DNA of 64,000 nucleotides, taken from assembly GCF_025770765.1 (NCBI RefSeq), contig NZ_JANZKY010000010.1:1-64000 (forward strand), in the 5' to 3' direction. The stretch is from Propionivibrio soli (GTDB lineage Bacteria > Pseudomonadota > Gammaproteobacteria > Burkholderiales > Rhodocyclaceae). The notes under the pieces are model-generated. The model made no database searches and was not told the DNA's origin. It saw only the letters and a list, made by a program, of their open reading frames with translations. Both the position numbers and the translations under genes were made by a program. Below, in pieces: positions 1-64,000 of this stretch (within the stretch, counting starts at the first letter, position 1; each line of letters begins with the position of its first letter).

Positions 1-220
1 GCGTGACGTCGCGACCGTCGAACTTCACGGTGCCCTGCGAGGGCGCCACCAAGCCCGACATGATGTTGAGCATCGTCGTCTTGCCGCAGCCCGACGGCCC
101 GAGCAACGCATACGCTCCCCCGTCTTCAAACGTCATCTTCAAGGGTAGCAAGGCGTAGTCACTGTCCTGCTTGGGGTTGGGCAGATAGGCATGCGCCAGA
201 TCGAGTTCAATGCACGCCAT
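1..220 (-). CDS. glpT: Glycerol ABC importer ATP-binding protein GlpT-like (C-terminus outside window)
   Basis: This is the N-terminal 73 or so residues of an ABC transporter ATPase; the rest lies beyond the window edge. A Walker A motif GPSGCGKTT is visible near residues 39-47, followed by a strand that starts a normal nucleotide-binding domain. The start ATG at 218-220 is preceded by a strong GAGGAGGG ribosome site and lies one base after the stop of the upstream ATPase. Two different ATPases in tandem are characteristic of the GlpSTPQV glycerol importer of rhizobia, where GlpS and GlpT pair as a heterodimer; that is the basis for the name. It could instead be another CUT1-type ATPase. The permeases and the binding protein would be expected just outside the window. 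Confidence 0.72.
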
Positions 221-221
221 A

Positions 222-1313
222 TCAGCACCCTCCTCCGCGCCGAGGAGATAACAGGAGTTCTCCCTCCTCGTCGAAAACGTAGATCTGCGCCGGGTCGAAA
301 TAAAGCGTGACCGGTGTACCTAGCTCGAAGTAATGAACGCCGGGCAACTGCGCGACCAGTTCCGTTGTTCCGATCAGTTCGCCAGCCAGTGTCTCGAAGT
401 GAACGAAGGTGTCGGACCCAGAGATTTCCGCCAACTCGACCTTGGCGGGCAATGAGATATCGCCGTCCTGGTGGGCCACGCGCACGGCGCTGGCACGCAG
501 GCCGGCGGTGAATTTTTGAGAGTTGGTTTTCGGTAGGCGAAGTGGAATCCGCGGCCCGCATTCCAGCTGTAAGCCTTCGGCGATGCCATTCGCCGCAACC
601 AGATTCATTGGTGGGTCGCTGAATGCGCGTGCCACGCGTAGCGATTTTGGATTGTTGAAAACGTCGGCCGTCGGCCCGTACTGGAGCAACTCCCCTGCGT
701 CGAGTACCGCCGTATAACCGCCCAGCAGCAAGGCTTCGCTGGGCTCCGTCGTCGCATAGACCACTGTCGAGTTGCCTTCAGCGAACAAGGCGGTCAACTC
801 GTCACGCAGTTCTTCGCGCAATTTGTAGTCGAGGTTGACCAGCGGCTCGTCGAGGAGCATTAGAGGCGCGCCCTTCGCCAGCGCCCGTGCTAACGCGACG
901 CGTTGCTGCTGCCCGCCGGAGAGCTCGGCCGGATAGCGGTCGAGAAACATCTCGATGTGCAGTTTTTCCGCAAGCTGCCTCACGCGCTGCCGCGCGTTCT
1001 TCTCGCCCCGCAATTTCATCGGCGAAGCAATATTGTCGGAGACTTTTAGGGAGGAGTAATTGATGAACTGCTGGTAAACCATCGACACATTGCGTTCACG
1101 TACGGGAACGCCAACCACGCTTTTTCCATCGACCAGCACATCGCCGCTCGACGGCTCGTCCAACCCAGCCATCACCCGCATAAGACTTGTTTTTCCCGCC
1201 TGGGTCGCGCCCAGTAAGACCGTCACCGCACCACTGCACGGGGAAATACTCATGTCATACAGCCAAGTTTGCGGGCCAACGATCTTGCTGATGCTATTCA
1301 GAGTCAACTGCAT
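222..1313 (-). CDS. glpS: Glycerol ABC importer ATP-binding protein GlpS-like
   Basis: A full-length 363-residue ABC ATPase with a C-terminal TOBE-like regulatory half after residue 240. The Walker A is unusual, GATQAGKTS (residues 35-43), where most CUT1 ATPases have GPSGCGKST; the signature [16 protein letters not shown] and Walker B LMLLDEPL are intact. This atypical P-loop and the tandem arrangement with a second ATPase match the GlpS half of the GlpS/GlpT pair that powers glycerol uptake across the inner membrane. The start at 1311-1313 follows an AAGGGTGG ribosome site. It is the first gene of its operon: a 617-base non-coding stretch lies upstream. The substrate assignment is inferred from family resemblance and from the neighbouring glycerol kinase. 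Confidence 0.75.
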
Positions 1314-1930
1314 GACACCACCCTTTTCTATGATGTTTAAAGTCGAATCACGCTTCCCTTTTCAATTGAAACGGCTCAAATCAAGTACTCTGTCTTGCGG
1401 CAGCGGGGTCTAGCAGGGAAATTCACTGACGACGCTGAAAGAGCGCCCATGGCGAAACGTGAAGGCACAATGCGTCATTGAGAAGTACCCTTACCCTGAT
1501 GTGATGTTTTTTTGATGTTGTTAATCTAACACCGGTTTTAAGTACAAATCAAGAAAATAAATCAATCAAATCAATGCGAGGGAATTTGGTAATTTTTCCA
1601 TTTAAAATCATCGTGTTATTTTGTTTGGCACCAACCTTTAGTCACCAAGAGAACTCGGTTCTGACTCTTGAAGTACAAAGGCAAGCGCTTTTTTCTTGGT
1701 AAAGATGATCCTGTCCGGCGCGAAATGGCACACGGGCAAAGATCGGGAATCGGGCGGGGGACGCGCGGCACCCCGCCTTGAAGCGGGAAAACCCGAGCGC
1801 ATTTGAAGCGGAGGGAACGTCCCGTCGACCTTCAGGCCGGCGGGACGCAAGGAGCGGGACTATCTACTTTGTCGGATGGCGCGGCCTGCCCTATGAAGGA
1901 TCATCCAGACGTCAGGCCGGGATATGCGAA
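1314..1930. other. Non-coding stretch between glpS and dhaK
   Basis: This gap holds the likely promoter of the glpST operon in an AT-rich core (about 1480-1660). That core contains several AATCAA repeats within 1547-1583. Nearer dhaK (1740-1930) the sequence becomes GC-rich, with a short inverted repeat (GTCCCG / CGGGAC, about 1819-1846) that lacks a T-run. Open frames across 1638-2506 have no family-like features and look random. A DhaL subunit, the usual partner of DhaK, is not present here. Confidence 0.5.
1523..1552 (-). promoter_or_regulatory. Putative sigma-70 promoter of the glpST operon
   Basis: On the minus strand a -35-like TTGATT (1547-1552) is followed after 18 bases by a -10-like TAGATT (1523-1528), about 210 bases before the glpS start. 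Both hexamers deviate from consensus, so this is a plausible but unproven promoter. The surrounding AT-rich stretch is the only such region in the gap. Confidence 0.35.
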
Positions 1931-2920
1931 CTACATCCCCCAACGCAAGGCGGAGGTGTGAACGGGAGCATCCCACAGTTCCAGGATTTCGTCGTCAAAA
2001 GCCGATACCGTGATCGAGCATCCGGCCATTTCGAGCGACGTCACGTAGGTTCCCGTCAGATAGCGGACAACATTGATTCCCGCTTTGGCCAGAATGTTAC
2101 GGGCGCAGTTAACCATCAAGTACAACTCCAGCAGGGGCGTGCCTCCGAATCCATTGACCAGCAATATCACTTGCTGGCCGGATTTCAGGGACAGATCCTT
2201 CATGATGGCTCCCGTCAATTCGGCAGCGATTGCATCGGCGCTCGCCAATGGCACACGTTTGAGCCCTGGTTCGCCGTGAATACCGACTCCGATTTCCATG
2301 TCTTTCGAGCTGATCTGAAAGGTCGGCTTGCCCACAGCGGGTACCGTACACGACGTGAGGGCGACCCCCATGGATGCGATGGACTTGTTTACTGCATCGC
2401 CGAGCGCCTTGAGCTTTCTCAAGGGATAACCGCGTTCCGCAGCCGCCCCCAGGATTTTCTCAACAATCAGCGTCCCGGCAACGCCCCGCCTGCCCGTTGT
2501 GTGTAGAGAATCCTCCAGCGCCACGTCATCGTTAACGATGACAATGTCGCTGTCCTGATCAAGCATTTCGGCGGCCATCTCGAAATTCATCATATCGCCA
2601 GGATAGTTCTTGACGATAAAAAGTACGCCAGCACCCCCATCGACGGCATTGGCCGCGTTAATCATCTGGTTGGGAGTCGGCGAAGTGAAAATCTGCCCCG
2701 GACAAGCAGCATCCAGCATGCCATGGCCGACAAAACCGACATGCAGCGGCTCGTGTCCGGCCCCCCCTCCGGAAATCAACGCGACCTTGCCCGGCTGGAT
2801 ATGCTTGCGCCGAATATACTCACGCTCCGGCCCCAACACGACGATGTCGGTGTGAGCCGCCGCAAACCCGTCCAGTGATTCGTCACGAATCGTATCAACG
2901 TGATTCATGAGATTTTTCAT
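1931..2920 (-). CDS. dhaK: Dihydroxyacetone kinase subunit DhaK
   Basis: A complete 329-residue DhaK, close to the usual family length. The dihydroxyacetone-binding histidine that forms the covalent hemiaminal is seen in GIHGEPG (His215), and the other substrate residues are in GGGAGHEPLH (His56) and NYPGD (Asp109). It ends with the family-typical APVHTSALRWG. DhaK binds dihydroxyacetone but needs a separate ADP- or ATP-bearing DhaL subunit, and in PTS-dependent systems also DhaM; neither is in this window. It lies directly downstream of a LacI-type regulator, with 56 bases between, and probably shares its transcript. The context suggests disposal of dihydroxyacetone formed from glycerol. There is no clear ribosome site before the chosen ATG. 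Confidence 0.9.
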   Translation of the reverse strand: MKNLMNHVDTIRDESLDGFAAAHTDIVVLGPEREYIRRKHIQPGKVALISGGGAGHEPLHVGFVGHGMLDAACPGQIFTSPTPNQMINAANAVDGGAGVLFIVKNYPGDMMNFEMAAEMLDQDSDIVIVNDDVALEDSLHTTGRRGVAGTLIVEKILGAAAERGYPLRKLKALGDAVNKSIASMGVALTSCTVPAVGKPTFQISSKDMEIGVGIHGEPGLKRVPLASADAIAAELTGAIMKDLSLKSGQQVILLVNGFGGTPLLELYLMVNCARNILAKAGINVVRYLTGTYVTSLEMAGCSITVSAFDDEILELWDAPVHTSALRWGM

Positions 2921-2976
2921 AGGCCGCCTCGAGAAAAAATTATATTTAAACTAGGCCAATACATGAGTTCACCGCT

Positions 2977-4014
2977 TTAGTGGAGATTTTCGGCAGTGAG
3001 GATTTCAACGCGTGGCTGGACGACATTCAGGGCGCCGCGCACGTTTTCACACAAAGCCCTCAGTACCCGAGCTGCCGTCAGCACGCAGTAATGAATATCC
3101 TGATGCAGGACGTAAGACAAATCGCCACTTATTAGCAGCGATTGATGCAATTCGGTGAAGTCGTGCGCAACGAGCCCCGGAGAATCGTCGAGCCCCAATT
3201 CTTCAATCGCTCGCACAACACCGGCGGTTCCGGAACCGACGCTGTAGATACCGGCAAGGCGACTTGGTTCGATTTCATTCCGCAGAAACTCGCGCAATAC
3301 CTCGTATGCGCCGTCATCGTCCGGCGGTAAATCCGGAGCACGCTGGACTTGCAGATGAGCGAAGCGTTCTTCGACGACCTGGGCGAAACCAATCGGGCGC
3401 TCGATCTCCGCCGACAGGCGAGTGGCTTGGGAAAGCACCAGGAGGGTATCGCGTGGCGGGGCGGACATGCGCGCCAGAAGCAGGCCCGCCGTCCTGCCGG
3501 CCGCACGGTTATCCGCCCCGACATAGACCTCGCGCATGGAACCCGCGACGTCGGAAAACAGAGTTACCACGTGCACGCCCGCACGGACTTTTTCATTGAT
3601 CGCAAGCTTAATGGCGGGCAAGTCTGGCGCGAGCAATGCGATCCCGTCGCAGTCCGAGACCTGGGTGAGGTTAGCGGCGAACTCCGCCGGGTCATCGGAG
3701 TTGAAGCGGTAGGTCACCTCGGTCGTGTGCTTGTGGCGAAAATCGCCAGCGTTCAAGGCAATCTGACGTTCGACCTGATCGAAGAACTGCGAATCGCCAA
3801 CCGGGAGCACGTACGCAAATCGGAAATTGCTTCTTTGTCGAGGGCGTCCGCGCAGCACCGGAGGTTCGCCAAGCGCTGCGACGGCCTGCATGACCTTTTG
3901 TATCGTTTCGTGGTTAACCCCCGGGCGTCCGTTCAGGACTCTGTCCACGGTGGCAGTTCCAACTCCGGCAAGGCGAGCGATATCAGCAATCGTTGATGCG
4001 GGAGGGACATTCAT
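2977..4014 (-). CDS. LacI-family transcriptional regulator
   Basis: The protein begins with the LacI headpiece: STIADIARLAGVGTATVDRV is the helix-turn-helix and NGRPGVNHET leads to the hinge. A periplasmic-binding-protein-like effector domain follows. The start chosen is ATG at 4012-4014, which places the helix-turn-helix at residues 8-27 as in the family and gives 345 residues. An upstream in-frame start would add 83 residues of low-complexity sequence. Ribosome-site support is weak. It sits just before dhaK on the same strand and near glpK and glpST, so a polyol or glycerol-related ligand is plausible. The effector cannot be read from sequence. Confidence 0.85.
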   Translation of the reverse strand: MNVPPASTIADIARLAGVGTATVDRVLNGRPGVNHETIQKVMQAVAALGEPPVLRGRPRQRSNFRFAYVLPVGDSQFFDQVERQIALNAGDFRHKHTTEVTYRFNSDDPAEFAANLTQVSDCDGIALLAPDLPAIKLAINEKVRAGVHVVTLFSDVAGSMREVYVGADNRAAGRTAGLLLARMSAPPRDTLLVLSQATRLSAEIERPIGFAQVVEERFAHLQVQRAPDLPPDDDGAYEVLREFLRNEIEPSRLAGIYSVGSGTAGVVRAIEELGLDDSPGLVAHDFTELHQSLLISGDLSYVLHQDIHYCVLTAARVLRALCENVRGALNVVQPRVEILTAENLH

Positions 4015-4657
4015 GGCGATAAGGTCTTGCTTGTTTTTTTTCAGTCTACCACTCTGCGCACGATCCTTGGTGCAGCAACGGGGAAGCGATCGGATAGCAG
4101 CGCCGTTCCCATCTGGACGTTTGCCAGGCAGTCGGCGCCATGCGAGTCGCCATCGACAAGGTCGCTGCCACGCGCAGATGCGGGCAGTCCGACGATTCGG
4201 AAATAAACAACAACAACTGTCTGTAGCAGAGAGAGGTTCCGTCGCATGCATCTCCCCCTGCATGTGCGTTTGTGGTTCAGGAGGTAAACGGCTTCCTCGA
4301 CGGGTTGGCCGTCCTCGTGCCGGTCATCCCTGCCAGAACCTTCTGGCCCGCCAAAGGTCTGTATTCGTACCACATTCAGTTGATCGACGAGATCATGCGC
4401 GGGGATACGGCCGGCGAACGTTGTACGTTTGCTCATGAGTCCACCGCACGTATGTGGCCGATAAGCGCGTCTTTGGCAGCGAACTGACCGATTGCCCGTA
4501 AAAGCAGCAATAACCTGATCCGCTGGCTGGCTGCCCGGTGAGCGGGAAACGATACAATTCCCGATCGCAGAGTCCTGTCCAAGGAGCAGGCTCACGGGTG
4601 AGTTAGATGCGCATGCCGTGGAATGCGGAACGCCACCCGACACGAGAGCGCAGTGAG
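4015..4657. other. Gap between the LacI regulator and glpK; possible gene remnant
   Basis: No complete gene is recognised in these 643 bases. A plus-strand frame at 4272-4487 reads as ordinary protein rather than GC-skewed noise (for example ARTFWPAKGLYSYHIQLIDE) and follows a perfect AGGAGGT at about 4278-4284. It lacks a good start and matches no family I know, so it may be a decayed gene or a chance frame. Close to glpK there is a -10-like TACAAT (4554-4559). It lies within an inverted repeat GGGAA (4545-4549) / TTCCC (4559-4563) and could be a promoter with an operator for glpK. Confidence 0.35.
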
Positions 4658-6163
4658 ATGACAAAGAATTACGTTCTGGCACTTGACCAAGGTACCACCA
4701 GTTCGCGAGCCATCCTTTTCGACCGATCGGGCACGCCTGTCTGCGTAGCTCAGAAAGGGGTCACCCAGTTCTACCCCAAGGCCGGCTGGGTCGAACATGA
4801 CCCAATGGAAATCTGGGGCACGCAGAGTGGCGTTGCCAACGAAGTTCTCGAGAAGGCAAGCGTCCGCCCGGAAGAGATCATCGCGATGGGTATCACCAAC
4901 CAGCGAGAGACGGCCATCGTTTGGGAGAAGGCCACGGGTAAGCCGGTGTACAAAGCGATCGTCTGGCAATGCCGCCGCACGGCAGGTGTTTGCGACGAAC
5001 TTAAGGCACGCGGACTCGAACCCTACATCCGCGAAAACACCGGTCTCGTTGTCGATGCCTATTTTTCCGGAACCAAGGTCAAGTGGATCCTGGATCATGT
5101 GGCGGGTGCGCGCGAACGCGCCGAACGCGGCGAGCTCCTGTTCGGCAACGTCGACACTTGGCTGATATGGAACCTGACCCGCGGCCACGTACACGCCACC
5201 GACTACACCAACGCCTCGCGCACGATGCTGTTCAACATCAAGACGCTGGAGTGGGACTCGAAGATCCTCGGCGAACTTGGCATCCCGGCCGCCATGCTGC
5301 CGGAAGTCAAACCATCGAGTCACGTCTATGGGCACACCGATCCGCAGATCTTCGGCGGCGCCGCAATTGCCATCGCGGGCGATGCGGGCGACCAGCATGC
5401 CGCGCTCTTCGGACACGCCTGCTTCGCCGACGGGATGGCGAAGAACACCTACGGTACGGGATGCTTCATGCTAATGAACACCGGGGAGCGCCCGGTGCCT
5501 TCGCGCAATGGACTAGTGACGACGATCGCCTGGGGAGTGGACGGGAAGATCGAGTACGCGCTGGAAGGCAGCATTTTCGTCGCCGGGGCAGCGATCCAAT
5601 GGCTGCGCGATGAACTGAAGCTCATCGATAACGCGGCGCAGTCCGAAGAACTCGCCATGGCGGTTCCGGACACCAACGGAGTCTATTTCGTCCCGGCTTT
5701 TGTCGGGCTCGGCGCACCTTACTGGGACATGTACGCTCGCGGCATCATCGTCGGTCTGACACGAGGCGCGAACCGCAACCATATCGTCCGAGCCGCCCTC
5801 GAATCGATTGCGTACAAAACGCGCGACGTCTTGCAGGCCATGCAAGATGACTCCGGCATCACGCTGAAAGCGCTCAAGGTGGATGGCGGCGCCGTGGCCA
5901 ACAACTTCCTGATGCAGTTCCAGGCAGACATCCTCGGCGTGCCCGTGCACCGCCCACAAGTCACCGAAACGACGGCGCTCGGCGCAGCCTTTCTCGCCGG
6001 CCTTGCCGTCGGCTTCTGGAAGAACAAGGCCGAGATCGCCGAGACATGGCACGTGGACCGGACCTTTGCGCCGTCGATGTCCGCCGCGGACCGCGACAAG
6101 GCCTATGCGGGCTGGAGAAAAGCCGTCGATCGGTCCCGGGGCTGGGCAGACGCTGAACCGTAA
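4658..6163 (+). CDS. glpK: Glycerol kinase
   Basis: GlpK phosphorylates glycerol to sn-glycerol-3-phosphate with ATP in the cytoplasm. The 501-residue protein starts with [16 protein letters not shown] (phosphate-binding loop). It has the GWVEHDP and WQCRRTA segments that bind glycerol, and ends with the FGGY signature region [20 protein letters not shown] and [12 protein letters not shown]. Start: the ATG at 4658 is chosen over one 51 bases upstream because the conserved [14 protein letters not shown] begins there. The gene stands alone on the plus strand, convergent with the DeoR-type repressor. It may handle glycerol taken up by GlpST, or glycerol set free when sulfoquinovosyl glycerol is cleaved by enzymes of the adjacent locus (inference). 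Confidence 0.96.
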
Positions 6164-6166
6164 GAA

Positions 6167-6184
6167 CGGTCGGCGCGGCGACCG
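6167..6184. terminator. Hairpin between convergent glpK and the csqR-like gene
   Basis: CGGTCG (6167-6172) pairs with CGACCG (6179-6184) around a six-base loop, immediately after the glpK stop codon and 56 bases from the end of the opposing gene. There is no T-run, so it is at best a weak bidirectional terminator. Confidence 0.35.
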
Positions 6185-6240
6185 AACGTGCCGGACACCG
6201 GATATGCAGAGCGACTGACCGGGCAGATGATGAGGAACGT

Positions 6241-7029
6241 TTAGAAGACGACCTCGACCTGTTGCTGTGAAAGCAACGAAGCCAATGGCTCCGGCGGCGC
6301 CTCGTCGGTGAACAAGACATCAAGGCAGGACGTGTTGCCGAGCTCGACCGATGCCGATGCGCTGAATTTCGTGTGGTCGATGGCCAGGAAGGCCTGCTTC
6401 GAGTTGGCCATCATGATTTTCATGACCGCCACCTCATTGAAATCGTACTCGAGGATCGTTCCCTGATCGTCGATCGCACCGGCGCTGCTGATGTAGTAGT
6501 CGGCACGGAAGCGATGCAGGAACTCCTGCGCACTCGGGCCAATGATGCCGCTGTTTTGTGGGCGCAATGACCCGCCCGGGATCATGACGTCGAAATCACG
6601 GCGCTTGTACAGCAGGTTGGCGACGCGCAAGCAGGACGTAATGATCCTCAACTCACGCCGGGCGCAGAGTGCCTTGGCGACGGCCTCTATCGTCGTGCCG
6701 GCGGCCAGGAATACGGTACTGCGATCGGGAATGCGCTCAGCAAGCGCCTGAGCGATCTTCCACTTCTCCGTGGTCTGCGAAACCTCGCGCTCTTCGAGTT
6801 CCCGATTGATGGCGCTCGATGCCTGGCTCGCGCCGCCGTGATATCGGGAAAGAATACCGTCTTCGCTCAGACGCTTGATGTCACGGCGCACGGTTTGCGC
6901 CGACACGTTGAGCTGCGCCGCGAGTTCGTCAATGCGCATATGTCCGTTCGCCTTGACGAGCGAAAGGAGCTGATCGTAACGCGGGTTTCCGGTAACGACG
7001 GGAGCGAACGGTGGAGTGTCGGTACTCAT
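6241..7029 (-). CDS. csqR: DeoR-family repressor, CsqR/YihW-like (sulfoquinovose regulon)
   Basis: A 262-residue DeoR-family regulator. The N-terminal winged helix-turn-helix covers about residues 16-70 (RIDELAAQLNVSAQTVRRDI) and the effector domain is of the sugar-phosphate-isomerase type. Compared from memory, the run starting TGNPRYDQLL and the segment GGSLRPQNSGIIGPSA closely follow E. coli YihW (CsqR), the repressor of the SQ genes whose ligands are SQ and SQGro. The start ATG at 7027-7029 is chosen because it gives the YihW-like N-terminus; the frame continues upstream without support. It is the last gene of the minus-strand SQ arm, 130 bases after the GH31 gene, and may also have its own promoter. 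A GlpR-like role is the main alternative. Confidence 0.8.
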   Translation of the reverse strand: MSTDTPPFAPVVTGNPRYDQLLSLVKANGHMRIDELAAQLNVSAQTVRRDIKRLSEDGILSRYHGGASQASSAINRELEEREVSQTTEKWKIAQALAERIPDRSTVFLAAGTTIEAVAKALCARRELRIITSCLRVANLLYKRRDFDVMIPGGSLRPQNSGIIGPSAQEFLHRFRADYYISSAGAIDDQGTILEYDFNEVAVMKIMMANSKQAFLAIDHTKFSASASVELGNTSCLDVLFTDEAPPEPLASLLSQQQVEVVF

Positions 7030-7159
7030 GGGTAGATCAAGAAAGAAACGCCGAATGAATCGGGGCGCGGTCTCGCACCAAACGCCCGGTTGATGTTTGC
7101 CACGCACCGGTCGACGGGGAAGCAAGTATCCCGGCAACGAAGCGTGCGGTCAATCATCG

Positions 7160-9553
7160 TCATCCTTCGAACAAGGTGACGCCGACCGCCGGCTCCGCAC
7201 GTAACGCCAGCAAACGCTTGTCGCCACCCGGCCGGACGACGCGAACGCGCGTGTAGGGCAAGGTCCACGCACCTTCCCGGGTCACATCCAGTTCGAGTTC
7301 TTCCCTACGCCAACGCGCCGAGAACGCCAGCCATGCGCAGGTCGCGTCGGAGAATGAGGCTTGCAGGCCGTCGTCTTCGAACAGCACGGTTTGCATTTCC
7401 GTGTCGCCGGCGTCCGCCAAGGTCGGAAAGACATAGAGACGACGCGATGCCTCTTCCGTTTTTTCTGAGTCGCTCCAAGTGTCGGTCGCCGGCAGCAATG
7501 CGCCGGCGCGCACAAACAAAGGCAATCGATCGAGCGGCACATCGACGGCGATCGTCTGGCCACCAGCATAGTAAGCTCCGGACCAGAAATCGTACCAACC
7601 GGTCGCATGTTTGCCGCGCGGCAGATAAAGCGTCCGCTGACGCACACCGGGCTCGAACACGGGGGCGACGAGCAAATCCGGACCGACGAGCATCTCGTCG
7701 TTCTCATTCCAGCACGCGGCGTCGTCCGCGAAATGGAAGAAGGTCGGTCGCAAGACCGGGACATGCTGCCTGCTTGCCTGCCACATCAAGGTGTAGAGGT
7801 AGGGCATGAGGTGCAGACGCAACCCGATTGCCGCCCGGATCGGTGCCGTGGCCTCGGAATGCAACCATGGCGAATTGACACTGCCGTCAGGCTTCCACGA
7901 ATTCATGATCATACGCGGGACGAGGCAACAAGCCTGCGACCACCGTATCAGCATTTCGGCGTCGGGAACCGGGCCGGCAAAGCCGCCGATATCGTGGCCC
8001 ACGTTGAATAGCCCGGAGAGACTCATCGTCAGAGCCATGCGCTGATTCCAACGCACCGTGTGCCAGCTCGTCGTATTGTCGCCGCTCCATGTCTGAGCGA
8101 AACGCTGAATGCCAGGCGGACCCGCACGTGTCACGGTAAATACTCGCTCGCCGGGTTTTGCAGCGGCCTGTTGTGTCGCCGTGGCCCGTGTCATGAGCAG
8201 GGCGTGCAAAGCACGTGAGCGATGGATGGGAATGGCTTGGCCTCCACCGCAGGAAACGCCCGTTTCGCTCCAGATTTCGTACTCGTTGTTGTCGTTCCAT
8301 CCGGCGTCGATGCCGACGTCGAGAATCTGTTCCTGCAGATTGGCCTGCCACCAGGAACGATCGCTATCGCGCGTGAAATCGAGATGCGCGCCCCAGCCGT
8401 CCCAGAACTGGTCGAGGCACGGCTTTCCGTCTGCGGCGTCGCGGATAAAACCGCCATGCTCCGCGAGGCCGGCATAGGCCGGGTGATCTTCAAGCAGGCA
8501 GGGTTTGAGGTTGGCGACGGTACGTACACCGGCCTCCTTAAACGACCGCATGAGCGCCGGCGCATCGGGGAACTTTTCGGTATTCCATGTAAATACGTAA
8601 CGCCGCTTGCCGCGGCTCGAATAACCTGAGCCAAAATGATAACTGGAGAGCGGGAAGCTTTCAGTTTTTGCCCGTTCGAGGAAGGCGGCGATTCTCACCT
8701 GCGCGTCGGGGAAATCGGTCAATGCCATCGTCGTGTTCGCGTAACCCAGTGTCCACCTGGGCGGCATGGCCGTGCCACCAATCGTGCCCACGTAGCGTGC
8801 CAACGCGCTTGGTACGTCGGGCCCAGCGATGACGTAGTAATCGAGATCGCCGTCGGCGATTTCGGTCGAGCGAAAGAATCCGTGGTAGTTGTCGAACTCC
8901 TGACCGAAATCGAAGGTGCATTCCGCCAAGGTGTCGTAGTAAACGCCATAGGCGCTGCCCGTATCGGCACGGCGTCCAAGGAAGAACGGCCAGTGCTTGT
9001 ACAAGGGATCGCTGGCCTCAGCGTTGTAGCCGAGGGCATCGAGTTGCCGCGTGCGCATCCGGCGGCCGCTTTTGTCGAGACGCCCCGTCTTGTCGCCGAG
9101 GCCGAAGTATTGATCGTTCTCGTCCCGCGCCTGCCAGTGCATCAATGCGCCGCTACGCCCCGCTGCTGCATAGGCGTAGGACCCCCGGTCGGCACAGCAT
9201 GCCTGCCACGCAGCGCCATCCCATTGTTCCCATGTCAGGCCAAAAGGATCAAGCGCGACATGCACGCGCAGGCCATGGCCCGTGAGCGTCGGAGAATCGG
9301 GCGAACCTGAGATCGCCCCTTGGGCGCCCGGAAACAACTGCAGCCGGTCGATGCCGTTCCATGCGGATTCCTGCTCGGCCTTCGCTCCGATCACCCACGT
9401 CCGCGGCTCACGCAGCCCGCCAGGCGGGACGAACAGCACGCGCCCGATACCCTCGCCGACCATCGTCACTCGGCAGGTCCAACCAAGGCCCAATGAAAGA
9501 TCGATGCCGCTCGCGCGGCTGGACAGTATTCTGGCAACGCGTAGCGGTGTCAT
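7160..9553 (-). CDS. GH31-family alpha-glycosidase (second GH31 of the locus)
   Basis: A 797-residue GH31 enzyme without a signal peptide, so probably cytoplasmic. An N-terminal beta-sandwich (to about residue 260) precedes the barrel. The nucleophile is expected at Asp421 in WNDNNEYEIW and the acid/base at Asp492 in WSGDNTTSW, followed by GHDIGGF and a C-terminal domain with VGPDLLVAPVFEPG. It lacks the sulfonate-binding signature seen in the YihQ-like enzyme at 19276, so its substrate is probably a non-sulfonated alpha-glucoside or another glycoside brought in by the adjacent CUT1 transporter. The start ATG overlaps the stop of the ATPase gene by one base (TGATG), indicating translational coupling. 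Specificity is not readable from sequence. Confidence 0.9.
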   Translation of the reverse strand: MTPLRVARILSSRASGIDLSLGLGWTCRVTMVGEGIGRVLFVPPGGLREPRTWVIGAKAEQESAWNGIDRLQLFPGAQGAISGSPDSPTLTGHGLRVHVALDPFGLTWEQWDGAAWQACCADRGSYAYAAAGRSGALMHWQARDENDQYFGLGDKTGRLDKSGRRMRTRQLDALGYNAEASDPLYKHWPFFLGRRADTGSAYGVYYDTLAECTFDFGQEFDNYHGFFRSTEIADGDLDYYVIAGPDVPSALARYVGTIGGTAMPPRWTLGYANTTMALTDFPDAQVRIAAFLERAKTESFPLSSYHFGSGYSSRGKRRYVFTWNTEKFPDAPALMRSFKEAGVRTVANLKPCLLEDHPAYAGLAEHGGFIRDAADGKPCLDQFWDGWGAHLDFTRDSDRSWWQANLQEQILDVGIDAGWNDNNEYEIWSETGVSCGGGQAIPIHRSRALHALLMTRATATQQAAAKPGERVFTVTRAGPPGIQRFAQTWSGDNTTSWHTVRWNQRMALTMSLSGLFNVGHDIGGFAGPVPDAEMLIRWSQACCLVPRMIMNSWKPDGSVNSPWLHSEATAPIRAAIGLRLHLMPYLYTLMWQASRQHVPVLRPTFFHFADDAACWNENDEMLVGPDLLVAPVFEPGVRQRTLYLPRGKHATGWYDFWSGAYYAGGQTIAVDVPLDRLPLFVRAGALLPATDTWSDSEKTEEASRRLYVFPTLADAGDTEMQTVLFEDDGLQASFSDATCAWLAFSARWRREELELDVTREGAWTLPYTRVRVVRPGGDKRLLALRAEPAVGVTLFEG

Positions 9554-10632
9554 CAGCGTATCGTCCTTTCCTCTCCGTCCTTCTCGAACAGATGACAATT
9601 CGCCGGCGGTGCATAAACAACCACCGCATCGCCGATTTGCGTCGACTGCTGGCCTTCGCAATGGAGCGTGATCCGTGTGTTTCCATCGGGCAACATGCCG
9701 TAGATCAGGCAATGTCCACCCAGTTGCTCGACTTCGACGACCTTAAGGGCGAGCGACAGGGCTCCCGGAGACTCTTCGAGACTCAAGTGCTCGGGGCGGA
9801 CACCGAGCATATAGGTCTTTCCCTCGGCAAGACCACTCTCGATATCTAGCGAGAACGCTGTCCCAAAGGTGGTCGCCAAGCGGCTGCCCGCCTCACTCCT
9901 GACAGGCAGGAAATTCATCTGCGGCGATCCGATGAAACCGGCGACGAAACGATTGGCCGGCCGGTTGTAAAGCTCGAGCGGCGACCCGACCTGCTCGATC
10001 CTCCCCTGGCGCAGGACGACGATCTTGTCGGCCATCGTCATGGCCTCAACCTGATCATGAGTCACATAGATCATGGTCGAGCCGAGCCTGCGATGCAGAC
10101 CGGTAATCTCACTGCGCATCGAGACGCGCAGCTCAGCATCGAGATTCGATAGGGGTTCGTCGAACAGGAATATCTTCGGCTCACGCACGATGGCCCGACC
10201 GATCGCTACGCGCTGCCTTTGCCCTCCGGAGAGCTGGGTGGGTTTTCTTTCGAGCAGCGTGTCGAGACGCAGCAGCTTCGCGGCTTCGCCCACTTTTGCT
10301 TTGATCGCGGCTTTCGGCAGCCCCATGTTTTCCAACCCGAAGGCCATGTTCTGGTAGACCGTCATATGCGGATAGAGCGCATACGACTGGAAAACCATCG
10401 CCAGTCCGCGGTCGGCGGCGCGGACATCGTTTACGCGTTCGCCTTCGAGAAAAATGTCGCCGCTCGATGCGTGTTCCAGCCCGCAAATCAGGCGTAACAG
10501 CGTCGACTTGCCGCAACCCGACGGGCCGACGAAGACGACGAATTCACCATCGTCCACCTGCAGGTCGACCCCGTGGATTACGCGCGTCTCGCCAAAGTCC
10601 TTGATGATTTTCTTCAGTTCCAGTGACGCCAT
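9553..10632 (-). CDS. CUT1 ABC importer ATP-binding protein (UgpC/MalK/SmoE type)
   Basis: A 359-residue ATPase with Walker A GPSGCGKST (about residues 37-45), Q-loop MVFQSYALYPHM, signature [15 protein letters not shown], Walker B FLFDEPLSNLD and a C-terminal regulatory domain with TOBE/OB-fold features. It energises the two permeases encoded immediately upstream; the gene starts where the permease gene ends (10632/10633). Gene order binding protein, two permeases, ATPase, GH31 matches a CUT1 sugar operon. Its place between the SQ genes suggests uptake of SQ or SQ glycosides, as SmoEFGH does in Agrobacterium, but the sequence itself does not show the substrate. Confidence 0.9.
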   Translation of the reverse strand: MASLELKKIIKDFGETRVIHGVDLQVDDGEFVVFVGPSGCGKSTLLRLICGLEHASSGDIFLEGERVNDVRAADRGLAMVFQSYALYPHMTVYQNMAFGLENMGLPKAAIKAKVGEAAKLLRLDTLLERKPTQLSGGQRQRVAIGRAIVREPKIFLFDEPLSNLDAELRVSMRSEITGLHRRLGSTMIYVTHDQVEAMTMADKIVVLRQGRIEQVGSPLELYNRPANRFVAGFIGSPQMNFLPVRSEAGSRLATTFGTAFSLDIESGLAEGKTYMLGVRPEHLSLEESPGALSLALKVVEVEQLGGHCLIYGMLPDGNTRITLHCEGQQSTQIGDAVVVYAPPANCHLFEKDGEERTIR

Positions 10633-11682
10633 TTATTTGACTCCCGCCGAGGCGATGCCCTGAGTGATGTGTTTTTGCAAGAAGGCGAAGACGACCGTGA
10701 CCGGCAGCAAGGTGATTACGGTCATGGCCAACAGGTAATTCCACTGGGTAATGAGATCGCCCTGGAACGCGTTGAGCGCGAGCTGTAGCGTGAATTTCTC
10801 GGCCTTGGAAAGCACGATCAGAGGCCACAGGAAATCGTTCCAGCGCCACATGATCGAGAAGATGGCAAGCACGGCAAGCGCGGGGGCCGACAACGGCAGC
10901 ATGATGCGCCAGTAGATTTGCCATTCGCTGGCGTGGTCCATGCGCGCAGCCTCGAGCAGCTCGTCGGGAATGGTGAGCATGTATTGCCGCAGCATGAACA
11001 CGCCTGTCGGCGTGGCAACGGCCGGCCAGATCACCGCCCACAGGCTGTTCAGCAATCCGAGTTCGGTCACGACCAGGAAGTTCGGCACAAGCACGATCGC
11101 CGGCGGCACCATCAGTGTGGCGATGATGAAGAGGAAAACACCGGAGCGCCCCCGAAACTGGTATTTCGACAATGCGAATGCGGCCATCGAGTTGAACAGC
11201 AACGTGATCACCGTGGCCACGATCGTGATGAATACCGAATTCCAGAGGTATTTTCCGAAGTCGAGCTTCCTCATCAGGTCGGAGTAGTTCTCAGTCGCCA
11301 GACGGAATTCGCGCACCGGCTGGCGATCCTTGATGTTTACGCGGATCGGTTCTTCGGGTTTCGCCGGGTCGACATACGTAGCCATCAGGCCGATACGCCG
11401 TATTTCCGGCAACTCCTTCATGGTGCCGTCGGGCAGCTTGACGCGAAAAACCGGTTTCGGTTTCTCTTCACCTGGCACCATGACTGACTTCTGCCCGTAG
11501 GGAAGGAGCGTCGGCGGGAATTCACTCAAGGCGGCTTCGGTCTTGAATGACGAGGCAACCAGCCAGAGGACGGGCCCGAACATCAGGAACAAGCCGACGC
11601 AGAGATAGGCGTAGGTGAGCCAGTCGGTCCAATGCAAGCGGCTGCGGCCCCGGGTGGCAGTGAGGTACGAGACGAGCTTCAT
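10633..11682 (-). CDS. CUT1 ABC importer permease (MalG/UgpE type)
   Basis: A 349-residue inner-membrane permease with an N-terminal transmembrane helix (about residues 23-43), an unusually long periplasmic insertion of roughly 120 residues, then the five-helix permease core. The EAA motif that docks the ATPase reads EAARMDHASEWQIYWRIMLP. The start ATG overlaps the stop of the preceding permease by four bases (ATGA), which sets the start firmly against a longer in-frame extension. It pairs with the MalF-type permease to form the translocation channel. The long charged first loop, including LPDGTMKELPEIRRIGLM, is larger than in typical MalG proteins and occurs in a subset of CUT1 permeases. 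Confidence 0.9.
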   Translation of the reverse strand: MKLVSYLTATRGRSRLHWTDWLTYAYLCVGLFLMFGPVLWLVASSFKTEAALSEFPPTLLPYGQKSVMVPGEEKPKPVFRVKLPDGTMKELPEIRRIGLMATYVDPAKPEEPIRVNIKDRQPVREFRLATENYSDLMRKLDFGKYLWNSVFITIVATVITLLFNSMAAFALSKYQFRGRSGVFLFIIATLMVPPAIVLVPNFLVVTELGLLNSLWAVIWPAVATPTGVFMLRQYMLTIPDELLEAARMDHASEWQIYWRIMLPLSAPALAVLAIFSIMWRWNDFLWPLIVLSKAEKFTLQLALNAFQGDLITQWNYLLAMTVITLLPVTVVFAFLQKHITQGIASAGVK

Positions 11683-12596
11683 TTGGCACGCTCCCCGGCT
11701 GATTCGGCCTTCGTGACCCGCAGCTGCAGTAGCGTTAGCACGATCAATGCGAGCGCAAGCAGAAGCGAACCCGCCGCCGCAATGCCGTAGAGGCGGATCT
11801 GCTCCTGGAATGCCGTCTGATAGATGTATTGGACGACGAACATGGTCGCCGAGCCCGGACCACCCCCGGTGAGCACGAAGACGTTGTCGAAGGTCTGTAC
11901 CGCACGGATGGCGCCGAGGACGCCGACGACGATCATGTTCGGCATCAAAAGAGGAAGCGTGATTCGCCACAGTGTTCGCCACGGCGAGGCGCGATCCATT
12001 TGCGCCGCCTCGTACAGATCGGCTGGGATAGCCTGCAGACCGGAAAGCAGGATCAACGTGTAAAACCCCATTTGCGACCAGATGCTGACGAAGGTGACCC
12101 AAAAGAAGGCCCATTCGGGCTCGCCGAGCCACAGTACGGGCTCGCCGCCGATCGCGACGACGATGGCATTGAGCAGTCCGTCACGTTGCAGAATCCACTT
12201 CCAGATCAGGGAAACGACCACCGGCGAAAGCAGGACCGGATAGAAGAAAACGCCGCGCCAGAATCCACGACCGATGATCTTGCGGTTAAGCACGAGCGCA
12301 GTGATGAGACTGAAGAGGATCATCAGCACGACCTGCAGCACCGAAAAATAGGCGGTGTTCCAAACGGCCCGCCAGAACAGGTCTTTGCGGCAGGTGGAGA
12401 CGTCCCAATAGTTCTTGCAGTCGAGCAGGGTCGCCATATTGTCCCAGCCGACGTAGGGACGGTCTTGCGGATAGAGCTGAACTCCGCCGGTGAAGGCGTA
12501 GTAGAAGTTGATGACGATCGGCAAGAACGTGAAGACGCCGAAGATCACCAGATTTGGCGTGAGGAAATACCAGGGAGTACGCGCCGCCTTATTCAT
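11679..12596 (-). CDS. CUT1 ABC importer permease (MalF/UgpA type)
   Basis: A 305-residue permease with six predicted transmembrane helices, the first at about residues 9-31. The coupling motif is EAAQMDRASPWRTLWRITLP, followed by the family-typical VQTFDNVFVLTGGGPGSAT. It forms the channel with the MalG-type partner encoded next. The gene starts at 12594-12596, 187 bases after the binding-protein gene; that gap holds a GC-rich hairpin expected to lower permease relative to binding-protein mRNA. Confidence 0.91.
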   Translation of the reverse strand: MNKAARTPWYFLTPNLVIFGVFTFLPIVINFYYAFTGGVQLYPQDRPYVGWDNMATLLDCKNYWDVSTCRKDLFWRAVWNTAYFSVLQVVLMILFSLITALVLNRKIIGRGFWRGVFFYPVLLSPVVVSLIWKWILQRDGLLNAIVVAIGGEPVLWLGEPEWAFFWVTFVSIWSQMGFYTLILLSGLQAIPADLYEAAQMDRASPWRTLWRITLPLLMPNMIVVGVLGAIRAVQTFDNVFVLTGGGPGSATMFVVQYIYQTAFQEQIRLYGIAAAGSLLLALALIVLTLLQLRVTKAESAGERAK

Positions 12597-12741
12597 CGAG
12601 CCCTCCCCTCGTTGGCAACAAGATGCATCGCTAATCCTTGCAAGGCGACCGGTAAGGTCCGGCCGGCAGTTCCGTAGCCCGGCTCATCGGCCAATCTCAC
12701 GGATACCGTGGCCGGGTAAAGGGACCGGGACTCCGGCCCCC

Positions 12742-12757
12742 GGCGCCGCGCGGCGCC
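12742..12757 (-). terminator. Hairpin between binding-protein and permease genes
   Basis: A perfect 16-base palindrome, GGCGCCGCGCGGCGCC, lies 26 bases after the stop of the binding-protein gene and before the permeases. It has no T-run on the minus strand, so it more likely protects the 3' end of the binding-protein mRNA or attenuates than fully terminates. Confidence 0.5.
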
Positions 12758-12783
12758 CTTCCCGCACGGCTTGTTCGAACGAG

Positions 12784-14073
12784 TTATTTGGCGGCGCCTT
12801 TCACCTGTTCGTCCATGTCCGCCGCAAGACGCGCGATCGCATCGTCCGCCGATAATTCCCCGGCAACCGCTTGTCCGAGACGCTGCGCCGTGGGCAGAAA
12901 CACGGCCCGGTTGAGCCCGTAGCCTTGAAGCTCGTAATTCGCCTTGGCGATCTTCGGAACGTCGGCGACAAAAGTGTTCAGCGCGGTCTTGGCCGCCGGC
13001 GACACGTCATAGTTCACACCGGCTTTCGCGACGCCAAGATGTGCCGGAATGTTCTCGGTCTTGGCCATCAGCTCGGCATAGACGGCATCGCCCGCCAGGA
13101 AGTCGAGGAACTTGGCCGCCGCCGCCGGGTTCTTCGTGCGCTTGAAGGCAACATACGCCGCTCCACCCGGCATCGCCGTACACGCCGCCGGACCACAAGG
13201 TGCCGGAATGACGGCCCAGTCGAAGGCCTTGCTTGCCTGGGAGCTCATCCGCCTGACTTGCCAGGAGCCCGAGTAGTACATGACGACGCGGCCGTTGACG
13301 AATTCGTCAAAAGCGTCGCGATACTGGGAACCGCCGACACCACCCCAGACCTCTTTCGGCATCAGGCCGTTCTTGTGCCAATCGATGAATTTCTTGGCCG
13401 CCGTCTTGTATCCCTCGTCCATGATCGGCTTGCCTTTGTCATCGAAGATCTTTGCGCCATAAGCAACGGCCAACGGAGCGAAGCGGTGACCGCTACGATC
13501 CATCGCCATAGCGAACGGCGTCTTCGTCGCGTCAGCCACCTTCTTGGCCGCGGCCATCCAATCATCCCAGGTGGCCGTTGCGGGCGGCAACGGAATGTTT
13601 GCCTGCTCGAAGAGCGTCTTGTTCACGAAGCCGCCGGTGACCGTGAGTTGCGACATCAAGCCATAGATGCCTTTGCCCGCCGCCTTCTCTTCCGGCGAGC
13701 GGAACCAACTCAGCGTCGAGGCGAGGTTATCCTGCCAGTACTTGACGCGCGCTGCGCCAAGGTAAGGCGTAAGGTCGAGGTAGTACTTGTTGAGCCCGCC
13801 GAGGTCGGTTACACGCCCGATATCCGGGCCTTCACCCGCCGCCAGCTGCACCGGCAGCTGCTCGACGACGGCTTTGTAAGGAACCTTGTCGATCACGACC
13901 TTAATGCCCGGGTTCGCCGCCTCGAAGCGTTTGGCGATGTCGCCCGTGACTTCGCATTCGTTGCCGTCGGAGTAACACTGCACGCGCAGTTCCTGTGCAA
14001 CCGCCTGGGAACCGATGCCTAGAAGGACGCCGACTGACATCGCCACGATAATTCTGTTTCGCTGCAATTTCAT
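12784..14073 (-). CDS. CUT1 ABC importer solute-binding protein (candidate SQ/SQGro binder)
   Basis: A 429-residue extracytoplasmic solute-binding protein. The signal peptide runs to about residue 26 (AMSVGVLLGIGSQAVAQE). The mature part has the bacterial extracellular solute-binding family 1 fold; landmarks are FEAANPGIKVVID, LAAGEGPDIGRVTD, YYSGSWQVRRM and a C-terminal AVAGELSADDAI. The ATG at 14071-14073 follows a GGGGGT ribosome site. It heads the transporter part of the SQ arm, 175 bases below the isomerase gene. By analogy with SmoF of the sulfo-SMO clusters, which binds sulfoquinovosyl glycerol, it may bind SQ or its glycosides, but an ordinary alpha-glucoside would also fit because a general GH31 enzyme is in the same operon. 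Confidence 0.88.
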   Translation of the reverse strand: MKLQRNRIIVAMSVGVLLGIGSQAVAQELRVQCYSDGNECEVTGDIAKRFEAANPGIKVVIDKVPYKAVVEQLPVQLAAGEGPDIGRVTDLGGLNKYYLDLTPYLGAARVKYWQDNLASTLSWFRSPEEKAAGKGIYGLMSQLTVTGGFVNKTLFEQANIPLPPATATWDDWMAAAKKVADATKTPFAMAMDRSGHRFAPLAVAYGAKIFDDKGKPIMDEGYKTAAKKFIDWHKNGLMPKEVWGGVGGSQYRDAFDEFVNGRVVMYYSGSWQVRRMSSQASKAFDWAVIPAPCGPAACTAMPGGAAYVAFKRTKNPAAAAKFLDFLAGDAVYAELMAKTENIPAHLGVAKAGVNYDVSPAAKTALNTFVADVPKIAKANYELQGYGLNRAVFLPTAQRLGQAVAGELSADDAIARLAADMDEQVKGAAK

Positions 14074-14212
14074 AACCAGACCCCCGTTTGAAGTTGAACG
14101 AACGACCCGATCCGGCCGCCAAAGCTCCGTATCAGAAGAACACGCTACAGCGCCTGATGCCTCACCTCACTGGAAAAACCCTCTCCATCCCAACCACTTT
14201 CCATATGGACTG

Positions 14213-14236
14213 GCCCGCTTTCCCTGGTTGGCGGGC
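14213..14236 (-). terminator. Hairpin after the isomerase gene
   Basis: GCCCGC (14213-14218) pairs with GCGGGC (14231-14236) around a 12-base loop, 12 bases after the isomerase stop codon. No T-run follows; it may mark a processing or attenuation point between the catabolic genes and the transporter genes. Confidence 0.35.
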
Positions 14237-14248
14237 GCCCATACCTGC

Positions 14249-15595
14249 TTATGTCAGCTCGACCAGTTCCAGACCGAGATACTTGGCGATCTGGCGCAAA
14301 ACCGGGCGGTGCTCACCATACGTCAATGAACAATGGTGTTCCATGCCGGCGTCAAGAAGGCGTTGGCGGAACACATCGGCATTCGCGTCTAGCCGCGCTA
14401 CGCCCGACGTACCAGAATAGGCCAGCGGCGCTTTTTGCATCTCCCCCCCCGCCAGCATCATGCGCAATTTACCCTGCCCCTGCGTAACCCGGCACAGCGT
14501 GATGCGCCCTGGTTTAAGCGGAAACTGCGACAGCAAGGGCAGCTTCCGGTTCGAGTGAATCGTCGCTATCGGCTGCACGTCGGGATCGGCCATTTCGATA
14601 GGTGCCTGTCCACAATGCCAGAAGACGACCGTGTCGCTTTGAGCATCGATATCGACGAGGTCCGTATTAAATACGCCCTTCTCCGACGTCCACTGCAGAA
14701 TCAGCGAGGAAACGACGCCGTACATATCCGCCTCGCAACCACCGGGCCGGCGATCCTCGTTCATAAGCGCGATCGCACCGCACGCCGCACAGCCGTACTG
14801 AGTGAAAAACTCCGGCCAGCACCGCACGGCGATGCCGGCAAAGCCTTCGCTCTCGGCTCGCGAACGCAATTCCGCATAGACCTTCAGCGTCTTATGTGTC
14901 GCAGCCTGATCCATCTCCGCGAGGTTCGGGAAATCGGCGGCGCGACGCGCGAACGCCTCATCGGCGGACGAATCGGGAAGACGCTTGACGCTCTCGATGA
15001 ATTCGTCGACAGCCACTCGCTCCGACCGCACACCGAAACGCGACTCAAGCATATGGCCGTCGTAATTGCAGGCATCGAAACCCACCGGATGCTCACCGAC
15101 GACAAGAATCCGGGCTTCGGCGAGCTTCCGCACGACGGCTGCGGCGCGTGCCAGTTCTTCGATCTTGGCCAGGGTTTCGGTGCTCTCCGGCGCCCCGTGG
15201 ACGTTATCCAGCGTCTTCCCCAATCGGCTCAATGCATGGCTGGCGAGGTTTACGCCGCAAAAGGAATTGAGGCGTAGCCGCCCGCCCGTACGCGCTTCCG
15301 GAAACGTCCATACGATCAGCGGAACGCCCAGATCGCGGGCAATCGTCGCGCAAACGGAAGCATCGGTGAACGTCACCTGCAGGAGTAACAATACGTCGAT
15401 ACCCCGGGCATTGACCGCTGAGAATGCCGCGAGCGCCGGATCGCTATCGAAATGCAGAACCTTTTCCCCGACGATCTCGATTGGCAGGCGGCTTAACCCC
15501 GCCCACGCGGACTCGAAGACTTCTCGGGCGTAGTCGACGTCGAACGTAGAACGGCCAACGGCGATGACGCCAATTCTCGGTCTCTCTGAGTTCAT
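14249..15595 (-). CDS. sftI: L-fucose/L-arabinose-isomerase-type ketol isomerase, candidate sulfoquinovose isomerase
   Basis: A 448-residue protein of the L-fucose isomerase-like family, which uses a divalent metal for aldose-ketose conversion. The N-terminal Rossmann-like part begins RIGVIAVGRSTFDVDYA. Metal and catalytic residues are expected at the Glu and Asp of PGGCEADMYG and at the histidines of GMEHHCSLTYGEH near the C-terminus. In the context of the transaldolase, SftX-type protein, SQase and SLA reductase, the expected reaction is SQ to 6-deoxy-6-sulfofructose. This isomerase type, rather than the YihS (AGE) fold of the E. coli pathway, is what I recall from sulfo-TAL clusters. The start at 15593-15595 gives a normal N-terminus. 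The substrate is inferred, not seen. Confidence 0.75.
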   Translation of the reverse strand: MNSERPRIGVIAVGRSTFDVDYAREVFESAWAGLSRLPIEIVGEKVLHFDSDPALAAFSAVNARGIDVLLLLQVTFTDASVCATIARDLGVPLIVWTFPEARTGGRLRLNSFCGVNLASHALSRLGKTLDNVHGAPESTETLAKIEELARAAAVVRKLAEARILVVGEHPVGFDACNYDGHMLESRFGVRSERVAVDEFIESVKRLPDSSADEAFARRAADFPNLAEMDQAATHKTLKVYAELRSRAESEGFAGIAVRCWPEFFTQYGCAACGAIALMNEDRRPGGCEADMYGVVSSLILQWTSEKGVFNTDLVDIDAQSDTVVFWHCGQAPIEMADPDVQPIATIHSNRKLPLLSQFPLKPGRITLCRVTQGQGKLRMMLAGGEMQKAPLAYSGTSGVARLDANADVFRQRLLDAGMEHHCSLTYGEHRPVLRQIAKYLGLELVELT

Positions 15596-15655
15596 CAGTT
15601 TCCTCGCATGGTTTGCGGCACCTCGCCGCGCATTTGTGTCATTGCATCATCCCCC

Positions 15656-16396
15656 TCAAGAAAACAGGTGGCGAATAAAAAGATAGGAACCGATGCAAAA
15701 CAGGAATCCATGCACCAGCGCGTGATAGTTGATACGCCTTGCCTGCAATCGGTCCCAGGCTTTCACCCCGGCGTATAGGCCAAGCAAGAAGCTCGGCACT
15801 CCCCAGGCGAAGAGCGAGAACACTTCACCGGTCAGCAAGCCTTTGCTCCAAAAGCCGGCCATGGCCCCCACCATCTGCAGCATGAAGAAGAACACCAGGC
15901 TCGCCTTGACCTGATCCGCGGTCCACGACTGCATTGAGGCGAACGCAATGGCCGGCGGTCCCGGTTCGCCGACGCTCGCGCCCAATGTTCCCGAACAGAA
16001 ACCGGCCAGCGCCGACGAAAGACCGGCCGGCTGCCCGCCTCGCGCAACGGCCATTCTTCCCCGCAACGCATGGACCGACGAGACGACCAGGACGGTCCCC
16101 ATGGCGACGAGAATCCAGCGTGCCGGCATCAGCTTGAGTACGTTCGCACCCAGCAACGAACCAGGCAACGAAGCACCGGCCATGATGAAACCCGTCCGCC
16201 ATTGCACATGCTGGCGCATGCGGATGACGAGTGGGAACGTGATCAACCAGCCGAAAAGGCCGGCAACCGGAACGGCCAACTTGACGTCGAGCAGGAGTGA
16301 AAGCAAAGGCACAGACACGAGCGCGAGTCCGAATCCGGTTAGTCCCTGAACGAACGTCCCGAGCAGAATCACGGCGGCTACCCAGGCAGCTTCCAT
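15656..16396 (-). CDS. TauE/SafE-family anion exporter, candidate DHPS/sulfonate exporter
   Basis: A 246-residue membrane protein with about seven to eight hydrophobic segments and the TauE/SafE hallmarks: an N-terminal GTFVQGLTGFGLALVSVP, and its repeat-like second-half counterpart ALAGFCSGTLGASVGEPGPP. Members export sulfite, sulfoacetate and other organosulfonates across the inner membrane. It lies 35 bases after the SLA reductase and 60 bases before the isomerase on the same strand, so it probably removes the pathway end product DHPS. The ribosome site is GAGAGAACGAAGG before the ATG at 16394-16396. The cargo is inferred from context. Confidence 0.85.
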   Translation of the reverse strand: MEAAWVAAVILLGTFVQGLTGFGLALVSVPLLSLLLDVKLAVPVAGLFGWLITFPLVIRMRQHVQWRTGFIMAGASLPGSLLGANVLKLMPARWILVAMGTVLVVSSVHALRGRMAVARGGQPAGLSSALAGFCSGTLGASVGEPGPPAIAFASMQSWTADQVKASLVFFFMLQMVGAMAGFWSKGLLTGEVFSLFAWGVPSFLLGLYAGVKAWDRLQARRINYHALVHGFLFCIGSYLFIRHLFS

Positions 16397-16431
16397 TGCC
16401 TTCGTTCTCTCTGAAGACTCGCGTAGCCGGT

Positions 16432-17331
16432 TCAGCGTATGCCCGTCGGGGTCCGCAGCCCCGACGCGTCACGCAGGTGCTCTAGCACGGCAGTCCAATC
16501 CTGCCGCCCCCTCCCCTTGGCGCGTGCCTGATTGTAAATTTCCCTGGCCGCGGCCCCCATCGGAAGCGTCGTATGCAAGCGGTTCGCGACGTCGAGCGCT
16601 AGTCCGATGTCCTTATGGGCGTGGTCCACCATGAAAGCCGGCGAAAGATCACCCTTGAGCACTTTGCCGGGCCATGTCGTCGTGAAGTGCCCCTTGTTGG
16701 CAGGCGTCCCCTTCATCACCGTCAACGCCACGTCGAAATCCAGGCCAAGGGCTTCGCACAAGGTGGCCGCCTCGGCCGACAGCGCGTTCAGCGCGATGCT
16801 CATGTAGTTGTTGACGATCTTGACGCGGATGCCCATGCCCGGACCACCCGCGTTGACGAGTTCGTTCCCCATTAGCATCAGGACAGGTTTGGCGCGCTCG
16901 ATCTGCAATTCGGTTCCACCTGCCAGCAAGAGCAACGACCCCGTCACCGCGTGATCGGAGGTGCGGCCAACCGGCACGTCCATCATCTCAATCCCGATCT
17001 TCGCCATGCGGGCAATCAACTGGTCGGTCTGCAGCGGATGAATGGTCGACATGTCGATGACAAGCGCGCTAGACGCAAGCGTCGTGGTGGCCCCCTGATC
17101 GCCGAATAGAACGTCCTGAACCAAGTCGCCGTTGGGCAGCATGGTGATCAGGAACTCGGCACCCCGCGCCGCTTCGGCAGGACTGGCGCACCCCTTCGCG
17201 CCTGCCTGCGCAAGAACGTCCACCGCCGTGCGGTCGACGTCGAAAACCTGGAGCGTGTGCCCGCCCTTCATCAGATTGAGCGACATCGGCCGTCCCATTT
17301 GGCCGAGCCCGACAAACGCGATGACCGCCAT
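16432..17331 (-). CDS. yihU: 3-Sulfolactaldehyde reductase, YihU type
   Basis: A 299-residue beta-hydroxyacid dehydrogenase with the Rossmann motif [13 protein letters not shown] (residues 9-21). The sulfonate-binding residues described for E. coli YihU are all in register: Arg123 in DVPVGRTS, and Lys171, Asn174 and Ser178 in KIVNNYMS. Similarity to YihU recalled from memory is high over the whole length ([32 protein letters not shown]). It should reduce 3-sulfolactaldehyde to 2,3-dihydroxypropane-1-sulfonate with NADH. The start ATG at 17329-17331 follows a strong AAGGAGAGG. It is the first gene of the minus-strand arm and faces the 447-base divergent control region. Confidence 0.92.
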
Positions 17332-17395
17332 GACCTCTCCTTTTTGCCAAGCTTCGGAGCAGATATCCGAGGCAATGCTGGTTGTTTGTAGGCAA

Positions 17396-17431
17396 TTTAT
17401 ACCAACCACCGAAAAATAACAATCATAAACG
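17396..17431 (-). promoter_or_regulatory. Predicted promoter and operator of the yihU-tauE-sftI arm
   Basis: On the minus strand an extended -10, TGGTATAAAT, has TATAAA at 17396-17401. Its -35 region (about ATTGTT, 16 bases upstream) lies within a motif at 17408-17431 that contains GTTTAT, then TTGTTATTTTT. The same motif in the other orientation sits at 17620-17643; I count 17 of 24 positions identical. A repressor bound here would block RNA polymerase, fitting control by the CsqR-like DeoR protein. Confidence 0.55.
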
Positions 17432-17619
17432 CTCATTTTTTTACAAAAACCTCGCCAAGGGGTAGCCAACGAGCGACAAATTTTAAGTTAACATGTATTT
17501 TCAAACAGTTACAATAAAACCACTCTTGTGCAAACAAAGGTGAAGGCCACCGCCTCTCAGTAAAGTCAGTAAGAAATCAGCTGTTTCGGTCCAATACGGC
17601 GACGCTCGTTGTTGTTTAG

Positions 17620-17659
17620 TGTTTATTTCTGTTGTTTTTTGATTTATTCAGCGTAGAAT
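17620..17659 (+). promoter_or_regulatory. Predicted promoter and operator of the sftT-sftX-SQase arm
   Basis: On the plus strand TTGTTT (17632-17637) and TAGAAT (17654-17659) are spaced by 16 bases and form a fair sigma-70 promoter, 120 bases before the transaldolase start. The -35 overlaps the 24-base motif at 17620-17643 (GTTTATTTCTGTTG then a T-run), which matches the motif over the opposing promoter. GTTGTTT also occurs twice exactly 20 bases apart (17611 and 17631), a direct-repeat pattern often seen with DeoR-family repressors. Confidence 0.55.
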
Positions 17660-17778
17660 GATTTCGTCGCTGGACTCGAACGAATCGCGCCGCTGGCTTT
17701 GCGCCGTCGCGCAGCCGGAAGTGGCCGCAACGAGGATGGCGCGTACCGGTTTCGATCAATCAGAGAGGAGTGACGGCC

Positions 17779-18459
17779 ATGAAGTATTTTCTCGACAGCG
17801 CGAAGCTCGACGAAATCGACCTCGCTTACAACACGTTTGGCATCGATGGCGTAACGACGAATCCGCGCCACGTTCAGGCCAGCGGCAAACCGCTCCGCAC
17901 GGTGCTGAAGGACATTGCGGCATGGGTCGATAAACAAGGGCTCAACGGCTACGAGAAATTTCCGGTCTCGGTGGAAATCAATCCGCATCTGGCACTGTCG
18001 GCCGAAATGATTGAAGCGGCCCGCCCCATCGCAGCCCTCTGCCCCAACTTTGTCATCAAGCTTCCATGTACCGAACAGGGATTGACGGCTTCCCGCAAAC
18101 TCGAAAAGGAAGGTATCCGGACCAACGTCACCCTGGTCTTTTCGCCATCACAAGCCATACCCGCCGCCAAGAACGGTGCGCTCTTCGTATCCCCGTTCGT
18201 CGGCTGGAAGGAGGAGCACGGCGACGACTGCGGGCAGTACCTGGCCGACATCATGGCGATCTACCGCACCTATGGTTTTGCGACGCAGATCATCATCGCC
18301 GCCTTGCGTAGCAGCAAGCAGATCGTTGACGCGGCTCGGCTTGGGGCCCACATCGTCACCTGCGGACTGGCTGTCTATCAGGGCGGTTTCGAGCACCCCT
18401 ACACGAAGAAGGGGCTGGAGATCTTCCAGAACGCGTGGGACGGCACAGCCACCGACTGA
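17779..18459 (+). CDS. sftT: 6-Deoxy-6-sulfofructose transaldolase (SftT type)
   Basis: A 226-residue transaldolase of the small fructose-6-phosphate-aldolase/TalC class. The Schiff-base lysine is Lys94 in FVIKLPCTEQGL, and the barrel motif GVTTNPR lies at residues 24-30. Most transaldolases of this size have a serine after TTNP; here it is Arg30, a candidate for sulfonate recognition. The expected reaction moves the dihydroxyacetone unit of sulfofructose to glyceraldehyde-3-phosphate, giving fructose-6-phosphate and 3-sulfolactaldehyde. The ATG at 17779 is preceded by AGAGAGGAG at good spacing; a GTG nine bases earlier overlaps that site. It is the first gene of the plus arm. An ordinary transaldolase is the alternative, but DUF4867, SQase and YihU neighbours argue against it. 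Confidence 0.85.
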   Translation: MKYFLDSAKLDEIDLAYNTFGIDGVTTNPRHVQASGKPLRTVLKDIAAWVDKQGLNGYEKFPVSVEINPHLALSAEMIEAARPIAALCPNFVIKLPCTEQGLTASRKLEKEGIRTNVTLVFSPSQAIPAAKNGALFVSPFVGWKEEHGDDCGQYLADIMAIYRTYGFATQIIIAALRSSKQIVDAARLGAHIVTCGLAVYQGGFEHPYTKKGLEIFQNAWDGTATD

Positions 18460-18577
18460 ACATCGAAGGACAGGAAAAGCGCGCGTCGCAGATGCCGATA
18501 GAGCGCTCAGGCCACCGATTGTGAAGCGGCGTCGAAACCTGAACAACGCCGTATCTGCCTTCGAGGAAGCGACAGAC

Positions 18578-19255
18578 ATGAAGGAAAAACTGCAAGCGCT
18601 CAATCCGCATCTCCCGGTACACCACGTGGCCGACGCCGCGTTTGCGCTGTACGGCCGCGTTTTGCCGGGTTATAACTTCACGGGTTGGCTCCGTTATCTC
18701 GAGAAGCAAACGCTCCTTCCCGCCGAGGGCAACATCTACATCCCGGGCGATCCGGAGCTCGAGGCACTGCCGCCGTTCGAGCAGGTGCGGGACACGCTGT
18801 TCGCCGGCATGCCGATCCAGGCAGGCTACTGCAATGGGAACAGCAGCCTTCTCAATGGCCTGGAGTACCACAAGTCGATCGAGGTGGTCGTGGCACAAAC
18901 CGACCTCGTACTGCAACTCGCCGATTACGGTCACCTGGTCAACTTCACGATGGACGTAAAACACGTCGAGGCCTTCTTCGTTCCGACGGGGACAGCGCTC
19001 GAACTTAAACCGACGGCGCTTCATTTGGCACCGAGCCGGGTCAGTGATGCAGGCTTCAAGGCGGTGATCGTCCTGCCACTCGGGACCAACACCGATCTTC
19101 CGCCGCAAGCTCAGATCCAGCGGGAAGACCCCGAGTCGCGGCTGCTATTCCGCAAGGGGAAATGGATGCTGGCACATCCTGACAATCAGGTAGCTCTTTC
19201 ACGCGGCGCGGTGGCCGCACTGATCGGCCCCAACCTGCGGATAAACTACCAATAA
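18578..19255 (+). CDS. sftX: DUF4867 protein, SftX type
   Basis: A 225-residue cupin-like protein of the DUF4867 family. Recognisable segments are IQAGYCNGNSSLLNGLEYHK, VEAFFVPTGTALEL, LHLAPSRVSDAGFKAVIVLP and LGTNTDLP. The biochemical role is unknown; the family co-occurs with sulfo-TAL genes in Firmicutes, where it is called SftX, and its presence here is one of the strongest context signals for that pathway. It has no signal peptide, so it is cytoplasmic. The start ATG at 18578 follows GAGGAAG; a long in-frame upstream extension overlaps the transaldolase and is rejected. It lies 118 bases after the transaldolase and 20 before the SQase. Confidence 0.85.
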   Translation: MKEKLQALNPHLPVHHVADAAFALYGRVLPGYNFTGWLRYLEKQTLLPAEGNIYIPGDPELEALPPFEQVRDTLFAGMPIQAGYCNGNSSLLNGLEYHKSIEVVVAQTDLVLQLADYGHLVNFTMDVKHVEAFFVPTGTALELKPTALHLAPSRVSDAGFKAVIVLPLGTNTDLPPQAQIQREDPESRLLFRKGKWMLAHPDNQVALSRGAVAALIGPNLRINYQ

Positions 19256-19275
19256 CGACAGCAGAGGGGACCGCC

Positions 19276-21300
19276 GTGCCTGAAGAGGATTGCCTGGTTT
19301 TCGCGTCCACAGGCGAGAGCTTCATTGTCTCGTTGGGTGGGAACGTTCTGATCCGGCACGAGCCCGACGCGCCGGCGTTCTTCGCGGGCAAAGGGGAACC
19401 GGAGAGCCATCTGTATCGTGGCAATTTCAAAGTGCACGACCGTGTGCTCGCGCGCGCGCCGCTCACCGTCATTGCCGTGCAAAACGGCGCTTCGCAAACT
19501 TTTCTGACGCTTCAGGGAAAGGACAGCGAGCAGCGGGTTACGCTCACCATCGACAAGGCCCGCCGGACCATCGGCGTATGTCTAGGGGGCGGGCTGAACC
19601 GCTTCTGGATCCGACTGCAGAACGAACCAGGCGAACACCTGTGGGGAGGTGGGGAGCAGTTTTCGCACTTCAGCCTTGCCGGCCGGCGTTTCTCAATGTG
19701 GGTACAGGAACCGGGCGTCGGGCGCGACATGACAACGCGCATGACGATGCTTGCGGAAATCCAGGGACAAGCCGGCGCGCATGAAGCGGCCACGTACTAC
19801 CCACAGCCCACTTTCATTTCCAGCCGGCACTACGCCTTGCACATCGATTCGTCGGCGTATTCCGTGCTCGACTTCACCTCGCCGATGTTCCATGAGCTCG
19901 AGGTGTGGGACGCCGATTTCCGCTTTGAACTGTTCGCCGGCGTCAGCCTGAAGAACTTGGTGCAGCAGCTTGCACAGCGTTTCGGGCATAGCGGACATAT
20001 CCCGGAATGGGTGTACAACGGAGCCATCCTCGGCCTGAAACGCGGTCTGGAGCGCAACCTCGAAATCCTTGAGCAAGCCCTGAGTGCCGGGATAAACGTG
20101 TCCGGCCTGTGGTGCGAAGATTGGTGCGGACTGCGCCAGACATCCTTCGGCGCGCGCCTGTTCTGGAATTGGCAATGGAACGCACAGCGTTACCCGGAAC
20201 TACCGGTGCAAATCCGGCGGTTGAGGGAACGCGGCATCCGCTTCCTCACCTACAACAACCCGAACCTCTGCTCCGACGGCGAACTGTTCAAGGAAGCGGC
20301 GGCAAAGGGGCTGCTGACGAAAAATCCCGACGGCTCGCTTTGCACCATCGACTTCGGCGAGTTCGATTGCGGTTTTGTCGACCTCACGAGCGAGGCAGGC
20401 CGGCAGTGGTACAAGGACCGGATCATCAAGCGCAACATGCTCGATCTCGGCATCTCCGGCTGGATGGCCGACTTCGGCGAATACCAGCCGACCGACATGC
20501 GGGTGGCATCGGGCGAGGACGGCTGGAAGGTCCACAACCGATGGCCCGAGCTCTGGGCACGCGTCAATGCCGAGGCGATAGCGGAAGCCGGGCTGAGCGA
20601 CGACATCCTGTTCTTCATGCGTGCCGGCTACACGGGATCGCAACGCTACTGCAAACTGCAGTGGGCAGGTGATCAGTGCGTGGACTTCTCGCGGCATGAC
20701 GGCATGGAGACGGCGATTTGCGCCGCGCTTTCCGCCGGTTTGCTGGGCAATGCCGTCAGCCACAGCGACGTCGGCGGCTACACCACGCTTTACGGCAACG
20801 TACGCACCGAGGAAGTGTTCATGCGCTGGGCAGAGATGAGCGCCTTCACCCCGGTGATGCGCACCCATGAGGGTAACCGGCCGGACGAATCGTTCCAGTT
20901 CTACCAGTCCGAACGCGCCCTCGCTCACTTCGCCCGCATGACGCGGATCTACAAGACGCTTGTTCCTTACCTCAAGACGCTTTCACAGGAGGCAGCAAGC
21001 ACCGGCCTGCCGATCCAGCGCCCGCTCGCGTTGCACTTCGAAGACGACCGCAACACCTGGGCGATCCACGACCACTACATGTACGGGCCCGATCTTCTCG
21101 TCGCCCCGGTCCACAAGTCCGCCGTCACCCGTTGGCGTGCGTATCTACCCGCGGGAGAAACATGGACGCATCTATGGAGCGGTAAGAGCCATCTCGGCGG
21201 GCAGACGGTGGAAGTCGACGCGCCGATCGGCGAAATTCCGGCGTTCTACCGATCCGGGACGCCATGGGAGGCGGTGTTTCTCGCCGCCGCGCGCGCCTGA
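19276..21300 (+). CDS. yihQ: Sulfoquinovosidase, YihQ-like GH31
   Basis: A 674-residue GH31 enzyme that hydrolyses alpha-sulfoquinovosides such as SQGro to release SQ. The nucleophile is Asp399 in WMADFGEYQPTD and the acid/base is Asp466 in WAGDQCVDFS. Residues at the sulfonate-pocket positions of E. coli YihQ (Gln262, Gln288, Arg301, Trp304, Tyr508) are here Lys255, Glu281, Arg294, Trp297 and Tyr502. This is the KERWY version of the signature known from Agrobacterium-type SQases rather than the QQRWY version of E. coli. No signal peptide is seen, so glycosides must be imported first. The start is GTG at 19276 behind AGAGGGGA. The ORF ends 57 bases from the convergent Phn-type genes. Confidence 0.95.
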   Translation: MPEEDCLVFASTGESFIVSLGGNVLIRHEPDAPAFFAGKGEPESHLYRGNFKVHDRVLARAPLTVIAVQNGASQTFLTLQGKDSEQRVTLTIDKARRTIGVCLGGGLNRFWIRLQNEPGEHLWGGGEQFSHFSLAGRRFSMWVQEPGVGRDMTTRMTMLAEIQGQAGAHEAATYYPQPTFISSRHYALHIDSSAYSVLDFTSPMFHELEVWDADFRFELFAGVSLKNLVQQLAQRFGHSGHIPEWVYNGAILGLKRGLERNLEILEQALSAGINVSGLWCEDWCGLRQTSFGARLFWNWQWNAQRYPELPVQIRRLRERGIRFLTYNNPNLCSDGELFKEAAAKGLLTKNPDGSLCTIDFGEFDCGFVDLTSEAGRQWYKDRIIKRNMLDLGISGWMADFGEYQPTDMRVASGEDGWKVHNRWPELWARVNAEAIAEAGLSDDILFFMRAGYTGSQRYCKLQWAGDQCVDFSRHDGMETAICAALSAGLLGNAVSHSDVGGYTTLYGNVRTEEVFMRWAEMSAFTPVMRTHEGNRPDESFQFYQSERALAHFARMTRIYKTLVPYLKTLSQEAASTGLPIQRPLALHFEDDRNTWAIHDHYMYGPDLLVAPVHKSAVTRWRAYLPAGETWTHLWSGKSHLGGQTVEVDAPIGEIPAFYRSGTPWEAVFLAAARA

Positions 21301-21320
21301 CCGGCAGGACCCGAAGACCA

Positions 21321-21349
21321 GTTCCCGGCGCCTGTCTGACGCCGGGAAC
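21321..21349. terminator. Bidirectional terminator between SQase and phnE-like gene
   Basis: GTTCCCGGCG (21321-21330) pairs perfectly with CGCCGGGAAC (21340-21349) around a nine-base loop, in the 57-base gap between convergent genes. A short TTTT follows on the plus strand at about 21355. Confidence 0.7.
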
Positions 21350-21357
21350 CACCGTTT

Positions 21358-22173
21358 TCAGATGAGTCGACGACGGAAGTACGTCACCACCACCTCGCCG
21401 ATGACGACGACGGCGAAGATCGTAAGCAAAATGACGGCGACACGGTCCCACTCGAAGGTGTCGATCGCCGCGTTCATGGCCATTCCCAGGCCCCCGGCAC
21501 CGACGAGCCCGAGTACCGACGACTCGCGGATATTGATATCCCAACGCAGGAGCATGATCGACCAGAAGGCTGGCTTCACGGCCGGCCAGTAGCCGTAGAG
21601 AATCTGGCTCGTCTGCGATGCGCCTGCCGCCTTGAGCGCTTCGATGGCGCCGAAATGCACTTCTTCGAGCGCCTCTCCGAGCAGCTTGCCGACGAAGCCG
21701 ACCGAGCGGCATGCAATCGCCACTGCCCCGGCCAGTGGTCCCGGCCCAAAGACCGCCACGAAAAGCAGCGCCCAAACCAACGAGTTTACCGACCGGCTCG
21801 AAACCAACATCGTTTTCGCAAAGAGGTTAAGCCCTTTATGCGGCGTAATGTTGTGAGCCGCCAGGATCGACAGCGGCAGCGCAAACACCATCGAGAAAAT
21901 CGTCCCCAGCGTCGCAATGTGGAACGTCTCCATAAGCGCCGCATGCACGGTCTTGGGGTAGTACGCGAGATCCGGCGGCCACATGCGCCGCCCCATGTCC
22001 ATCATTTGTTCCGGCGCGTCCCAGAGAAATTCCCAAATGACGTTGATGCTTTGGACCGACAAAGCGACGGCTACGGCGATCAGCAACCAGAGCGCCGTGC
22101 GCGCAAGCTTCTGACCGACGGTGTGCCGCTGCCAAGTTCGGGAAGCCGGCACGGTGGCCATCGCGTTAGACAT
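21358..22173 (-). CDS. phnE: Phosphonate-type ABC importer permease PhnE (second copy)
   Basis: A 271-residue inner-membrane permease with about six hydrophobic helices and the PhnE coupling segment LGEALEEVHFGAIEALKAAGAS. The C-terminal GLVGAGGLGMAMNAAIDTFEWDRV is typical of the phosphonate/phosphite permease group. The start is uncertain: ATG at 22173 overlaps the preceding permease by eight bases, and other in-frame ATGs occur at 22161, 22191 and 22203, none with a clear ribosome site. It presumably forms a heterodimer with the PhnE encoded just upstream. It is the last gene of the phnD-phnC-phnE-phnE operon. Confidence 0.88.
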   Translation of the reverse strand: MSNAMATVPASRTWQRHTVGQKLARTALWLLIAVAVALSVQSINVIWEFLWDAPEQMMDMGRRMWPPDLAYYPKTVHAALMETFHIATLGTIFSMVFALPLSILAAHNITPHKGLNLFAKTMLVSSRSVNSLVWALLFVAVFGPGPLAGAVAIACRSVGFVGKLLGEALEEVHFGAIEALKAAGASQTSQILYGYWPAVKPAFWSIMLLRWDINIRESSVLGLVGAGGLGMAMNAAIDTFEWDRVAVILLTIFAVVVIGEVVVTYFRRRLI

Positions 22174-22981
22174 GAAAAATTCGCTTGACATAGTTGGATG
22201 CAAATTCGCCGAGCAGAACGACCGCGATGATCGTGATCAGAATGGCGAGAACGAAGTCGTATTCGAAACGCTGGAAACCGGCGAAGAGCGCCGCCCCGAT
22301 CCCGCCCGCGCCGACGATGCCAACCATCGTCGAATTGCGCAGATTGGCGTCGAGCTGGTATGTGCAGAAGCCGACCAGACGCCCGATCACCTGCGGTAAC
22401 ACCCCATACGTAACCACGCTCAGGAACGGTGCGCCGGTGGCCCGCACGGCCTCAATCTGCTTCATCGAGATTTCCTCGATGGCTTCCATGAACAACTTGC
22501 CGACGAACCCGACCGAAGCGACGATAAGCGCGAGCACCCCCGCCAGCGCACCAAAACCCACAGCCTTGATGAAGACGATGGCCACGATGACCGGGTTGAA
22601 AGCCCGGCAGAGCGTAACGATGAGGCGCGCTGGCCACGTTGCCCACGCCGGCATCAGGTTGCGGGCACCGAGGACCGCGATCGGTAGCGATAGCATTACG
22701 CCGAAGAACGTGGCCAGCACGGCGATCTGCATGCTCTCGACAAACCCGGTAACGATCTGGTCGCCGTTGCGATAACTCGGCGGAAACATGCGCGCGAGAA
22801 AGCGCGCGCCATTGTCCAGCCCTTTGACAAAGCGTTCTGCGGAGAACTCGAGCTGGCCGAGCGCATATACGGCGTAGGCCGCCACGACAATCGCCAGAAG
22901 CTTTGCCTGCCAGGACGAATGGAACGGCCGGATCCCGGAGCGCTTACCACGCGCGGTTGGCCCTAGCCGGGCGCCACTCAT
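22166..22981 (-). CDS. phnE: Phosphonate-type ABC importer permease PhnE (first copy)
   Basis: A 271-residue permease with the coupling segment [20 protein letters not shown] and the C-terminal [22 protein letters not shown]. The ATG at 22979-22981 overlaps the PhnC stop by four bases (ATGA), which fixes the start. Two non-identical PhnE permeases are common in this transporter family. The solute (phosphonate, phosphite or another small oxyanion) cannot be read from the permease. Confidence 0.9.
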
Positions 22982-23736
22982 TGCAGCCACCCTTCGCCTC
23001 CGTAGATCATTTTCAAATGGTCGTCGGTGAGTTGCGCCGGTGGTCCGTCGAAGACAACCCGCCCACCCGTCATGCCAACGATACGGTCGGCAAAACGACG
23101 AGCCAGTTCGACGTCATGGATGTTCACGACAACGGGAATCCCGTTAGTCACGCCCTGCGATTTGAGCAGTTCCATGATTTCGACAGAAGTCTTCGGATCA
23201 AGCGACGACGTCGGCTCGTCGGCGAGCAGGATTTCAGGACGTTGCATCAATGCGCGGGCGATGCCTACACGCTGCCGCTGCCCTCCCGACAAGCTGTCCG
23301 CGCGCTGATGCGCGAAATCCGACAACCCGATGATGTCGAGCAGTTCATAAGCATGCGTGACGTCTTCTTCCGGAAACTTGCGCCGCCAGGCGTCGAGAGC
23401 ACTCACGTAGCCCAATCGCCCGGTGAGCAGGTTTTCCATCACCGAAAGCCGCTCGACGAGGTTGTATTCCTGAAAGACCATGCCGATACGCCGGCGCACT
23501 TCGCGCAACTGCCTCCCCTCGATGCGGGAAAGCTCGACGCCCTTGAATAGGATCGATCCCTCCGTCGGATTAACGAGCCGGTTGATGATCCGGATCAGCG
23601 TCGACTTGCCTGTCCCGGAAGAGCCGATGATCGCGGTCAGCCCTCGTTCGTCGAAATCCAGGTCGATACCCTTGAGGACCGGCATGCCGGGCTTGTACGC
23701 CTTCGTCAATCCCCTGATGTTGAGAACAGCCGCCAT
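22978..23736 (-). CDS. phnC: Phosphonate-type ABC importer ATP-binding protein PhnC
   Basis: A 252-residue ATPase with Walker [11 protein letters not shown]-loop [19 protein letters not shown] (highly typical of PhnC), signature [17 protein letters not shown] and Walker [14 protein letters not shown]. The start ATG at 23734-23736 follows AAGGAATT. It lies 92 bases after phnD; that gap holds a large hairpin. It powers the two PhnE permeases. There are no C-P lyase or phosphonatase genes nearby, so the transported compound is open. Confidence 0.92.
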
Positions 23737-23779
23737 GCTGTGACAATTCCTTGAATCGATAGGTTGGAAACGGTTCTGC

Positions 23780-23819
23780 TTTTCCGGCGCGCCGGGAATG
23801 CACCCCGGTCGCCGGAAAA
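23780..23819 (-). terminator. Hairpin between phnD and phnC
   Basis: TTTTCCGGCG (23780-23789) pairs with CGCCGGAAAA (23810-23819), and a second stem (GCCGGG/CCCCGG) lies inside. The structure begins ten bases after the phnD stop. It is a likely attenuator or mRNA-stabilising hairpin that raises binding-protein over ATPase and permease output. Confidence 0.6.
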
Positions 23820-23828
23820 AAATGGCGC

Positions 23829-24836
23829 TTACTTCTTCGCCTTGGCCTGCTCGGCTTCGTAGCCGGCACGGCTCAGATTCTGCCCTGCCGCCAACGACAC
23901 CTTGCGCACGATGTCCCAATCCTTCTTGTAGTTCGCAGGAAGGAAGCGGTCGCCGCCCAAACCCTTGGCCATTTCGGCCGGAATCTTGTAGTCGAAGAAG
24001 CAGTTCTTGATCTTCTCGACGAGCTTCGGCTCAAGGTCGTGCGCATAAGCGTACGAGTCGGTCGGGAACTTCTCGCTCGTATAGAGAATGTTGAAGTCGT
24101 CGGCCTTCACGACACCCCGCTCGATCATGTGCTGGAGGACGTCGCTCGCCACCGGTGCGGCATCGTAGTCTCCCGATTTCACGCCGAGGATCGACTGGTC
24201 ATGCTTGCCCGAAAAGACGACTTGGTAATCCTTCTCGGGCGTCAACCCAAGGCCGGGGAACAATGCGCGCGGCGCGAGATTGCCAGAGTTCGAAGACGGC
24301 GAGGTGTGCGCGACCTTCTTGCCCTTGAGGTCTGTGATCTTCTTGTACGGGCTGTCCTTACGCACGATGAGCTGGATCGAAACGCCTTCGGGACCGTTCG
24401 CCGTGCCACGGATCGCGAAGGGGACCGCGCCGGCGATATTCACCGCGAAGTTGGTCGGACCTGTCGAAAACGCCGCCAGGTGCAAACGCCCGGACCGCAT
24501 CGCCTCAATTTCCGCCGAATTCGACTGCACGGCGAAGAACACAGTCTTTTTGCCGACGCATTGCGAGAGGTGAGCCATGAAGGGCTGGAACAGCTTTTCG
24601 TAGACCGAGGGGTCCTCCACCGGAGTGAAGGCGAAGACCAACGTGTTCGGGTCGCGGAATTTCTTCGCGTCGGTGGGTGGATCAGCAACGAGGTCGTTAT
24701 TCGCATCGCAGTACATCGTGTCGAGCTCACCGCGATTCGGACAATTGTCCTGCGCCAGAACAGCGTTCGATGCCGCCGTACTCGCCAGCGCAAGGCCGAG
24801 CAGGCAACGCTTGATATTTGTGGACATCTTGATCAT
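23829..24836 (-). CDS. phnD: Phosphonate-type solute-binding protein PhnD
   Basis: A 335-residue periplasmic binding protein with a signal peptide to about residue 29 ([12 protein letters not shown]). The PhnD/PtxB/sulfate-type core is clear: [25 protein letters not shown]-adjacent helix, [32 protein letters not shown] and [13 protein letters not shown]. The mature N-terminus has two cysteines and a short acidic region ([19 protein letters not shown]) not usual for PhnD; the cysteines may form a disulfide. The ATG at 24834-24836 follows GGAGCAAGAAG. The ligand may be a phosphonate, phosphite or, given the next-door locus, a sulfonate (inference only). Confidence 0.88.
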
Positions 24837-25158
24837 CTTCTTGCTCCAGAATTAAGCCGAAAACGCCCCGTGCTTCGCTGACTTTCCACCACGCAACACG
24901 CTCCCACTTCTCGTTCGTTTGGACGGCACACATCGCGATGTCGGCTTTTTCATCGCGATACCATCACCGTCCGGCCAGCGATTCTAATCGCCTCGATCAG
25001 TCGTTCGGGCGCCATCCCGTGCCGAGCCTTGCGATTGCCTTTCCGCTCCCTTTCAATCAGCTTTCACGATCGCCGGAGTATGGGGACAAGGGCGTTCGGC
25101 ACTTTCCATCTACCCCTCGGTACATTAAGCTGCCTAGGTTCGAACTTAGCGGCACGCC
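24837..25158. other. Divergent gap between phnD-type operon and two-component genes
   Basis: These 322 bases must hold the promoters for both the phnDCEE operon (minus) and the response regulator gene (plus). No convincing promoter hexamers or operator palindromes were found by eye, and no gene-like frame is present. Confidence 0.4.
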
Positions 25159-25860
25159 ATGAGAATCCTGGTTGTTGAAGACGATCCCGACCTATCGAAA
25201 GCGCTCTTGCGAGCGCTGGAAAAACGGGGATACACAGTCACAGCGTGCTTCGACGGCGTCAAGGCCTTCCAGGTCATCCGGCAACGAATCCACGACATTG
25301 TCATTCTCGACCTTTCGATTCCGGGAGAAGACGGCTTGCATTTGCTGCAGCGCATGCGTGCCGCAAAAATCCTCACGCCAGTCCTCATACTCACCGCGCG
25401 CTCGTCGATCGGTGACCGCATCGCGGGGCTCAATGCCGGCGGCGACGACTATCTCTCGAAACCCTTCGACCTCGACGAACTCGAAGCCCGCATTCGGGCG
25501 CTGTCCCGTCGCATTCGGGGTTACGAGGAGAGCCGCCTCGTCTGCGGGCAGCTTCGACTCGAGCGGGACTCCGGAGCCTTCTATGTCGGCGACGAACCGT
25601 TCCCCCTCCCCCCGCGCGAGAAGTCGATGCTGCAGGAACTTATCGCCAAACCGGGGCATGCAATCACCAAGGAACGGCTGTTCCGCATCGTTTTCGTCGA
25701 AGAAGATCAAGTTCATTTCGAGGCGATCGAAGTTGTCGCCCATCGATTGCGCAAGAAGCTCGTCGGGACAGGCACGGTACTCATGACGTTGCGCGGCCTT
25801 GGCTACCTTTTGCGCGAGGAGAACGCTGCAGCGGAAAAAGTGGCAGGGGCGGAGGTCTAG
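25159..25860 (+). CDS. OmpR-family response regulator (TctD type)
   Basis: A 233-residue two-component regulator. The receiver domain has the acidic pair in VVEDDPD, the phospho-acceptor Asp51 in VILDLSIPGEDG, the threonine in LILTARS and the lysine in LSKPFDLDELEARI. A winged-helix DNA-binding domain follows from about residue 130. It sits directly before its kinase gene with one base between the stop and the GTG start. Orientation opposite to the phnDCEE operon suggests it may control that transporter, as TctDE controls a neighbouring tricarboxylate transporter. Confidence 0.93.
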   Translation: MRILVVEDDPDLSKALLRALEKRGYTVTACFDGVKAFQVIRQRIHDIVILDLSIPGEDGLHLLQRMRAAKILTPVLILTARSSIGDRIAGLNAGGDDYLSKPFDLDELEARIRALSRRIRGYEESRLVCGQLRLERDSGAFYVGDEPFPLPPREKSMLQELIAKPGHAITKERLFRIVFVEEDQVHFEAIEVVAHRLRKKLVGTGTVLMTLRGLGYLLREENAAAEKVAGAEV

Positions 25861-25861
25861 C

Positions 25862-27262
25862 GTGCCTATCCCGTGGCGGCGGTTTTCAGTGCGCAGCTAT
25901 GTGCTGGCCTGGATCATCGTACCGATTTTCGCCATTCTCATCGCCGATACGTACTTCCTCTACGAAAGCGCGTTGCACTCTGTCAACGTAGCCTACGACC
26001 GTACTTTGCTCGCAACCACGCACTCCGTCGGCGATTCCGTGCGTTTCGAGAACGGCAGCTACCGGCTGTCGTTGCCCCTCGCACTCTTCGAGGTTTACGA
26101 GGCCGACCAGTCGGGCCGGTATTTCTATCGCGTCAGCAATTCCAACGGCGAATTGGTTTCCGGGGACGAGGACTTGCCTCCCTTTCACGGTTCTCTGCCG
26201 AAGAACGCCGCGTATCCGGCGATCGTTCAGTTTTATGAAGACGTCTTCCGCGGCGAACCTATCCGTGTCGCGGTGCTCTTCCAGCCCGTGTTCTCCAACG
26301 ACGATTCCGGCACCGTCATCATTCAGGTTGCCGAGCCGATGAAGATTCGCGAAGATTCCGCCCGCGACATTCTGCGTAACACCCTCTTCCGGCAGGGCAT
26401 ACTGATCCTCGTCATCTGCCTCGCCGTTTATGTCTCTGTCACGCGAGCACTCAAGCCGCTGAATCAACTGCGCCATGAGCTCGATCGGCGCTCGGCAAGC
26501 GACCTGTCGGAGCTGACGCTGCGCACCAATTTGCTTGAATTACGCACCGTCACCCATGCCATGAACAAGCTGATGGAGCGCCTATCGCTGCTGATCAACC
26601 AGCAAAAACGTTTCATTGCCAATGCTTCGCACCAGTTGCGCACACCACTCGCCGTACTGAAGACGCAATTGCAGTCGGGCCTTCGCGGCGATGCCCCGAG
26701 CGACGAGGTGTTAAACGAGATATCCGGGACCGTCGAACGAACCATCAATCTCGCCAATCAGATGCTGCTGCTGGCCAAGATCGAACAGCGCCGCAGCCAA
26801 GGCATGACCGATCGCTGCCATCTCGGAAACCTGGCGCGCGAGGCAGTATTGGAGCTATCGCCACTCATCGCCGACAAGAACCTCGACTTCGAGATCGACC
26901 ATGACGACAGCCTCATCCACGGCGACGCGTGGCTGGTGGGCGAACTCATCCGTAACTTACTGAGCAATGCCATCCGGCATACGCCTGAAGGGCAAAAACT
27001 TGGAATCGACATTCGGGGCCATGGCGGCAGCGTCCGGCTGCTCGTCTGGGACACCGGAGGCGGTTTGCCGGCTGAACAACTGGGTCAAGTGTTCGAACCG
27101 TTCTCGTCCAGTTTTTCAACGCAAGGGAGCGGCCTGGGTCTCGCCATCTCACGAGAAATCGTCACCTCGCTCGACGGGCAGATCGAGCTCGCCAACCGTG
27201 ATCATGGGGAAGGCATGGTTGGTCTCGACGTAATCGTGACGTTCGCGGCCGCACGGAGCTAA
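25862..27262 (+). CDS. Sensor histidine kinase (TctE type)
   Basis: A 466-residue membrane kinase. It has two transmembrane helices (about residues 12-34 and 176-194) around a periplasmic sensor domain, then a HAMP-like linker. The HisKA domain carries the phosphorylated His257 in FIANASHQLRTPL, and the ATPase domain has ELIRNLLSNAIRHTPEG, DTGGGLP and GSGLGLAI. The periplasmic domain contains VSNSNGELVSGDEDLPPF, typical of the 2CSK_N sensors of TctE-like kinases, which usually sense small organic acids. The start is GTG at 25862 after GGAGG; this removes 21 residues that overlap the regulator gene. Confidence 0.93.
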   Translation: MPIPWRRFSVRSYVLAWIIVPIFAILIADTYFLYESALHSVNVAYDRTLLATTHSVGDSVRFENGSYRLSLPLALFEVYEADQSGRYFYRVSNSNGELVSGDEDLPPFHGSLPKNAAYPAIVQFYEDVFRGEPIRVAVLFQPVFSNDDSGTVIIQVAEPMKIREDSARDILRNTLFRQGILILVICLAVYVSVTRALKPLNQLRHELDRRSASDLSELTLRTNLLELRTVTHAMNKLMERLSLLINQQKRFIANASHQLRTPLAVLKTQLQSGLRGDAPSDEVLNEISGTVERTINLANQMLLLAKIEQRRSQGMTDRCHLGNLAREAVLELSPLIADKNLDFEIDHDDSLIHGDAWLVGELIRNLLSNAIRHTPEGQKLGIDIRGHGGSVRLLVWDTGGGLPAEQLGQVFEPFSSSFSTQGSGLGLAISREIVTSLDGQIELANRDHGEGMVGLDVIVTFAAARS

Positions 27263-27395
27263 ATCTCTGTCCACCGGGCCAGGAACCGTATGGGTTTAGT
27301 CGGGTCTTCTCCAAATGAGCAGCGGGAAGGTCGGCGAACCGCACGTTTTCCACCAAGACCGCGGCCTGCGCAATCACGCCTTATCCTCGATCGCC

Positions 27396-28493
27396 ATGCC
27401 CAAAGCAAAACGTCTCCGCCGGTTTCTCGCCCTGTTCGCATTCTTCGCGCTGGCTGGGTGCGCCACCCAAAATACCTACTTCGATCCTCTGAAGTCGCAC
27501 CATCGCCCTGACGGCTTCGCCAATCCGGGCAGCGACCGGACGGCGGCAAGGACACCTTGGTACGAGGTGCTGTATCGTCGAATGCGAGGGGACTTCGAGC
27601 CCGCGAGAGAACCTGAAGGTGGCTATTCGGCGTTCAATACAACGTGGCGAGCCGACGTTGATCGCCAGCTCATCGGAGAGCGGCACGAGCGCCCCGTCGT
27701 CACATGGCTCGGCCATGCGGGCATGCTGCTCCAGGTCGGCGGCAAGAATATTCTGATCGATCCGCACCTTGGGCCTTACGCAGGACCGATCTCCTGGCTG
27801 GCATCAAAGCGTCGGGTACCGGCGCCGCTTTCGGTCGCCGAGCTGCCTCCGATCGACGTCGTTCTCATCTCCCACAATCATTACGATCACTTGGACCGCG
27901 GTACCGTCCTCGCCCTCGCCGAGCGCTTCAAACCGCAGTGGATTGTGCCGCTGGGACTTAAGGCGTGGTTCGAGGACCAAAGCATCTCCAATATTTCCGA
28001 ACTCGACTGGTGGGATATGCTCAGCGCTCTCCCACTCAAGATCACTCTCGTCCCTGCGCAGCACTGGAGCAAGCGCACGCTATTCGACGCCAACAAGACC
28101 CTGTGGGGCGGCTTCGCGATCGAGTGGAAGCGGTCGGACAGCGCCCCTGTCTGGCGCTTCGTCTACACGGGCGATACCGGATACTCGCCTATCTTCGAGG
28201 AAATCAGGCGCCGCCTAGGGCGCACCGATTTCCTTGCCGTACCGATTGGCGCCTACCTGCCGCGCGACTTCATGCGACCGCAGCACGTCAATCCCGACGA
28301 AGCCGTCCAGATCATGCTCGATCTGGACGCCCGGCAAGCACTTGGAGTGCATTGGGGCACCTTCGAACTGACGCAGGAAGCATTCGATCAGCCGCCGAGG
28401 GATCTTGCCGCTGCCTTGCAGAATCACCAAGTGGCACCAGAGCGATTTTGGCTGCTCAAGCACGGTGAAAGCCGCCGCATCGATGTGCCATGA
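27396..28493 (+). CDS. Metallo-beta-lactamase-fold lipoprotein, NAPE-PLD-like
   Basis: A 365-residue lipoprotein: the N-terminus [15 protein letters not shown] ends in a clean lipobox with Cys25 or nearby. The metallo-hydrolase fold follows, with [20 protein letters not shown], the zinc motif [28 protein letters not shown] and GVHWGTF. This pattern is that of the N-acylphosphatidylethanolamine phospholipase D-like branch, enzymes that act on lipids or small phosphodiesters. A membrane-anchored location fits that. The ATG at 27396 is chosen for the signal sequence; an in-frame frame upstream from 27315 adds a non-signal extension. The gene stands alone, 133 bases after the kinase. Confidence 0.85.
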
Positions 28494-28610
28494 ATACCGC
28501 GTGACCTATCATCGCCGTTGCAGAATGGCCACGGCGCGGTTGATCGAGGGCCAGGGGAGGGTTAATCTGGTTGACTTCCGCCCATCACCACGTTCTTCAG
28601 AGTAATCGTC

Positions 28611-29081
28611 ATGGATTCGCCGTTTCAAATCGTTCCCCCCGAAATGCAAGACGCTGTGCAAATCTCCGGTCTTTCTCTTCAGCTTGGTTATCCCGCGACA
28701 ATCGAGCATGTGCGAGAGCGGCTGCAGCGCCTTCTGAGTTCGCCCAATTATTTCGTCGCAGTCGCCGTGGCCGGTGATCGCGAAGTGCTTGGTTGGGTGG
28801 CGGCCGAGCGCCGGCTTTCCCTCGAATCCGGTGAGAAAGCAGAACTGACCGGCTTGGTTGTCGCCACCGCAGCGCGGCGTACGGGCGTCGGGCAGGCTCT
28901 CGTGCACGCCGCTGAACATTGGGCACGCGAAGCCGGCTTCGCCTCCCTGCATGTGCGGTCGAACGTGGCGCGCGAGGAATCGCACCCGTTCTATCGCAAG
29001 ATAGGTTTCCGCTTCAAGAAAACGCAACACACTTACGAAAAGGTCATCTCCCCGGCGGAGGTCACCTTCGCGCCTTCTTAA
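28611..29081 (+). CDS. GNAT-family N-acetyltransferase
   Basis: A 156-residue acetyltransferase. The acetyl-CoA-binding segment is visible as [23 protein letters not shown] (Q/R-x-x-G-x-A pattern near residue 88-100), and the C-terminus [20 protein letters not shown] is typical of small GNATs. The substrate is unknown. It lies just before an AraC-type regulator on the same strand with 13 bases between, so the two may be co-transcribed. Confidence 0.88.
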
Positions 29082-29094
29082 GAACGCGAAGACA

Positions 29095-29940
29095 ATGCCC
29101 TCGATTGCCATCCTCCATGAGGGCTCAATCACCGCCGTTGACTACCGTTGTACGGCAACCTCGAACGATAAACCGTACATCGAGGTCCACGGTGATCATT
29201 CGGTTTCCTACGTCCGGCGCGGCAGTTTCGGTTGCCACGCCCAGGGTAAATCGTTCGACCTGGTTCCTGGCTCGATTCTCGTCGGGCACCCGGGCGACGA
29301 ATACTGGTGCACACACGATCACCATGATGGAGGCGACGAGTGCCTGTCGTTTCATCTGAGTCCCGAACTCATTGCCGCTGCGGACCTCGAATCCAACGCT
29401 TGGCACACAGGTAGCCTTCCACCGCTGCCACCGCTAGCCATTCTCGGGGAACTCGCCCAAGCCGCCGCCGACGGCCGAAGCGATCTGGGGCTCGACGAAA
29501 TCGGCCTCTTGCTCGCGAAGAGGTTCGTCGATCTGGTTTCCGGGCGTAAAACGGGCATCAGCCGAGGTAACGCGCGAGACCGCCGACGCGCTGTCCTTGC
29601 CGCCGACTGGATCGAATCCAATGCGGTGCAGCCGATCGACTTGGCTTCCGCCGCCGAGCAGACAGGCCTGAGCCCATTCCACTTCCTTAGGCTGTTCCGC
29701 GAGGCGCTCGGTGTCACTCCCCACCAATACCTTTTGCGATGCCGTCTGCGGCATGCTGCCCGTCTATTGGTCGACAGCGACGCCCCGATCACGGATATCG
29801 CGGCCGATGTGGGTTTCGTCGATCTCTCCAACTTCGTCCGGACATTCCACCGCGGAAGCGGATTAAGTCCGCTTCGCTTTCGCTGCGCCGCGCGCGGAAA
29901 CCGCAAGATTCTCCAAGAAGCTGGCACAGCGCTTCGTTAG
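29095..29940 (+). CDS. AraC-family transcriptional regulator
   Basis: A 281-residue regulator with an N-terminal cupin-like sensor ([21 protein letters not shown]) and two C-terminal helix-turn-helix motifs: [20 protein letters not shown] and [20 protein letters not shown]. It belongs to the AraC/XylS group but not to AraC itself, which is encoded separately at 48062. The neighbours (GNAT upstream, VOC protein 41 bases downstream) suggest a small unit responding to a toxic or xenobiotic compound, but this is conjecture. The ribosome site is weak. Confidence 0.88.
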
Positions 29941-29981
29941 CATCGCTTTCGTCTTCAACCCGATGACGAAAGGAAACGACG

Positions 29982-30347
29982 ATGTTCGACCATATCGGTA
30001 TCAAAACGAAGGATTTGGACGCCAGTGTCCGCTTCTACACGGCGGCCCTCGCTGGTCTTAAGTACGAACTCTGTTCGCACGACACGTCAGGCGCCGGGTT
30101 CGGCCCCAAGAATGCGCCCGCACTCTGGCTCTACGCAGCGCCGGCCGACGAACCGATCTCGTCCACGCACGTCGCCTTCCAAGCCGCGAGCCGGGCAGCC
30201 GTCGACGCATTTCACAAGCAGGGGCTCAAATCTGGAGGGCACGACAACGGCGCCCCCGGTCTGCGCACGGATTACGCGCCCAACTACTACGCCGCGTTCC
30301 TGATCGATCCGGATGGCAACAACGTGGAAGCCGTTTGCTATGTGTAA
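29982..30347 (+). CDS. VOC-superfamily (glyoxalase/bleomycin resistance-like) protein
   Basis: A 121-residue vicinal oxygen chelate protein: it starts MFDHIGIKTKDLDASVRFY and ends FLIDPDGNNVEAVCY, the two classic beta-alpha-beta-beta-beta repeat landmarks. The likely metal ligands are His4, a central His in THVAF, and the Glu of NVEAV. Such proteins isomerise or detoxify small molecules such as glutathione adducts, but no specific reaction can be assigned. A good ribosome site (AAAGGAAACG) precedes the ATG. Confidence 0.88.
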   Translation: MFDHIGIKTKDLDASVRFYTAALAGLKYELCSHDTSGAGFGPKNAPALWLYAAPADEPISSTHVAFQAASRAAVDAFHKQGLKSGGHDNGAPGLRTDYAPNYYAAFLIDPDGNNVEAVCYV

Positions 30348-30529
30348 TCTGTGATCGAAGGGCAACACCGTGCGGTACGTTGGAGTTTCCCTCAGGTCCC
30401 GCATCGGTGCTGCGTGTGGTGTTTGGTCCACGCACCGGCCGGGCGCGGCATGACAATTGAGATTGGTAGCGGCTTGACGCCCTTACTGATTCGCTTCTTG
30501 AGGCTCGCGCTCAACCGACGTAACGAGCC

Positions 30530-31093
30530 TTAAGGTTCGATCGCGATATATTCGACGCCAATGACTTCAATTTCGCGCCAGCCGGCTGGGCTTTGGAAGC
30601 GCACCTGATCGCCCTCTCGCGAGCGAATCAGAGCGCGTGCCAACGGCGAGATCCAGCTGATTCGCCCCCGTGAAAAATCGGTCTCGTCGACACCGACAAT
30701 TTGATACATCTGTTCGTCGCCGGACTCGTCGCAGACGGTCACCGTCGCGCCGAAAAATACCTGATCGCAGTTTTCCTGGCGCGCCGCCGGGTCTACTACC
30801 TCAGCCAAGTCCAGGCGCTTGGTGAGGAAACGGATTCGCCGATCGATTTCGCGCAACCGCTTCTTTCCGTAGAGGTAGTCACCATTCTCGGAACGGTCGC
30901 CATTCGAAGCCGCCCAATGGACCACCTCCACGATATGCGGGCGCTCCACGCGCAGCAGATGATCGAGCTCAGCCTTGATGCGCCCGTATCCACCGGGCGT
31001 GATGTAGTTGCGCGTCCCCTGCGGCAAGCTCGGCGCCGCTTCGGCCCCTTCGTCCTCGTCGTCTTCCGTTTCGCGTGTAAAAGCCTTGTTCAT
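30530..31093 (-). CDS. greB: Transcription elongation factor GreB
   Basis: A 187-residue GreA/GreB protein. The N-terminal coiled coil (about residues 30-100) includes the acidic tip region ASNGDRSENGDYLYGKKRL, and the FKBP-like C-terminal domain contains VDETDFSRGRISWISPLARALI. GreB rescues backtracked RNA polymerase by stimulating transcript cleavage. The N-terminus carries an extra acidic tail (TRETEDDEDEGAEAAPSLP), longer than in E. coli GreB. ATG at 31091-31093 is preferred to a GTG six bases upstream. Confidence 0.93.
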   Translation of the reverse strand: MNKAFTRETEDDEDEGAEAAPSLPQGTRNYITPGGYGRIKAELDHLLRVERPHIVEVVHWAASNGDRSENGDYLYGKKRLREIDRRIRFLTKRLDLAEVVDPAARQENCDQVFFGATVTVCDESGDEQMYQIVGVDETDFSRGRISWISPLARALIRSREGDQVRFQSPAGWREIEVIGVEYIAIEP

Positions 31094-31131
31094 GGTCACC
31101 CAGCGTGCAATGGCATTTGGGAAGCCGGGGC

Positions 31132-31449
31132 TCAGTAGCCGATGGTCCCGGCTTCGACATCAACGCGTACCGTATCGCGACCAAGAACCAGCGCGGTATA
31201 ACGCGCAAACTGAGTCGTCCAGGTCTTTCCGTCAATGAAACGCTGCTCGCCGCCGCAGCGGGCAACATCAAGAATCTTGTCGATGATCAGCACTTTTCCG
31301 ACCGGGCTGCTCGGCTCGCACTGCAGTTCGGCGTACTCCTTGTCGAACCAACGGCGTGCCTCTTCAACCGAACTATCCGCGAGTTCGGTATCCGCAAACT
31401 CGAATTTGTATTCTCTTTTGCCGAACGAAACGACAACGTGGTAGAGCAT
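31132..31449 (-). CDS. Conserved-looking small protein of unknown function
   Basis: A 105-residue protein with mixed charge, no signal peptide and no transmembrane segment. It has an excellent ribosome site (AAGGAGAG, seven bases before the ATG) and codon use like its neighbours, so it is very likely expressed. I do not recognise the family. It contains a hydrophobic-plus-acidic N-terminal half (HVVVSFGKREYKFEFADTEL) and ends RVDVEAGTIGY. It lies 38 bases upstream of greB on the same strand and could be co-transcribed with it. Confidence 0.75.
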   Translation of the reverse strand: MLYHVVVSFGKREYKFEFADTELADSSVEEARRWFDKEYAELQCEPSSPVGKVLIIDKILDVARCGGEQRFIDGKTWTTQFARYTALVLGRDTVRVDVEAGTIGY

Positions 31450-31761
31450 GTTTCTCTCCTTCTACGAGCCGAATAACGGGTGCCGGATTCGCCATTCTAT
31501 GCGTAAATCCGCTTCGCGATCACGGCCCTCAAACGCGGCCCGCGAGAAGCTTTGGAAGCACCAAGAACCTCGCTTTCGCTCGTTGTGTTTTTCAGGCAGC
31601 ACGCCTACCATAACTCGGGACATGCGGCGTTGCGATCGGGGTCATCCCTGTGCAGCTCCGTCGTCGATAACGCGGTGTGTCGGATTCGTCGTCCCCACGA
31701 CGTGCCACAGGGGGACACCGCGGCAGGACGTTAGCCAAACCAATTAACGGGAAACCGAAAG
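31450..31761. other. Divergent gap upstream of the 105-residue protein and the YdcH-like gene
   Basis: No gene is seen in these 312 bases; the frames present (for example 31552-31734) are short and lack ribosome sites. The promoters of both flanking genes should lie here, but no convincing hexamers were picked out by eye. Confidence 0.35.
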
Positions 31762-31977
31762 ATGCTGACCGAAGATGAAGTGATTCACGCCCGCGCCACC
31801 TTGAACGAGCTTCAGGTGGAGCACCGCGACCTCAATCTGATCATCGACCATCTCGCAAGTACGCCGCTGCCCGACCAGGATCAATTGCTGATCCACCGTC
31901 TGAAGAAAAGAAAGCTTCTGATCAAGGACAAGATTTACCAACTCGAGAAGATGCTGGTTCCCGACATACCAGCCTAA
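31762..31977 (+). CDS. YdcH/DUF465-family small protein
   Basis: A 71-residue helical protein of the DUF465 (YdcH) family: ATLNELQVEHRDLNLIIDHL, a short break with proline, then DQLLIHRLKKRKLLIKDKIYQLE, which together make a helical hairpin. The function of the family is not established. It stands alone between divergent and convergent neighbours. Ribosome-site support is modest (GAAAG). Confidence 0.85.
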   Translation: MLTEDEVIHARATLNELQVEHRDLNLIIDHLASTPLPDQDQLLIHRLKKRKLLIKDKIYQLEKMLVPDIPA

Positions 31978-32121
31978 GCTTGGCCCAGGGCCGCGCTGCT
32001 CCAAGCGTGGCCCTCGGAGAATGGTGCAGCCACTGTGCTTTGCGAAGCACGGATGGCGAATCCGTTATTTCTTTTCGCGGCTGAGAGGAATTCAGCCGCC
32101 GGCTTCCGTTACGTCACATAG

Positions 32122-33129
32122 TCACATAACGAGGCGCGCGAAGTACCACGCCAGCGCGGCGATGACTGCGCTTCCGGGTATGGTCAAGACCCAAGCCCAG
32201 ACAATCGTCCCCGCAATACCCCAGCGCACCGCGGACATCCTCTTGGTTGCGCCAACGCCGACGATGGCACCGGTAATCGTATGCGTGGTCGACACCGGAA
32301 TCCCGAGCGCCGTGGCGAAGAAGAGCGTTGCTGCGCCTCCCGTCTGCGCGCAAAAGCCACCTATCGGACGCAGCTTGGTGATCTTCTGTCCCATCAACTT
32401 GATGATCCGCCAGCCGCCGAACACCGTTCCCAAGCCAATGGACGAATAACAGGAGATGACGACCCAAGCAGGGACGTGCTCGCCCGGGTGCATGATCCCA
32501 GCCGAGATCAATAACATCCAGATAATCCCGATCGTTTTCTGCGCGTCATTGCCGCCGTGGCCGAGCGCATAGGCCGAGGCGGAGATGAGCTGTAGCCGCC
32601 GCGACCAGCCGTCTACCCGACGTGGCGTGCTGTTACGAAAGACCCAGGACATCGCGATCATCATCGCCGTGCCAAGCACCATGCCAAGCAGCGGCGAAAT
32701 AACGATGAAGGCAACGACCTTGATCACTCCCGAATACACCAGCGAGCTCGGGCCGGCCTTGACCAGCGCGGAGCCGATCAGGCCTCCGATGAGCGCGTGC
32801 GAGGAGGACGACGGAATACCGTAATACCAGGTGATCACGTTCCATGCGATCGCCCCGACCAGCGCCCCGAAGACCACGTAATAGTCAATCACGTCCGGAT
32901 GCAGCGTTCCTTTGCCGACGGTCGCGGCGACCTTCAGCTCGAATACGAAAATGGCCGCGACGTTGCACAAAGCCGCCATTGCTACGGCGGTGTGCGGCTT
33001 CATAACTCGGGTTGAGACGACGGTTGCTATCGCATTCGCCGCATCGTGGAACCCGTTCATGAAATCGAACACAAGCGCCATGGCGACGAGCAGGATGACG
33101 ACGCCCAGGCTGATGCTAGCTGATTCCAT
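32122..33129 (-). CDS. pit: PiT-family inorganic phosphate transporter
   Basis: A 335-residue membrane protein with about ten hydrophobic helices and the two PiT signature halves: FDFMNGFHDAANAIATVVSTR near the N-terminus and GHGGNDAQKTIGIIWM in the second half, with SSSSHALIGG and PVSTTHTITGAIVG as the repeated substrate loops. It takes up phosphate, probably as a metal-phosphate complex, driven by the proton gradient. It is 12 bases downstream of the DUF47 gene on the same strand, the usual pit operon. Confidence 0.93.
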   Translation of the reverse strand: MESASISLGVVILLVAMALVFDFMNGFHDAANAIATVVSTRVMKPHTAVAMAALCNVAAIFVFELKVAATVGKGTLHPDVIDYYVVFGALVGAIAWNVITWYYGIPSSSSHALIGGLIGSALVKAGPSSLVYSGVIKVVAFIVISPLLGMVLGTAMMIAMSWVFRNSTPRRVDGWSRRLQLISASAYALGHGGNDAQKTIGIIWMLLISAGIMHPGEHVPAWVVISCYSSIGLGTVFGGWRIIKLMGQKITKLRPIGGFCAQTGGAATLFFATALGIPVSTTHTITGAIVGVGATKRMSAVRWGIAGTIVWAWVLTIPGSAVIAALAWYFARLVM

Positions 33130-33141
33130 CAGGGCGTCCGA

Positions 33142-33780
33142 TCAGGAATTTTCGAGGACGATGCCTTCGATGATGTTTGCCACATCCTCGCATCGATCAG
33201 TCACCGTTTCGAGCAGCTCGTAGATCGCCTTGAATTTGATCAATTGACGGACGTCTGGCTCTTCCCTGAACAGACGCGACATCGCGCCGCGCATCTCGCG
33301 GTCCGCGGCGGACTCGAGTTGGTCGATCTCATGGCAAATCTTCAAAATCTGCGCACCATTGTCCATCGACGGCAACAGCGCAACCGCTGCTTTGACGCGT
33401 TCGCAACTTGAGCGACACAGTTCTCCGAGATTGACTGCCTCGGCCGTTGTTTGTTTGATGTCGTACAGGGCAACGGTATGGGCGACGTCCTGGATCAGGT
33501 CGAGGATATCGTCGAGCCGGGTGATCAGCTGGTGGATTTCTTCCCGGTCAAGGGGAGTGATAAACGACTTGTGCAGTTGCCGCATGGTTTCGTGCGTAAT
33601 TCCATCCGCACGGTTCTCGATCGCGTCAATGATTTCGCACTGCCGAGTCGTCGCTTCGTCGGATTGACCTAATGCCGCAAGCAGTTGGACCAACGCTTCG
33701 CTGCCGAGCACGACCTGTTCAGCATGCGAGTTGAAAAGATCGAAGAACTTGCCCTCCTGGGGCATAAAGCGCGCAAACAT
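33142..33780 (-). CDS. DUF47/PhoU-like Pit accessory protein
   Basis: A 212-residue all-helical cytoplasmic protein of the DUF47 family (TIGR00153-like). Landmarks are FFDLFNSHAEQVVLGSEAL, ADGITHETMRQLHKSFITPLDREEIHQL, and a terminal TDRCEDVANIIEGIVL, with a repeating pattern of acidic residues that bind metal clusters in PhoU-like folds. It is encoded directly before pit and presumably modulates it. The start is at 33778-33780. Confidence 0.92.
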   Translation of the reverse strand: MFARFMPQEGKFFDLFNSHAEQVVLGSEALVQLLAALGQSDEATTRQCEIIDAIENRADGITHETMRQLHKSFITPLDREEIHQLITRLDDILDLIQDVAHTVALYDIKQTTAEAVNLGELCRSSCERVKAAVALLPSMDNGAQILKICHEIDQLESAADREMRGAMSRLFREEPDVRQLIKFKAIYELLETVTDRCEDVANIIEGIVLENS

Positions 33781-34031
33781 AAGCTCGTTTTTTCAGGAAT
33801 GTGACAACGGCGCGCATTTTATCACCTGAGCGTCCCACCACGGCGGTGGCGGAACAAAAAGGGAACGCCTGTACTTTAAGCGCCGAAGCCATCCGCTGCC
33901 CGGTAGCCCATGGTTTGGCTTCCTCTTTCGAGACGCGCGAAGACTATTCCTTGCACCTCGACACTGGGAAAATTTGCTGCACTAACAAGCCCCCGTTACT
34001 TCTCTTCTCGCCGCAGAAAAACAGCCGCAAC

Positions 34032-34385
34032 CTAAAAAAACCTTTCGAGCAAACGCATGGCGATGGGGAAAGCGCAAAGGGCAATCAATCCTAAAACTGC
34101 AAATGAAAGCGCGCCCTTGAGGCGACCAGATGCGGTCACCTGGGAAGCGATGAGAGTGACATCCTGCAAACCACGCCGACGTGCGCTTGCATAAAGGATA
34201 GCTATGCTCCCCACGGCAATGGCCATTGCCAGGCAAAGGCCAAGGTCGAGTTCACCGTGGTGAGTCCTCAACGAGAACGCTGCCAGGGAACAAAAGGCGA
34301 GCACCGTTCTGAACCAAGCCAACGACGTACGTTCCGGCTGAAGCCCGCCATCGGCAAGACGGCGCCGTTCGCTAAGGCTTTCCAC
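34032..34385 (-). CDS. yidG: DUF202 membrane protein, YidG-like
   Basis: A 117-residue inner-membrane protein with about three helices. After LSERRRLADGGLQPERTSLAWFRT the pattern follows E. coli YidG closely (comparison from memory). The best start is a GTG at 34383-34385, which aligns with the YidG N-terminus and overlaps the end of the yidH-like gene by 14 bases in another frame; the longer ATG at 34430 would add residues translated from yidH. The function of DUF202 proteins is unknown. The 250-base stretch upstream of pit on the other side (33781-34031) holds no recognisable gene. Confidence 0.85.
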   Translation of the reverse strand: MESLSERRRLADGGLQPERTSLAWFRTVLAFCSLAAFSLRTHHGELDLGLCLAMAIAVGSIAILYASARRRGLQDVTLIASQVTASGRLKGALSFAVLGLIALCAFPIAMRLLERFF

Positions 34386-34722
34386 CGAAAAGGCACCACA
34401 TGATTGCAAGAACAAAAACCACCATGGCAAACGCGAGGAGACCTTGCGCGCCCGTATAGGACAGGTCCCGGTTCAATCGCATGGCCTCTTCGTTACTACG
34501 CCATCGTTTATACCCATATATGGCAAGCAAGGCAGAAACGAGGCACAGAAAGAGCGCCAGAACGGCCCAAAGGGTGCTACTAGGGCTGTTTAGAGACAGC
34601 TGATCGAGCGCGACGCCCCCAGCCAGAAAGGCCAGCGAAGTTCGAATCCAGGCCAAGTAAGTTCGCTCGTTGGCCAATGAAAACCGGTAATCGGGCGCTT
34701 GTCCTATTTTTGAAAGATCCAC
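34372..34722 (-). CDS. yidH: DUF202 membrane protein, YidH-like
   Basis: A 116-residue inner-membrane protein with the DUF202 landmark APDYRFSLANERTYLAWIRTSL followed by three hydrophobic helices, in close resemblance to E. coli YidH. It is translationally coupled to the YidG-like gene; the same yidH-yidG order occurs in E. coli. The role is unknown. Confidence 0.88.
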   Translation of the reverse strand: MDLSKIGQAPDYRFSLANERTYLAWIRTSLAFLAGGVALDQLSLNSPSSTLWAVLALFLCLVSALLAIYGYKRWRSNEEAMRLNRDLSYTGAQGLLAFAMVVFVLAIMWCLFGGKP

Positions 34723-35042
34723 AGGTCAGTTTCCTCTTTCTTGAGCGACCGACGCAGGACTCCACGGAAACGTATCCAGGCCCCTGCAATGTTACGGGAC
34801 TGGTCTCCAGAAGCGGTCACAGGACTGCAAGTCGCCCCAGCCATCCGCAGTCATGAATGCTCTACGGGATACGAACAGCATCTTTCCTAATCGCTTGACT
34901 GTATCCTGACATTCCTGTGCGGGTATTCTAGAATCGCCGCACCGCAAAGAATTCTACGGACACAACACAGGGGGACACGCCATAGCACGCAGGAAATGCA
35001 GATGTAAAAAAAGCCATTGATCCACAATGGCTTCCTATATTA
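34723..35042. other. Gap between yidH and tRNA-Ser
   Basis: These 320 bases hold the terminator of the tRNA gene (35006-35033) and presumably the yidH promoter. No gene-like frame was seen. Confidence 0.5.
35006..35033 (-). terminator. Intrinsic terminator of tRNA-Ser
   Basis: On the minus strand a perfect nine-base-pair stem, AAGCCATTG / CAATGGCTT with a five-base loop, is followed by a run of seven T (35006-35012). It begins about ten bases after the tRNA 3' end. Confidence 0.88.
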
Positions 35043-35133
35043 CTGGCGGAGAGGGAGGGATTCGAACCCTCGGATGCCGTAAGACATCGCCTGATTTCGA
35101 GTCAGGTACATTCGACCACTCTGCCACCTCTCC
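35043..35133 (-). tRNA. serU-type: tRNA-Ser (anticodon CGA)
   Basis: A 91-base class II tRNA read on the minus strand. The acceptor stem GGAGAGG pairs with CCTCTCC, the discriminator is G and CCA is encoded. The anticodon stem CCTGA/TCAGG encloses the loop CTCGAAA, so the anticodon is CGA, reading UCG. A long variable arm (GATGTCTTACGGCATC) and the T loop GGTTCGAATCC confirm a serine tRNA. Confidence 0.96.
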
Positions 35134-35167
35134 GTCGGGGCAGGATTCTAGCACGACTCGCCCGTAG

Positions 35168-36574
35168 ATGCGCCTGATCCTACTCATTCTTGTCGCTTTA
35201 TTTTCCGGATGCGGTGACGACGTTCGGCAGCCGCTGGGAAAGACGAAAGAGTTCGTGGTCCTGACCCGCGGGAGCTCGACGGTATCGCCGGGCAACGAGA
35301 AAAAGGGGCTTAGCGGTTTCGACGAAGAACTAACTCACCGACTGGCCGACGAACTCGGATTGAAACACCGCGTGGTTGTCGCCAACTCCGATGACGACAT
35401 CCTGAGCCGGCTGCGCAAGGGCGAAGCGCACATTGCCGCTGCGTGGCAAACACCGAGCGATGACCCCGACATACGCAGCAGCGTCCCATACTTCTACAGC
35501 CACGACATCCTTGTCACCAATGGCACGGGGCAGAACCCAGGCAAACACAGCGCAGCTCCGCGCACGGCCAAGGCGATAGCGAAAACCAGTTCCATCGCTC
35601 CAAGAAGAGGAGCTCAAGGAACACCGTACCGCGAGCCTTTCCTTGGTCTATCGGTCCCGCGTGGCAATCAGCACAACGATCTCGACCTGATGCATGGCGT
35701 CGCAACAATGGACCATGACGCCGTACTGGTTAATGACACGGCGTTCGGCCTAGGCAGCTATCTCTATCCTGAACTCCAAGGCGTGCCGACTGAAGGACCG
35801 CCCCGGCCAATAGTGTGGCTCTTCGCGCCGGGAGTGGACCCCGAACTGATTCACCGCGCCAACGCCTTTCTGGAACGCATCGAGCGGAGCGGCGAACTCG
35901 ACCGACTCAAAGACCGGTATTTCGGCCATATCGATCGCCTGGCACAAGCTGAGACATTGCGCTTCCTTGAGCGCATGCGCACGATCCTCCCCCGCTACCG
36001 ACCGCTATTCCAGGCGGCCGAGGCAAGCACCGGCATCGACTGGCGCATCCTCGCCGCACTCGCTTACCAGGAATCGCAGTGGAACCCGCTGGCCACCAGC
36101 CCGACCGGCGTACGCGGAATGATGATGCTGACCGACGAGACAGCCGATCGGCTCGGCGTCCGCAATCGTCTTGATCCTGAACAGAGTATTCGCGCCGGTG
36201 CCGAGTACTTGAGCGATTTGCGTGACGCGTTGCCGCGGAGTGTCTCCGAACCCGACCGCCTGTGGTTGGCGCTCGCCGCTTACAATTTGGGCATGGGACA
36301 TCTGAATGCCGGGCGCTATATCGCCACGACCCTGCAAGCGGACCCCGATTCCTGGTACGAGATGAAGAAGGTGTTGCCGTTGCTCGCACAACCGCGTTAC
36401 TACAGCCGGCTAAAATCCGGAAAGGGGCGCGGTGGCGAGGCCGTCATCATGGTGGAGAACATCCGGGTTTATACGGACATCCTGTACCGCTATGAGAAGC
36501 CATACCGCCCGTTCGACGGGTTCGCTGCACCTGAGGCAAAACCGGCGCAACGGTTGGAGGCCGGAGAAGGCTGA
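35168..36574 (+). CDS. mltF: Membrane-bound lytic murein transglycosylase F
   Basis: A 468-residue lipoprotein with lipobox LVALFSGC near residue 15. The first half is a solute-binding-protein-3-like domain (FDEELTHRLADELGL; LLVTNG-type strand). The second half is the lytic transglycosylase domain, with catalytic Glu in ALAYQESQWNPLATSPTGVRGMMMLT and the LALAAYNLGMGHL motif. It cleaves peptidoglycan glycan strands from the inner leaflet of the outer membrane. It is transcribed away from tRNA-Ser, 34 bases apart, so promoters are very close. The order tRNA-Ser/mltF/serS is usual for this bacterial group as far as I recall. Confidence 0.93.
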   Translation: MRLILLILVALFSGCGDDVRQPLGKTKEFVVLTRGSSTVSPGNEKKGLSGFDEELTHRLADELGLKHRVVVANSDDDILSRLRKGEAHIAAAWQTPSDDPDIRSSVPYFYSHDILVTNGTGQNPGKHSAAPRTAKAIAKTSSIAPRRGAQGTPYREPFLGLSVPRGNQHNDLDLMHGVATMDHDAVLVNDTAFGLGSYLYPELQGVPTEGPPRPIVWLFAPGVDPELIHRANAFLERIERSGELDRLKDRYFGHIDRLAQAETLRFLERMRTILPRYRPLFQAAEASTGIDWRILAALAYQESQWNPLATSPTGVRGMMMLTDETADRLGVRNRLDPEQSIRAGAEYLSDLRDALPRSVSEPDRLWLALAAYNLGMGHLNAGRYIATTLQADPDSWYEMKKVLPLLAQPRYYSRLKSGKGRGGEAVIMVENIRVYTDILYRYEKPYRPFDGFAAPEAKPAQRLEAGEG

Positions 36575-36673
36575 GCAAAGGAGCGAGGGCTGACCCTTGC
36601 CGCGGCATACGGTGTGTCGACACGACAGCTCACGACCCTCTCTACGCTCGCCTCCCCGAGGCCGTGGTGGGCG

Positions 36674-39270
<2,597 letters not shown>

Positions 39271-39278
<8 letters not shown>

Positions 39279-39906
39279 CGATGACGTCGGCGCCGGCCGG
39301 CGGCGTAAAGCGGAACAGGCTCGCGGCGAGCGACGGGTTGCGTTCGATGCGCGAGAAGGCAAGCGAGGTCGTCTGCCCAAAATTGTCGGAGAGTTCCATC
39401 GCTTTCAACTCGTTGCCCTCGAAACCGAGCTGAAGTTTCTCAAAGCCGCTCTCGGCCGATTTCGGCGTCGCCTCAAGCCATTCGAGCCCCTCGCGTTCGC
39501 CGGCTTCGCGCAGGGTGAAATTCTTCTCAAGCGCACTGCGACCGCCGTCCTTGCCGTTCGCTTCCCCGACGAGCAATGCCGCCGGCGTGCTGCCGAGCGC
39601 AGCATCAACCTTCTTCACGGTCACTTGACGCAGGTCCGGATCATAGATCCAGACCTTCTCGCCGTCGCCGACGAGAAGTTGGTTGTACGGCTTGTCGATC
39701 TGCCAACGGAACTTGCCCGGGCGGGAGAACATCATGACGCCTGACGATTGCTGCGGCTTCTTACCGTTCTTCGCCACCACAATCTGGGTGAAGTTCGCGC
39801 GCATAGTTTTCGTGCCATCGAGGAAAGCGCCGAGCTTGTCGAGCGCTCCGGCGACGGCGGATTGGACGGCAAGAAGACACGCCGCCAGGCAAAGGATCTT
39901 TCGCAT
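39271..39906 (-). CDS. lolA: Outer-membrane lipoprotein carrier protein LolA
   Basis: A 211-residue periplasmic chaperone with a signal peptide to about residue 20 (LCLAACLLAVQSAVAGA). The LolA fold shows as FTQIVVAKNGKKPQQSSGVM, FSRPGKFRWQIDKPYNQLLVGDG and VWIYDPDLRQVTV. It carries lipoproteins from LolCDE to LolB. The ATG at 39904-39906 overlaps the ftsK stop by one base (TGATG). Confidence 0.95.
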
Positions 39907-42245
39907 CAATTTTCTTCCCTACGCGCGAGGACTTCGCGGCCGCCGCGACCGTCCATCGCCGAAACGAGCCCGGCCTTTTCCATCGCCTCGATGAGGCGGG
40001 CCGAGCGGTTGTAGCCAATGCGCAGATGGCGCTGCACAAGCGAGATCGAGGCCCGGCGGTTCTTGAGCACGACCTCGACGGCCTGGTCGTACAGCGGGTC
40101 GGACTCGGCATCGCCGCCGTCCCCGTCACCACCGCCGTTGCCGCCTTCTGCATCGTCGTCTAAGCCCGCGCCGGTAAGTACGCCTTCGACGTAATCCGGC
40201 GCTCCCGCCGTTTTCAGATAATCGACGACGTGATGAACTTCCTCGTCGGCAACAAACGCGCCGTGCACCCGTGTCGGGTAGCCGGTTCCGGGCGCGAGGT
40301 ACAGCATGTCGCCCTGGCCGAGCAGCGCCTCGGCGCCCATCTGGTCGAGAATCGTCCGCGAGTCGATCTTGGAAGACACCTGGAACGACATGCGCGTCGG
40401 AATGTTCGCCTTGATCAGCCCGGTGATGACGTCCACCGAGGGCCGTTGGGTGGCAAGGATCAGGTGGATGCCGGCCGCACGCGCTTTCTGCGCGAGCCGC
40501 GCGATGAGTTGCTCGACCTTCTTGCCGGCCACCATCATGAGATCGGCGAGCTCGTCGATGACAACCACGATGTGCGGCATACACAGCAGCGGCTCCGGCG
40601 CTTCCGGCGTCAGCGAGAGGGGGTTCGGCAACTTGTTCCCGGCCTTCTCGGCGTCTTTGATGCGGTGGTTGAGGCCGGCGATGTTGCGCACGCCCATCGC
40701 GGACATCAGCTTGTAGCGCCGTTCCATTTCCGCGACGCACCAATTGAGCGCGTTTGCCGCCTGCTTCATGTCGACGACCACCGGCGCCAGCAGATGCGGG
40801 ATGCCTTCATAAATCGAGAGTTCAAGCATCTTCGGATCGACGAGGATCAGCCGCACCTGATCGGGCTCGGACTTGTACAGCAGCGACAGAATCATCGCGT
40901 TGATACCGACCGATTTACCCGAACCCGTCGTACCGGCGACGAGCAGGTGCGGCATTTTCGCGAGGTCGACGACCACAGGGCGCCCACCGATATCCTTGCC
41001 CAGCGTCATCGCCAAGGGCGAGGACATGTTGTGGTACTCGTGGCTGGAGATAATCTCGGACAGGCGCACGATCTGGCGCTTGGCATTCGGCAGTTCGAGC
41101 GCCATACACGACTTGCCGGGAACGGTCTCGACGACACGGATCGACACCATCGACAGCGCACGTGCGACGTCCTTGGCAAGATTGACGATCTGAGCCCCTT
41201 TGACGCCAACCGCCGGTTCGATCTCGTAACGCGTAATCACCGGGCCGGGATAAGCGGCCAGCACTTTGACCTGCACACCGAAATCGGCCAGTTTGCGTTC
41301 AATCAGGCGCGACGTGTATTCGAGTGTTTCCGGGCTGACTTGATCCGTTTGCTCAGCCGCCGGTTCAAGCAGGTGCAGCGGCGGCAACAACCCGCCGACA
41401 ACGGCTTCTGGGAAGAGCGGGGCCTGTCGTTCGCGCTCCTTGCGCTTTTCGAGCTTCGGCGGCGGTGGAGGCGGCGGCTCCGGGGGTTCAATGACGATCG
41501 GCTCGTACGTCTCAACGCGTTTCTTTTCCACTTCGACGACGGCGTCGCGCTCACGAGCCACCTCGCGCCCGATACGCCGATCCTGCCAGCGATCAAGCAG
41601 GCCGCGACCGGAAGCCCACGCGGCTTCGAGCAGGGCGCCAACACGCTCCATCGCCGAAAGCCACGACATACCGGAAAAAACGCTCCAGCCGAGCGCAAGC
41701 CCCGCCAGCAAGGCCAGCGTCGCACCGGTGTAGCCGAGATAACGCACGAAAAGGCGGCCGATTTCGAACCCCAAGACGCCACCGGGGAGCATCGGAAGCT
41801 GAACTTTCAGCGAATAGAAACGGAGCGATTCGAGCGCGCTGCTGGCGATGATCAGAACAAGGAAGCCGATCAGGGCAATGTAGAGCGGGCGCCTGTCGGC
41901 GGCCCGGAATCCGTCCAGACGGCGGTAGCCCCACCACACGACGGCGACCAGAAGAACGACCCACCACCAGGCGGAAAGGCCGAAAACGTAAAGCAGCAGA
42001 TCGGCGAGCCAGGCGCCACTGCGCCCCATCGGGTTGTGCAAGACGCCGAACGGCGCCGAGTGCGACCAGCCCGGGTCGCCCCGGTGGTAGCCCCACAAGG
42101 CCAAGCCGACGAAGGCCGCGAGAACGATGAACGCAAGCCAGCGCGACTCTTGCAGTACAACCGCGATTTTTTCCGGAAGTGGGCTGGGAGCCGTGGTGGC
42201 GGCGGCGCCACCGCCCCTGCCCGTTGTCTTGCGCAGCAAAGCCAT
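39906..42245 (-). CDS. ftsK: DNA translocase FtsK
   Basis: A 779-residue FtsK/SpoIIIE protein. Four hydrophobic helices lie in the first 190 residues, followed by a short proline/charge-rich linker ([19 protein letters not shown]). The motor domain has Walker [15 protein letters not shown], Walker [16 protein letters not shown] and [21 protein letters not shown], and the C-terminal gamma winged helix is [29 protein letters not shown]. It couples division to chromosome segregation. A glycine/aspartate-rich stretch ([17 protein letters not shown]) precedes gamma. The ATG at 42243-42245 is chosen over a TTG just upstream. Confidence 0.97.
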
Positions 42246-42309
42246 CAATATCGGTAGAAGCCGGACAAAAGACGATTATAACGGGCGACCGGCGGCGCGC
42301 AGTGCGGCG

Positions 42310-42984
42310 TCAAGCTTCGTTGAGAACAATACGCCCCGGCTCGACTCGAATGTATCCGCTGGTCTCCAGGTCCTTCATCACCCGGCTGACCATCTCGCGC
42401 GACGCGCCGACCATCTTGGCGATGTCCTGTTTCGTCACTTTGCGCCGGATGCAGCGGACCGCGCCCTCCTTTTCCGAAAAGTCGAGCAGGAGCTTCGCGA
42501 CGCGCCCATAGACATCCATTAGCGCCAGACTCTCGATCTTTCGGTTGGCTTCCCGCAGACGCAGCACAAGGCTCTTCATGATGTTCAGGCAAAGATCGAA
42601 GTTCTCGGCGAGTGCGTGCGTGAAGTCGCTCTTCGCGATTACGAGCAGTTCACAGTTCTCGGTCGCCACAACGTCCGCCGAACGTGGCGAGCCGTCGATC
42701 AGACCCATCTCGCCGAAGCACTCTCCGGCGCCGAGCAGCGTGAGGATGACTTCGCGGCCCTCTTCGTCGCGATTGAGCACCTTAGCGCTACCTTGAACGA
42801 TAACGAACAACGAGTCGGTACTGGCCCCAACGTGCACAATCGTCGTATTGCGTTGTACCTTGCGGCGGACAGCCATCCGCGCGATCTGTTCGCGTTGAGC
42901 CTCCGTCAGCCCGGCAAACAGCGGAATGTTCTGCAGCAAAGCCTCGCTCGTCTTGCCTCGTGCCGGTATCTGCGTCGCTTGCAT
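42310..42984 (-). CDS. Crp/Fnr-family transcriptional regulator
   Basis: A 224-residue regulator with a cyclic-nucleotide-binding-like domain (GASTDSLFVIVQGSAKVL; GECFGEMGLIDGSPRSADV) and a C-terminal winged helix with VTKQDIAKMVGASREMVSRV. It lacks the N-terminal cysteine cluster of FNR, and the GEMGLIDGSPRSA segment resembles the cAMP-binding cassette, so it is nearer CRP. The ATG at 42982-42984 follows GAGGGAGA. It lies upstream of ftsK on the same strand and 136 bases from the divergent trxB. Confidence 0.92.
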   Translation of the reverse strand: MQATQIPARGKTSEALLQNIPLFAGLTEAQREQIARMAVRRKVQRNTTIVHVGASTDSLFVIVQGSAKVLNRDEEGREVILTLLGAGECFGEMGLIDGSPRSADVVATENCELLVIAKSDFTHALAENFDLCLNIMKSLVLRLREANRKIESLALMDVYGRVAKLLLDFSEKEGAVRCIRRKVTKQDIAKMVGASREMVSRVMKDLETSGYIRVEPGRIVLNEA

Positions 42985-43108
42985 GGTCTCCCTCGGGCTT
43001 CGATTTTGCTTCAACGGGTTCTCGGCAATTATAGACAGATGGCGGGCCTCCGGACCAATATTAGAAAATACTAATCAATTTCGCGCTATAATCGAACGTC
43101 GCTACTAA

Positions 43109-44083
<975 letters not shown>

Positions 44084-44131
44084 CCACGCTGTGCACCACC
44101 CGAACGGGCGGTGCACGACTTCTCTAGCACG

Positions 44132-44704
44132 ATGGGAAAACGGCACGAACCGACGGCGGAAGAACAAGCCGCCTTTCGCGCTGCAGTGGAAGGCGCTATC
44201 CCACTGCGCGCGCCGGCCAAGGTCGTCCACGAACCGCCAAAGCCCAGTGCGCGACCACGGCAAAGCGAACTCGACGAAGCCGCCGTAATCACCGAGTCCC
44301 TGCACGGCCCCTTCGAAATCGACGACCTTCTGGCCATCGGCGAGGTTGATGCGTTTTTGCGCCCCGGGGTACCGCGTAATGTGCTGCGCGATCTGCGCCG
44401 CGGACGCTGGTCCATCCAGGGACATACTGACCTCCACGGACTCAATCGCCATGAAGCACACGAGGAGGTGTGGCGCTTTCTCGCAGAGTCGTCGCTCGCC
44501 GGCAAACGTTGCCTGCGTATTGTGCACGGCCGCGGCTATGGATCGCCGGGCCGTGAAGGCATCCTGCGGCAGTTCGTCAAGGCGTGGCTGGCCCGACGCA
44601 AAGATGTGATCGCGTTCTGCCATGCGCCATCGTTCGACGGCGGCGAAGGCGCACTTTGGGTGCTGCTGCAACCGACAGGGAAGAAGAATCCGGCGAAAGG
44701 GTAA
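44132..44704 (+). CDS. Smr-domain protein
   Basis: A 190-residue protein with a C-terminal Smr domain: TDLHGLNRHEAHEEVWRFL, LRIVHGRGYGSPGREGILR and a final WVLLQ. Smr domains in MutS2-like proteins are endonucleases, but stand-alone bacterial versions such as YdaL/SmrA-B are RNA- or DNA-acting. The start is uncertain: ATG at 44132 or GTG at 44111. It follows trxB by 48 bases and may be read from its transcript. Confidence 0.88.
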   Translation: MGKRHEPTAEEQAAFRAAVEGAIPLRAPAKVVHEPPKPSARPRQSELDEAAVITESLHGPFEIDDLLAIGEVDAFLRPGVPRNVLRDLRRGRWSIQGHTDLHGLNRHEAHEEVWRFLAESSLAGKRCLRIVHGRGYGSPGREGILRQFVKAWLARRKDVIAFCHAPSFDGGEGALWVLLQPTGKKNPAKG

Positions 44705-44762
44705 CTACTCCTATCGCGTATAACCACGCGCAGAACCAGAAACAAATGGCCCATTAACAAAC

Positions 44763-44786
44763 ACTGGGCGCCAAGAGGCGCCCAGT
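44763..44786 (-). terminator. Terminator between smr and glnB
   Basis: ACTGGGCGCC (44763-44772) pairs perfectly with GGCGCCCAGT (44777-44786) around a four-base loop. On the minus strand it is followed by GTTTGTTAAT. It lies in the gap between the convergent genes and probably ends the glnB transcript. Confidence 0.75.
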
Positions 44787-44851
44787 AGTCTGAGAAGAAG
44801 CAGGTCTCCGCGCCCCTTACATTGGCGCGAAGAACAGGCAGGCAGGGAAGG

Positions 44852-45274
<423 letters not shown>

Positions 45275-45288
45275 TCATGTTGCTCGGT

Positions 45289-46899
45289 TCAGTAGGGGTC
45301 GCGGTAACGGTTGGTAATCGGATAACGCCAATCTTTGCCGAAACCACGTTGCGTCACGCGAATTCCGACCGGCGCCTGGCGCCGCTTGTACTCGCTGATC
45401 TTCAGCAGGCGGACGACGCGGCGCACGTCGGCTTCGGCATATCCTTGGGCAATAATCTGCCGCGGACTCAGGTCCTTCTCCATGTACCCCTCAACGATCG
45501 CGTCGAGCACGTCGTACGGCGGCAGGCTGTCCTGATCGGTCTGCCCTGGCTTCAGCTCGGCTGACGGGGGTCGCGTGATGATGCGTTCCGGAATGGCATA
45601 GGACACCGAGTTGCGCCAGCGCGCGATCCGGTACACTAACGTTTTCGCGATGTCCTTAATCACCGCAAAGCCGCCGGCCATGTCGCCGTAAAGTGTGCAG
45701 TATCCAACCGCCATCTCGGACTTGTTGCCGGTGGTCAGGACCAGCGATCCCGTCTTGTTGGATAGCGCCATCAGCAGCATGCCGCGAATACGCGCCTGAA
45801 GGTTTTCCTCGGTGGTATCTGCCGATAGCCCAGCGAACTCTTTCTCCAGCATACCGGCAAACGTCCGCATGGCGGGTTCGATGGGAATTTCGTCGTAGCG
45901 GACGCCGAGCAGGCGGATCATCTCGCGTGAATCCGCAAGGCTCATTTCGGCAGTGTACGGCGAGGGCATCATCACGGCGCGCACCTTGTCGGGCCCCAAC
46001 GCGTCCACCGCCACGCACAACGTCAGCGCGGAGTCGATACCACCAGAGAGGCCGATAATCGCGCCAGGAAAGCCGTTCTTACCCAAGTAATCACGCACGC
46101 CGACGACGAGCGCTCGATACACCTCGGCCTCGACCGCCTGCTCCTCGACCATAACGCCCGGACGCAATGCGCCGTTTTGGAATTCGACGATTTCCAGCGT
46201 CTCATCGAATTTCGGCAACTGGCAGCGGATTTCGCCGTGGGCGTCAAGGGCAAAGGACCCGCCATCGAATACCAACTCATCCTGCCCGCCAACGAGGTTG
46301 GCATAGACGACCGGCAGGTTCGTCGCGGCGATGCGATCCCTGAGGATTTCGGCCCGCAATTGTTGCTTGCCGATGTGGTAGGGAGAAGCATTGAGCACCA
46401 GCAGGATTTCGGCACCTGCCTCGCGGGCCATATCCGCCGCCCCCGGTTCCCACACGTCGGCGCAAATGTTGATGCCGCAACGCACGCCTTCGACCGACAC
46501 GACGCAAGGCTCGGCACCTGATTCGAAGTACCGCTCTTCGTCGAACACTTCGTAGTTCGGCAAACGCTGCTTGAAGTAAGTGGCGATGCGCTGGCCGCCG
46601 CTGATTACGGTCGCGGCGTTAAAACGCTCATCGCCCCGCATTGCCGGGTGCCCAACGACGATTGTGATGCCGTCGACGGCTTTGGCCAGAGCTTCGAGTT
46701 CCCGCTCGCACGCGGCGTAAAAATCATCGCGTAACAGCAGGTCTTCCGGTGGATACCCACAGAGCGCCAACTCTGGCGTAAGAAGCAGGTGCGCCCCACG
46801 GGCTTTGGCGCGTTGGGCAAAGTCGACGATACGAGCCGCATTGCCCGCAAGCTCGCCGACCGTGGCATTGATTTGAGCGATCGCTATCTTCAGTGACAT
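45289..46899 (-). CDS. nadE: Glutamine-dependent NAD+ synthetase
   Basis: A 536-residue two-domain enzyme. The N-terminal nitrilase-like glutaminase has the triad Glu43 (TPELALCGY), Lys110 (YFKQRLPNYEVFDE) and Cys146 (CGINICADVWEP). The C-terminal synthetase has the P-loop LSGGIDSALTL and TGNKSEMAVGYCTLYGD. It amidates deamido-NAD+ to NAD+. Confidence 0.97.
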   Translation of the reverse strand: MSLKIAIAQINATVGELAGNAARIVDFAQRAKARGAHLLLTPELALCGYPPEDLLLRDDFYAACERELEALAKAVDGITIVVGHPAMRGDERFNAATVISGGQRIATYFKQRLPNYEVFDEERYFESGAEPCVVSVEGVRCGINICADVWEPGAADMAREAGAEILLVLNASPYHIGKQQLRAEILRDRIAATNLPVVYANLVGGQDELVFDGGSFALDAHGEIRCQLPKFDETLEIVEFQNGALRPGVMVEEQAVEAEVYRALVVGVRDYLGKNGFPGAIIGLSGGIDSALTLCVAVDALGPDKVRAVMMPSPYTAEMSLADSREMIRLLGVRYDEIPIEPAMRTFAGMLEKEFAGLSADTTEENLQARIRGMLLMALSNKTGSLVLTTGNKSEMAVGYCTLYGDMAGGFAVIKDIAKTLVYRIARWRNSVSYAIPERIITRPPSAELKPGQTDQDSLPPYDVLDAIVEGYMEKDLSPRQIIAQGYAEADVRRVVRLLKISEYKRRQAPVGIRVTQRGFGKDWRYPITNRYRDPY

Positions 46900-46988
46900 A
46901 GCCGCTACTATAAACGATCGCGCGGCCCTTCAAAACCGGCGCTGCAAGCGAGGACGGGGCCCGCCCCCCGCAGCGAAGTCAGACGCAG

Positions 46989-48023
46989 TTACTTCGTGCG
47001 GAACGCAAGGACCGTCCCGTACTTGTAGGTCTCACCCGGTTTCAACCAGCAATCGGGTTGCGGCCACTCGGGATGGTTCGGGCTGTCAGGCAGGAACTCC
47101 GTCTCGAGGGCAAAGCCCTGATGCGCGGCATATGGCCCGCTGCGCCCCGGAACGCCCGCAAGATAGTTGCCGCTGTACAACTGCAGCGCAGGCTTCGTCG
47201 TATACACGTCCATCGCCAGACGCCCGTCAGCGGACACGGCGGTGGCGGCTACGGCAGCCATTTCGCGGCATTCCGGGTCAAGCAGATAGGCATGATCGTA
47301 GCCGCGCGCAATCCGTTGCTGCTCATCAGCCAGAAAATCGCGACGGATAGCCTTCGGCGTGCTGAAGTCGAAGCTCGTACCTCCAACCTCGGCCAAGGGA
47401 CCGACGGGGATCAGGTCCTCTCCGATCGGAAGGTATTTCCGGCCGCGGATGAAAAGGCTGTGTTCCCGGATATCGGTCGCATCCCCGTCAAGGTTGAAAT
47501 AAGCGTGGTTGGTTAAATTGACCGGACACGGCGCATCGACGGTGGCGATGTATTCCAGCGCAATACGCGCGCCGGGATCGAGACGATAGGTTAGCGTCGC
47601 CTTCAGGTTACCTGGGAACCCCTGGTCGCCATCGGGCGACTCTATGCCGAACGTAACGTGCGAGCTTCCCTGTTCGAGCACTCGCCAACGTTGCTTATCA
47701 AAGCCGCCCGGGCCGCCATGCAACTGGTTACGCCCCTCGTTCGGCGTTAGGACATACTCCTTCCCGTGGTAAGCCATTCGCGCCCGCCCGATGCGGTTCG
47801 CATACCGGCCGATCGCGGCGCCAAGAAAAGCCTTTTGAACGAAGAAGTCTTCCAGCGGGGAACAGCCCAGGAGCACTTCGCGTTCCTCTGTTCCGACAGC
47901 GACGCGGCAAGACAACCAAGTCGCGCCCCAATCCATCGTCGTAAGGCGCACTCCATCGGAATGGGTGAGCTCGATCAAGCGTGCAGGACGTCCGTCGGGA
48001 CAAAGGGGGGCCGTGCTACTCAT
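46989..48023 (-). CDS. galM: Aldose 1-epimerase (galactose mutarotase family)
   Basis: A 344-residue mutarotase. The catalytic residues lie in NQLHGGPGGFDKQRW, NLTNHAYFNLDGDATDI (His) and TEFLPDSPNHPEWP (Glu upstream in ALETEF). It interconverts alpha and beta anomers; placed last in the chvE-gguAB-araC unit it probably serves L-arabinose or galactose entering the cell. The start ATG at 48021-48023 follows CTGGAG. It lies 38 bases after araC. Confidence 0.93.
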   Translation of the reverse strand: MSSTAPLCPDGRPARLIELTHSDGVRLTTMDWGATWLSCRVAVGTEEREVLLGCSPLEDFFVQKAFLGAAIGRYANRIGRARMAYHGKEYVLTPNEGRNQLHGGPGGFDKQRWRVLEQGSSHVTFGIESPDGDQGFPGNLKATLTYRLDPGARIALEYIATVDAPCPVNLTNHAYFNLDGDATDIREHSLFIRGRKYLPIGEDLIPVGPLAEVGGTSFDFSTPKAIRRDFLADEQQRIARGYDHAYLLDPECREMAAVAATAVSADGRLAMDVYTTKPALQLYSGNYLAGVPGRSGPYAAHQGFALETEFLPDSPNHPEWPQPDCWLKPGETYKYGTVLAFRTK

Positions 48024-48061
48024 CGCGGTCTCCAGGACAGTGGTTGCAATGGTTGACTGAT

Positions 48062-49024
48062 CTATTCGAGTGATTTCTTGGCGCTTTGCGCCTCCCCCAG
48101 TATCGCAGGCACGATGCCGATATTGGACGGGACTTCGCAAAAGGCGGGGGGCGCCTCGCTGCGCTTACGGAAATCCGTGGGGCTCGTTCCCACGCGCTTG
48201 CGGAAAACACGGGAAAAGTACATCTGATCGTCGTAGCCGACGAGGCTCGCGATCTTGGCAATCGGCGAACAGGTGCTCTGCAGCAGGTGCTTGGCGAGAA
48301 TCATGCGCTGATCCTCGCGCCAGCGGACGATGCTCACCCCCAGTTGCTCGCGGAAGAGATGCGCCAGACGCGAAGGCGAAAGGCAAACGTGGCGGGCAAT
48401 TTCGACGAGATTCACGTCTTCGGCGAGATTGCGGGAAAGAAACTGGCAGGCCTGTTCAATACGATCGTCGATGGGCGTCGTGCGGTGCTCGGGCGTTTCC
48501 TCGAAGCAACGAATCAACAAGCGTTCGAGCAGGTTGATGGCCAGCTCTTCCGACGAGCGGCGCCCCTCCTTGTACGTCTGTTCGATCTGCTGGAACAACT
48601 CCTCGAATTCGGTGAACAGTGCGTTGTCAGGCAAGGTTAAGCGCCCGACTTTTTTCACCTGATTCGTCCAGTCGAGCCAATGACTCCAGTAAGCCCGTGG
48701 GCGAAAGTAAACCCAGCGGTGATACCAGTCCGGACTGTCGGGCGCACGGCCATAAAAGTGCGAGACACCGGGCGGGAATAGCAACAGGTCTCCAGGATTA
48801 CAGAAGAACGCGTCGTTGCCATCGAACACCTTGCCGCGGCCCTTCACCGTCATGTTGATGATGTATCCGCTCATGCCGTTCTTGCGGTCGATGAAGAAAT
48901 CGAGCGGGCCGTTCTCGATGATCGGCGTCGTTCCTGCCACGAGGTAGATATTGAAGGAATAGCCAGGCAGCAGCGGATTGAGTTGTTGCTGCTCGTCCTC
49001 GTGTTGACGCATTTTTCTTCCCAT
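48062..49024 (-). CDS. araC: Arabinose operon regulator AraC
   Basis: A 320-residue true AraC orthologue by sequence memory: [55 protein letters not shown] and [20 protein letters not shown] follow the E. coli arabinose-binding domain. The DNA-binding half has [20 protein letters not shown] and [29 protein letters not shown]. It is about 28 residues longer than E. coli AraC, mostly at the C-terminus. Start: ATG at 49024, or 49012 which has GGGAAG close by. It lies after gguB and before galM, and should act at the sites in the 53.0-53.5 kb region. Confidence 0.93.
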
Positions 49025-49107
49025 GATTACCCGACGCCACTCCTACTTGCAACAGGCAGACACTTGCTCACGAGCATTGCAGGCCACGGTACCGGCGGCG
49101 ATACGAC

Positions 49108-49129
49108 GGGCGCGCCTGCAGGCGCGCCC
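49108..49129 (-). terminator. Palindromic hairpin after gguB
   Basis: A perfect 22-base palindrome starting GGGCGCGCC and ending GGCGCGCCC lies seven bases after the gguB stop, before araC. There is no T-run; it is probably an attenuator or mRNA-stabilising structure. Confidence 0.5.
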
Positions 49130-49135
49130 AGCTTG

Positions 49136-50332
49136 CTACTTGTTCTTGTTGTAGACATCCACGAACACGGCGGCGACGAGGACGATGCCTTTAATGACCT
49201 GCTGCCAGTCGATGCCGATGCCAAGGATCGACATGCCGTTGTTCATGACGCCCATGACGAAGGCACCGATGACTGCGCCCATGACCTTGCCGACGCCGCC
49301 GGTCGCTGACGCGCCGCCGATGAAGCACGCCGCGATGACGTCAAGTTCGAACCCGACGCCCGCTTTCGGCGTGGCGGAATTCAGACGCGCCGCGAAAACG
49401 AGCCCGGCAAGAGCGGCAAGCACCCCCATGTTGATGAAGGTGTAGAACGACAGCCGGTCCGTCTTGATGCCGGACAGGCGCGCCGCCTTCTCGTTGCCGC
49501 CAAGCGCGTAGATGCGACGCCCGATCGTCGTGCGATTGGTGATGAAGTCGAAGATCATCATCAGCACGAACATGATGACAAGCACGTTGGGCAGCCCCTT
49601 GTACGAGGACATCAGGTAGCAGAAGTAGATAATCACGGCGGAGAAAACAACATTCTTGCCGATCAGGAATCCGATCGGCTCGGCTTCGGCTCCGTAGAAG
49701 ACCTTGTTCGCTCGTTCGCGCCAGTTCATGTAGGAAAATGCCACCGCAACCGCACAACCGAGCAGCAACGAGGTCATCCGCAGGCTTTCGCCACCGAGCG
49801 GATCAGGAATGAACCCCGAACTGAGCAATTGGAATTCACGCGGGAACGGCCCCACCGACTGACCGTGCAACAACCAAAGCGCCAATCCCCGGAAGACGAG
49901 CATGCCACCCAGGGTCACGATGAAGGACGGTATGCGGTGGAAGGCGATGAAATACCCTTGCAGGCCACCAATCAACGCGCCAGCGGCCAAGCAAGCGAGC
50001 GTTGCTGGAACGTAATGCCATTGGTACTCGACCATGAGCACCGCCGCCAACCCGCCGATAAAACCGGCGACCGACCCGACCGAAAGGTCGATGTGCCCGG
50101 CGACGATCACCAGCAGCATCGCGAGTGCCATGATGACGATGTAGCTGTTCTGCAGTACGAGGTTGGTCAGGTTGAGCGGCTGCATCAACGTGCCTTCGGT
50201 CATGTACTGGAAGAACACCATGATGACAGCCAGCGAGATCAACATCCCGTACTCGCGGATGTTCTTCTTGACAAAGGTCGCCACCGATTTTTTTTCGGTG
50301 ATCGGCGCCACCGCTTCTACAGTGCTGTTCAT
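49136..50332 (-). CDS. gguB: Sugar ABC importer permease GguB (XylH-type)
   Basis: A 398-residue CUT2 permease with about ten helices. Family landmarks are VIVAGHIDLSVGSVAGFIGG, PSFIVTLGGMLVFRG, RRIYALGGNEKAARLSGI and the terminal ASATGGVGKVMGAVIGAFVMGVMNNGMS. It forms the channel for pentoses or hexoses with GguA and ChvE. The ATG at 50330-50332 lies one base after the gguA stop; a longer frame upstream overlaps gguA. Confidence 0.92.
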   Translation of the reverse strand: MNSTVEAVAPITEKKSVATFVKKNIREYGMLISLAVIMVFFQYMTEGTLMQPLNLTNLVLQNSYIVIMALAMLLVIVAGHIDLSVGSVAGFIGGLAAVLMVEYQWHYVPATLACLAAGALIGGLQGYFIAFHRIPSFIVTLGGMLVFRGLALWLLHGQSVGPFPREFQLLSSGFIPDPLGGESLRMTSLLLGCAVAVAFSYMNWRERANKVFYGAEAEPIGFLIGKNVVFSAVIIYFCYLMSSYKGLPNVLVIMFVLMMIFDFITNRTTIGRRIYALGGNEKAARLSGIKTDRLSFYTFINMGVLAALAGLVFAARLNSATPKAGVGFELDVIAACFIGGASATGGVGKVMGAVIGAFVMGVMNNGMSILGIGIDWQQVIKGIVLVAAVFVDVYNKNK

Positions 50333-50333
50333 C

Positions 50334-51863
50334 CTAGTTTTTCCCCGCCTTGACAATCGCACGCATGATCTTTTCCTGGCTCGCTTCGGCCGTAGCCATC
50401 TCGGCCACGAAGGAGCCCTCGTTCATTACATAAAGCCTGTCCGTCATCCCGAGCAACTCAGGCATTTCCGACGAGATCATGATGATGCACTTGCCCTCCT
50501 TCGCCAGTTGAGCGATCAGGCAATAGATCTCGTACTTGGCACCCACGTCGATGCCGCGCGTCGGCTCGTCGAGGATCAGGATGTCCGGTCCCGCAAACAA
50601 CCATTTGCTCAGCACAACCTTCTGCTGATTGCCGCCGGAAAGATTGCTGACGTACTGAAAGACGTCCGGACAACGGATGTTGATCTTCTTCTGATACTCC
50701 TTGGCCACCGAGAATTCGCGCCCGTCATTTATCACGCCGCCCTTGGAGACGCCCCCGAGGTTGGCGAGCGAGATGTTGTGCTTGATCTCGTTCTCCAGCA
50801 CAAGGCCGTAACCCTTACGGTCTTCGGTCACATAGGCGATGCCGTGTTTGATCGCCTTCTGCACCGTACTGACATCGACTTCCTGACCGCGCAGGAGCAC
50901 CTTGCCCGAAATGTGGCGTCCATAGGTGCGACCGAAAATGCTCATCGCCAATTCGGTACGGCCCGAACCCATAAGGCCCGCAATGCCCAGGATTTCGCCG
51001 CGCCGCACGTGGAAATTGATACCTTTGATGAACAGCCGGTCTTCATGCTGTTCGTGATACACCTTCCAGTCGCGGACCTCGAAAACCGTTTCGCCGATAT
51101 CAGGCTCATGATGCGGATATCGGTCGGCCATCTCGCGGCCGACCATCGCGCGGATGATCACATCTTCGTCGACCGGCTGGTCGCGGCAATCCATCGTCTT
51201 GACCGTCGCGCCGTCGCGCAGCACAGTCACCGAGTCGGCGATGCGAGCGATCTCGTTGAGCTTGTGCGAGATCATGATCATCGTCATGCCTTGCGACTTG
51301 AACTCGAGAAGAAGGTCGAGCAGCGCTTGGCTGTCGTTCTCGTTCAGACTCGCTGTCGGCTCATCGAGGATCAGCAGCTTGACCTTCTTCGACAACGCCT
51401 TGGCGATCTCGATAAGCTGCTGCTTGCCGACACCAAGGTTGGTAATCAGTTCTTCGGGCGATTCGTTCAACCCGACCTTCTTAAGCAACTCCACCGTCCG
51501 CCGGTGGGTCGTCTCCGCGTCTATGACGCCGCGCTTGGCTTGTTCGTTGCCGAGAAAAATGTTCTCGGAGATGGAAAGCAAGGGCACCAGGGCGAGCTCC
51601 TGGTGGATGATGATGATTCCGTGCTCTTCGCTGTCGCGGATCGAATCGAACTTGAGTTCGTGACCCTCGAAATGGATTTCGCCTTCGTAGGTACCGTGTG
51701 GGTAGACACCACTGAGTACCTTCATCAAGGTCGACTTCCCGGCGCCATTTTCGCCGCAGATCGCGTGTATTTCTCCAGGCTGGACCACCAGATTAACGTC
51801 TTTCAGAGCGATGACGCCCGGAAAGCGCTTAGTGATCCCTTTCATTTCCAGGATGGGACCCAC
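50334..51863 (-). CDS. gguA: Sugar ABC importer ATP-binding protein GguA (double ATPase)
   Basis: A 509-residue tandem ATPase as in all CUT2 systems. Domain 1 has Walker [17 protein letters not shown] and [15 protein letters not shown]; domain 2 has the degenerate [30 protein letters not shown] and [18 protein letters not shown]. The start is a GTG at 51861-51863 preceded by AGAGGTGA, giving the usual [15 protein letters not shown]. It energises ChvE-GguB import of L-arabinose or related sugars. Confidence 0.92.
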
Positions 51864-51919
51864 CGATTCACCTCTGTTCCGAATCGCCGGAGGAAGACCC
51901 TCCGAGGCTTGCAAAAAAG

Positions 51920-51946
51920 GGCGCGCTCCGCCAAACGGAGCGCGCC
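51920..51946 (-). terminator. Attenuator/terminator between chvE and gguA
   Basis: GGCGCGCTCCG (51920-51930) pairs perfectly over 11 bases with CGGAGCGCGCC (51936-51946). On the minus strand the stem is followed by a run of six T (51913-51918). It should stop most transcripts after the binding-protein gene. Confidence 0.85.
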
Positions 51947-51961
51947 AACACCCCTAATTCG

Positions 51962-53026
51962 TTACTTCAACTGGGCTTCGGTGTAGTAGCCGCTGCCGAC
52001 GAGGACATCCTTGTAGTTGGTCTTGTCGACGAGGATCGGCTTGAGCAGGTACGACGGCAGAATCTTGACGCCGTTGTTGTACGTCTTGGTGTCGTTGATC
52101 TCGGGTTTCTTGCCGGAGAGGACGGCATCAACCATATTCACGGCGACCTTGGCGAGTTGCCGCGTATCCTTGAACACCGTCGAGTATTGCTCGTTGCGAA
52201 TGATCGACTTGACCGACGGGACTTCGGCGTCCTGACCGCTGACGTACGGGCAGGGTTGCTGCGCCGTGCAATAGCCGACGCCCTTGAGCGACGAGAGGAT
52301 GCCGATCGAAAGGCCGTCATACGGGGACAGAACGGCGTGGATCTTTTCCTTGCCGTAGAACGCGGACAGCAGGTTGTCCATACGGGCTTGCGCGACCGCG
52401 CCATCCCAGCGCAGCGTGCCGATCTTGTCCATGCCCATCTGCTTGCTGCGTACGACGAGCTTGCCCTTGTCGATGTAGGGCTTCAGCACTGACATGGCGC
52501 CGTCATAGAAGAAATAGGCGTTCGTATCGTCCGGCGAGCCGCCGAACAGTTCGATGTTGTACGGGCCCTTGCCTTCCTTGAGTTTGAGCGCGCTTTCCAA
52601 CGACGAGGCCTGCAGCACGCCGACGGCAAAATTGTCGAACGTTGCGTAGTAGTCGACGTTCGGCGTCTTGGTGATCATACGGTCATAGGAGATGACCTTC
52701 ACGCCCTTGTCGGCGGCCTTCTTCAGCACGTCGGAGAGCGTCGAACCGTCGATGGCGGCGATGATCAGGACCTTGGCACCCTTCGTTACCAGGTTTTCGA
52801 CCTGTGCGAGCTGGTTCGGGATGTCGTCTTCGGCGAACTGCAAATCGGCCGCATAGCCGGCTTCCTTCAGATACTTGACCATGCTTTCGCCGTCGGAAAT
52901 CCAGCGGGCGGAAGACTTCGTGGGCATCGATACGCCGACAAGCCCCTTGTTCTGTGCCTGAGCCAGAGGCGCAAGCCCCAATGCACCGATGATCAATGAA
53001 GCGATAAGCACTTTCCTTCTGTTCAT
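51962..53026 (-). CDS. chvE: Multiple-sugar-binding protein ChvE
   Basis: A 354-residue periplasmic binding protein with a signal peptide to about residue 25 ([12 protein letters not shown]). The sequence [20 protein letters not shown] is diagnostic of ChvE, and [28 protein letters not shown] and [16 protein letters not shown] follow. ChvE-type proteins bind L-arabinose, galactose, xylose and fucose. It is first in the minus operon, facing the araB control region; GGAGACTG precedes the ATG. Confidence 0.94.
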
Positions 53027-53247
53027 GGTCCAGTCTCCGAAAATATAGAAATTGTCAGCGCGCGTGCGCGCCCGTTAGCTACGCCACCCTCAACGACCCT
53101 GCTTCAACCGGCCATGGCGCATGCGTATCCTGCTCTCTGATCGGCGCCCTGCATTGCAATGGTTTGCCGGGCGGCCGACCTGCCGGAAACGGAGATCCGA
53201 TCGTCGTCGGAAACGACAGGGCCGGCTGGTTTCGTGACGACTGTCAT

Positions 53248-53277
53248 CAGTCACAGACAGTCACAAACAGTCACACA
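53248..53277 (+). repeat. Three tandem 10-base repeats in the control region
   Basis: CAGTCACAGA, CAGTCACAAA and CAGTCACACA follow each other without gaps. The 10-base period places each copy on the same face of the helix. The role is unknown; this could be a cooperative regulator site or simple slippage. Confidence 0.6.
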
Positions 53278-53337
53278 ACAAAGTTACAACTAACGCCGAT
53301 CCATATGGAAGTAGTTACCGTCCAAAAACATCAATAA

Positions 53338-53354
53338 AAGCCGTTTTATCCATA
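53338..53354 (+). promoter_or_regulatory. Strong AraC half-site-like sequence
   Basis: The 17-mer AAGCCGTTTTATCCATA matches E. coli araI1 (TAGCATTTTTATCCATA, from memory) at 14 of 17 positions. It lies 168 bases before the araB start. Confidence 0.7.
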
Positions 53355-53455
53355 TCAACGACTTTTTGCTCTAGGAGAGTGCAAAACAGCACTTGATTTT
53401 GCTCCAAATATGAGCTGTTCTGTACATATTTACGGCATCCCAATCCTAACCGGGA

Positions 53456-53486
53456 TAAATGGAAAATCCATATTGTTCCGTCCATA
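53456..53486 (+). promoter_or_regulatory. AraC-like half-sites next to araB
   Basis: Two TCCATA motifs, 53467-53472 and 53481-53486, start 14 bases apart. They sit 35-55 bases before the araB ATG, where an activator or repressor site could act. Matches outside TCCATA are weak, and 14-base spacing differs from the 21-base spacing of araI1-I2. Confidence 0.4.
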
Positions 53487-53521
53487 CCTGCCCCGGATTT
53501 TCCATCTCAAGGACAAGCCAT

Positions 53522-55198
53522 ATGTCGGAAAAAATCGTTCTTGGACTCGATTTCGGCAGCGATTCCGTGCGAGCGATCGCCGTCGGTTGCTCGGACGGAA
53601 CCGAGCTCTCGTCGGCCGTTGCGTACTACCCCCGCTGGTCGGAAGGTCGCTACAGCGACGCGATGGTCAACCAATTCCGCCATCATCCGCTCGACTACAT
53701 CGAGTCCATGACACAAAGCGTGCGCGAAGCGGTCGCTGCGCTCAGTCCCGAACAGCGCCAAGCCATTGTCGGTATCGGCGTCGATACGACAGGCTCTACC
53801 CCGGCGCCGATAGACGGCGACGGCCAGGTGCTCGCACTGCGCCCCGAGTTCGCCGACAACCCGAACGCGATGTTCGTGCTGTGGAAAGATCATACCGCTA
53901 TCGCCGAAGCGGAAGCCATCACCGCCCTCTGTCATAGCGGCCGCTTCCCGGATTACAGCCGCTACATCGGCGGCGTGTATTCGTCCGAGTGGTTCTGGGC
54001 CAAGCTCTGGCACGTATCACGGCAAGACGCCGCCGTGCGTTCGGCGGCCGTCAATTGGATCGAACTGTGCGACTGGGTTCCGGCGTTGCTCAGCGGTACC
54101 ACGAAACCCGAGCAGATCCGCCGCGGACGCTGTTCCGCCGGTCACAAGACGATGTGGCATCCCGAATGGGGCGGACTGCCGGGTAAGGATTTCCTGGCCG
54201 CCCTCGATTCGTGCCTGATCGAAGACCTGCCTTACCCATTATTCACTGAGACCTTTACCGCCGATCTTCCGGTGGGCCGCATTACCAAGGAATGGGCCGA
54301 CCGCCTCGGCATTCCAGACACGGTGATGATTTCCGGCGGAGCATTCGATTGCCACATGGGCGCCGTCGGCGCCGGTGCCGACGAGCATGCGCTGGTCAAG
54401 GTCATCGGCACCTCGACATGCGACATTCTGATTGCCGACGAGTCGCTGATTCAACAGCGAGCGATCGAAGGCATCTGCGGCCAAGTCGACGGCAGCGTCG
54501 TACCCGGCAAGATCGGCATGGAGGCCGGGCAATCCGCGTTCGGCGATATGTACGCGTGGTTCTCCCGCCTGCTCAGCTGGCCGCTACAGTTCGCCGCGCA
54601 GCAGAATCCCAACCTCGCCGGATCGCTCGAAAAGGTCGAGGAATCCCTTCTCCCGGCGCTCACGGAGGCGTGGGCCAAGAACGCCGACCTCGCTCATCTA
54701 CCGGTCGTGCTCGACTGGTTCAATGGCCGACGTACCCCCTTTGCCAACCAGCGCCTGAAGGGCGTCATTACCGACCTGAATCTGGGCACCGACGCACCAA
54801 CGATTTTCGGAGGCTTCATCGCCTCCACCGCCTTCGGCGCGCGCGCCATCATGGAGTGCTTTGTCGACCAGGGCGTCCCGGTACGCCGCGTGGTCGCTCT
54901 CGGCGGTATCGCGCGCAAGTCGCCGACCGTCATGCAAGTGTGCGCCGACGTGATGAACCGCTCGATCGAGGTCGTCGAATCCGACCAGTGCTGCGCGCTC
55001 GGTGCGGCGATCTTCGCCGCCGTGGCCGCCGGTGCTTACAGCAATGTAGCGACGGCGCAGCATGCGATGGCCAGCCGCATCGAACATGTCTATGAACCGA
55101 ACCCAAGCGCGGTAGCCCACTTCGAGACGATGTATCAGCGTTATCGTCACTGGTGCGCTCAGGCGGAACCGATGTACGCGGCGCAGGAAGGAGCCTGA
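53522..55198 (+). CDS. araB: L-ribulokinase
   Basis: A 558-residue FGGY kinase. It opens [18 protein letters not shown] and has the AraB-type insert [31 protein letters not shown], and the C-terminal FGGY landmark [22 protein letters not shown]. It phosphorylates L-ribulose to L-ribulose-5-phosphate. The ATG at 53522 with AAGGA upstream starts the conserved domain; an in-frame ATG at 53459 lies inside the AraC-like sites. It is followed by araD one base after its stop. Confidence 0.95.
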
Positions 55199-55199
55199 G

Positions 55200-55904
55200 A
55201 TGTTGCTCAAATCGCTACGCGAAGAAGTTCTATGCGCCAACTTGGCTCTGCCCAAACATGGTCTCGTCACCTTTACCTGGGGCAATGTCAGCGGCGTTGA
55301 CCGCGAGCGCAATCTGGTAGTCATCAAGCCGAGCGGGGTAAGCTACGAAAAGATGACGATCGAGGACATGGTCGTCGTCGACATGGACGGTAAGGTCGTC
55401 GAAGGTAGCTGCCGGCCATCGTCGGATACGCCTACCCACGTGGTGCTCTACCGGCACTACGCCAAGCTGGGCGGCATCGTGCACACGCACTCCACGCACG
55501 CCACCGGTTGGGCACAGGCCGGACGCGGCATCCCGGCCTTCGGTACGACGCATGCCGACTATTTCTACGGCGAGATTCCCTGTTCGCGCCCGCTCTCGGC
55601 GCGCGAAGTTGAAGAGGCGTACGAAACGAATACCGGCGCCGTGATCGTTGAAACGATCGGCCACCGCAACCCCCTCGAAATCCCGGGGATTCTCGTTTCG
55701 GAGCATGCGCCATTCGCCTGGGGCAAGACTCCGGACGACGCGGTACATAACGCGGTTGTGCTGGAAGAGGTTGCGCGCATGGCGCTCTTCACAGTCATGC
55801 TCAATCCAGCGCAGCGTCCCATCGCATCGTATCTGCTCGACAAGCACTATCTGCGCAAGCACGGCACCAACGCGTACTACGGTCAGCCCGACAAACCGGC
55901 CTGA
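55200..55904 (+). CDS. araD: L-ribulose-5-phosphate 4-epimerase
   Basis: A 234-residue class II aldolase-like epimerase. The phosphate site [20 protein letters not shown] and the zinc ligands in [12 protein letters not shown] plus a C-terminal His are visible. It produces D-xylulose-5-phosphate for the pentose phosphate pathway. The ATG directly follows the araB stop (TGAGATG), so the two are coupled. Confidence 0.95.
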
Positions 55905-55968
55905 ACGCCCTCCCACTCATTAGACGTTGCAACAGACGCAACCGCATCATCAGGAAAGGAATCGGATT

Positions 55969-57468
55969 ATGGAATTGTTCAAGCAACTCGAAGTGTGGTT
56001 TGTCGTCGGTAGTCAGCACCTCTACGGTCCCAAAACGCTGCAACAGGTGGCCGACAACAGCCGCGCGGTCGTCGAAGGCCTCAATGCCGAGGCCGGCCTA
56101 CCCATCAAGATCGTGCTCAAACCGACGGTGAAGACGCCCGACGAAATCCAGGCGTTGTGTCGTGAGGCGAACCATACTGACAACTGCGTCGGCCTGATCG
56201 CCTGGATGCACACCTTCTCGCCGGCCAAGATGTGGATCGGCGGGCTCAACGTCCTCGAAAAGCCCTTCGTACAGTTCCACACGCAGTTCAACGCGACGAT
56301 CCCGTGGGACACGATGGACATGGATTTCATGAATCTGAACCAGACGGCGCACGGCGGCCGCGAGTTCGGGTTCATCGGCGCCCGCATGCGCAAGCAATAC
56401 AGCGTCGTCGTCGGCCATTGGCAGGACAAGAAGGCACACCAGCGTCTGGAGGCGTGGATGCGTGTGGCGGCCGCGCTGTACGACAGCCGCCACATGAAGG
56501 TAGCGCGCTTCGGCGACAACATGCGTGAAGTCGCGGTCACCGAAGGCGACAAGGTTGCCGCGCAAATCCAGTTCGGTTATGCGGTTAATGGCTACGCGCT
56601 GGGCGATCTCGTGAAGGTTGTCGAAGCCGTTTCGGAAGCTGACGTCAACCGACTCGTCGATGAATACGAAACCACATACGAACTATCCGCGGCAGTACGC
56701 GCCGATGGCGAGAAGCGCAAACAGCTTGTCGATGCCGCGCGCATCGAACTGGGGATGAAGAACTTCCTGGTGCAAGGCGGCTTCAGTGCCTTCACGACGA
56801 CGTTTGAGAACCTTTACGGTCTTGCGCAACTGCCGGGTCTGGCCTGCCAGCGCCTGATGCAGCAAGGTTATGGTTTCGGAGCCGAAGGCGACTGGAAGAC
56901 CGCCGCGCTGCTGCGCACGGTCAAGGTGATGGCCGACGGCCTGCCCGGCGGCACGTCGTTCATGGAGGATTACACCTACGATTTCACGCCGGGCAACGAA
57001 CTCGTAATCGGCGCCCACATGCTGGAGGTTTGCCCATCAATCGCCAGCGGCAAGCCGGTGCTCGACGTGCAGCCATTGTCGATCGGCAAGAAGGACGACC
57101 CGGCCCGCTTGCTTTTCGGTGCCCGGCCCGGCCCGGCGCTCAACGCCAGCCTGATCGACATGGGCGACCGTTTCCGTCTGATCGTTAACGCGGTCGAAGC
57201 CGTGGAGCAGCCGCGTGCGCTGCCCAAGCTGCCGGTTGCCCGCGTAGTATGGAAGGCGCTGCCCGATCTCGCCACGGCGGCAGAAGCCTGGATTCTTGCC
57301 GGCGGCGCGCACCACACGGTCTACACCCAGGCCGTCGGCGCCGAGCACCTGCGGATGCTGGCCGAGTTGTTTGGCATCGAGTACCTGCTCATCGATGGAA
57401 AAACGGAGATTCCTGCATTCAAGAATGAGATTAACTGGAACAGCATTGCGTATCGCCTGAATCGCTAG
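55969..57468 (+). CDS. araA: L-arabinose isomerase
   Basis: A 499-residue isomerase beginning [20 protein letters not shown]. Metal and catalytic residues lie in [11 protein letters not shown] (Glu after TTTF), [26 protein letters not shown] and [10 protein letters not shown]. It converts L-arabinose to L-ribulose. The order araB-araD-araA differs from the E. coli BAD order. AGGAAAGGA precedes the ATG. Confidence 0.96.
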
Positions 57469-57592
57469 GCGCTGCGCGTGCGGTTCCTCCCGCTTCTTGC
57501 AGTACTTCCGGGCAAAGCGGGGTGAGCCCCGTACCAACGGGAAAAGAGACCGGACGATCCGGCGTTCGGCAAAACCTGAGAGGAGTGTCAAC

Positions 57593-58543
57593 ATGTCGAA
57601 ATCGAGAAAAACCTTGTTGTCCACCGTTGCAGCTGGCCTGATCGCAGGCGCAATCGCCCTGCCGGCCTCCGCATTGACCCTGGGTTTCGCCCAGGTCGGC
57701 GCGGAAAGTGAATGGCGTACGGCGAACACCGTGTCGATCAAGGAGGCCGCCAAGGCCGCCGGAATCACACTCAAGTTCTCCGACGCGCAGCAGAAGCAGG
57801 AAAACCAGATCAAGGCCATCCGCAGCTTCATCGCGCAAAAGGTTGACGTGATCGCGTTCGCCCCCGTCGTCACCACCGGCTGGGACACCGTCCTCATGGA
57901 AGCCAAGAAGGCCAAGATTCCGGTCATCCTGACCGACCGCAGCATTGAAACCAAGGATGAGTCGCTGTACGTGACGATGATCGGCTCGGACTTCACCGAA
58001 GAAGGTCGTAAAGCCGGCAAATGGCTGCTCGAGAACTACAAGGGCCAGGGCGATGTGAATATCGTCGAGCTCCAGGGCACAGTAGGCTCGGCACCGGCGA
58101 TCGAGCGCAAGAAGGGCTTCGAGGAAGTGATCAAGGCGGAACCGCGCTTCAAGATCACCCGCTCGCAGACCGGCGATTTCACCCGCGCCAAGGGCAAGGA
58201 AGTCATGGAAGCCTTCCTGAAGACGGACAAGAACATCCAGGTCCTCTTCGCCCATAACGACGACATGGCCATCGGCGCCATCCAGGCCATCGAAGCGGCC
58301 GGCATGAAGCCCGGAAAAGACATCATGATCATCTCGATCGACGCCGTTAAGGGCGCGTTCGAAGCGATGATGGCCGGCAAGCTGAACGTGACCGTCGAAT
58401 GCAACCCGCAGCTCGGGCCGCAACTGATGGACATCGTCAAGGAAGTGAAGGCCGGGAAGCAGCAACCGAAGCGGATCAACACCAAGGAAAGCATCTTCCC
58501 GATGGAAACCGCGGCCAAGGAATTCCCGAACCGCAAGTACTAA
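57593..58543 (+). CDS. YtfQ-like sugar-binding protein
   Basis: A 316-residue periplasmic binding protein with a signal peptide to about residue 27 (GAIALPASAL). LTLGFAQVGAESEWR, QQKQENQIKAIRSFIAQKVD, VELQGTVGSAPAIERKKGF and AHNDDMAIGAIQAIEAAGMKPGKDI follow YtfQ, the galactofuranose-binding protein of E. coli. The gene is in the ara operon, so here it may bind furanose L-arabinose or arabinosides released from plant polymers. GAGAGGAG is the ribosome site. Confidence 0.9.
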   Translation: MSKSRKTLLSTVAAGLIAGAIALPASALTLGFAQVGAESEWRTANTVSIKEAAKAAGITLKFSDAQQKQENQIKAIRSFIAQKVDVIAFAPVVTTGWDTVLMEAKKAKIPVILTDRSIETKDESLYVTMIGSDFTEEGRKAGKWLLENYKGQGDVNIVELQGTVGSAPAIERKKGFEEVIKAEPRFKITRSQTGDFTRAKGKEVMEAFLKTDKNIQVLFAHNDDMAIGAIQAIEAAGMKPGKDIMIISIDAVKGAFEAMMAGKLNVTVECNPQLGPQLMDIVKEVKAGKQQPKRINTKESIFPMETAAKEFPNRKY

Positions 58544-58561
58544 GCGTTGTAATGTAGTAGC

Positions 58562-58586
58562 CCGTGCCCGGCCTCGCCGGGCGCGG
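58562..58586 (+). terminator. Hairpin between YtfQ-like and YtfR-like genes
   Basis: An 11-base-pair stem with one G-T pair, core GCCCGGC-CTC-GCCGGGC, lies 18 bases after the binding-protein stop. There is no T-run; probably an attenuator or a 3'-end-protecting structure. Confidence 0.55.
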
Positions 58587-58673
58587 TCATCAGCAGGGAG
58601 CCTAGAACAAAGCAAGGAGTGCAACCGCCCGGATGCCGGGGGAACGCCTCCCATTCGAGGGGAACAGGGTCTC

Positions 58674-60185
58674 ATGAGTACCGAACCCATCCTGGTCATG
58701 AAGGACATCTGCAAGTCTTTCCCAGGTGTCGTCGCACTGAAGAACGCGCAATTGCGCCTTTTCCCCGGCGAAGTTCACGCCGTCATGGGGCAAAACGGCG
58801 CCGGCAAATCCACATTGATCAAGGCGCTCACGGGCGTCGATCTGCCCGACAGCGGAGAGATCCGACTGCAGGGCAAACCCATCCAGCCGACGTCCGTCAA
58901 CGAAGCCCAGAAGATCGGCATCAGCACGGTCTACCAGGAAGTCAATCTCTGCCCCAACCTTTCGGTGGCGGAAAACATTTTCATCGGTCGCTTTCCGATG
59001 CGCGGATTCGCCATCGACTGGAAAGCGATCGAACGCGAGTCGAAAGCAGCGCTCGCCGCACTCAATATTCACATCGACGTCAACCAGACGCTGTCGATGT
59101 ACCCGGTGGCTATCCAGCAGATGGTCGCCATCGCCCGCGCACTCTCCACTGAGGCGCAGGTCCTGATCCTCGACGAACCGACCTCCAGCCTGGATGAAGG
59201 CGAGGTCGAGCGCCTCTTCGACGCCTTGCGCCAACTGAAGGCCAAGGGCATGGCGATCCTGTTCGTCACGCACTTTCTCGACCAGGTGTACGCGATCTCC
59301 GATCGCATCACGGTTTTGCGCAACGGCGAGTTCATCGGTGAATACGCCGCCAGCGCCTTGCCGCGGATCGACTTGATCAACGCCATGGTCGGACGCGAAG
59401 TCAACGAAGCCGTATCGGCAACCAATGGCGCCAGCGCCACCGACATAACGAACGCCAAGCCTTTCGTTTCGACCCAAGGCCTCGCCTCTCGGGGTGGCAT
59501 GCGCCCGCTCGATCTGGACGTTTACCAGGGCCAAGTGCTCGGCCTCGGCGGTCTGCTCGGCTCGGGTCGTACGGAGACGGCGCGCATGCTGTTCGGGATC
59601 GATGCGACTGACGCCGGAACCGTGAAGGTGGAGGGCAAGACGGTCAAGATCAACTCGCCGTACAAGGCAGTGCGGCAAGGGCTCGCCTTCTGCCCCGAGG
59701 ATCGCAAGACCGAGGGCATTGTCGCCGACCTGTCGATCAGGGAAAACATCATCCTCGCGCTGCAGGCCCGGCGCGGCGTCTTCCGCTTCCTTTCCAAGCG
59801 CACGCAAACGGCGATCGCCGACGAATACATCAAGCAACTTGGCATCCGGACACCGGATGCGGAAAAGCCCATTGGACAACTCTCGGGCGGCAATCAGCAA
59901 AAGGCCCTGCTCGCCCGCTGGCTCGCCACCGATCCGAAAATGCTGATCCTCGACGAACCGACCCGCGGCATCGACATCGCCGCCAAACTGGAAATCATGG
60001 AGCTCGTAAAGGCGCAGTGCCGCAAGGGCCTGGCCATCCTCTTCATCTCTTCGGAAATGAGCGAAGTGTTGCGCGTCAGTGACCGCATTGCCGTCCTGCG
60101 CGATCGGCAAAAGATCGGCGAGATCGCCGGACAGGATGCCGACGAACAGCGCATCTTCCAGATGATTGCGGGGGCCGAAGCATGA
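58674..60185 (+). CDS. YtfR-like double ATPase of a CUT2 sugar importer
   Basis: A 503-residue tandem ATPase: Walker [19 protein letters not shown] and [16 protein letters not shown] in the first half, [16 protein letters not shown] and [17 protein letters not shown] in the second. The VALKNAQLRLFPGEVHAVMG start is typical of YtfR. It powers the two following permeases; its stop overlaps the first permease start by four bases. Confidence 0.92.
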   Translation: MSTEPILVMKDICKSFPGVVALKNAQLRLFPGEVHAVMGQNGAGKSTLIKALTGVDLPDSGEIRLQGKPIQPTSVNEAQKIGISTVYQEVNLCPNLSVAENIFIGRFPMRGFAIDWKAIERESKAALAALNIHIDVNQTLSMYPVAIQQMVAIARALSTEAQVLILDEPTSSLDEGEVERLFDALRQLKAKGMAILFVTHFLDQVYAISDRITVLRNGEFIGEYAASALPRIDLINAMVGREVNEAVSATNGASATDITNAKPFVSTQGLASRGGMRPLDLDVYQGQVLGLGGLLGSGRTETARMLFGIDATDAGTVKVEGKTVKINSPYKAVRQGLAFCPEDRKTEGIVADLSIRENIILALQARRGVFRFLSKRTQTAIADEYIKQLGIRTPDAEKPIGQLSGGNQQKALLARWLATDPKMLILDEPTRGIDIAAKLEIMELVKAQCRKGLAILFISSEMSEVLRVSDRIAVLRDRQKIGEIAGQDADEQRIFQMIAGAEA

Positions 60186-61231
60186 AGCCCGACACCTTCC
60201 GCAACCTGATCCGCAACCCGCTGTTCTGGCCCTGCGTCACACTGACGTTGCTGTGCGCCGTGAACTTCTACTTCAACCGCGGCTTCTTCGATATCGAGAT
60301 CAAGGACGGCCATCTTTACGGAAGCGTCATCGACATCCTGAACCGCGCCGCACCGCTGATGCTGATCGCGATGGGCATGACGCTCGTGATTGCCACCCGT
60401 GGTATCGACATTTCGGTCGGTGCCACGGTAGCGATCGCCGGGGCCGTCGCCGCTGCGATGATCGGCGGCTCGCTCGTCATCAAGGATGGCGTTCAGACCT
60501 ACGTCTCCAACGTACCGATGCCGTTGGCGATCGCCGGGGCGCTGGGTGTTGCCCTGCTCTGCGGGCTATGGAACGGCCTGTTGGTGGCTGGCGCCGGCAT
60601 GCAGCCGATCGTCGCCACGCTGATCCTGATGGTTGCCGGGCGAGGCATCGCCCAACTCATTACCGAGGGCCAGATCGTCACGGTGTATTACGAACCGTTC
60701 TTCTTCTTCGGCAACGGATTCCTGTTCGGCATCCCGTTCTCGCTCTATATCGTCGCCGTCGTGCTCATCATCCTGTTGCTGCTGATCCATCGCACGGCGC
60801 TCGGCCTATTTATCGAAGCCGTCGGCGTCAATCCGGTCGCCTCGCGTTTCTCCGGTATCCAGGCGCGCACGCTGGTCTTTTCGGTCTATGCTTTCTGCGC
60901 GGTGACAGCGGGCATCGCGGCGCTGATCATCACGTCGAACGTGAAGAGCGCCGACGCCAACAACGCCGGCCTGCTCATGGAACTCGATGCCATTCTCGCC
61001 GTCGCGCTCGGCGGCACCTCGCTCGCCGGCGGACGCTTCCATATGATCGGCACTCTGATCGGCGCACTGATCATTCAGACACTGACCTACGCCATCTACT
61101 CGCTCGGCGTGCCGCCGGAAATCAACATGGTCGTGAAAGCGCTCGTGGTCTTCGGCGTCTGCGTCATCCAGTCGCCCGCCCTACGCGAAATTCTCGCCAA
61201 ACACGCATTCCGCACCCGGGAGGTCGCATGA
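60182..61231 (+). CDS. YtfT-like CUT2 permease
   Basis: A 349-residue permease with about eight to ten helices, with VIATRGIDISVGATVAIAG, PIVATLILMVAGRGIAQLIT and GGTSLAGGRFHMIGTLIGAL. It forms a heterodimer with the YjfF-like permease. Starts and stops overlap on both sides by four bases (ATGA), indicating tight translational coupling. Confidence 0.92.
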   Translation: MKPDTFRNLIRNPLFWPCVTLTLLCAVNFYFNRGFFDIEIKDGHLYGSVIDILNRAAPLMLIAMGMTLVIATRGIDISVGATVAIAGAVAAAMIGGSLVIKDGVQTYVSNVPMPLAIAGALGVALLCGLWNGLLVAGAGMQPIVATLILMVAGRGIAQLITEGQIVTVYYEPFFFFGNGFLFGIPFSLYIVAVVLIILLLLIHRTALGLFIEAVGVNPVASRFSGIQARTLVFSVYAFCAVTAGIAALIITSNVKSADANNAGLLMELDAILAVALGGTSLAGGRFHMIGTLIGALIIQTLTYAIYSLGVPPEINMVVKALVVFGVCVIQSPALREILAKHAFRTREVA

Positions 61232-62274
61232 ACCTGCTTGCCCGCATCAATGCGCGCACCTTGCCGCTCATCGTCACCAGCCTGCTGTTCGTCGCGCTGT
61301 TCGCGTTCGGCTCGGTCTCCTACGACAGTTTCTTCTCGGCCCAGGTCTTCCTGAACCTCTTTATCGACAATGCGTTCGTGATCGTCGTCGCCATCGGCAT
61401 GACGTTTGTCATCCTGACGGGCGGCATCGACCTGTCCGTAGGCTCCATCGTCGCCCTGACGACGATGGTGACGGCTGCCCTGGTCGAACAGCATCACTGG
61501 AGCATCTGGGCGGTCATCCCGCTCGTTTTGCTGATGGGCTGCGCGTTTGGCGTGATGATGGGTGTCCTCATCCAGTATTTCGAGCTGCAACCGTTCATCG
61601 TCACGCTTGGTGGCATGTTCCTCGCCCGCGGACTCTGCTACGTGATCAGCATCGATTCGATCTCGATTACCGATCCGAGCTACGCGGCCGTGTCCGAATA
61701 CCGCATCATGTTCGGCGAAGAGGCCTTCCTGTCGATCAGCGCCGTCATCGCGCTCGTCACGCTCGCGATCGGGATCTTTCTGGCGCAGTACACGCGCTTC
61801 GGGCGTACCGTCTACGCGATCGGTGGCAATGAACGTTCGGCGATTCTGATGGGGCTACCCGTCGCGCGTACCAAAATCCTGGTCTACACCTTGAGCGGGT
61901 TTTGTTCGGCGCTCGGCGGCGTGCTCGTCACGTTCTACATGCTGTCGGGCTACGGGCTGCATGCACTCGGCCTCGAGATGGATGCCATCGCTTCCGCGGT
62001 CATCGGCGGCACGCTGCTCACGGGCGGTGTCGGCTATTTGGCGGGCACTCTGGTCGGCGTGCTGATCCTCGGCGTCATCCAGTCGTTGATCGCCTTCGAC
62101 GGCAGCTTGAGCTCCTGGTGGACCCGCATCGCCATCGGCGTCCTGCTGTGCCTGTTCTGCTTGATGCAGCGCTTCTTCGAACACGGCGGCAGCAAACTCA
62201 GCGCACTTTTCTCGTACTGGAACAAGCCCGAGGAAGAAGGCTCGGCCGGCAGCGGAGCGCAACCGGCGCGCTGA
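61228..62274 (+). CDS. YjfF-like CUT2 permease
   Basis: A 348-residue permease whose FVILTGGIDLSVGSIVALTT, PFIVTLGGMFLARGLCYV, RTVYAIGGNERSAILMGL and GGTLLTGGVGYLAGTLVGVL match YjfF, the second permease of the YtfQRT-YjfF galactofuranose system. The start ATG at 61228 overlaps the previous stop; a longer upstream frame is a shadow. It ends the ara operon, 18 bases from the convergent ROK gene. Confidence 0.92.
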   Translation: MNLLARINARTLPLIVTSLLFVALFAFGSVSYDSFFSAQVFLNLFIDNAFVIVVAIGMTFVILTGGIDLSVGSIVALTTMVTAALVEQHHWSIWAVIPLVLLMGCAFGVMMGVLIQYFELQPFIVTLGGMFLARGLCYVISIDSISITDPSYAAVSEYRIMFGEEAFLSISAVIALVTLAIGIFLAQYTRFGRTVYAIGGNERSAILMGLPVARTKILVYTLSGFCSALGGVLVTFYMLSGYGLHALGLEMDAIASAVIGGTLLTGGVGYLAGTLVGVLILGVIQSLIAFDGSLSSWWTRIAIGVLLCLFCLMQRFFEHGGSKLSALFSYWNKPEEEGSAGSGAQPAR

Positions 62275-62292
62275 GAGGCGATTCGTCCGGCT

Positions 62293-63354
62293 CTACCGCC
62301 GGACGAACTCGTCGAGCACGAGCCGGGCCGCTCCCGCGACGTAGGCCTCCGCGTCGAGCGTTTCGTAGCGAACGTCGCAGTCGAATCCGGGGTTGACGGT
62401 TTTCTCGATCGTCTCCCGGATGGGTACAAGAAGTTGTTGGCCAGCCTCCCCCAACTCGGCGTAAATCGCCACATGCCGTATATCGAGCACGAGCATCATC
62501 GTGGCGACGGCTCTTCCTAGAAGTTCAGCCGCCGCCTTCACTTTCTTCTGCGATACCTTGTCGCCATCCGTGGCGGCCGCCAATTCGGCCGCCAGCGTCT
62601 CTCTGTTCACCACGGTTTCGAGACATCCGGTTTTTCCACACCGACATAGGACTCCATTGCGTTCGACGGGGAAATGGCCGATTTCTCCCGAGCAACCGCG
62701 CTCGCCCTGGTAGATGCGGCCATCCATCACGATCCCTACTCCAATGCCGGAACGGATTGTCACCACCAGCAACGAACTGGGCGCAGCGGGAAGACTCGCG
62801 ATGGCGGCCGTAAAACAACGGATATTATTGTCGACGGTGATTGGCATTCCGACACGCGCGGCCAGATCCTTCGCGATACCCGCGAACGGCACTCCCTCCC
62901 GGCCAAACAGGTGGCTCGGTACGCCAACGCCGCCGCCTTCCAACGTAATTCCGAGTTTCGCGGCCTTCTGAGCCGCTTGCCGCAGCAGACGTTCTAGGAA
63001 AGCGGTCAAGTCAGCAACGTTCTTGAACTGCGGCGTGGACAGTTCGCTCTCGAACAGGCATTCCCGCGATAGGTTGCGGATATTGACCCGCGCACGGCTG
63101 TATTCGACGTCGATCCCCACCGCTGCGGGTTTCGTAGAAGACAGCGCATAGACCATGGCCGACTTCCCGGCTTGGTTTTGGCGTTCGTTGCCGGAAGAGA
63201 CGATAACCCCCTGCTCCTCCATGCGCGTCATGAGTTTGACCGCCGTAGCCCAGCCCATTCCGCAACGCTGCGTGATGTCTCTCTTCGATAACGGCGTTGC
63301 GGCGACAGCTAGTTCATTGAGAATAAGCCGTTCATTATCTGTCAGCATCAACAT
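62293..63354 (-). CDS. ROK-family transcriptional repressor
   Basis: A 353-residue ROK regulator. An N-terminal winged helix-turn-helix (LILNELAVAATPLSKRDITQ, RCGMGWATAVKLMTRM) is followed by the sugar-kinase-like domain with VGIDVEYSRARVNI, the ROK signature near GCSGEIGHFPVERNG and the zinc-binding motif CRCGKTGCLE. ROK repressors respond to free sugars or their phosphates. The ATG at 63352-63354 is chosen since GAGG lies six bases upstream; an in-frame GTG at 63360 is the alternative. Its target may be the ABC genes beginning at 63733 or the ytf-like operon. Confidence 0.9.
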   Translation of the reverse strand: MLMLTDNERLILNELAVAATPLSKRDITQRCGMGWATAVKLMTRMEEQGVIVSSGNERQNQAGKSAMVYALSSTKPAAVGIDVEYSRARVNIRNLSRECLFESELSTPQFKNVADLTAFLERLLRQAAQKAAKLGITLEGGGVGVPSHLFGREGVPFAGIAKDLAARVGMPITVDNNIRCFTAAIASLPAAPSSLLVVTIRSGIGVGIVMDGRIYQGERGCSGEIGHFPVERNGVLCRCGKTGCLETVVNRETLAAELAAATDGDKVSQKKVKAAAELLGRAVATMMLVLDIRHVAIYAELGEAGQQLLVPIRETIEKTVNPGFDCDVRYETLDAEAYVAGAARLVLDEFVRR

Positions 63355-63732
63355 GATCACCCTCGAATTACTTGCGAGAAACGCGAAGCCAGCTTATGCC
63401 AAACGGTAGTTACCCCGGTCACCAAGACTACCATAGGCCGTCCAGCGATTCTTGCGACTCCCACCCATTGGCGACAATCACTCCACCCCGAACGACGCCG
63501 CTACGAAACCGTGAGCAGTGTCCAACCGAGTAATGATCCCGCCACCCATGTTGTTGACTTCGCTCTCTTCGCTCATTAATATCGCATCACGATATATCGC
63601 ACAACGATAAATATTTTAGTCGATTCGTAGCAGTCTTGTCTTCATCGTCTCAGTTGGTGGAAAGCGCGTCATTTCACCGATGCATGAAGAGGCTGCTTTG
63701 GAAAAGAGTTCACGATTATCGCGGGGGGCATA
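63355..63732. promoter_or_regulatory. Divergent gap between the ROK repressor and the last ABC gene
   Basis: No gene is seen in these 378 bases. The plus-strand half contains a tandem palindrome (63580-63609, listed separately) about 120 bases before the ABC ATPase start. The surrounding AT-rich stretch, with AATATTTTAG just after it, probably contains the promoter. Confidence 0.5.
63580..63609. promoter_or_regulatory. Tandem TATCG-N5-CGATA operator-like palindromes
   Basis: Two adjoining 15-base copies, TATCGCATCACGATA (63580-63594) and TATCGCACAACGATA (63595-63609), are each inverted repeats TATCG/CGATA with a five-base centre. They look like a double operator for a dimeric repressor. Confidence 0.6.
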
Positions 63733-64000
63733 GTGGAGCAATCGGCGGCAAGCAACGCAAAGATCGAGGTTCGCAACCTGACCAAAAAGTTCGGCGACTT
63801 GCTGGTTCTCGATCGCATCAACTTCAACATCAAGAAAGGCGAGCTCGTCGCCATCGTGGGGCCGACCGGTTGCGGCAAGACGACCTTCCTCAACTGCATG
63901 TCGAAGCTCACCGACACCACCGACGGTGACATTTTCATTGACGGCGTCCCCGCCGATCCGGTCAAGCACAACCTCGCCTTCGTCTTTCAGGAGCCTACCG
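63733..64000 (+). CDS. ABC transporter ATP-binding protein, SsuB/TauB-like (C-terminus outside window)
   Basis: The first 89 residues of an ATPase cut by the window edge. IEVRNLTKKFGDLLVLDRIN leads into Walker A GPTGCGKTTFLNCMS, and the Q-loop LAFVFQEPT is reached at the edge. The short N-terminus and GPTGCGKTT are as in ATPases of nitrate/sulfonate/taurine-type importers. The start is a GTG at 63733 with a GGGGGG-type ribosome site. Substrate unknown; if it is a sulfonate importer it would add to the sulfur theme of this window. Confidence 0.75.
   Translation, partial: MEQSAASNAKIEVRNLTKKFGDLLVLDRINFNIKKGELVAIVGPTGCGKTTFLNCMSKLTDTTDGDIFIDGVPADPVKHNLAFVFQEPT

What the first reader, a model, noticed from the sequence alone, without database searches (positions are those of the whole stretch)
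6241..21300. Complete-looking transaldolase-type sulfoquinovose degradation locus in a betaproteobacterium
Seen: YihU-type SLA reductase with all sulfonate-binding residues, YihQ-like sulfoquinovosidase with the sulfonate signature, a small transaldolase, a DUF4867 protein, a fucose-isomerase-type isomerase, TauE exporter, CUT1 importer and CsqR-like repressor, in two divergent arms. Known: this enzyme set defines the sulfo-TAL pathway, described mainly in Firmicutes. The combination here with an E. coli-type reductase and regulator and an Agrobacterium-type SQase and transporter looks like a mosaic. Expected output is fructose-6-phosphate plus excreted DHPS.
Basis: partly seen in the sequence, partly recalled or inferred. 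Interest (0 to 1): 0.92.

Follow-up and report, generated by a model that had tools for sequence, protein, structure and literature searches.

The report
Proteobacterial sulfosugar-degrading gene cluster
A betaproteobacterium carries what looks like a complete gene set for eating the plant sulfolipid sugar sulfoquinovose by a transaldolase route that the papers consulted place in other bacterial phyla, assembled from parts with different kin.

Summary
The transaldolase lies in the sulfofructose-transaldolase clade (100/100), 59-61% identical to three Bacillota members. The sulfo-TAL reading is best: SQ to sulfofructose, then fructose-6-phosphate plus sulfolactaldehyde, DHPS, export. No activity was shown.

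The mosaic is largely right: reductase and repressor are E. coli-like (69%, 55%), the sulfoquinovosidase alpha/betaproteobacterial (51-54%), the isomerase nearest a Zymomonas plasmid gene (56%; 26-30% to nine Bacillota/Bacteroidota homologues; under the SftI cut-off). The Agrobacterium-type transporter is not supported. DUF4867 was found in 2 of 99 related genomes, own included. The other, a betaproteobacterial MAG, keeps the core but has a split transketolase, RpiB-type isomerase and Fe-ADH instead of the reductase, like the bifurcated Faecalicatena layout. Passages read in nine papers place sulfo-TAL in Firmicutes, Thermotogae, Chloroflexi and Dormibacteraeota; the founding papers were not seen.

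The parts
6241..7029 (-). CsqR-like DeoR-family repressor (longest frame opens at 7137; start chosen by comparison with CsqR)
   Evidence: 55.4% over 251 aa to E. coli CsqR, 42-44% to four other DeoR proteins of the genus; 70-71% ortholog in G015, the only other congener found with the locus
7160..9553 (-). GH31 glycosidase of a non-YihQ subgroup, substrate unknown
   Evidence: Pfam GH31 6.6e-73; lacks the YihQ W304 and Y508 equivalents; 42-52% to enzymes at the end of SBP-permease-permease-UgpC cassettes
9553..10632 (-). UgpC/MalK-type ABC ATPase
   Evidence: NCBIfam UgpC 481 bits, cut-off 432
10633..11682 (-). CUT1 permease 2
   Evidence: 60-68% to cassette permeases
11679..12596 (-). CUT1 permease 1
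   Evidence: 58-66% to cassette permeases
12784..14073 (-). CUT1 solute-binding protein
   Evidence: SBP_bac_1 2.1e-31; best plasmid relative 51.9%
14249..15595 (-). SftI/SqvD-like sulfoquinovose isomerase of a divergent proteobacterial kind
15656..16396 (-). TauE/SafE-family exporter, probable DHPS exporter (substrate inferred)
   Evidence: Pfam TauE 1.7e-24; no NCBIfam hit
16432..17331 (-). YihU-type 3-sulfolactaldehyde reductase
   Evidence: 69.2% to E. coli YihU, R123/K171/N174/S178 kept, positions recalled; model over cut-off; 444 bits to 6sm7, 159 to the next
17332..17778 (.). Divergent intergenic region; by eye TTGTTT-16-TAGAAT at 17632-17659, with TTGTTT-16-TATTAT at the like place in the congener
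   Evidence: the automatic scan did not report this site but another, 17488-17515
17779..18459 (+). SftT/SqvA-type 6-deoxy-6-sulfofructose transaldolase
   Evidence: 287 bits to BmSF-TAL 8bc3, 150 to Thermotoga transaldolase, the best outside BmSF-TAL; clade 100/100
18578..19255 (+). SftX/SqvB DUF4867 cupin
   Evidence: Pfam 2.5e-62; 181 bits to B. megaterium SqvB 9gyy
19276..21300 (+). YihQ-type GH31 sulfoquinovosidase
   Evidence: PRK10426 854.6 bits, cut-off 553; K-E-R-W-Y and both catalytic Asp kept, positions recalled; tree
4658..6163 (+). glpK glycerol kinase, convergent to the repressor; may use glycerol freed from SQ-glycerol (inferred)
   Evidence: glpK also lies in sulfo-ED-like loci of B. 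multivorans and Microvirga and 2.3 kb from SftI in the sulfo-TAL-type locus L008

Best explanation
This is a regulated sulfoglycolytic sulfofructose-transaldolase (sulfo-TAL) locus in a betaproteobacterium. Inferred working: a sulfoquinovosyl glycoside (most likely SQ-glycerol) enters, perhaps through the CUT1 importer; YihQ hydrolyses it to SQ; the DUF4867 cupin may help open or interconvert the sugar ring; SftI isomerises SQ to sulfofructose; SftT moves the C1-C3 unit to glyceraldehyde-3-phosphate, giving fructose-6-phosphate for glycolysis and sulfolactaldehyde; YihU reduces this to DHPS; TauE exports DHPS; CsqR represses until SQ or a derivative binds. Shown here: the genes, their family placement, conserved residues and recurrence of the core in one congener. 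Not shown: any activity, transport substrate, ligand or growth.
For: SftT in one clade (100/100) with BmSF-TAL, two Clostridia sequences and the congener; 59-61% identity to the three Bacillota rows, 31-43% to the seven others in the tree. Lys89 of BmSF-TAL (named in PMC12890257) and the TTNPRH and PFVGWKE stretches are kept where Thermotoga transaldolase has TTNPTL and PFVGRMDD. YihU 69%, model over cut-off. PRK10426 over cut-off for the sulfoquinovosidase. DUF4867 close to BmSqvB, with an E-x-H-x3-E and a later H matching the spacing of the ligands Glu97/His99/Glu103/His150 given in PMC11968277. Isomerase model with arabinose/fucose isomerase fold; E288, D312, H327 and H421 among the invariant residues of 11 homologues. 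No blastp hit of 17 window proteins to E. coli YihV, YihT or YihS, and no PF00365 or PF01116 in 10 of 12 locus proteins. The core SftI-SftT-DUF4867-YihQ and the CsqR ortholog recur in one other congener, the ortholog on another contig. Of two PF04295 proteins in the genome one is galactarate dehydratase (over cut-off) and the other a 520-aa relative under that cut-off, so no evident SuyB.
Against: The isomerase scores 269 bits against the SftI cut-off of 700, is only 26-30% identical to nine Bacillota and Bacteroidota homologues, and its joining with Zymomonas is by identity, not by a well-supported branch; the tree program warned of long branches there. The importer's kin lie beside uronate-type genes in 4 of 7 opened contexts. 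In the PDB search a Bacillota sulfoquinovosidase (6pnr, E. rectale SftG by PMC11968277) scored above E. coli YihQ (682 against 634 bits), although identity and tree point the other way. The role of DUF4867 is unknown even where studied, and no mutarotation activity was detected (PMC11968277). SQase, reductase and CsqR are also at home in sulfo-EMP, so these three alone do not define sulfo-TAL. Kinase and aldolase were not sought in the rest of the genome.
Confidence: 0.85

Rival explanations
1. Two adjoining operons of different purpose (compatible with the sulfo-TAL core, rival only on the importer): sulfo-TAL (YihU-TauE-SftI and SftT-DUF4867-YihQ) and a CUT1-GH31 cassette for another anionic or neutral alpha-glycoside, such as a uronide. 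SQ then enters by another carrier.
For: The same five-gene order SBP-permease-permease-UgpC-GH31 occurs beside UxaC and UxuA in Microvirga, beside a glucarate-dehydratase relative (under that model's cut-off) in B. ubonensis and beside LacI alone in Roseomonas; importer relatives lie beside annotated GH88 and kduI genes in Aminobacter and Pannonibacter. GH31 paralogs about 40-43% identical occur in seven genomes of the genus, own included; in the two of these opened they follow TRAP transporter genes. A 175-bp gap separates SftI from the SBP gene.
Against: One importer relative (51%) lies in a Marinovum locus with an alkanesulfonate-monooxygenase-like protein, an aldo-keto reductase-like protein and a flavin reductase, which resembles sulfo-SMO. 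In Microvirga a sulfo-ED-like gene set follows the cassette on the same strand. In the window the cassette is enclosed between SftI and csqR on one strand, and no other importer lies in the two arms (a PhnCDE-type transporter lies just beyond, 21358-24836).
Confidence: 0.4
2. A hybrid sulfo-EMP locus that uses a sulfofructose kinase and aldolase elsewhere in the genome, the transaldolase being incidental.
For: YihU, CsqR and YihQ also occur in the E. coli sulfo-EMP locus; the best plasmid-borne isomerase relative, in Zymomonas, lies beside a class II aldolase and an aldose epimerase.
Against: No YihV or YihT relative among 17 window proteins; SftT is of the SF-TAL clade and stays linked to SftI and YihQ in the congener. 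Kinase and aldolase were not sought genome-wide.
Confidence: 0.07
3. The transaldolase and isomerase serve an ordinary sugar.
For: The NCBIfam best hit of SftT is the general fructose-6-phosphate aldolase model, under its cut-off; the isomerase is under the SftI cut-off.
Against: 59-61% identity to SF-TAL proteins against 31-43% to others, clade support 100/100; neighbours are an SLA reductase and a sulfoquinovosidase.
Confidence: 0.04

Closest known systems
Sulfo-TAL (sulfo-SFT) pathway of Bacillus megaterium / B. aryabhattai, Eubacterium rectale, Enterococcus gilvus, Clostridium symbiosum
   Same: Set of SQ isomerase, SF transaldolase, DUF4867, sulfoquinovosidase, exporter and SLA-converting enzyme; SftT about 60% identical to BmSF-TAL
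   Different: Betaproteobacterial host; SftI only 26-30% identical to nine Bacillota and Bacteroidota homologues; SLA reductase and repressor E. coli-like; sulfoquinovosidase alpha/betaproteobacterial; extra GH31 and CUT1 cassette
Bifurcated sulfo-TK/sulfo-TAL cluster of Faecalicatena sp. (PMC11659671, passages read)
   Same: The congener MAG bin_91 has SF-type transaldolase, split transketolase, RpiB-type isomerase and Fe-ADH with SftI and YihQ
   Different: The window locus has no transketolase arm; the congener is a betaproteobacterium and carries a TRAP transporter; its transketolase and Fe-ADH reach no cut-off of the specific NCBIfam models
E. coli yih sulfo-EMP locus
   Same: YihU 69%, CsqR 55%, YihQ 42%
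   Different: No YihS, YihV or YihT relative among 17 window proteins; SftI and SftT take their place
Cluster on Zymomonas mobilis plasmid pZZM402
   Same: SftI relative 55.6% identical, also under the SftI cut-off (288 of 700)
   Different: Class II aldolase, aldose epimerase, Gfo/Idh protein and succinate-semialdehyde-type dehydrogenase; no transaldolase or YihU annotated in the stretch opened

Membership tests
Sulfo-TAL pathway | SF transaldolase of the SF-TAL clade | tested here: met
Sulfo-TAL pathway | SQ isomerase of the SftI/SqvD family | tested here: inconclusive
   Only NCBIfam hit is the SftI model, but 269 bits against a cut-off of 700; fold and invariant residues fit; apart from the Bacillota/Bacteroidota homologues in the tree
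Sulfo-TAL pathway | SLA reductase or dehydrogenase in the cluster | tested here: met
Sulfo-TAL pathway | Co-localisation of these genes within a few open reading frames | tested here: met
   YihU, TauE, SftI, SftT, DUF4867, YihQ within 14249-21300
Sulfo-TAL pathway | DUF4867 (SftX/SqvB), frequent but not essential | tested here: met
Sulfo-TAL pathway | Conversion of SQ to DHPS or SL with fructose-6-phosphate | not testable with these tools
   needs enzyme assay and culture
Sulfo-EMP pathway | SF kinase and SFP aldolase in the locus | tested here: not met
   no blastp hit of 17 window proteins to YihV or YihT at E up to 1e-3; no PF00365 or PF01116 in 10 of 12 locus proteins; the rest of the genome was not searched
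Sulfo-TK pathway | Split SF transketolase and SE isomerase in the locus | tested here: not met
   no transketolase or RpiB domain in 10 of 12 locus proteins; present in the congener; three transketolase N-terminal relatives of the own genome lie on other contigs at 37-45%
YihQ-type GH31 sulfoquinovosidase | R301/W304/Y508 sulfonate residues and catalytic D405/D472 (positions recalled) | tested here: met
   positions 262 and 288 are K and E, not Q and Q as in E. coli
CsqR | Closer to CsqR than to GlpR and other DeoR regulators, linked to SQ genes | tested here: met
   ligand and operator untested
SmoEFGH (Agrobacterium) importer | Solute-binding protein of the SmoF type | tested here: inconclusive
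   no sulfoquinovosyl-glycerol-binding protein named among 55 PDB hits at E up to 1; no Smo sequence was at hand for direct comparison

The most novel reading that the evidence does not exclude
The genus carries a modular sulfolipid-headgroup scavenging system: a fixed proteobacterial core (divergent SftI, SF-TAL, DUF4867, YihQ, CsqR) to which either a C3 tail (YihU to DHPS) or a C2 tail (transketolase, Fe-ADH to isethionate) is attached, and in the window a CUT1-GH31 cassette for a second anionic headgroup, for example alpha-glucuronosyl glycerol. The GH31 subgroup would then be a glycosidase for anionic alpha-glycosides other than SQ, an activity that I do not recall for GH31.
Probability: 0.2. 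Interest if true: 0.72.

Novelty: new variant of a known kind. Interest (0 to 1): 0.55.

Why it matters
Passages read in a review and distribution studies place sulfo-TAL in Firmicutes, Thermotogae, Chloroflexi and Dormibacteraeota (PMC12890257, PMC9594981, PMC10599462). A betaproteobacterial version with a divergent isomerase would widen that range. One aquatic survey asked for at least 30% identity, E up to 1e-50 and 70% coverage of its reference proteins (PMC13372026); an isomerase 26-30% identical to Bacillota and Bacteroidota homologues could fall below that if the reference was a Firmicutes SftI (its reference table was not seen). The same survey found 13C-labelled Zoogloeaceae and Burkholderiaceae without a canonical SQ cluster and reads them as secondary degraders on DHPS and SL, or users of uncharacterised routes; a locus like this one is a testable alternative.

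Tried and rejected
(1) Repressor as GlpR of the neighbouring glpK: suggested by the NCBIfam ranking (GlpR-type model 227.8 bits, under its cut-off of 331); rejected after direct comparison with CsqR (55% against 36-44%) and because the only close congener ortholog is in the other SQ genome, beside genes that look like ftsYEX (by eye) and not glpK.

(2) Ancestral CUT1-GH31 cassette in the congener: relics of a UgpC-like and a GH31 gene flank its TRAP genes. I first took them for the window's cassette; read by eye against the alignment, the GH31 relic resembles the TRAP-linked paralogs of the genus, so the inference was dropped.

(3) A shared CsqR operator: only two pairs of regions shared weak 16-of-20 matches (window and congener; two window stretches), and no common palindrome, among the intergenic regions of the window, the congener and E. 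coli.

(4) The solute-binding protein as SmoF-like: not supported.

(5) Recent acquisition by composition: GC 0.58-0.63 and GC3 0.70-0.81 in the 12 locus genes, within the spread of 17 other window genes (0.56-0.62 and 0.62-0.82) apart from YihU's GC of 0.63; no sign.

A guess at the genus Propionivibrio was only used as a paper search (0 papers) and is not claimed.

(7) A shadow frame in L082 gave no family hits; the right frame was scanned.

(9) Row dropped: the partial sulfoquinovosidase of L013 (42.9% over 296 aa) was left out of the YihQ tree. In the SftI comparison six further Bacillota rows at 23-26% identity served as distant rows.
Full report
What is there. The interval 6241-21300 holds two divergent arms. 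On the minus strand, from the centre outwards: YihU-type reductase, TauE-family exporter, fucose/arabinose-isomerase-type isomerase, then a solute-binding protein, two CUT1 permeases, a UgpC-type ATPase, a GH31 enzyme and a DeoR-type repressor. On the plus strand: small transaldolase, DUF4867 and a YihQ-type GH31. All 12 frames are open. Family scans of 10 of the 12 (not the permeases) support the names, with one reservation: the isomerase hits only the SftI model in NCBIfam, at 269 bits against a cut-off of 700.

The transaldolase is the diagnostic part. Its best solved relative is B. megaterium SF transaldolase (287 bits; the best outside that enzyme, Thermotoga transaldolase, 150 bits). In a tree of 12 rows it joins BmSF-TAL, two Clostridia proteins and its congener in one clade with 100/100 support, and the seven other proteins stay outside; one of these, L006, has a very long branch. 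The Schiff-base lysine (Lys89 in PMC12890257) is kept.

The repressor. By family model it looked like GlpR, but it is 55.4% identical to E. coli CsqR, 42-44% to four other DeoR proteins of the genus (two of them its own paralogs) and 36-40% to the two pieces of E. coli glpR. In the genus 12 of 28 genomes have a match at E up to 1e-40, but only the window genome and G015 (70%) have one above 45%; G015 is the only other genome of the genus found with the locus, and there the repressor lies on another contig.

The importer and the second GH31. The five-gene order SBP-permease-permease-UgpC-GH31 recurs on B. ubonensis, Microvirga and Roseomonas plasmids. Of 169 plasmid records with a relative of the binding protein (25 listed) I opened seven: uronate-type genes in B. 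ubonensis, Microvirga, Aminobacter and Pannonibacter, an alkanesulfonate-monooxygenase-like set in Marinovum, three Gfo/Idh proteins in Phyllobacterium, and a LacI regulator alone in Roseomonas. In Microvirga a sulfo-ED-like set follows on the same strand. The CUT1 transporter in the sulfo-ED-like locus of B. multivorans is not close: its binding protein gave no hit at 1e-10 and its permeases 29-36%. The importer therefore probably carries an anionic glycoside, but SQ-glycerol is not established. In the window genome UxaC lies on another contig.

Rarity and the congener. DUF4867 was found in 2 of 99 genomes of the nearest relatives, the window's own and G015, in 1 of 399 of the order (own) and 1 of 398 of the phylum (own). 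A transaldolase at E up to 1e-45 was found in 1 of 297 genomes of the family (own) and 1 of 369 of the class (own). These are samples, and G015 shows that a sample can miss a carrier. One scan of named genomes with the single DUF4867 protein, which reaches close relatives only, gave 20 loci, one of them betaproteobacterial: 'Betaproteobacteria bacterium isolate bin_91', whose contig has the length, match positions and scores of G015's. Among the 20, a transaldolase of the SF-TAL type (59% identity or more) lay in 3. The bin_91 locus has SftI, SftT, DUF4867 and YihQ at 77-81% identity in the same divergent layout, but in place of YihU it carries an Fe-ADH, a split transketolase and an RpiB-type isomerase, with a TauE-family protein and a TRAP transporter. 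These assignments are at family level: transketolase halves and Fe-ADH reach no cut-off of a specific NCBIfam model (sulfoacetaldehyde reductase 218 of 700). No YihU relative at E up to 1e-20 was found in G015, a 70% complete MAG. This is the layout of the bifurcated transketolase/transaldolase pathway of Faecalicatena (PMC11659671, passages read).

What is known. PMC12890257 (passages) lists sulfo-TAL for Firmicutes, Thermotogae and Chloroflexi and sulfo-TK for Firmicutes, Spirochaetes and Thermotogae; PMC9594981 (passages) agrees on sulfo-TAL; PMC10599462 (passages) adds one Dormibacteraeota and calls its sulfo-SFT members mainly Firmicutes, in a study limited to clusters with SLA dehydrogenase. 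PMC13372026 (passages and section 22) does not say in the text read which phyla have sulfo-TAL. I read passages of nine papers; none reports a proteobacterial sulfo-TAL in those parts. The other papers listed by the searches were seen as listings only; figures and supplements were not seen, among them the taxonomy panels of PMC11968277 and PMC13372026 and the cluster figure of PMC11659671; Frommeyer 2020 is not held and Liu 2020 was not read. So the claim is 'not found in what was read', not 'never reported'.

Verdict. The novelty is the host phylum, the divergent isomerase and the exchangeable tail seen in the congener; the chemistry itself is known. The transporter claim is the weak point.

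Noticed in passing
L003/L004 (JAIFNM010000044.1) 295-10350: Congener locus with SftI, SftT, DUF4867, YihQ plus RpiB-type isomerase, split transketolase, Fe-ADH and TauE: a bifurcated sulfo-TK/TAL layout in a betaproteobacterial MAG.
   Followed up: yes
L003 12024-12196 and 15331-15705: Decayed remnants of a UgpC-like and a GH31 gene on either side of TRAP transporter genes.
   Followed up: partly
L024 (Zymomonas mobilis pZZM402) 128-11361: Plasmid cluster with an SftI relative, class II aldolase, aldose epimerase, Gfo/Idh protein and succinate-semialdehyde-type dehydrogenase; looks like a hybrid sulfosugar locus, with no sugar kinase among the 21 annotated features of the stretch opened.
   Followed up: partly
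L061 (G000:C23) 3304-10042 and L063 (G012:C72) 5770-12532: LacI-TRAP-GH31 cassettes in the genus (DctP of L061 by family model; the other TRAP and LacI genes read by eye), with GH31 paralogs about 41% identical to the window's second GH31; a hint that this GH31 subgroup acts on anionic glycosides.
   Followed up: partly
window 21358-28493: PhnCDE-type transporter convergent with the sulfoquinovosidase gene, with two PhnE-type genes, followed by a two-component system and a metallo-beta-lactamase-fold protein; no C-P lyase gene among the proteins scanned there.
   Followed up: partly
window 222-4263: UgpC-like ATPase, a lone DhaK dihydroxyacetone kinase subunit and a LacI-type regulator beside glpK; no open dhaL-like frame seen on the minus strand between 1301 and 1945.
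   Followed up: partly
L005 4872-6863 and L009 5676-7641: In two Bacteroidota MAGs an SftI-like gene sits directly beside DUF4867, without SftT or YihQ relatives at E up to 1e-8 on the stretch held.
   Followed up: no
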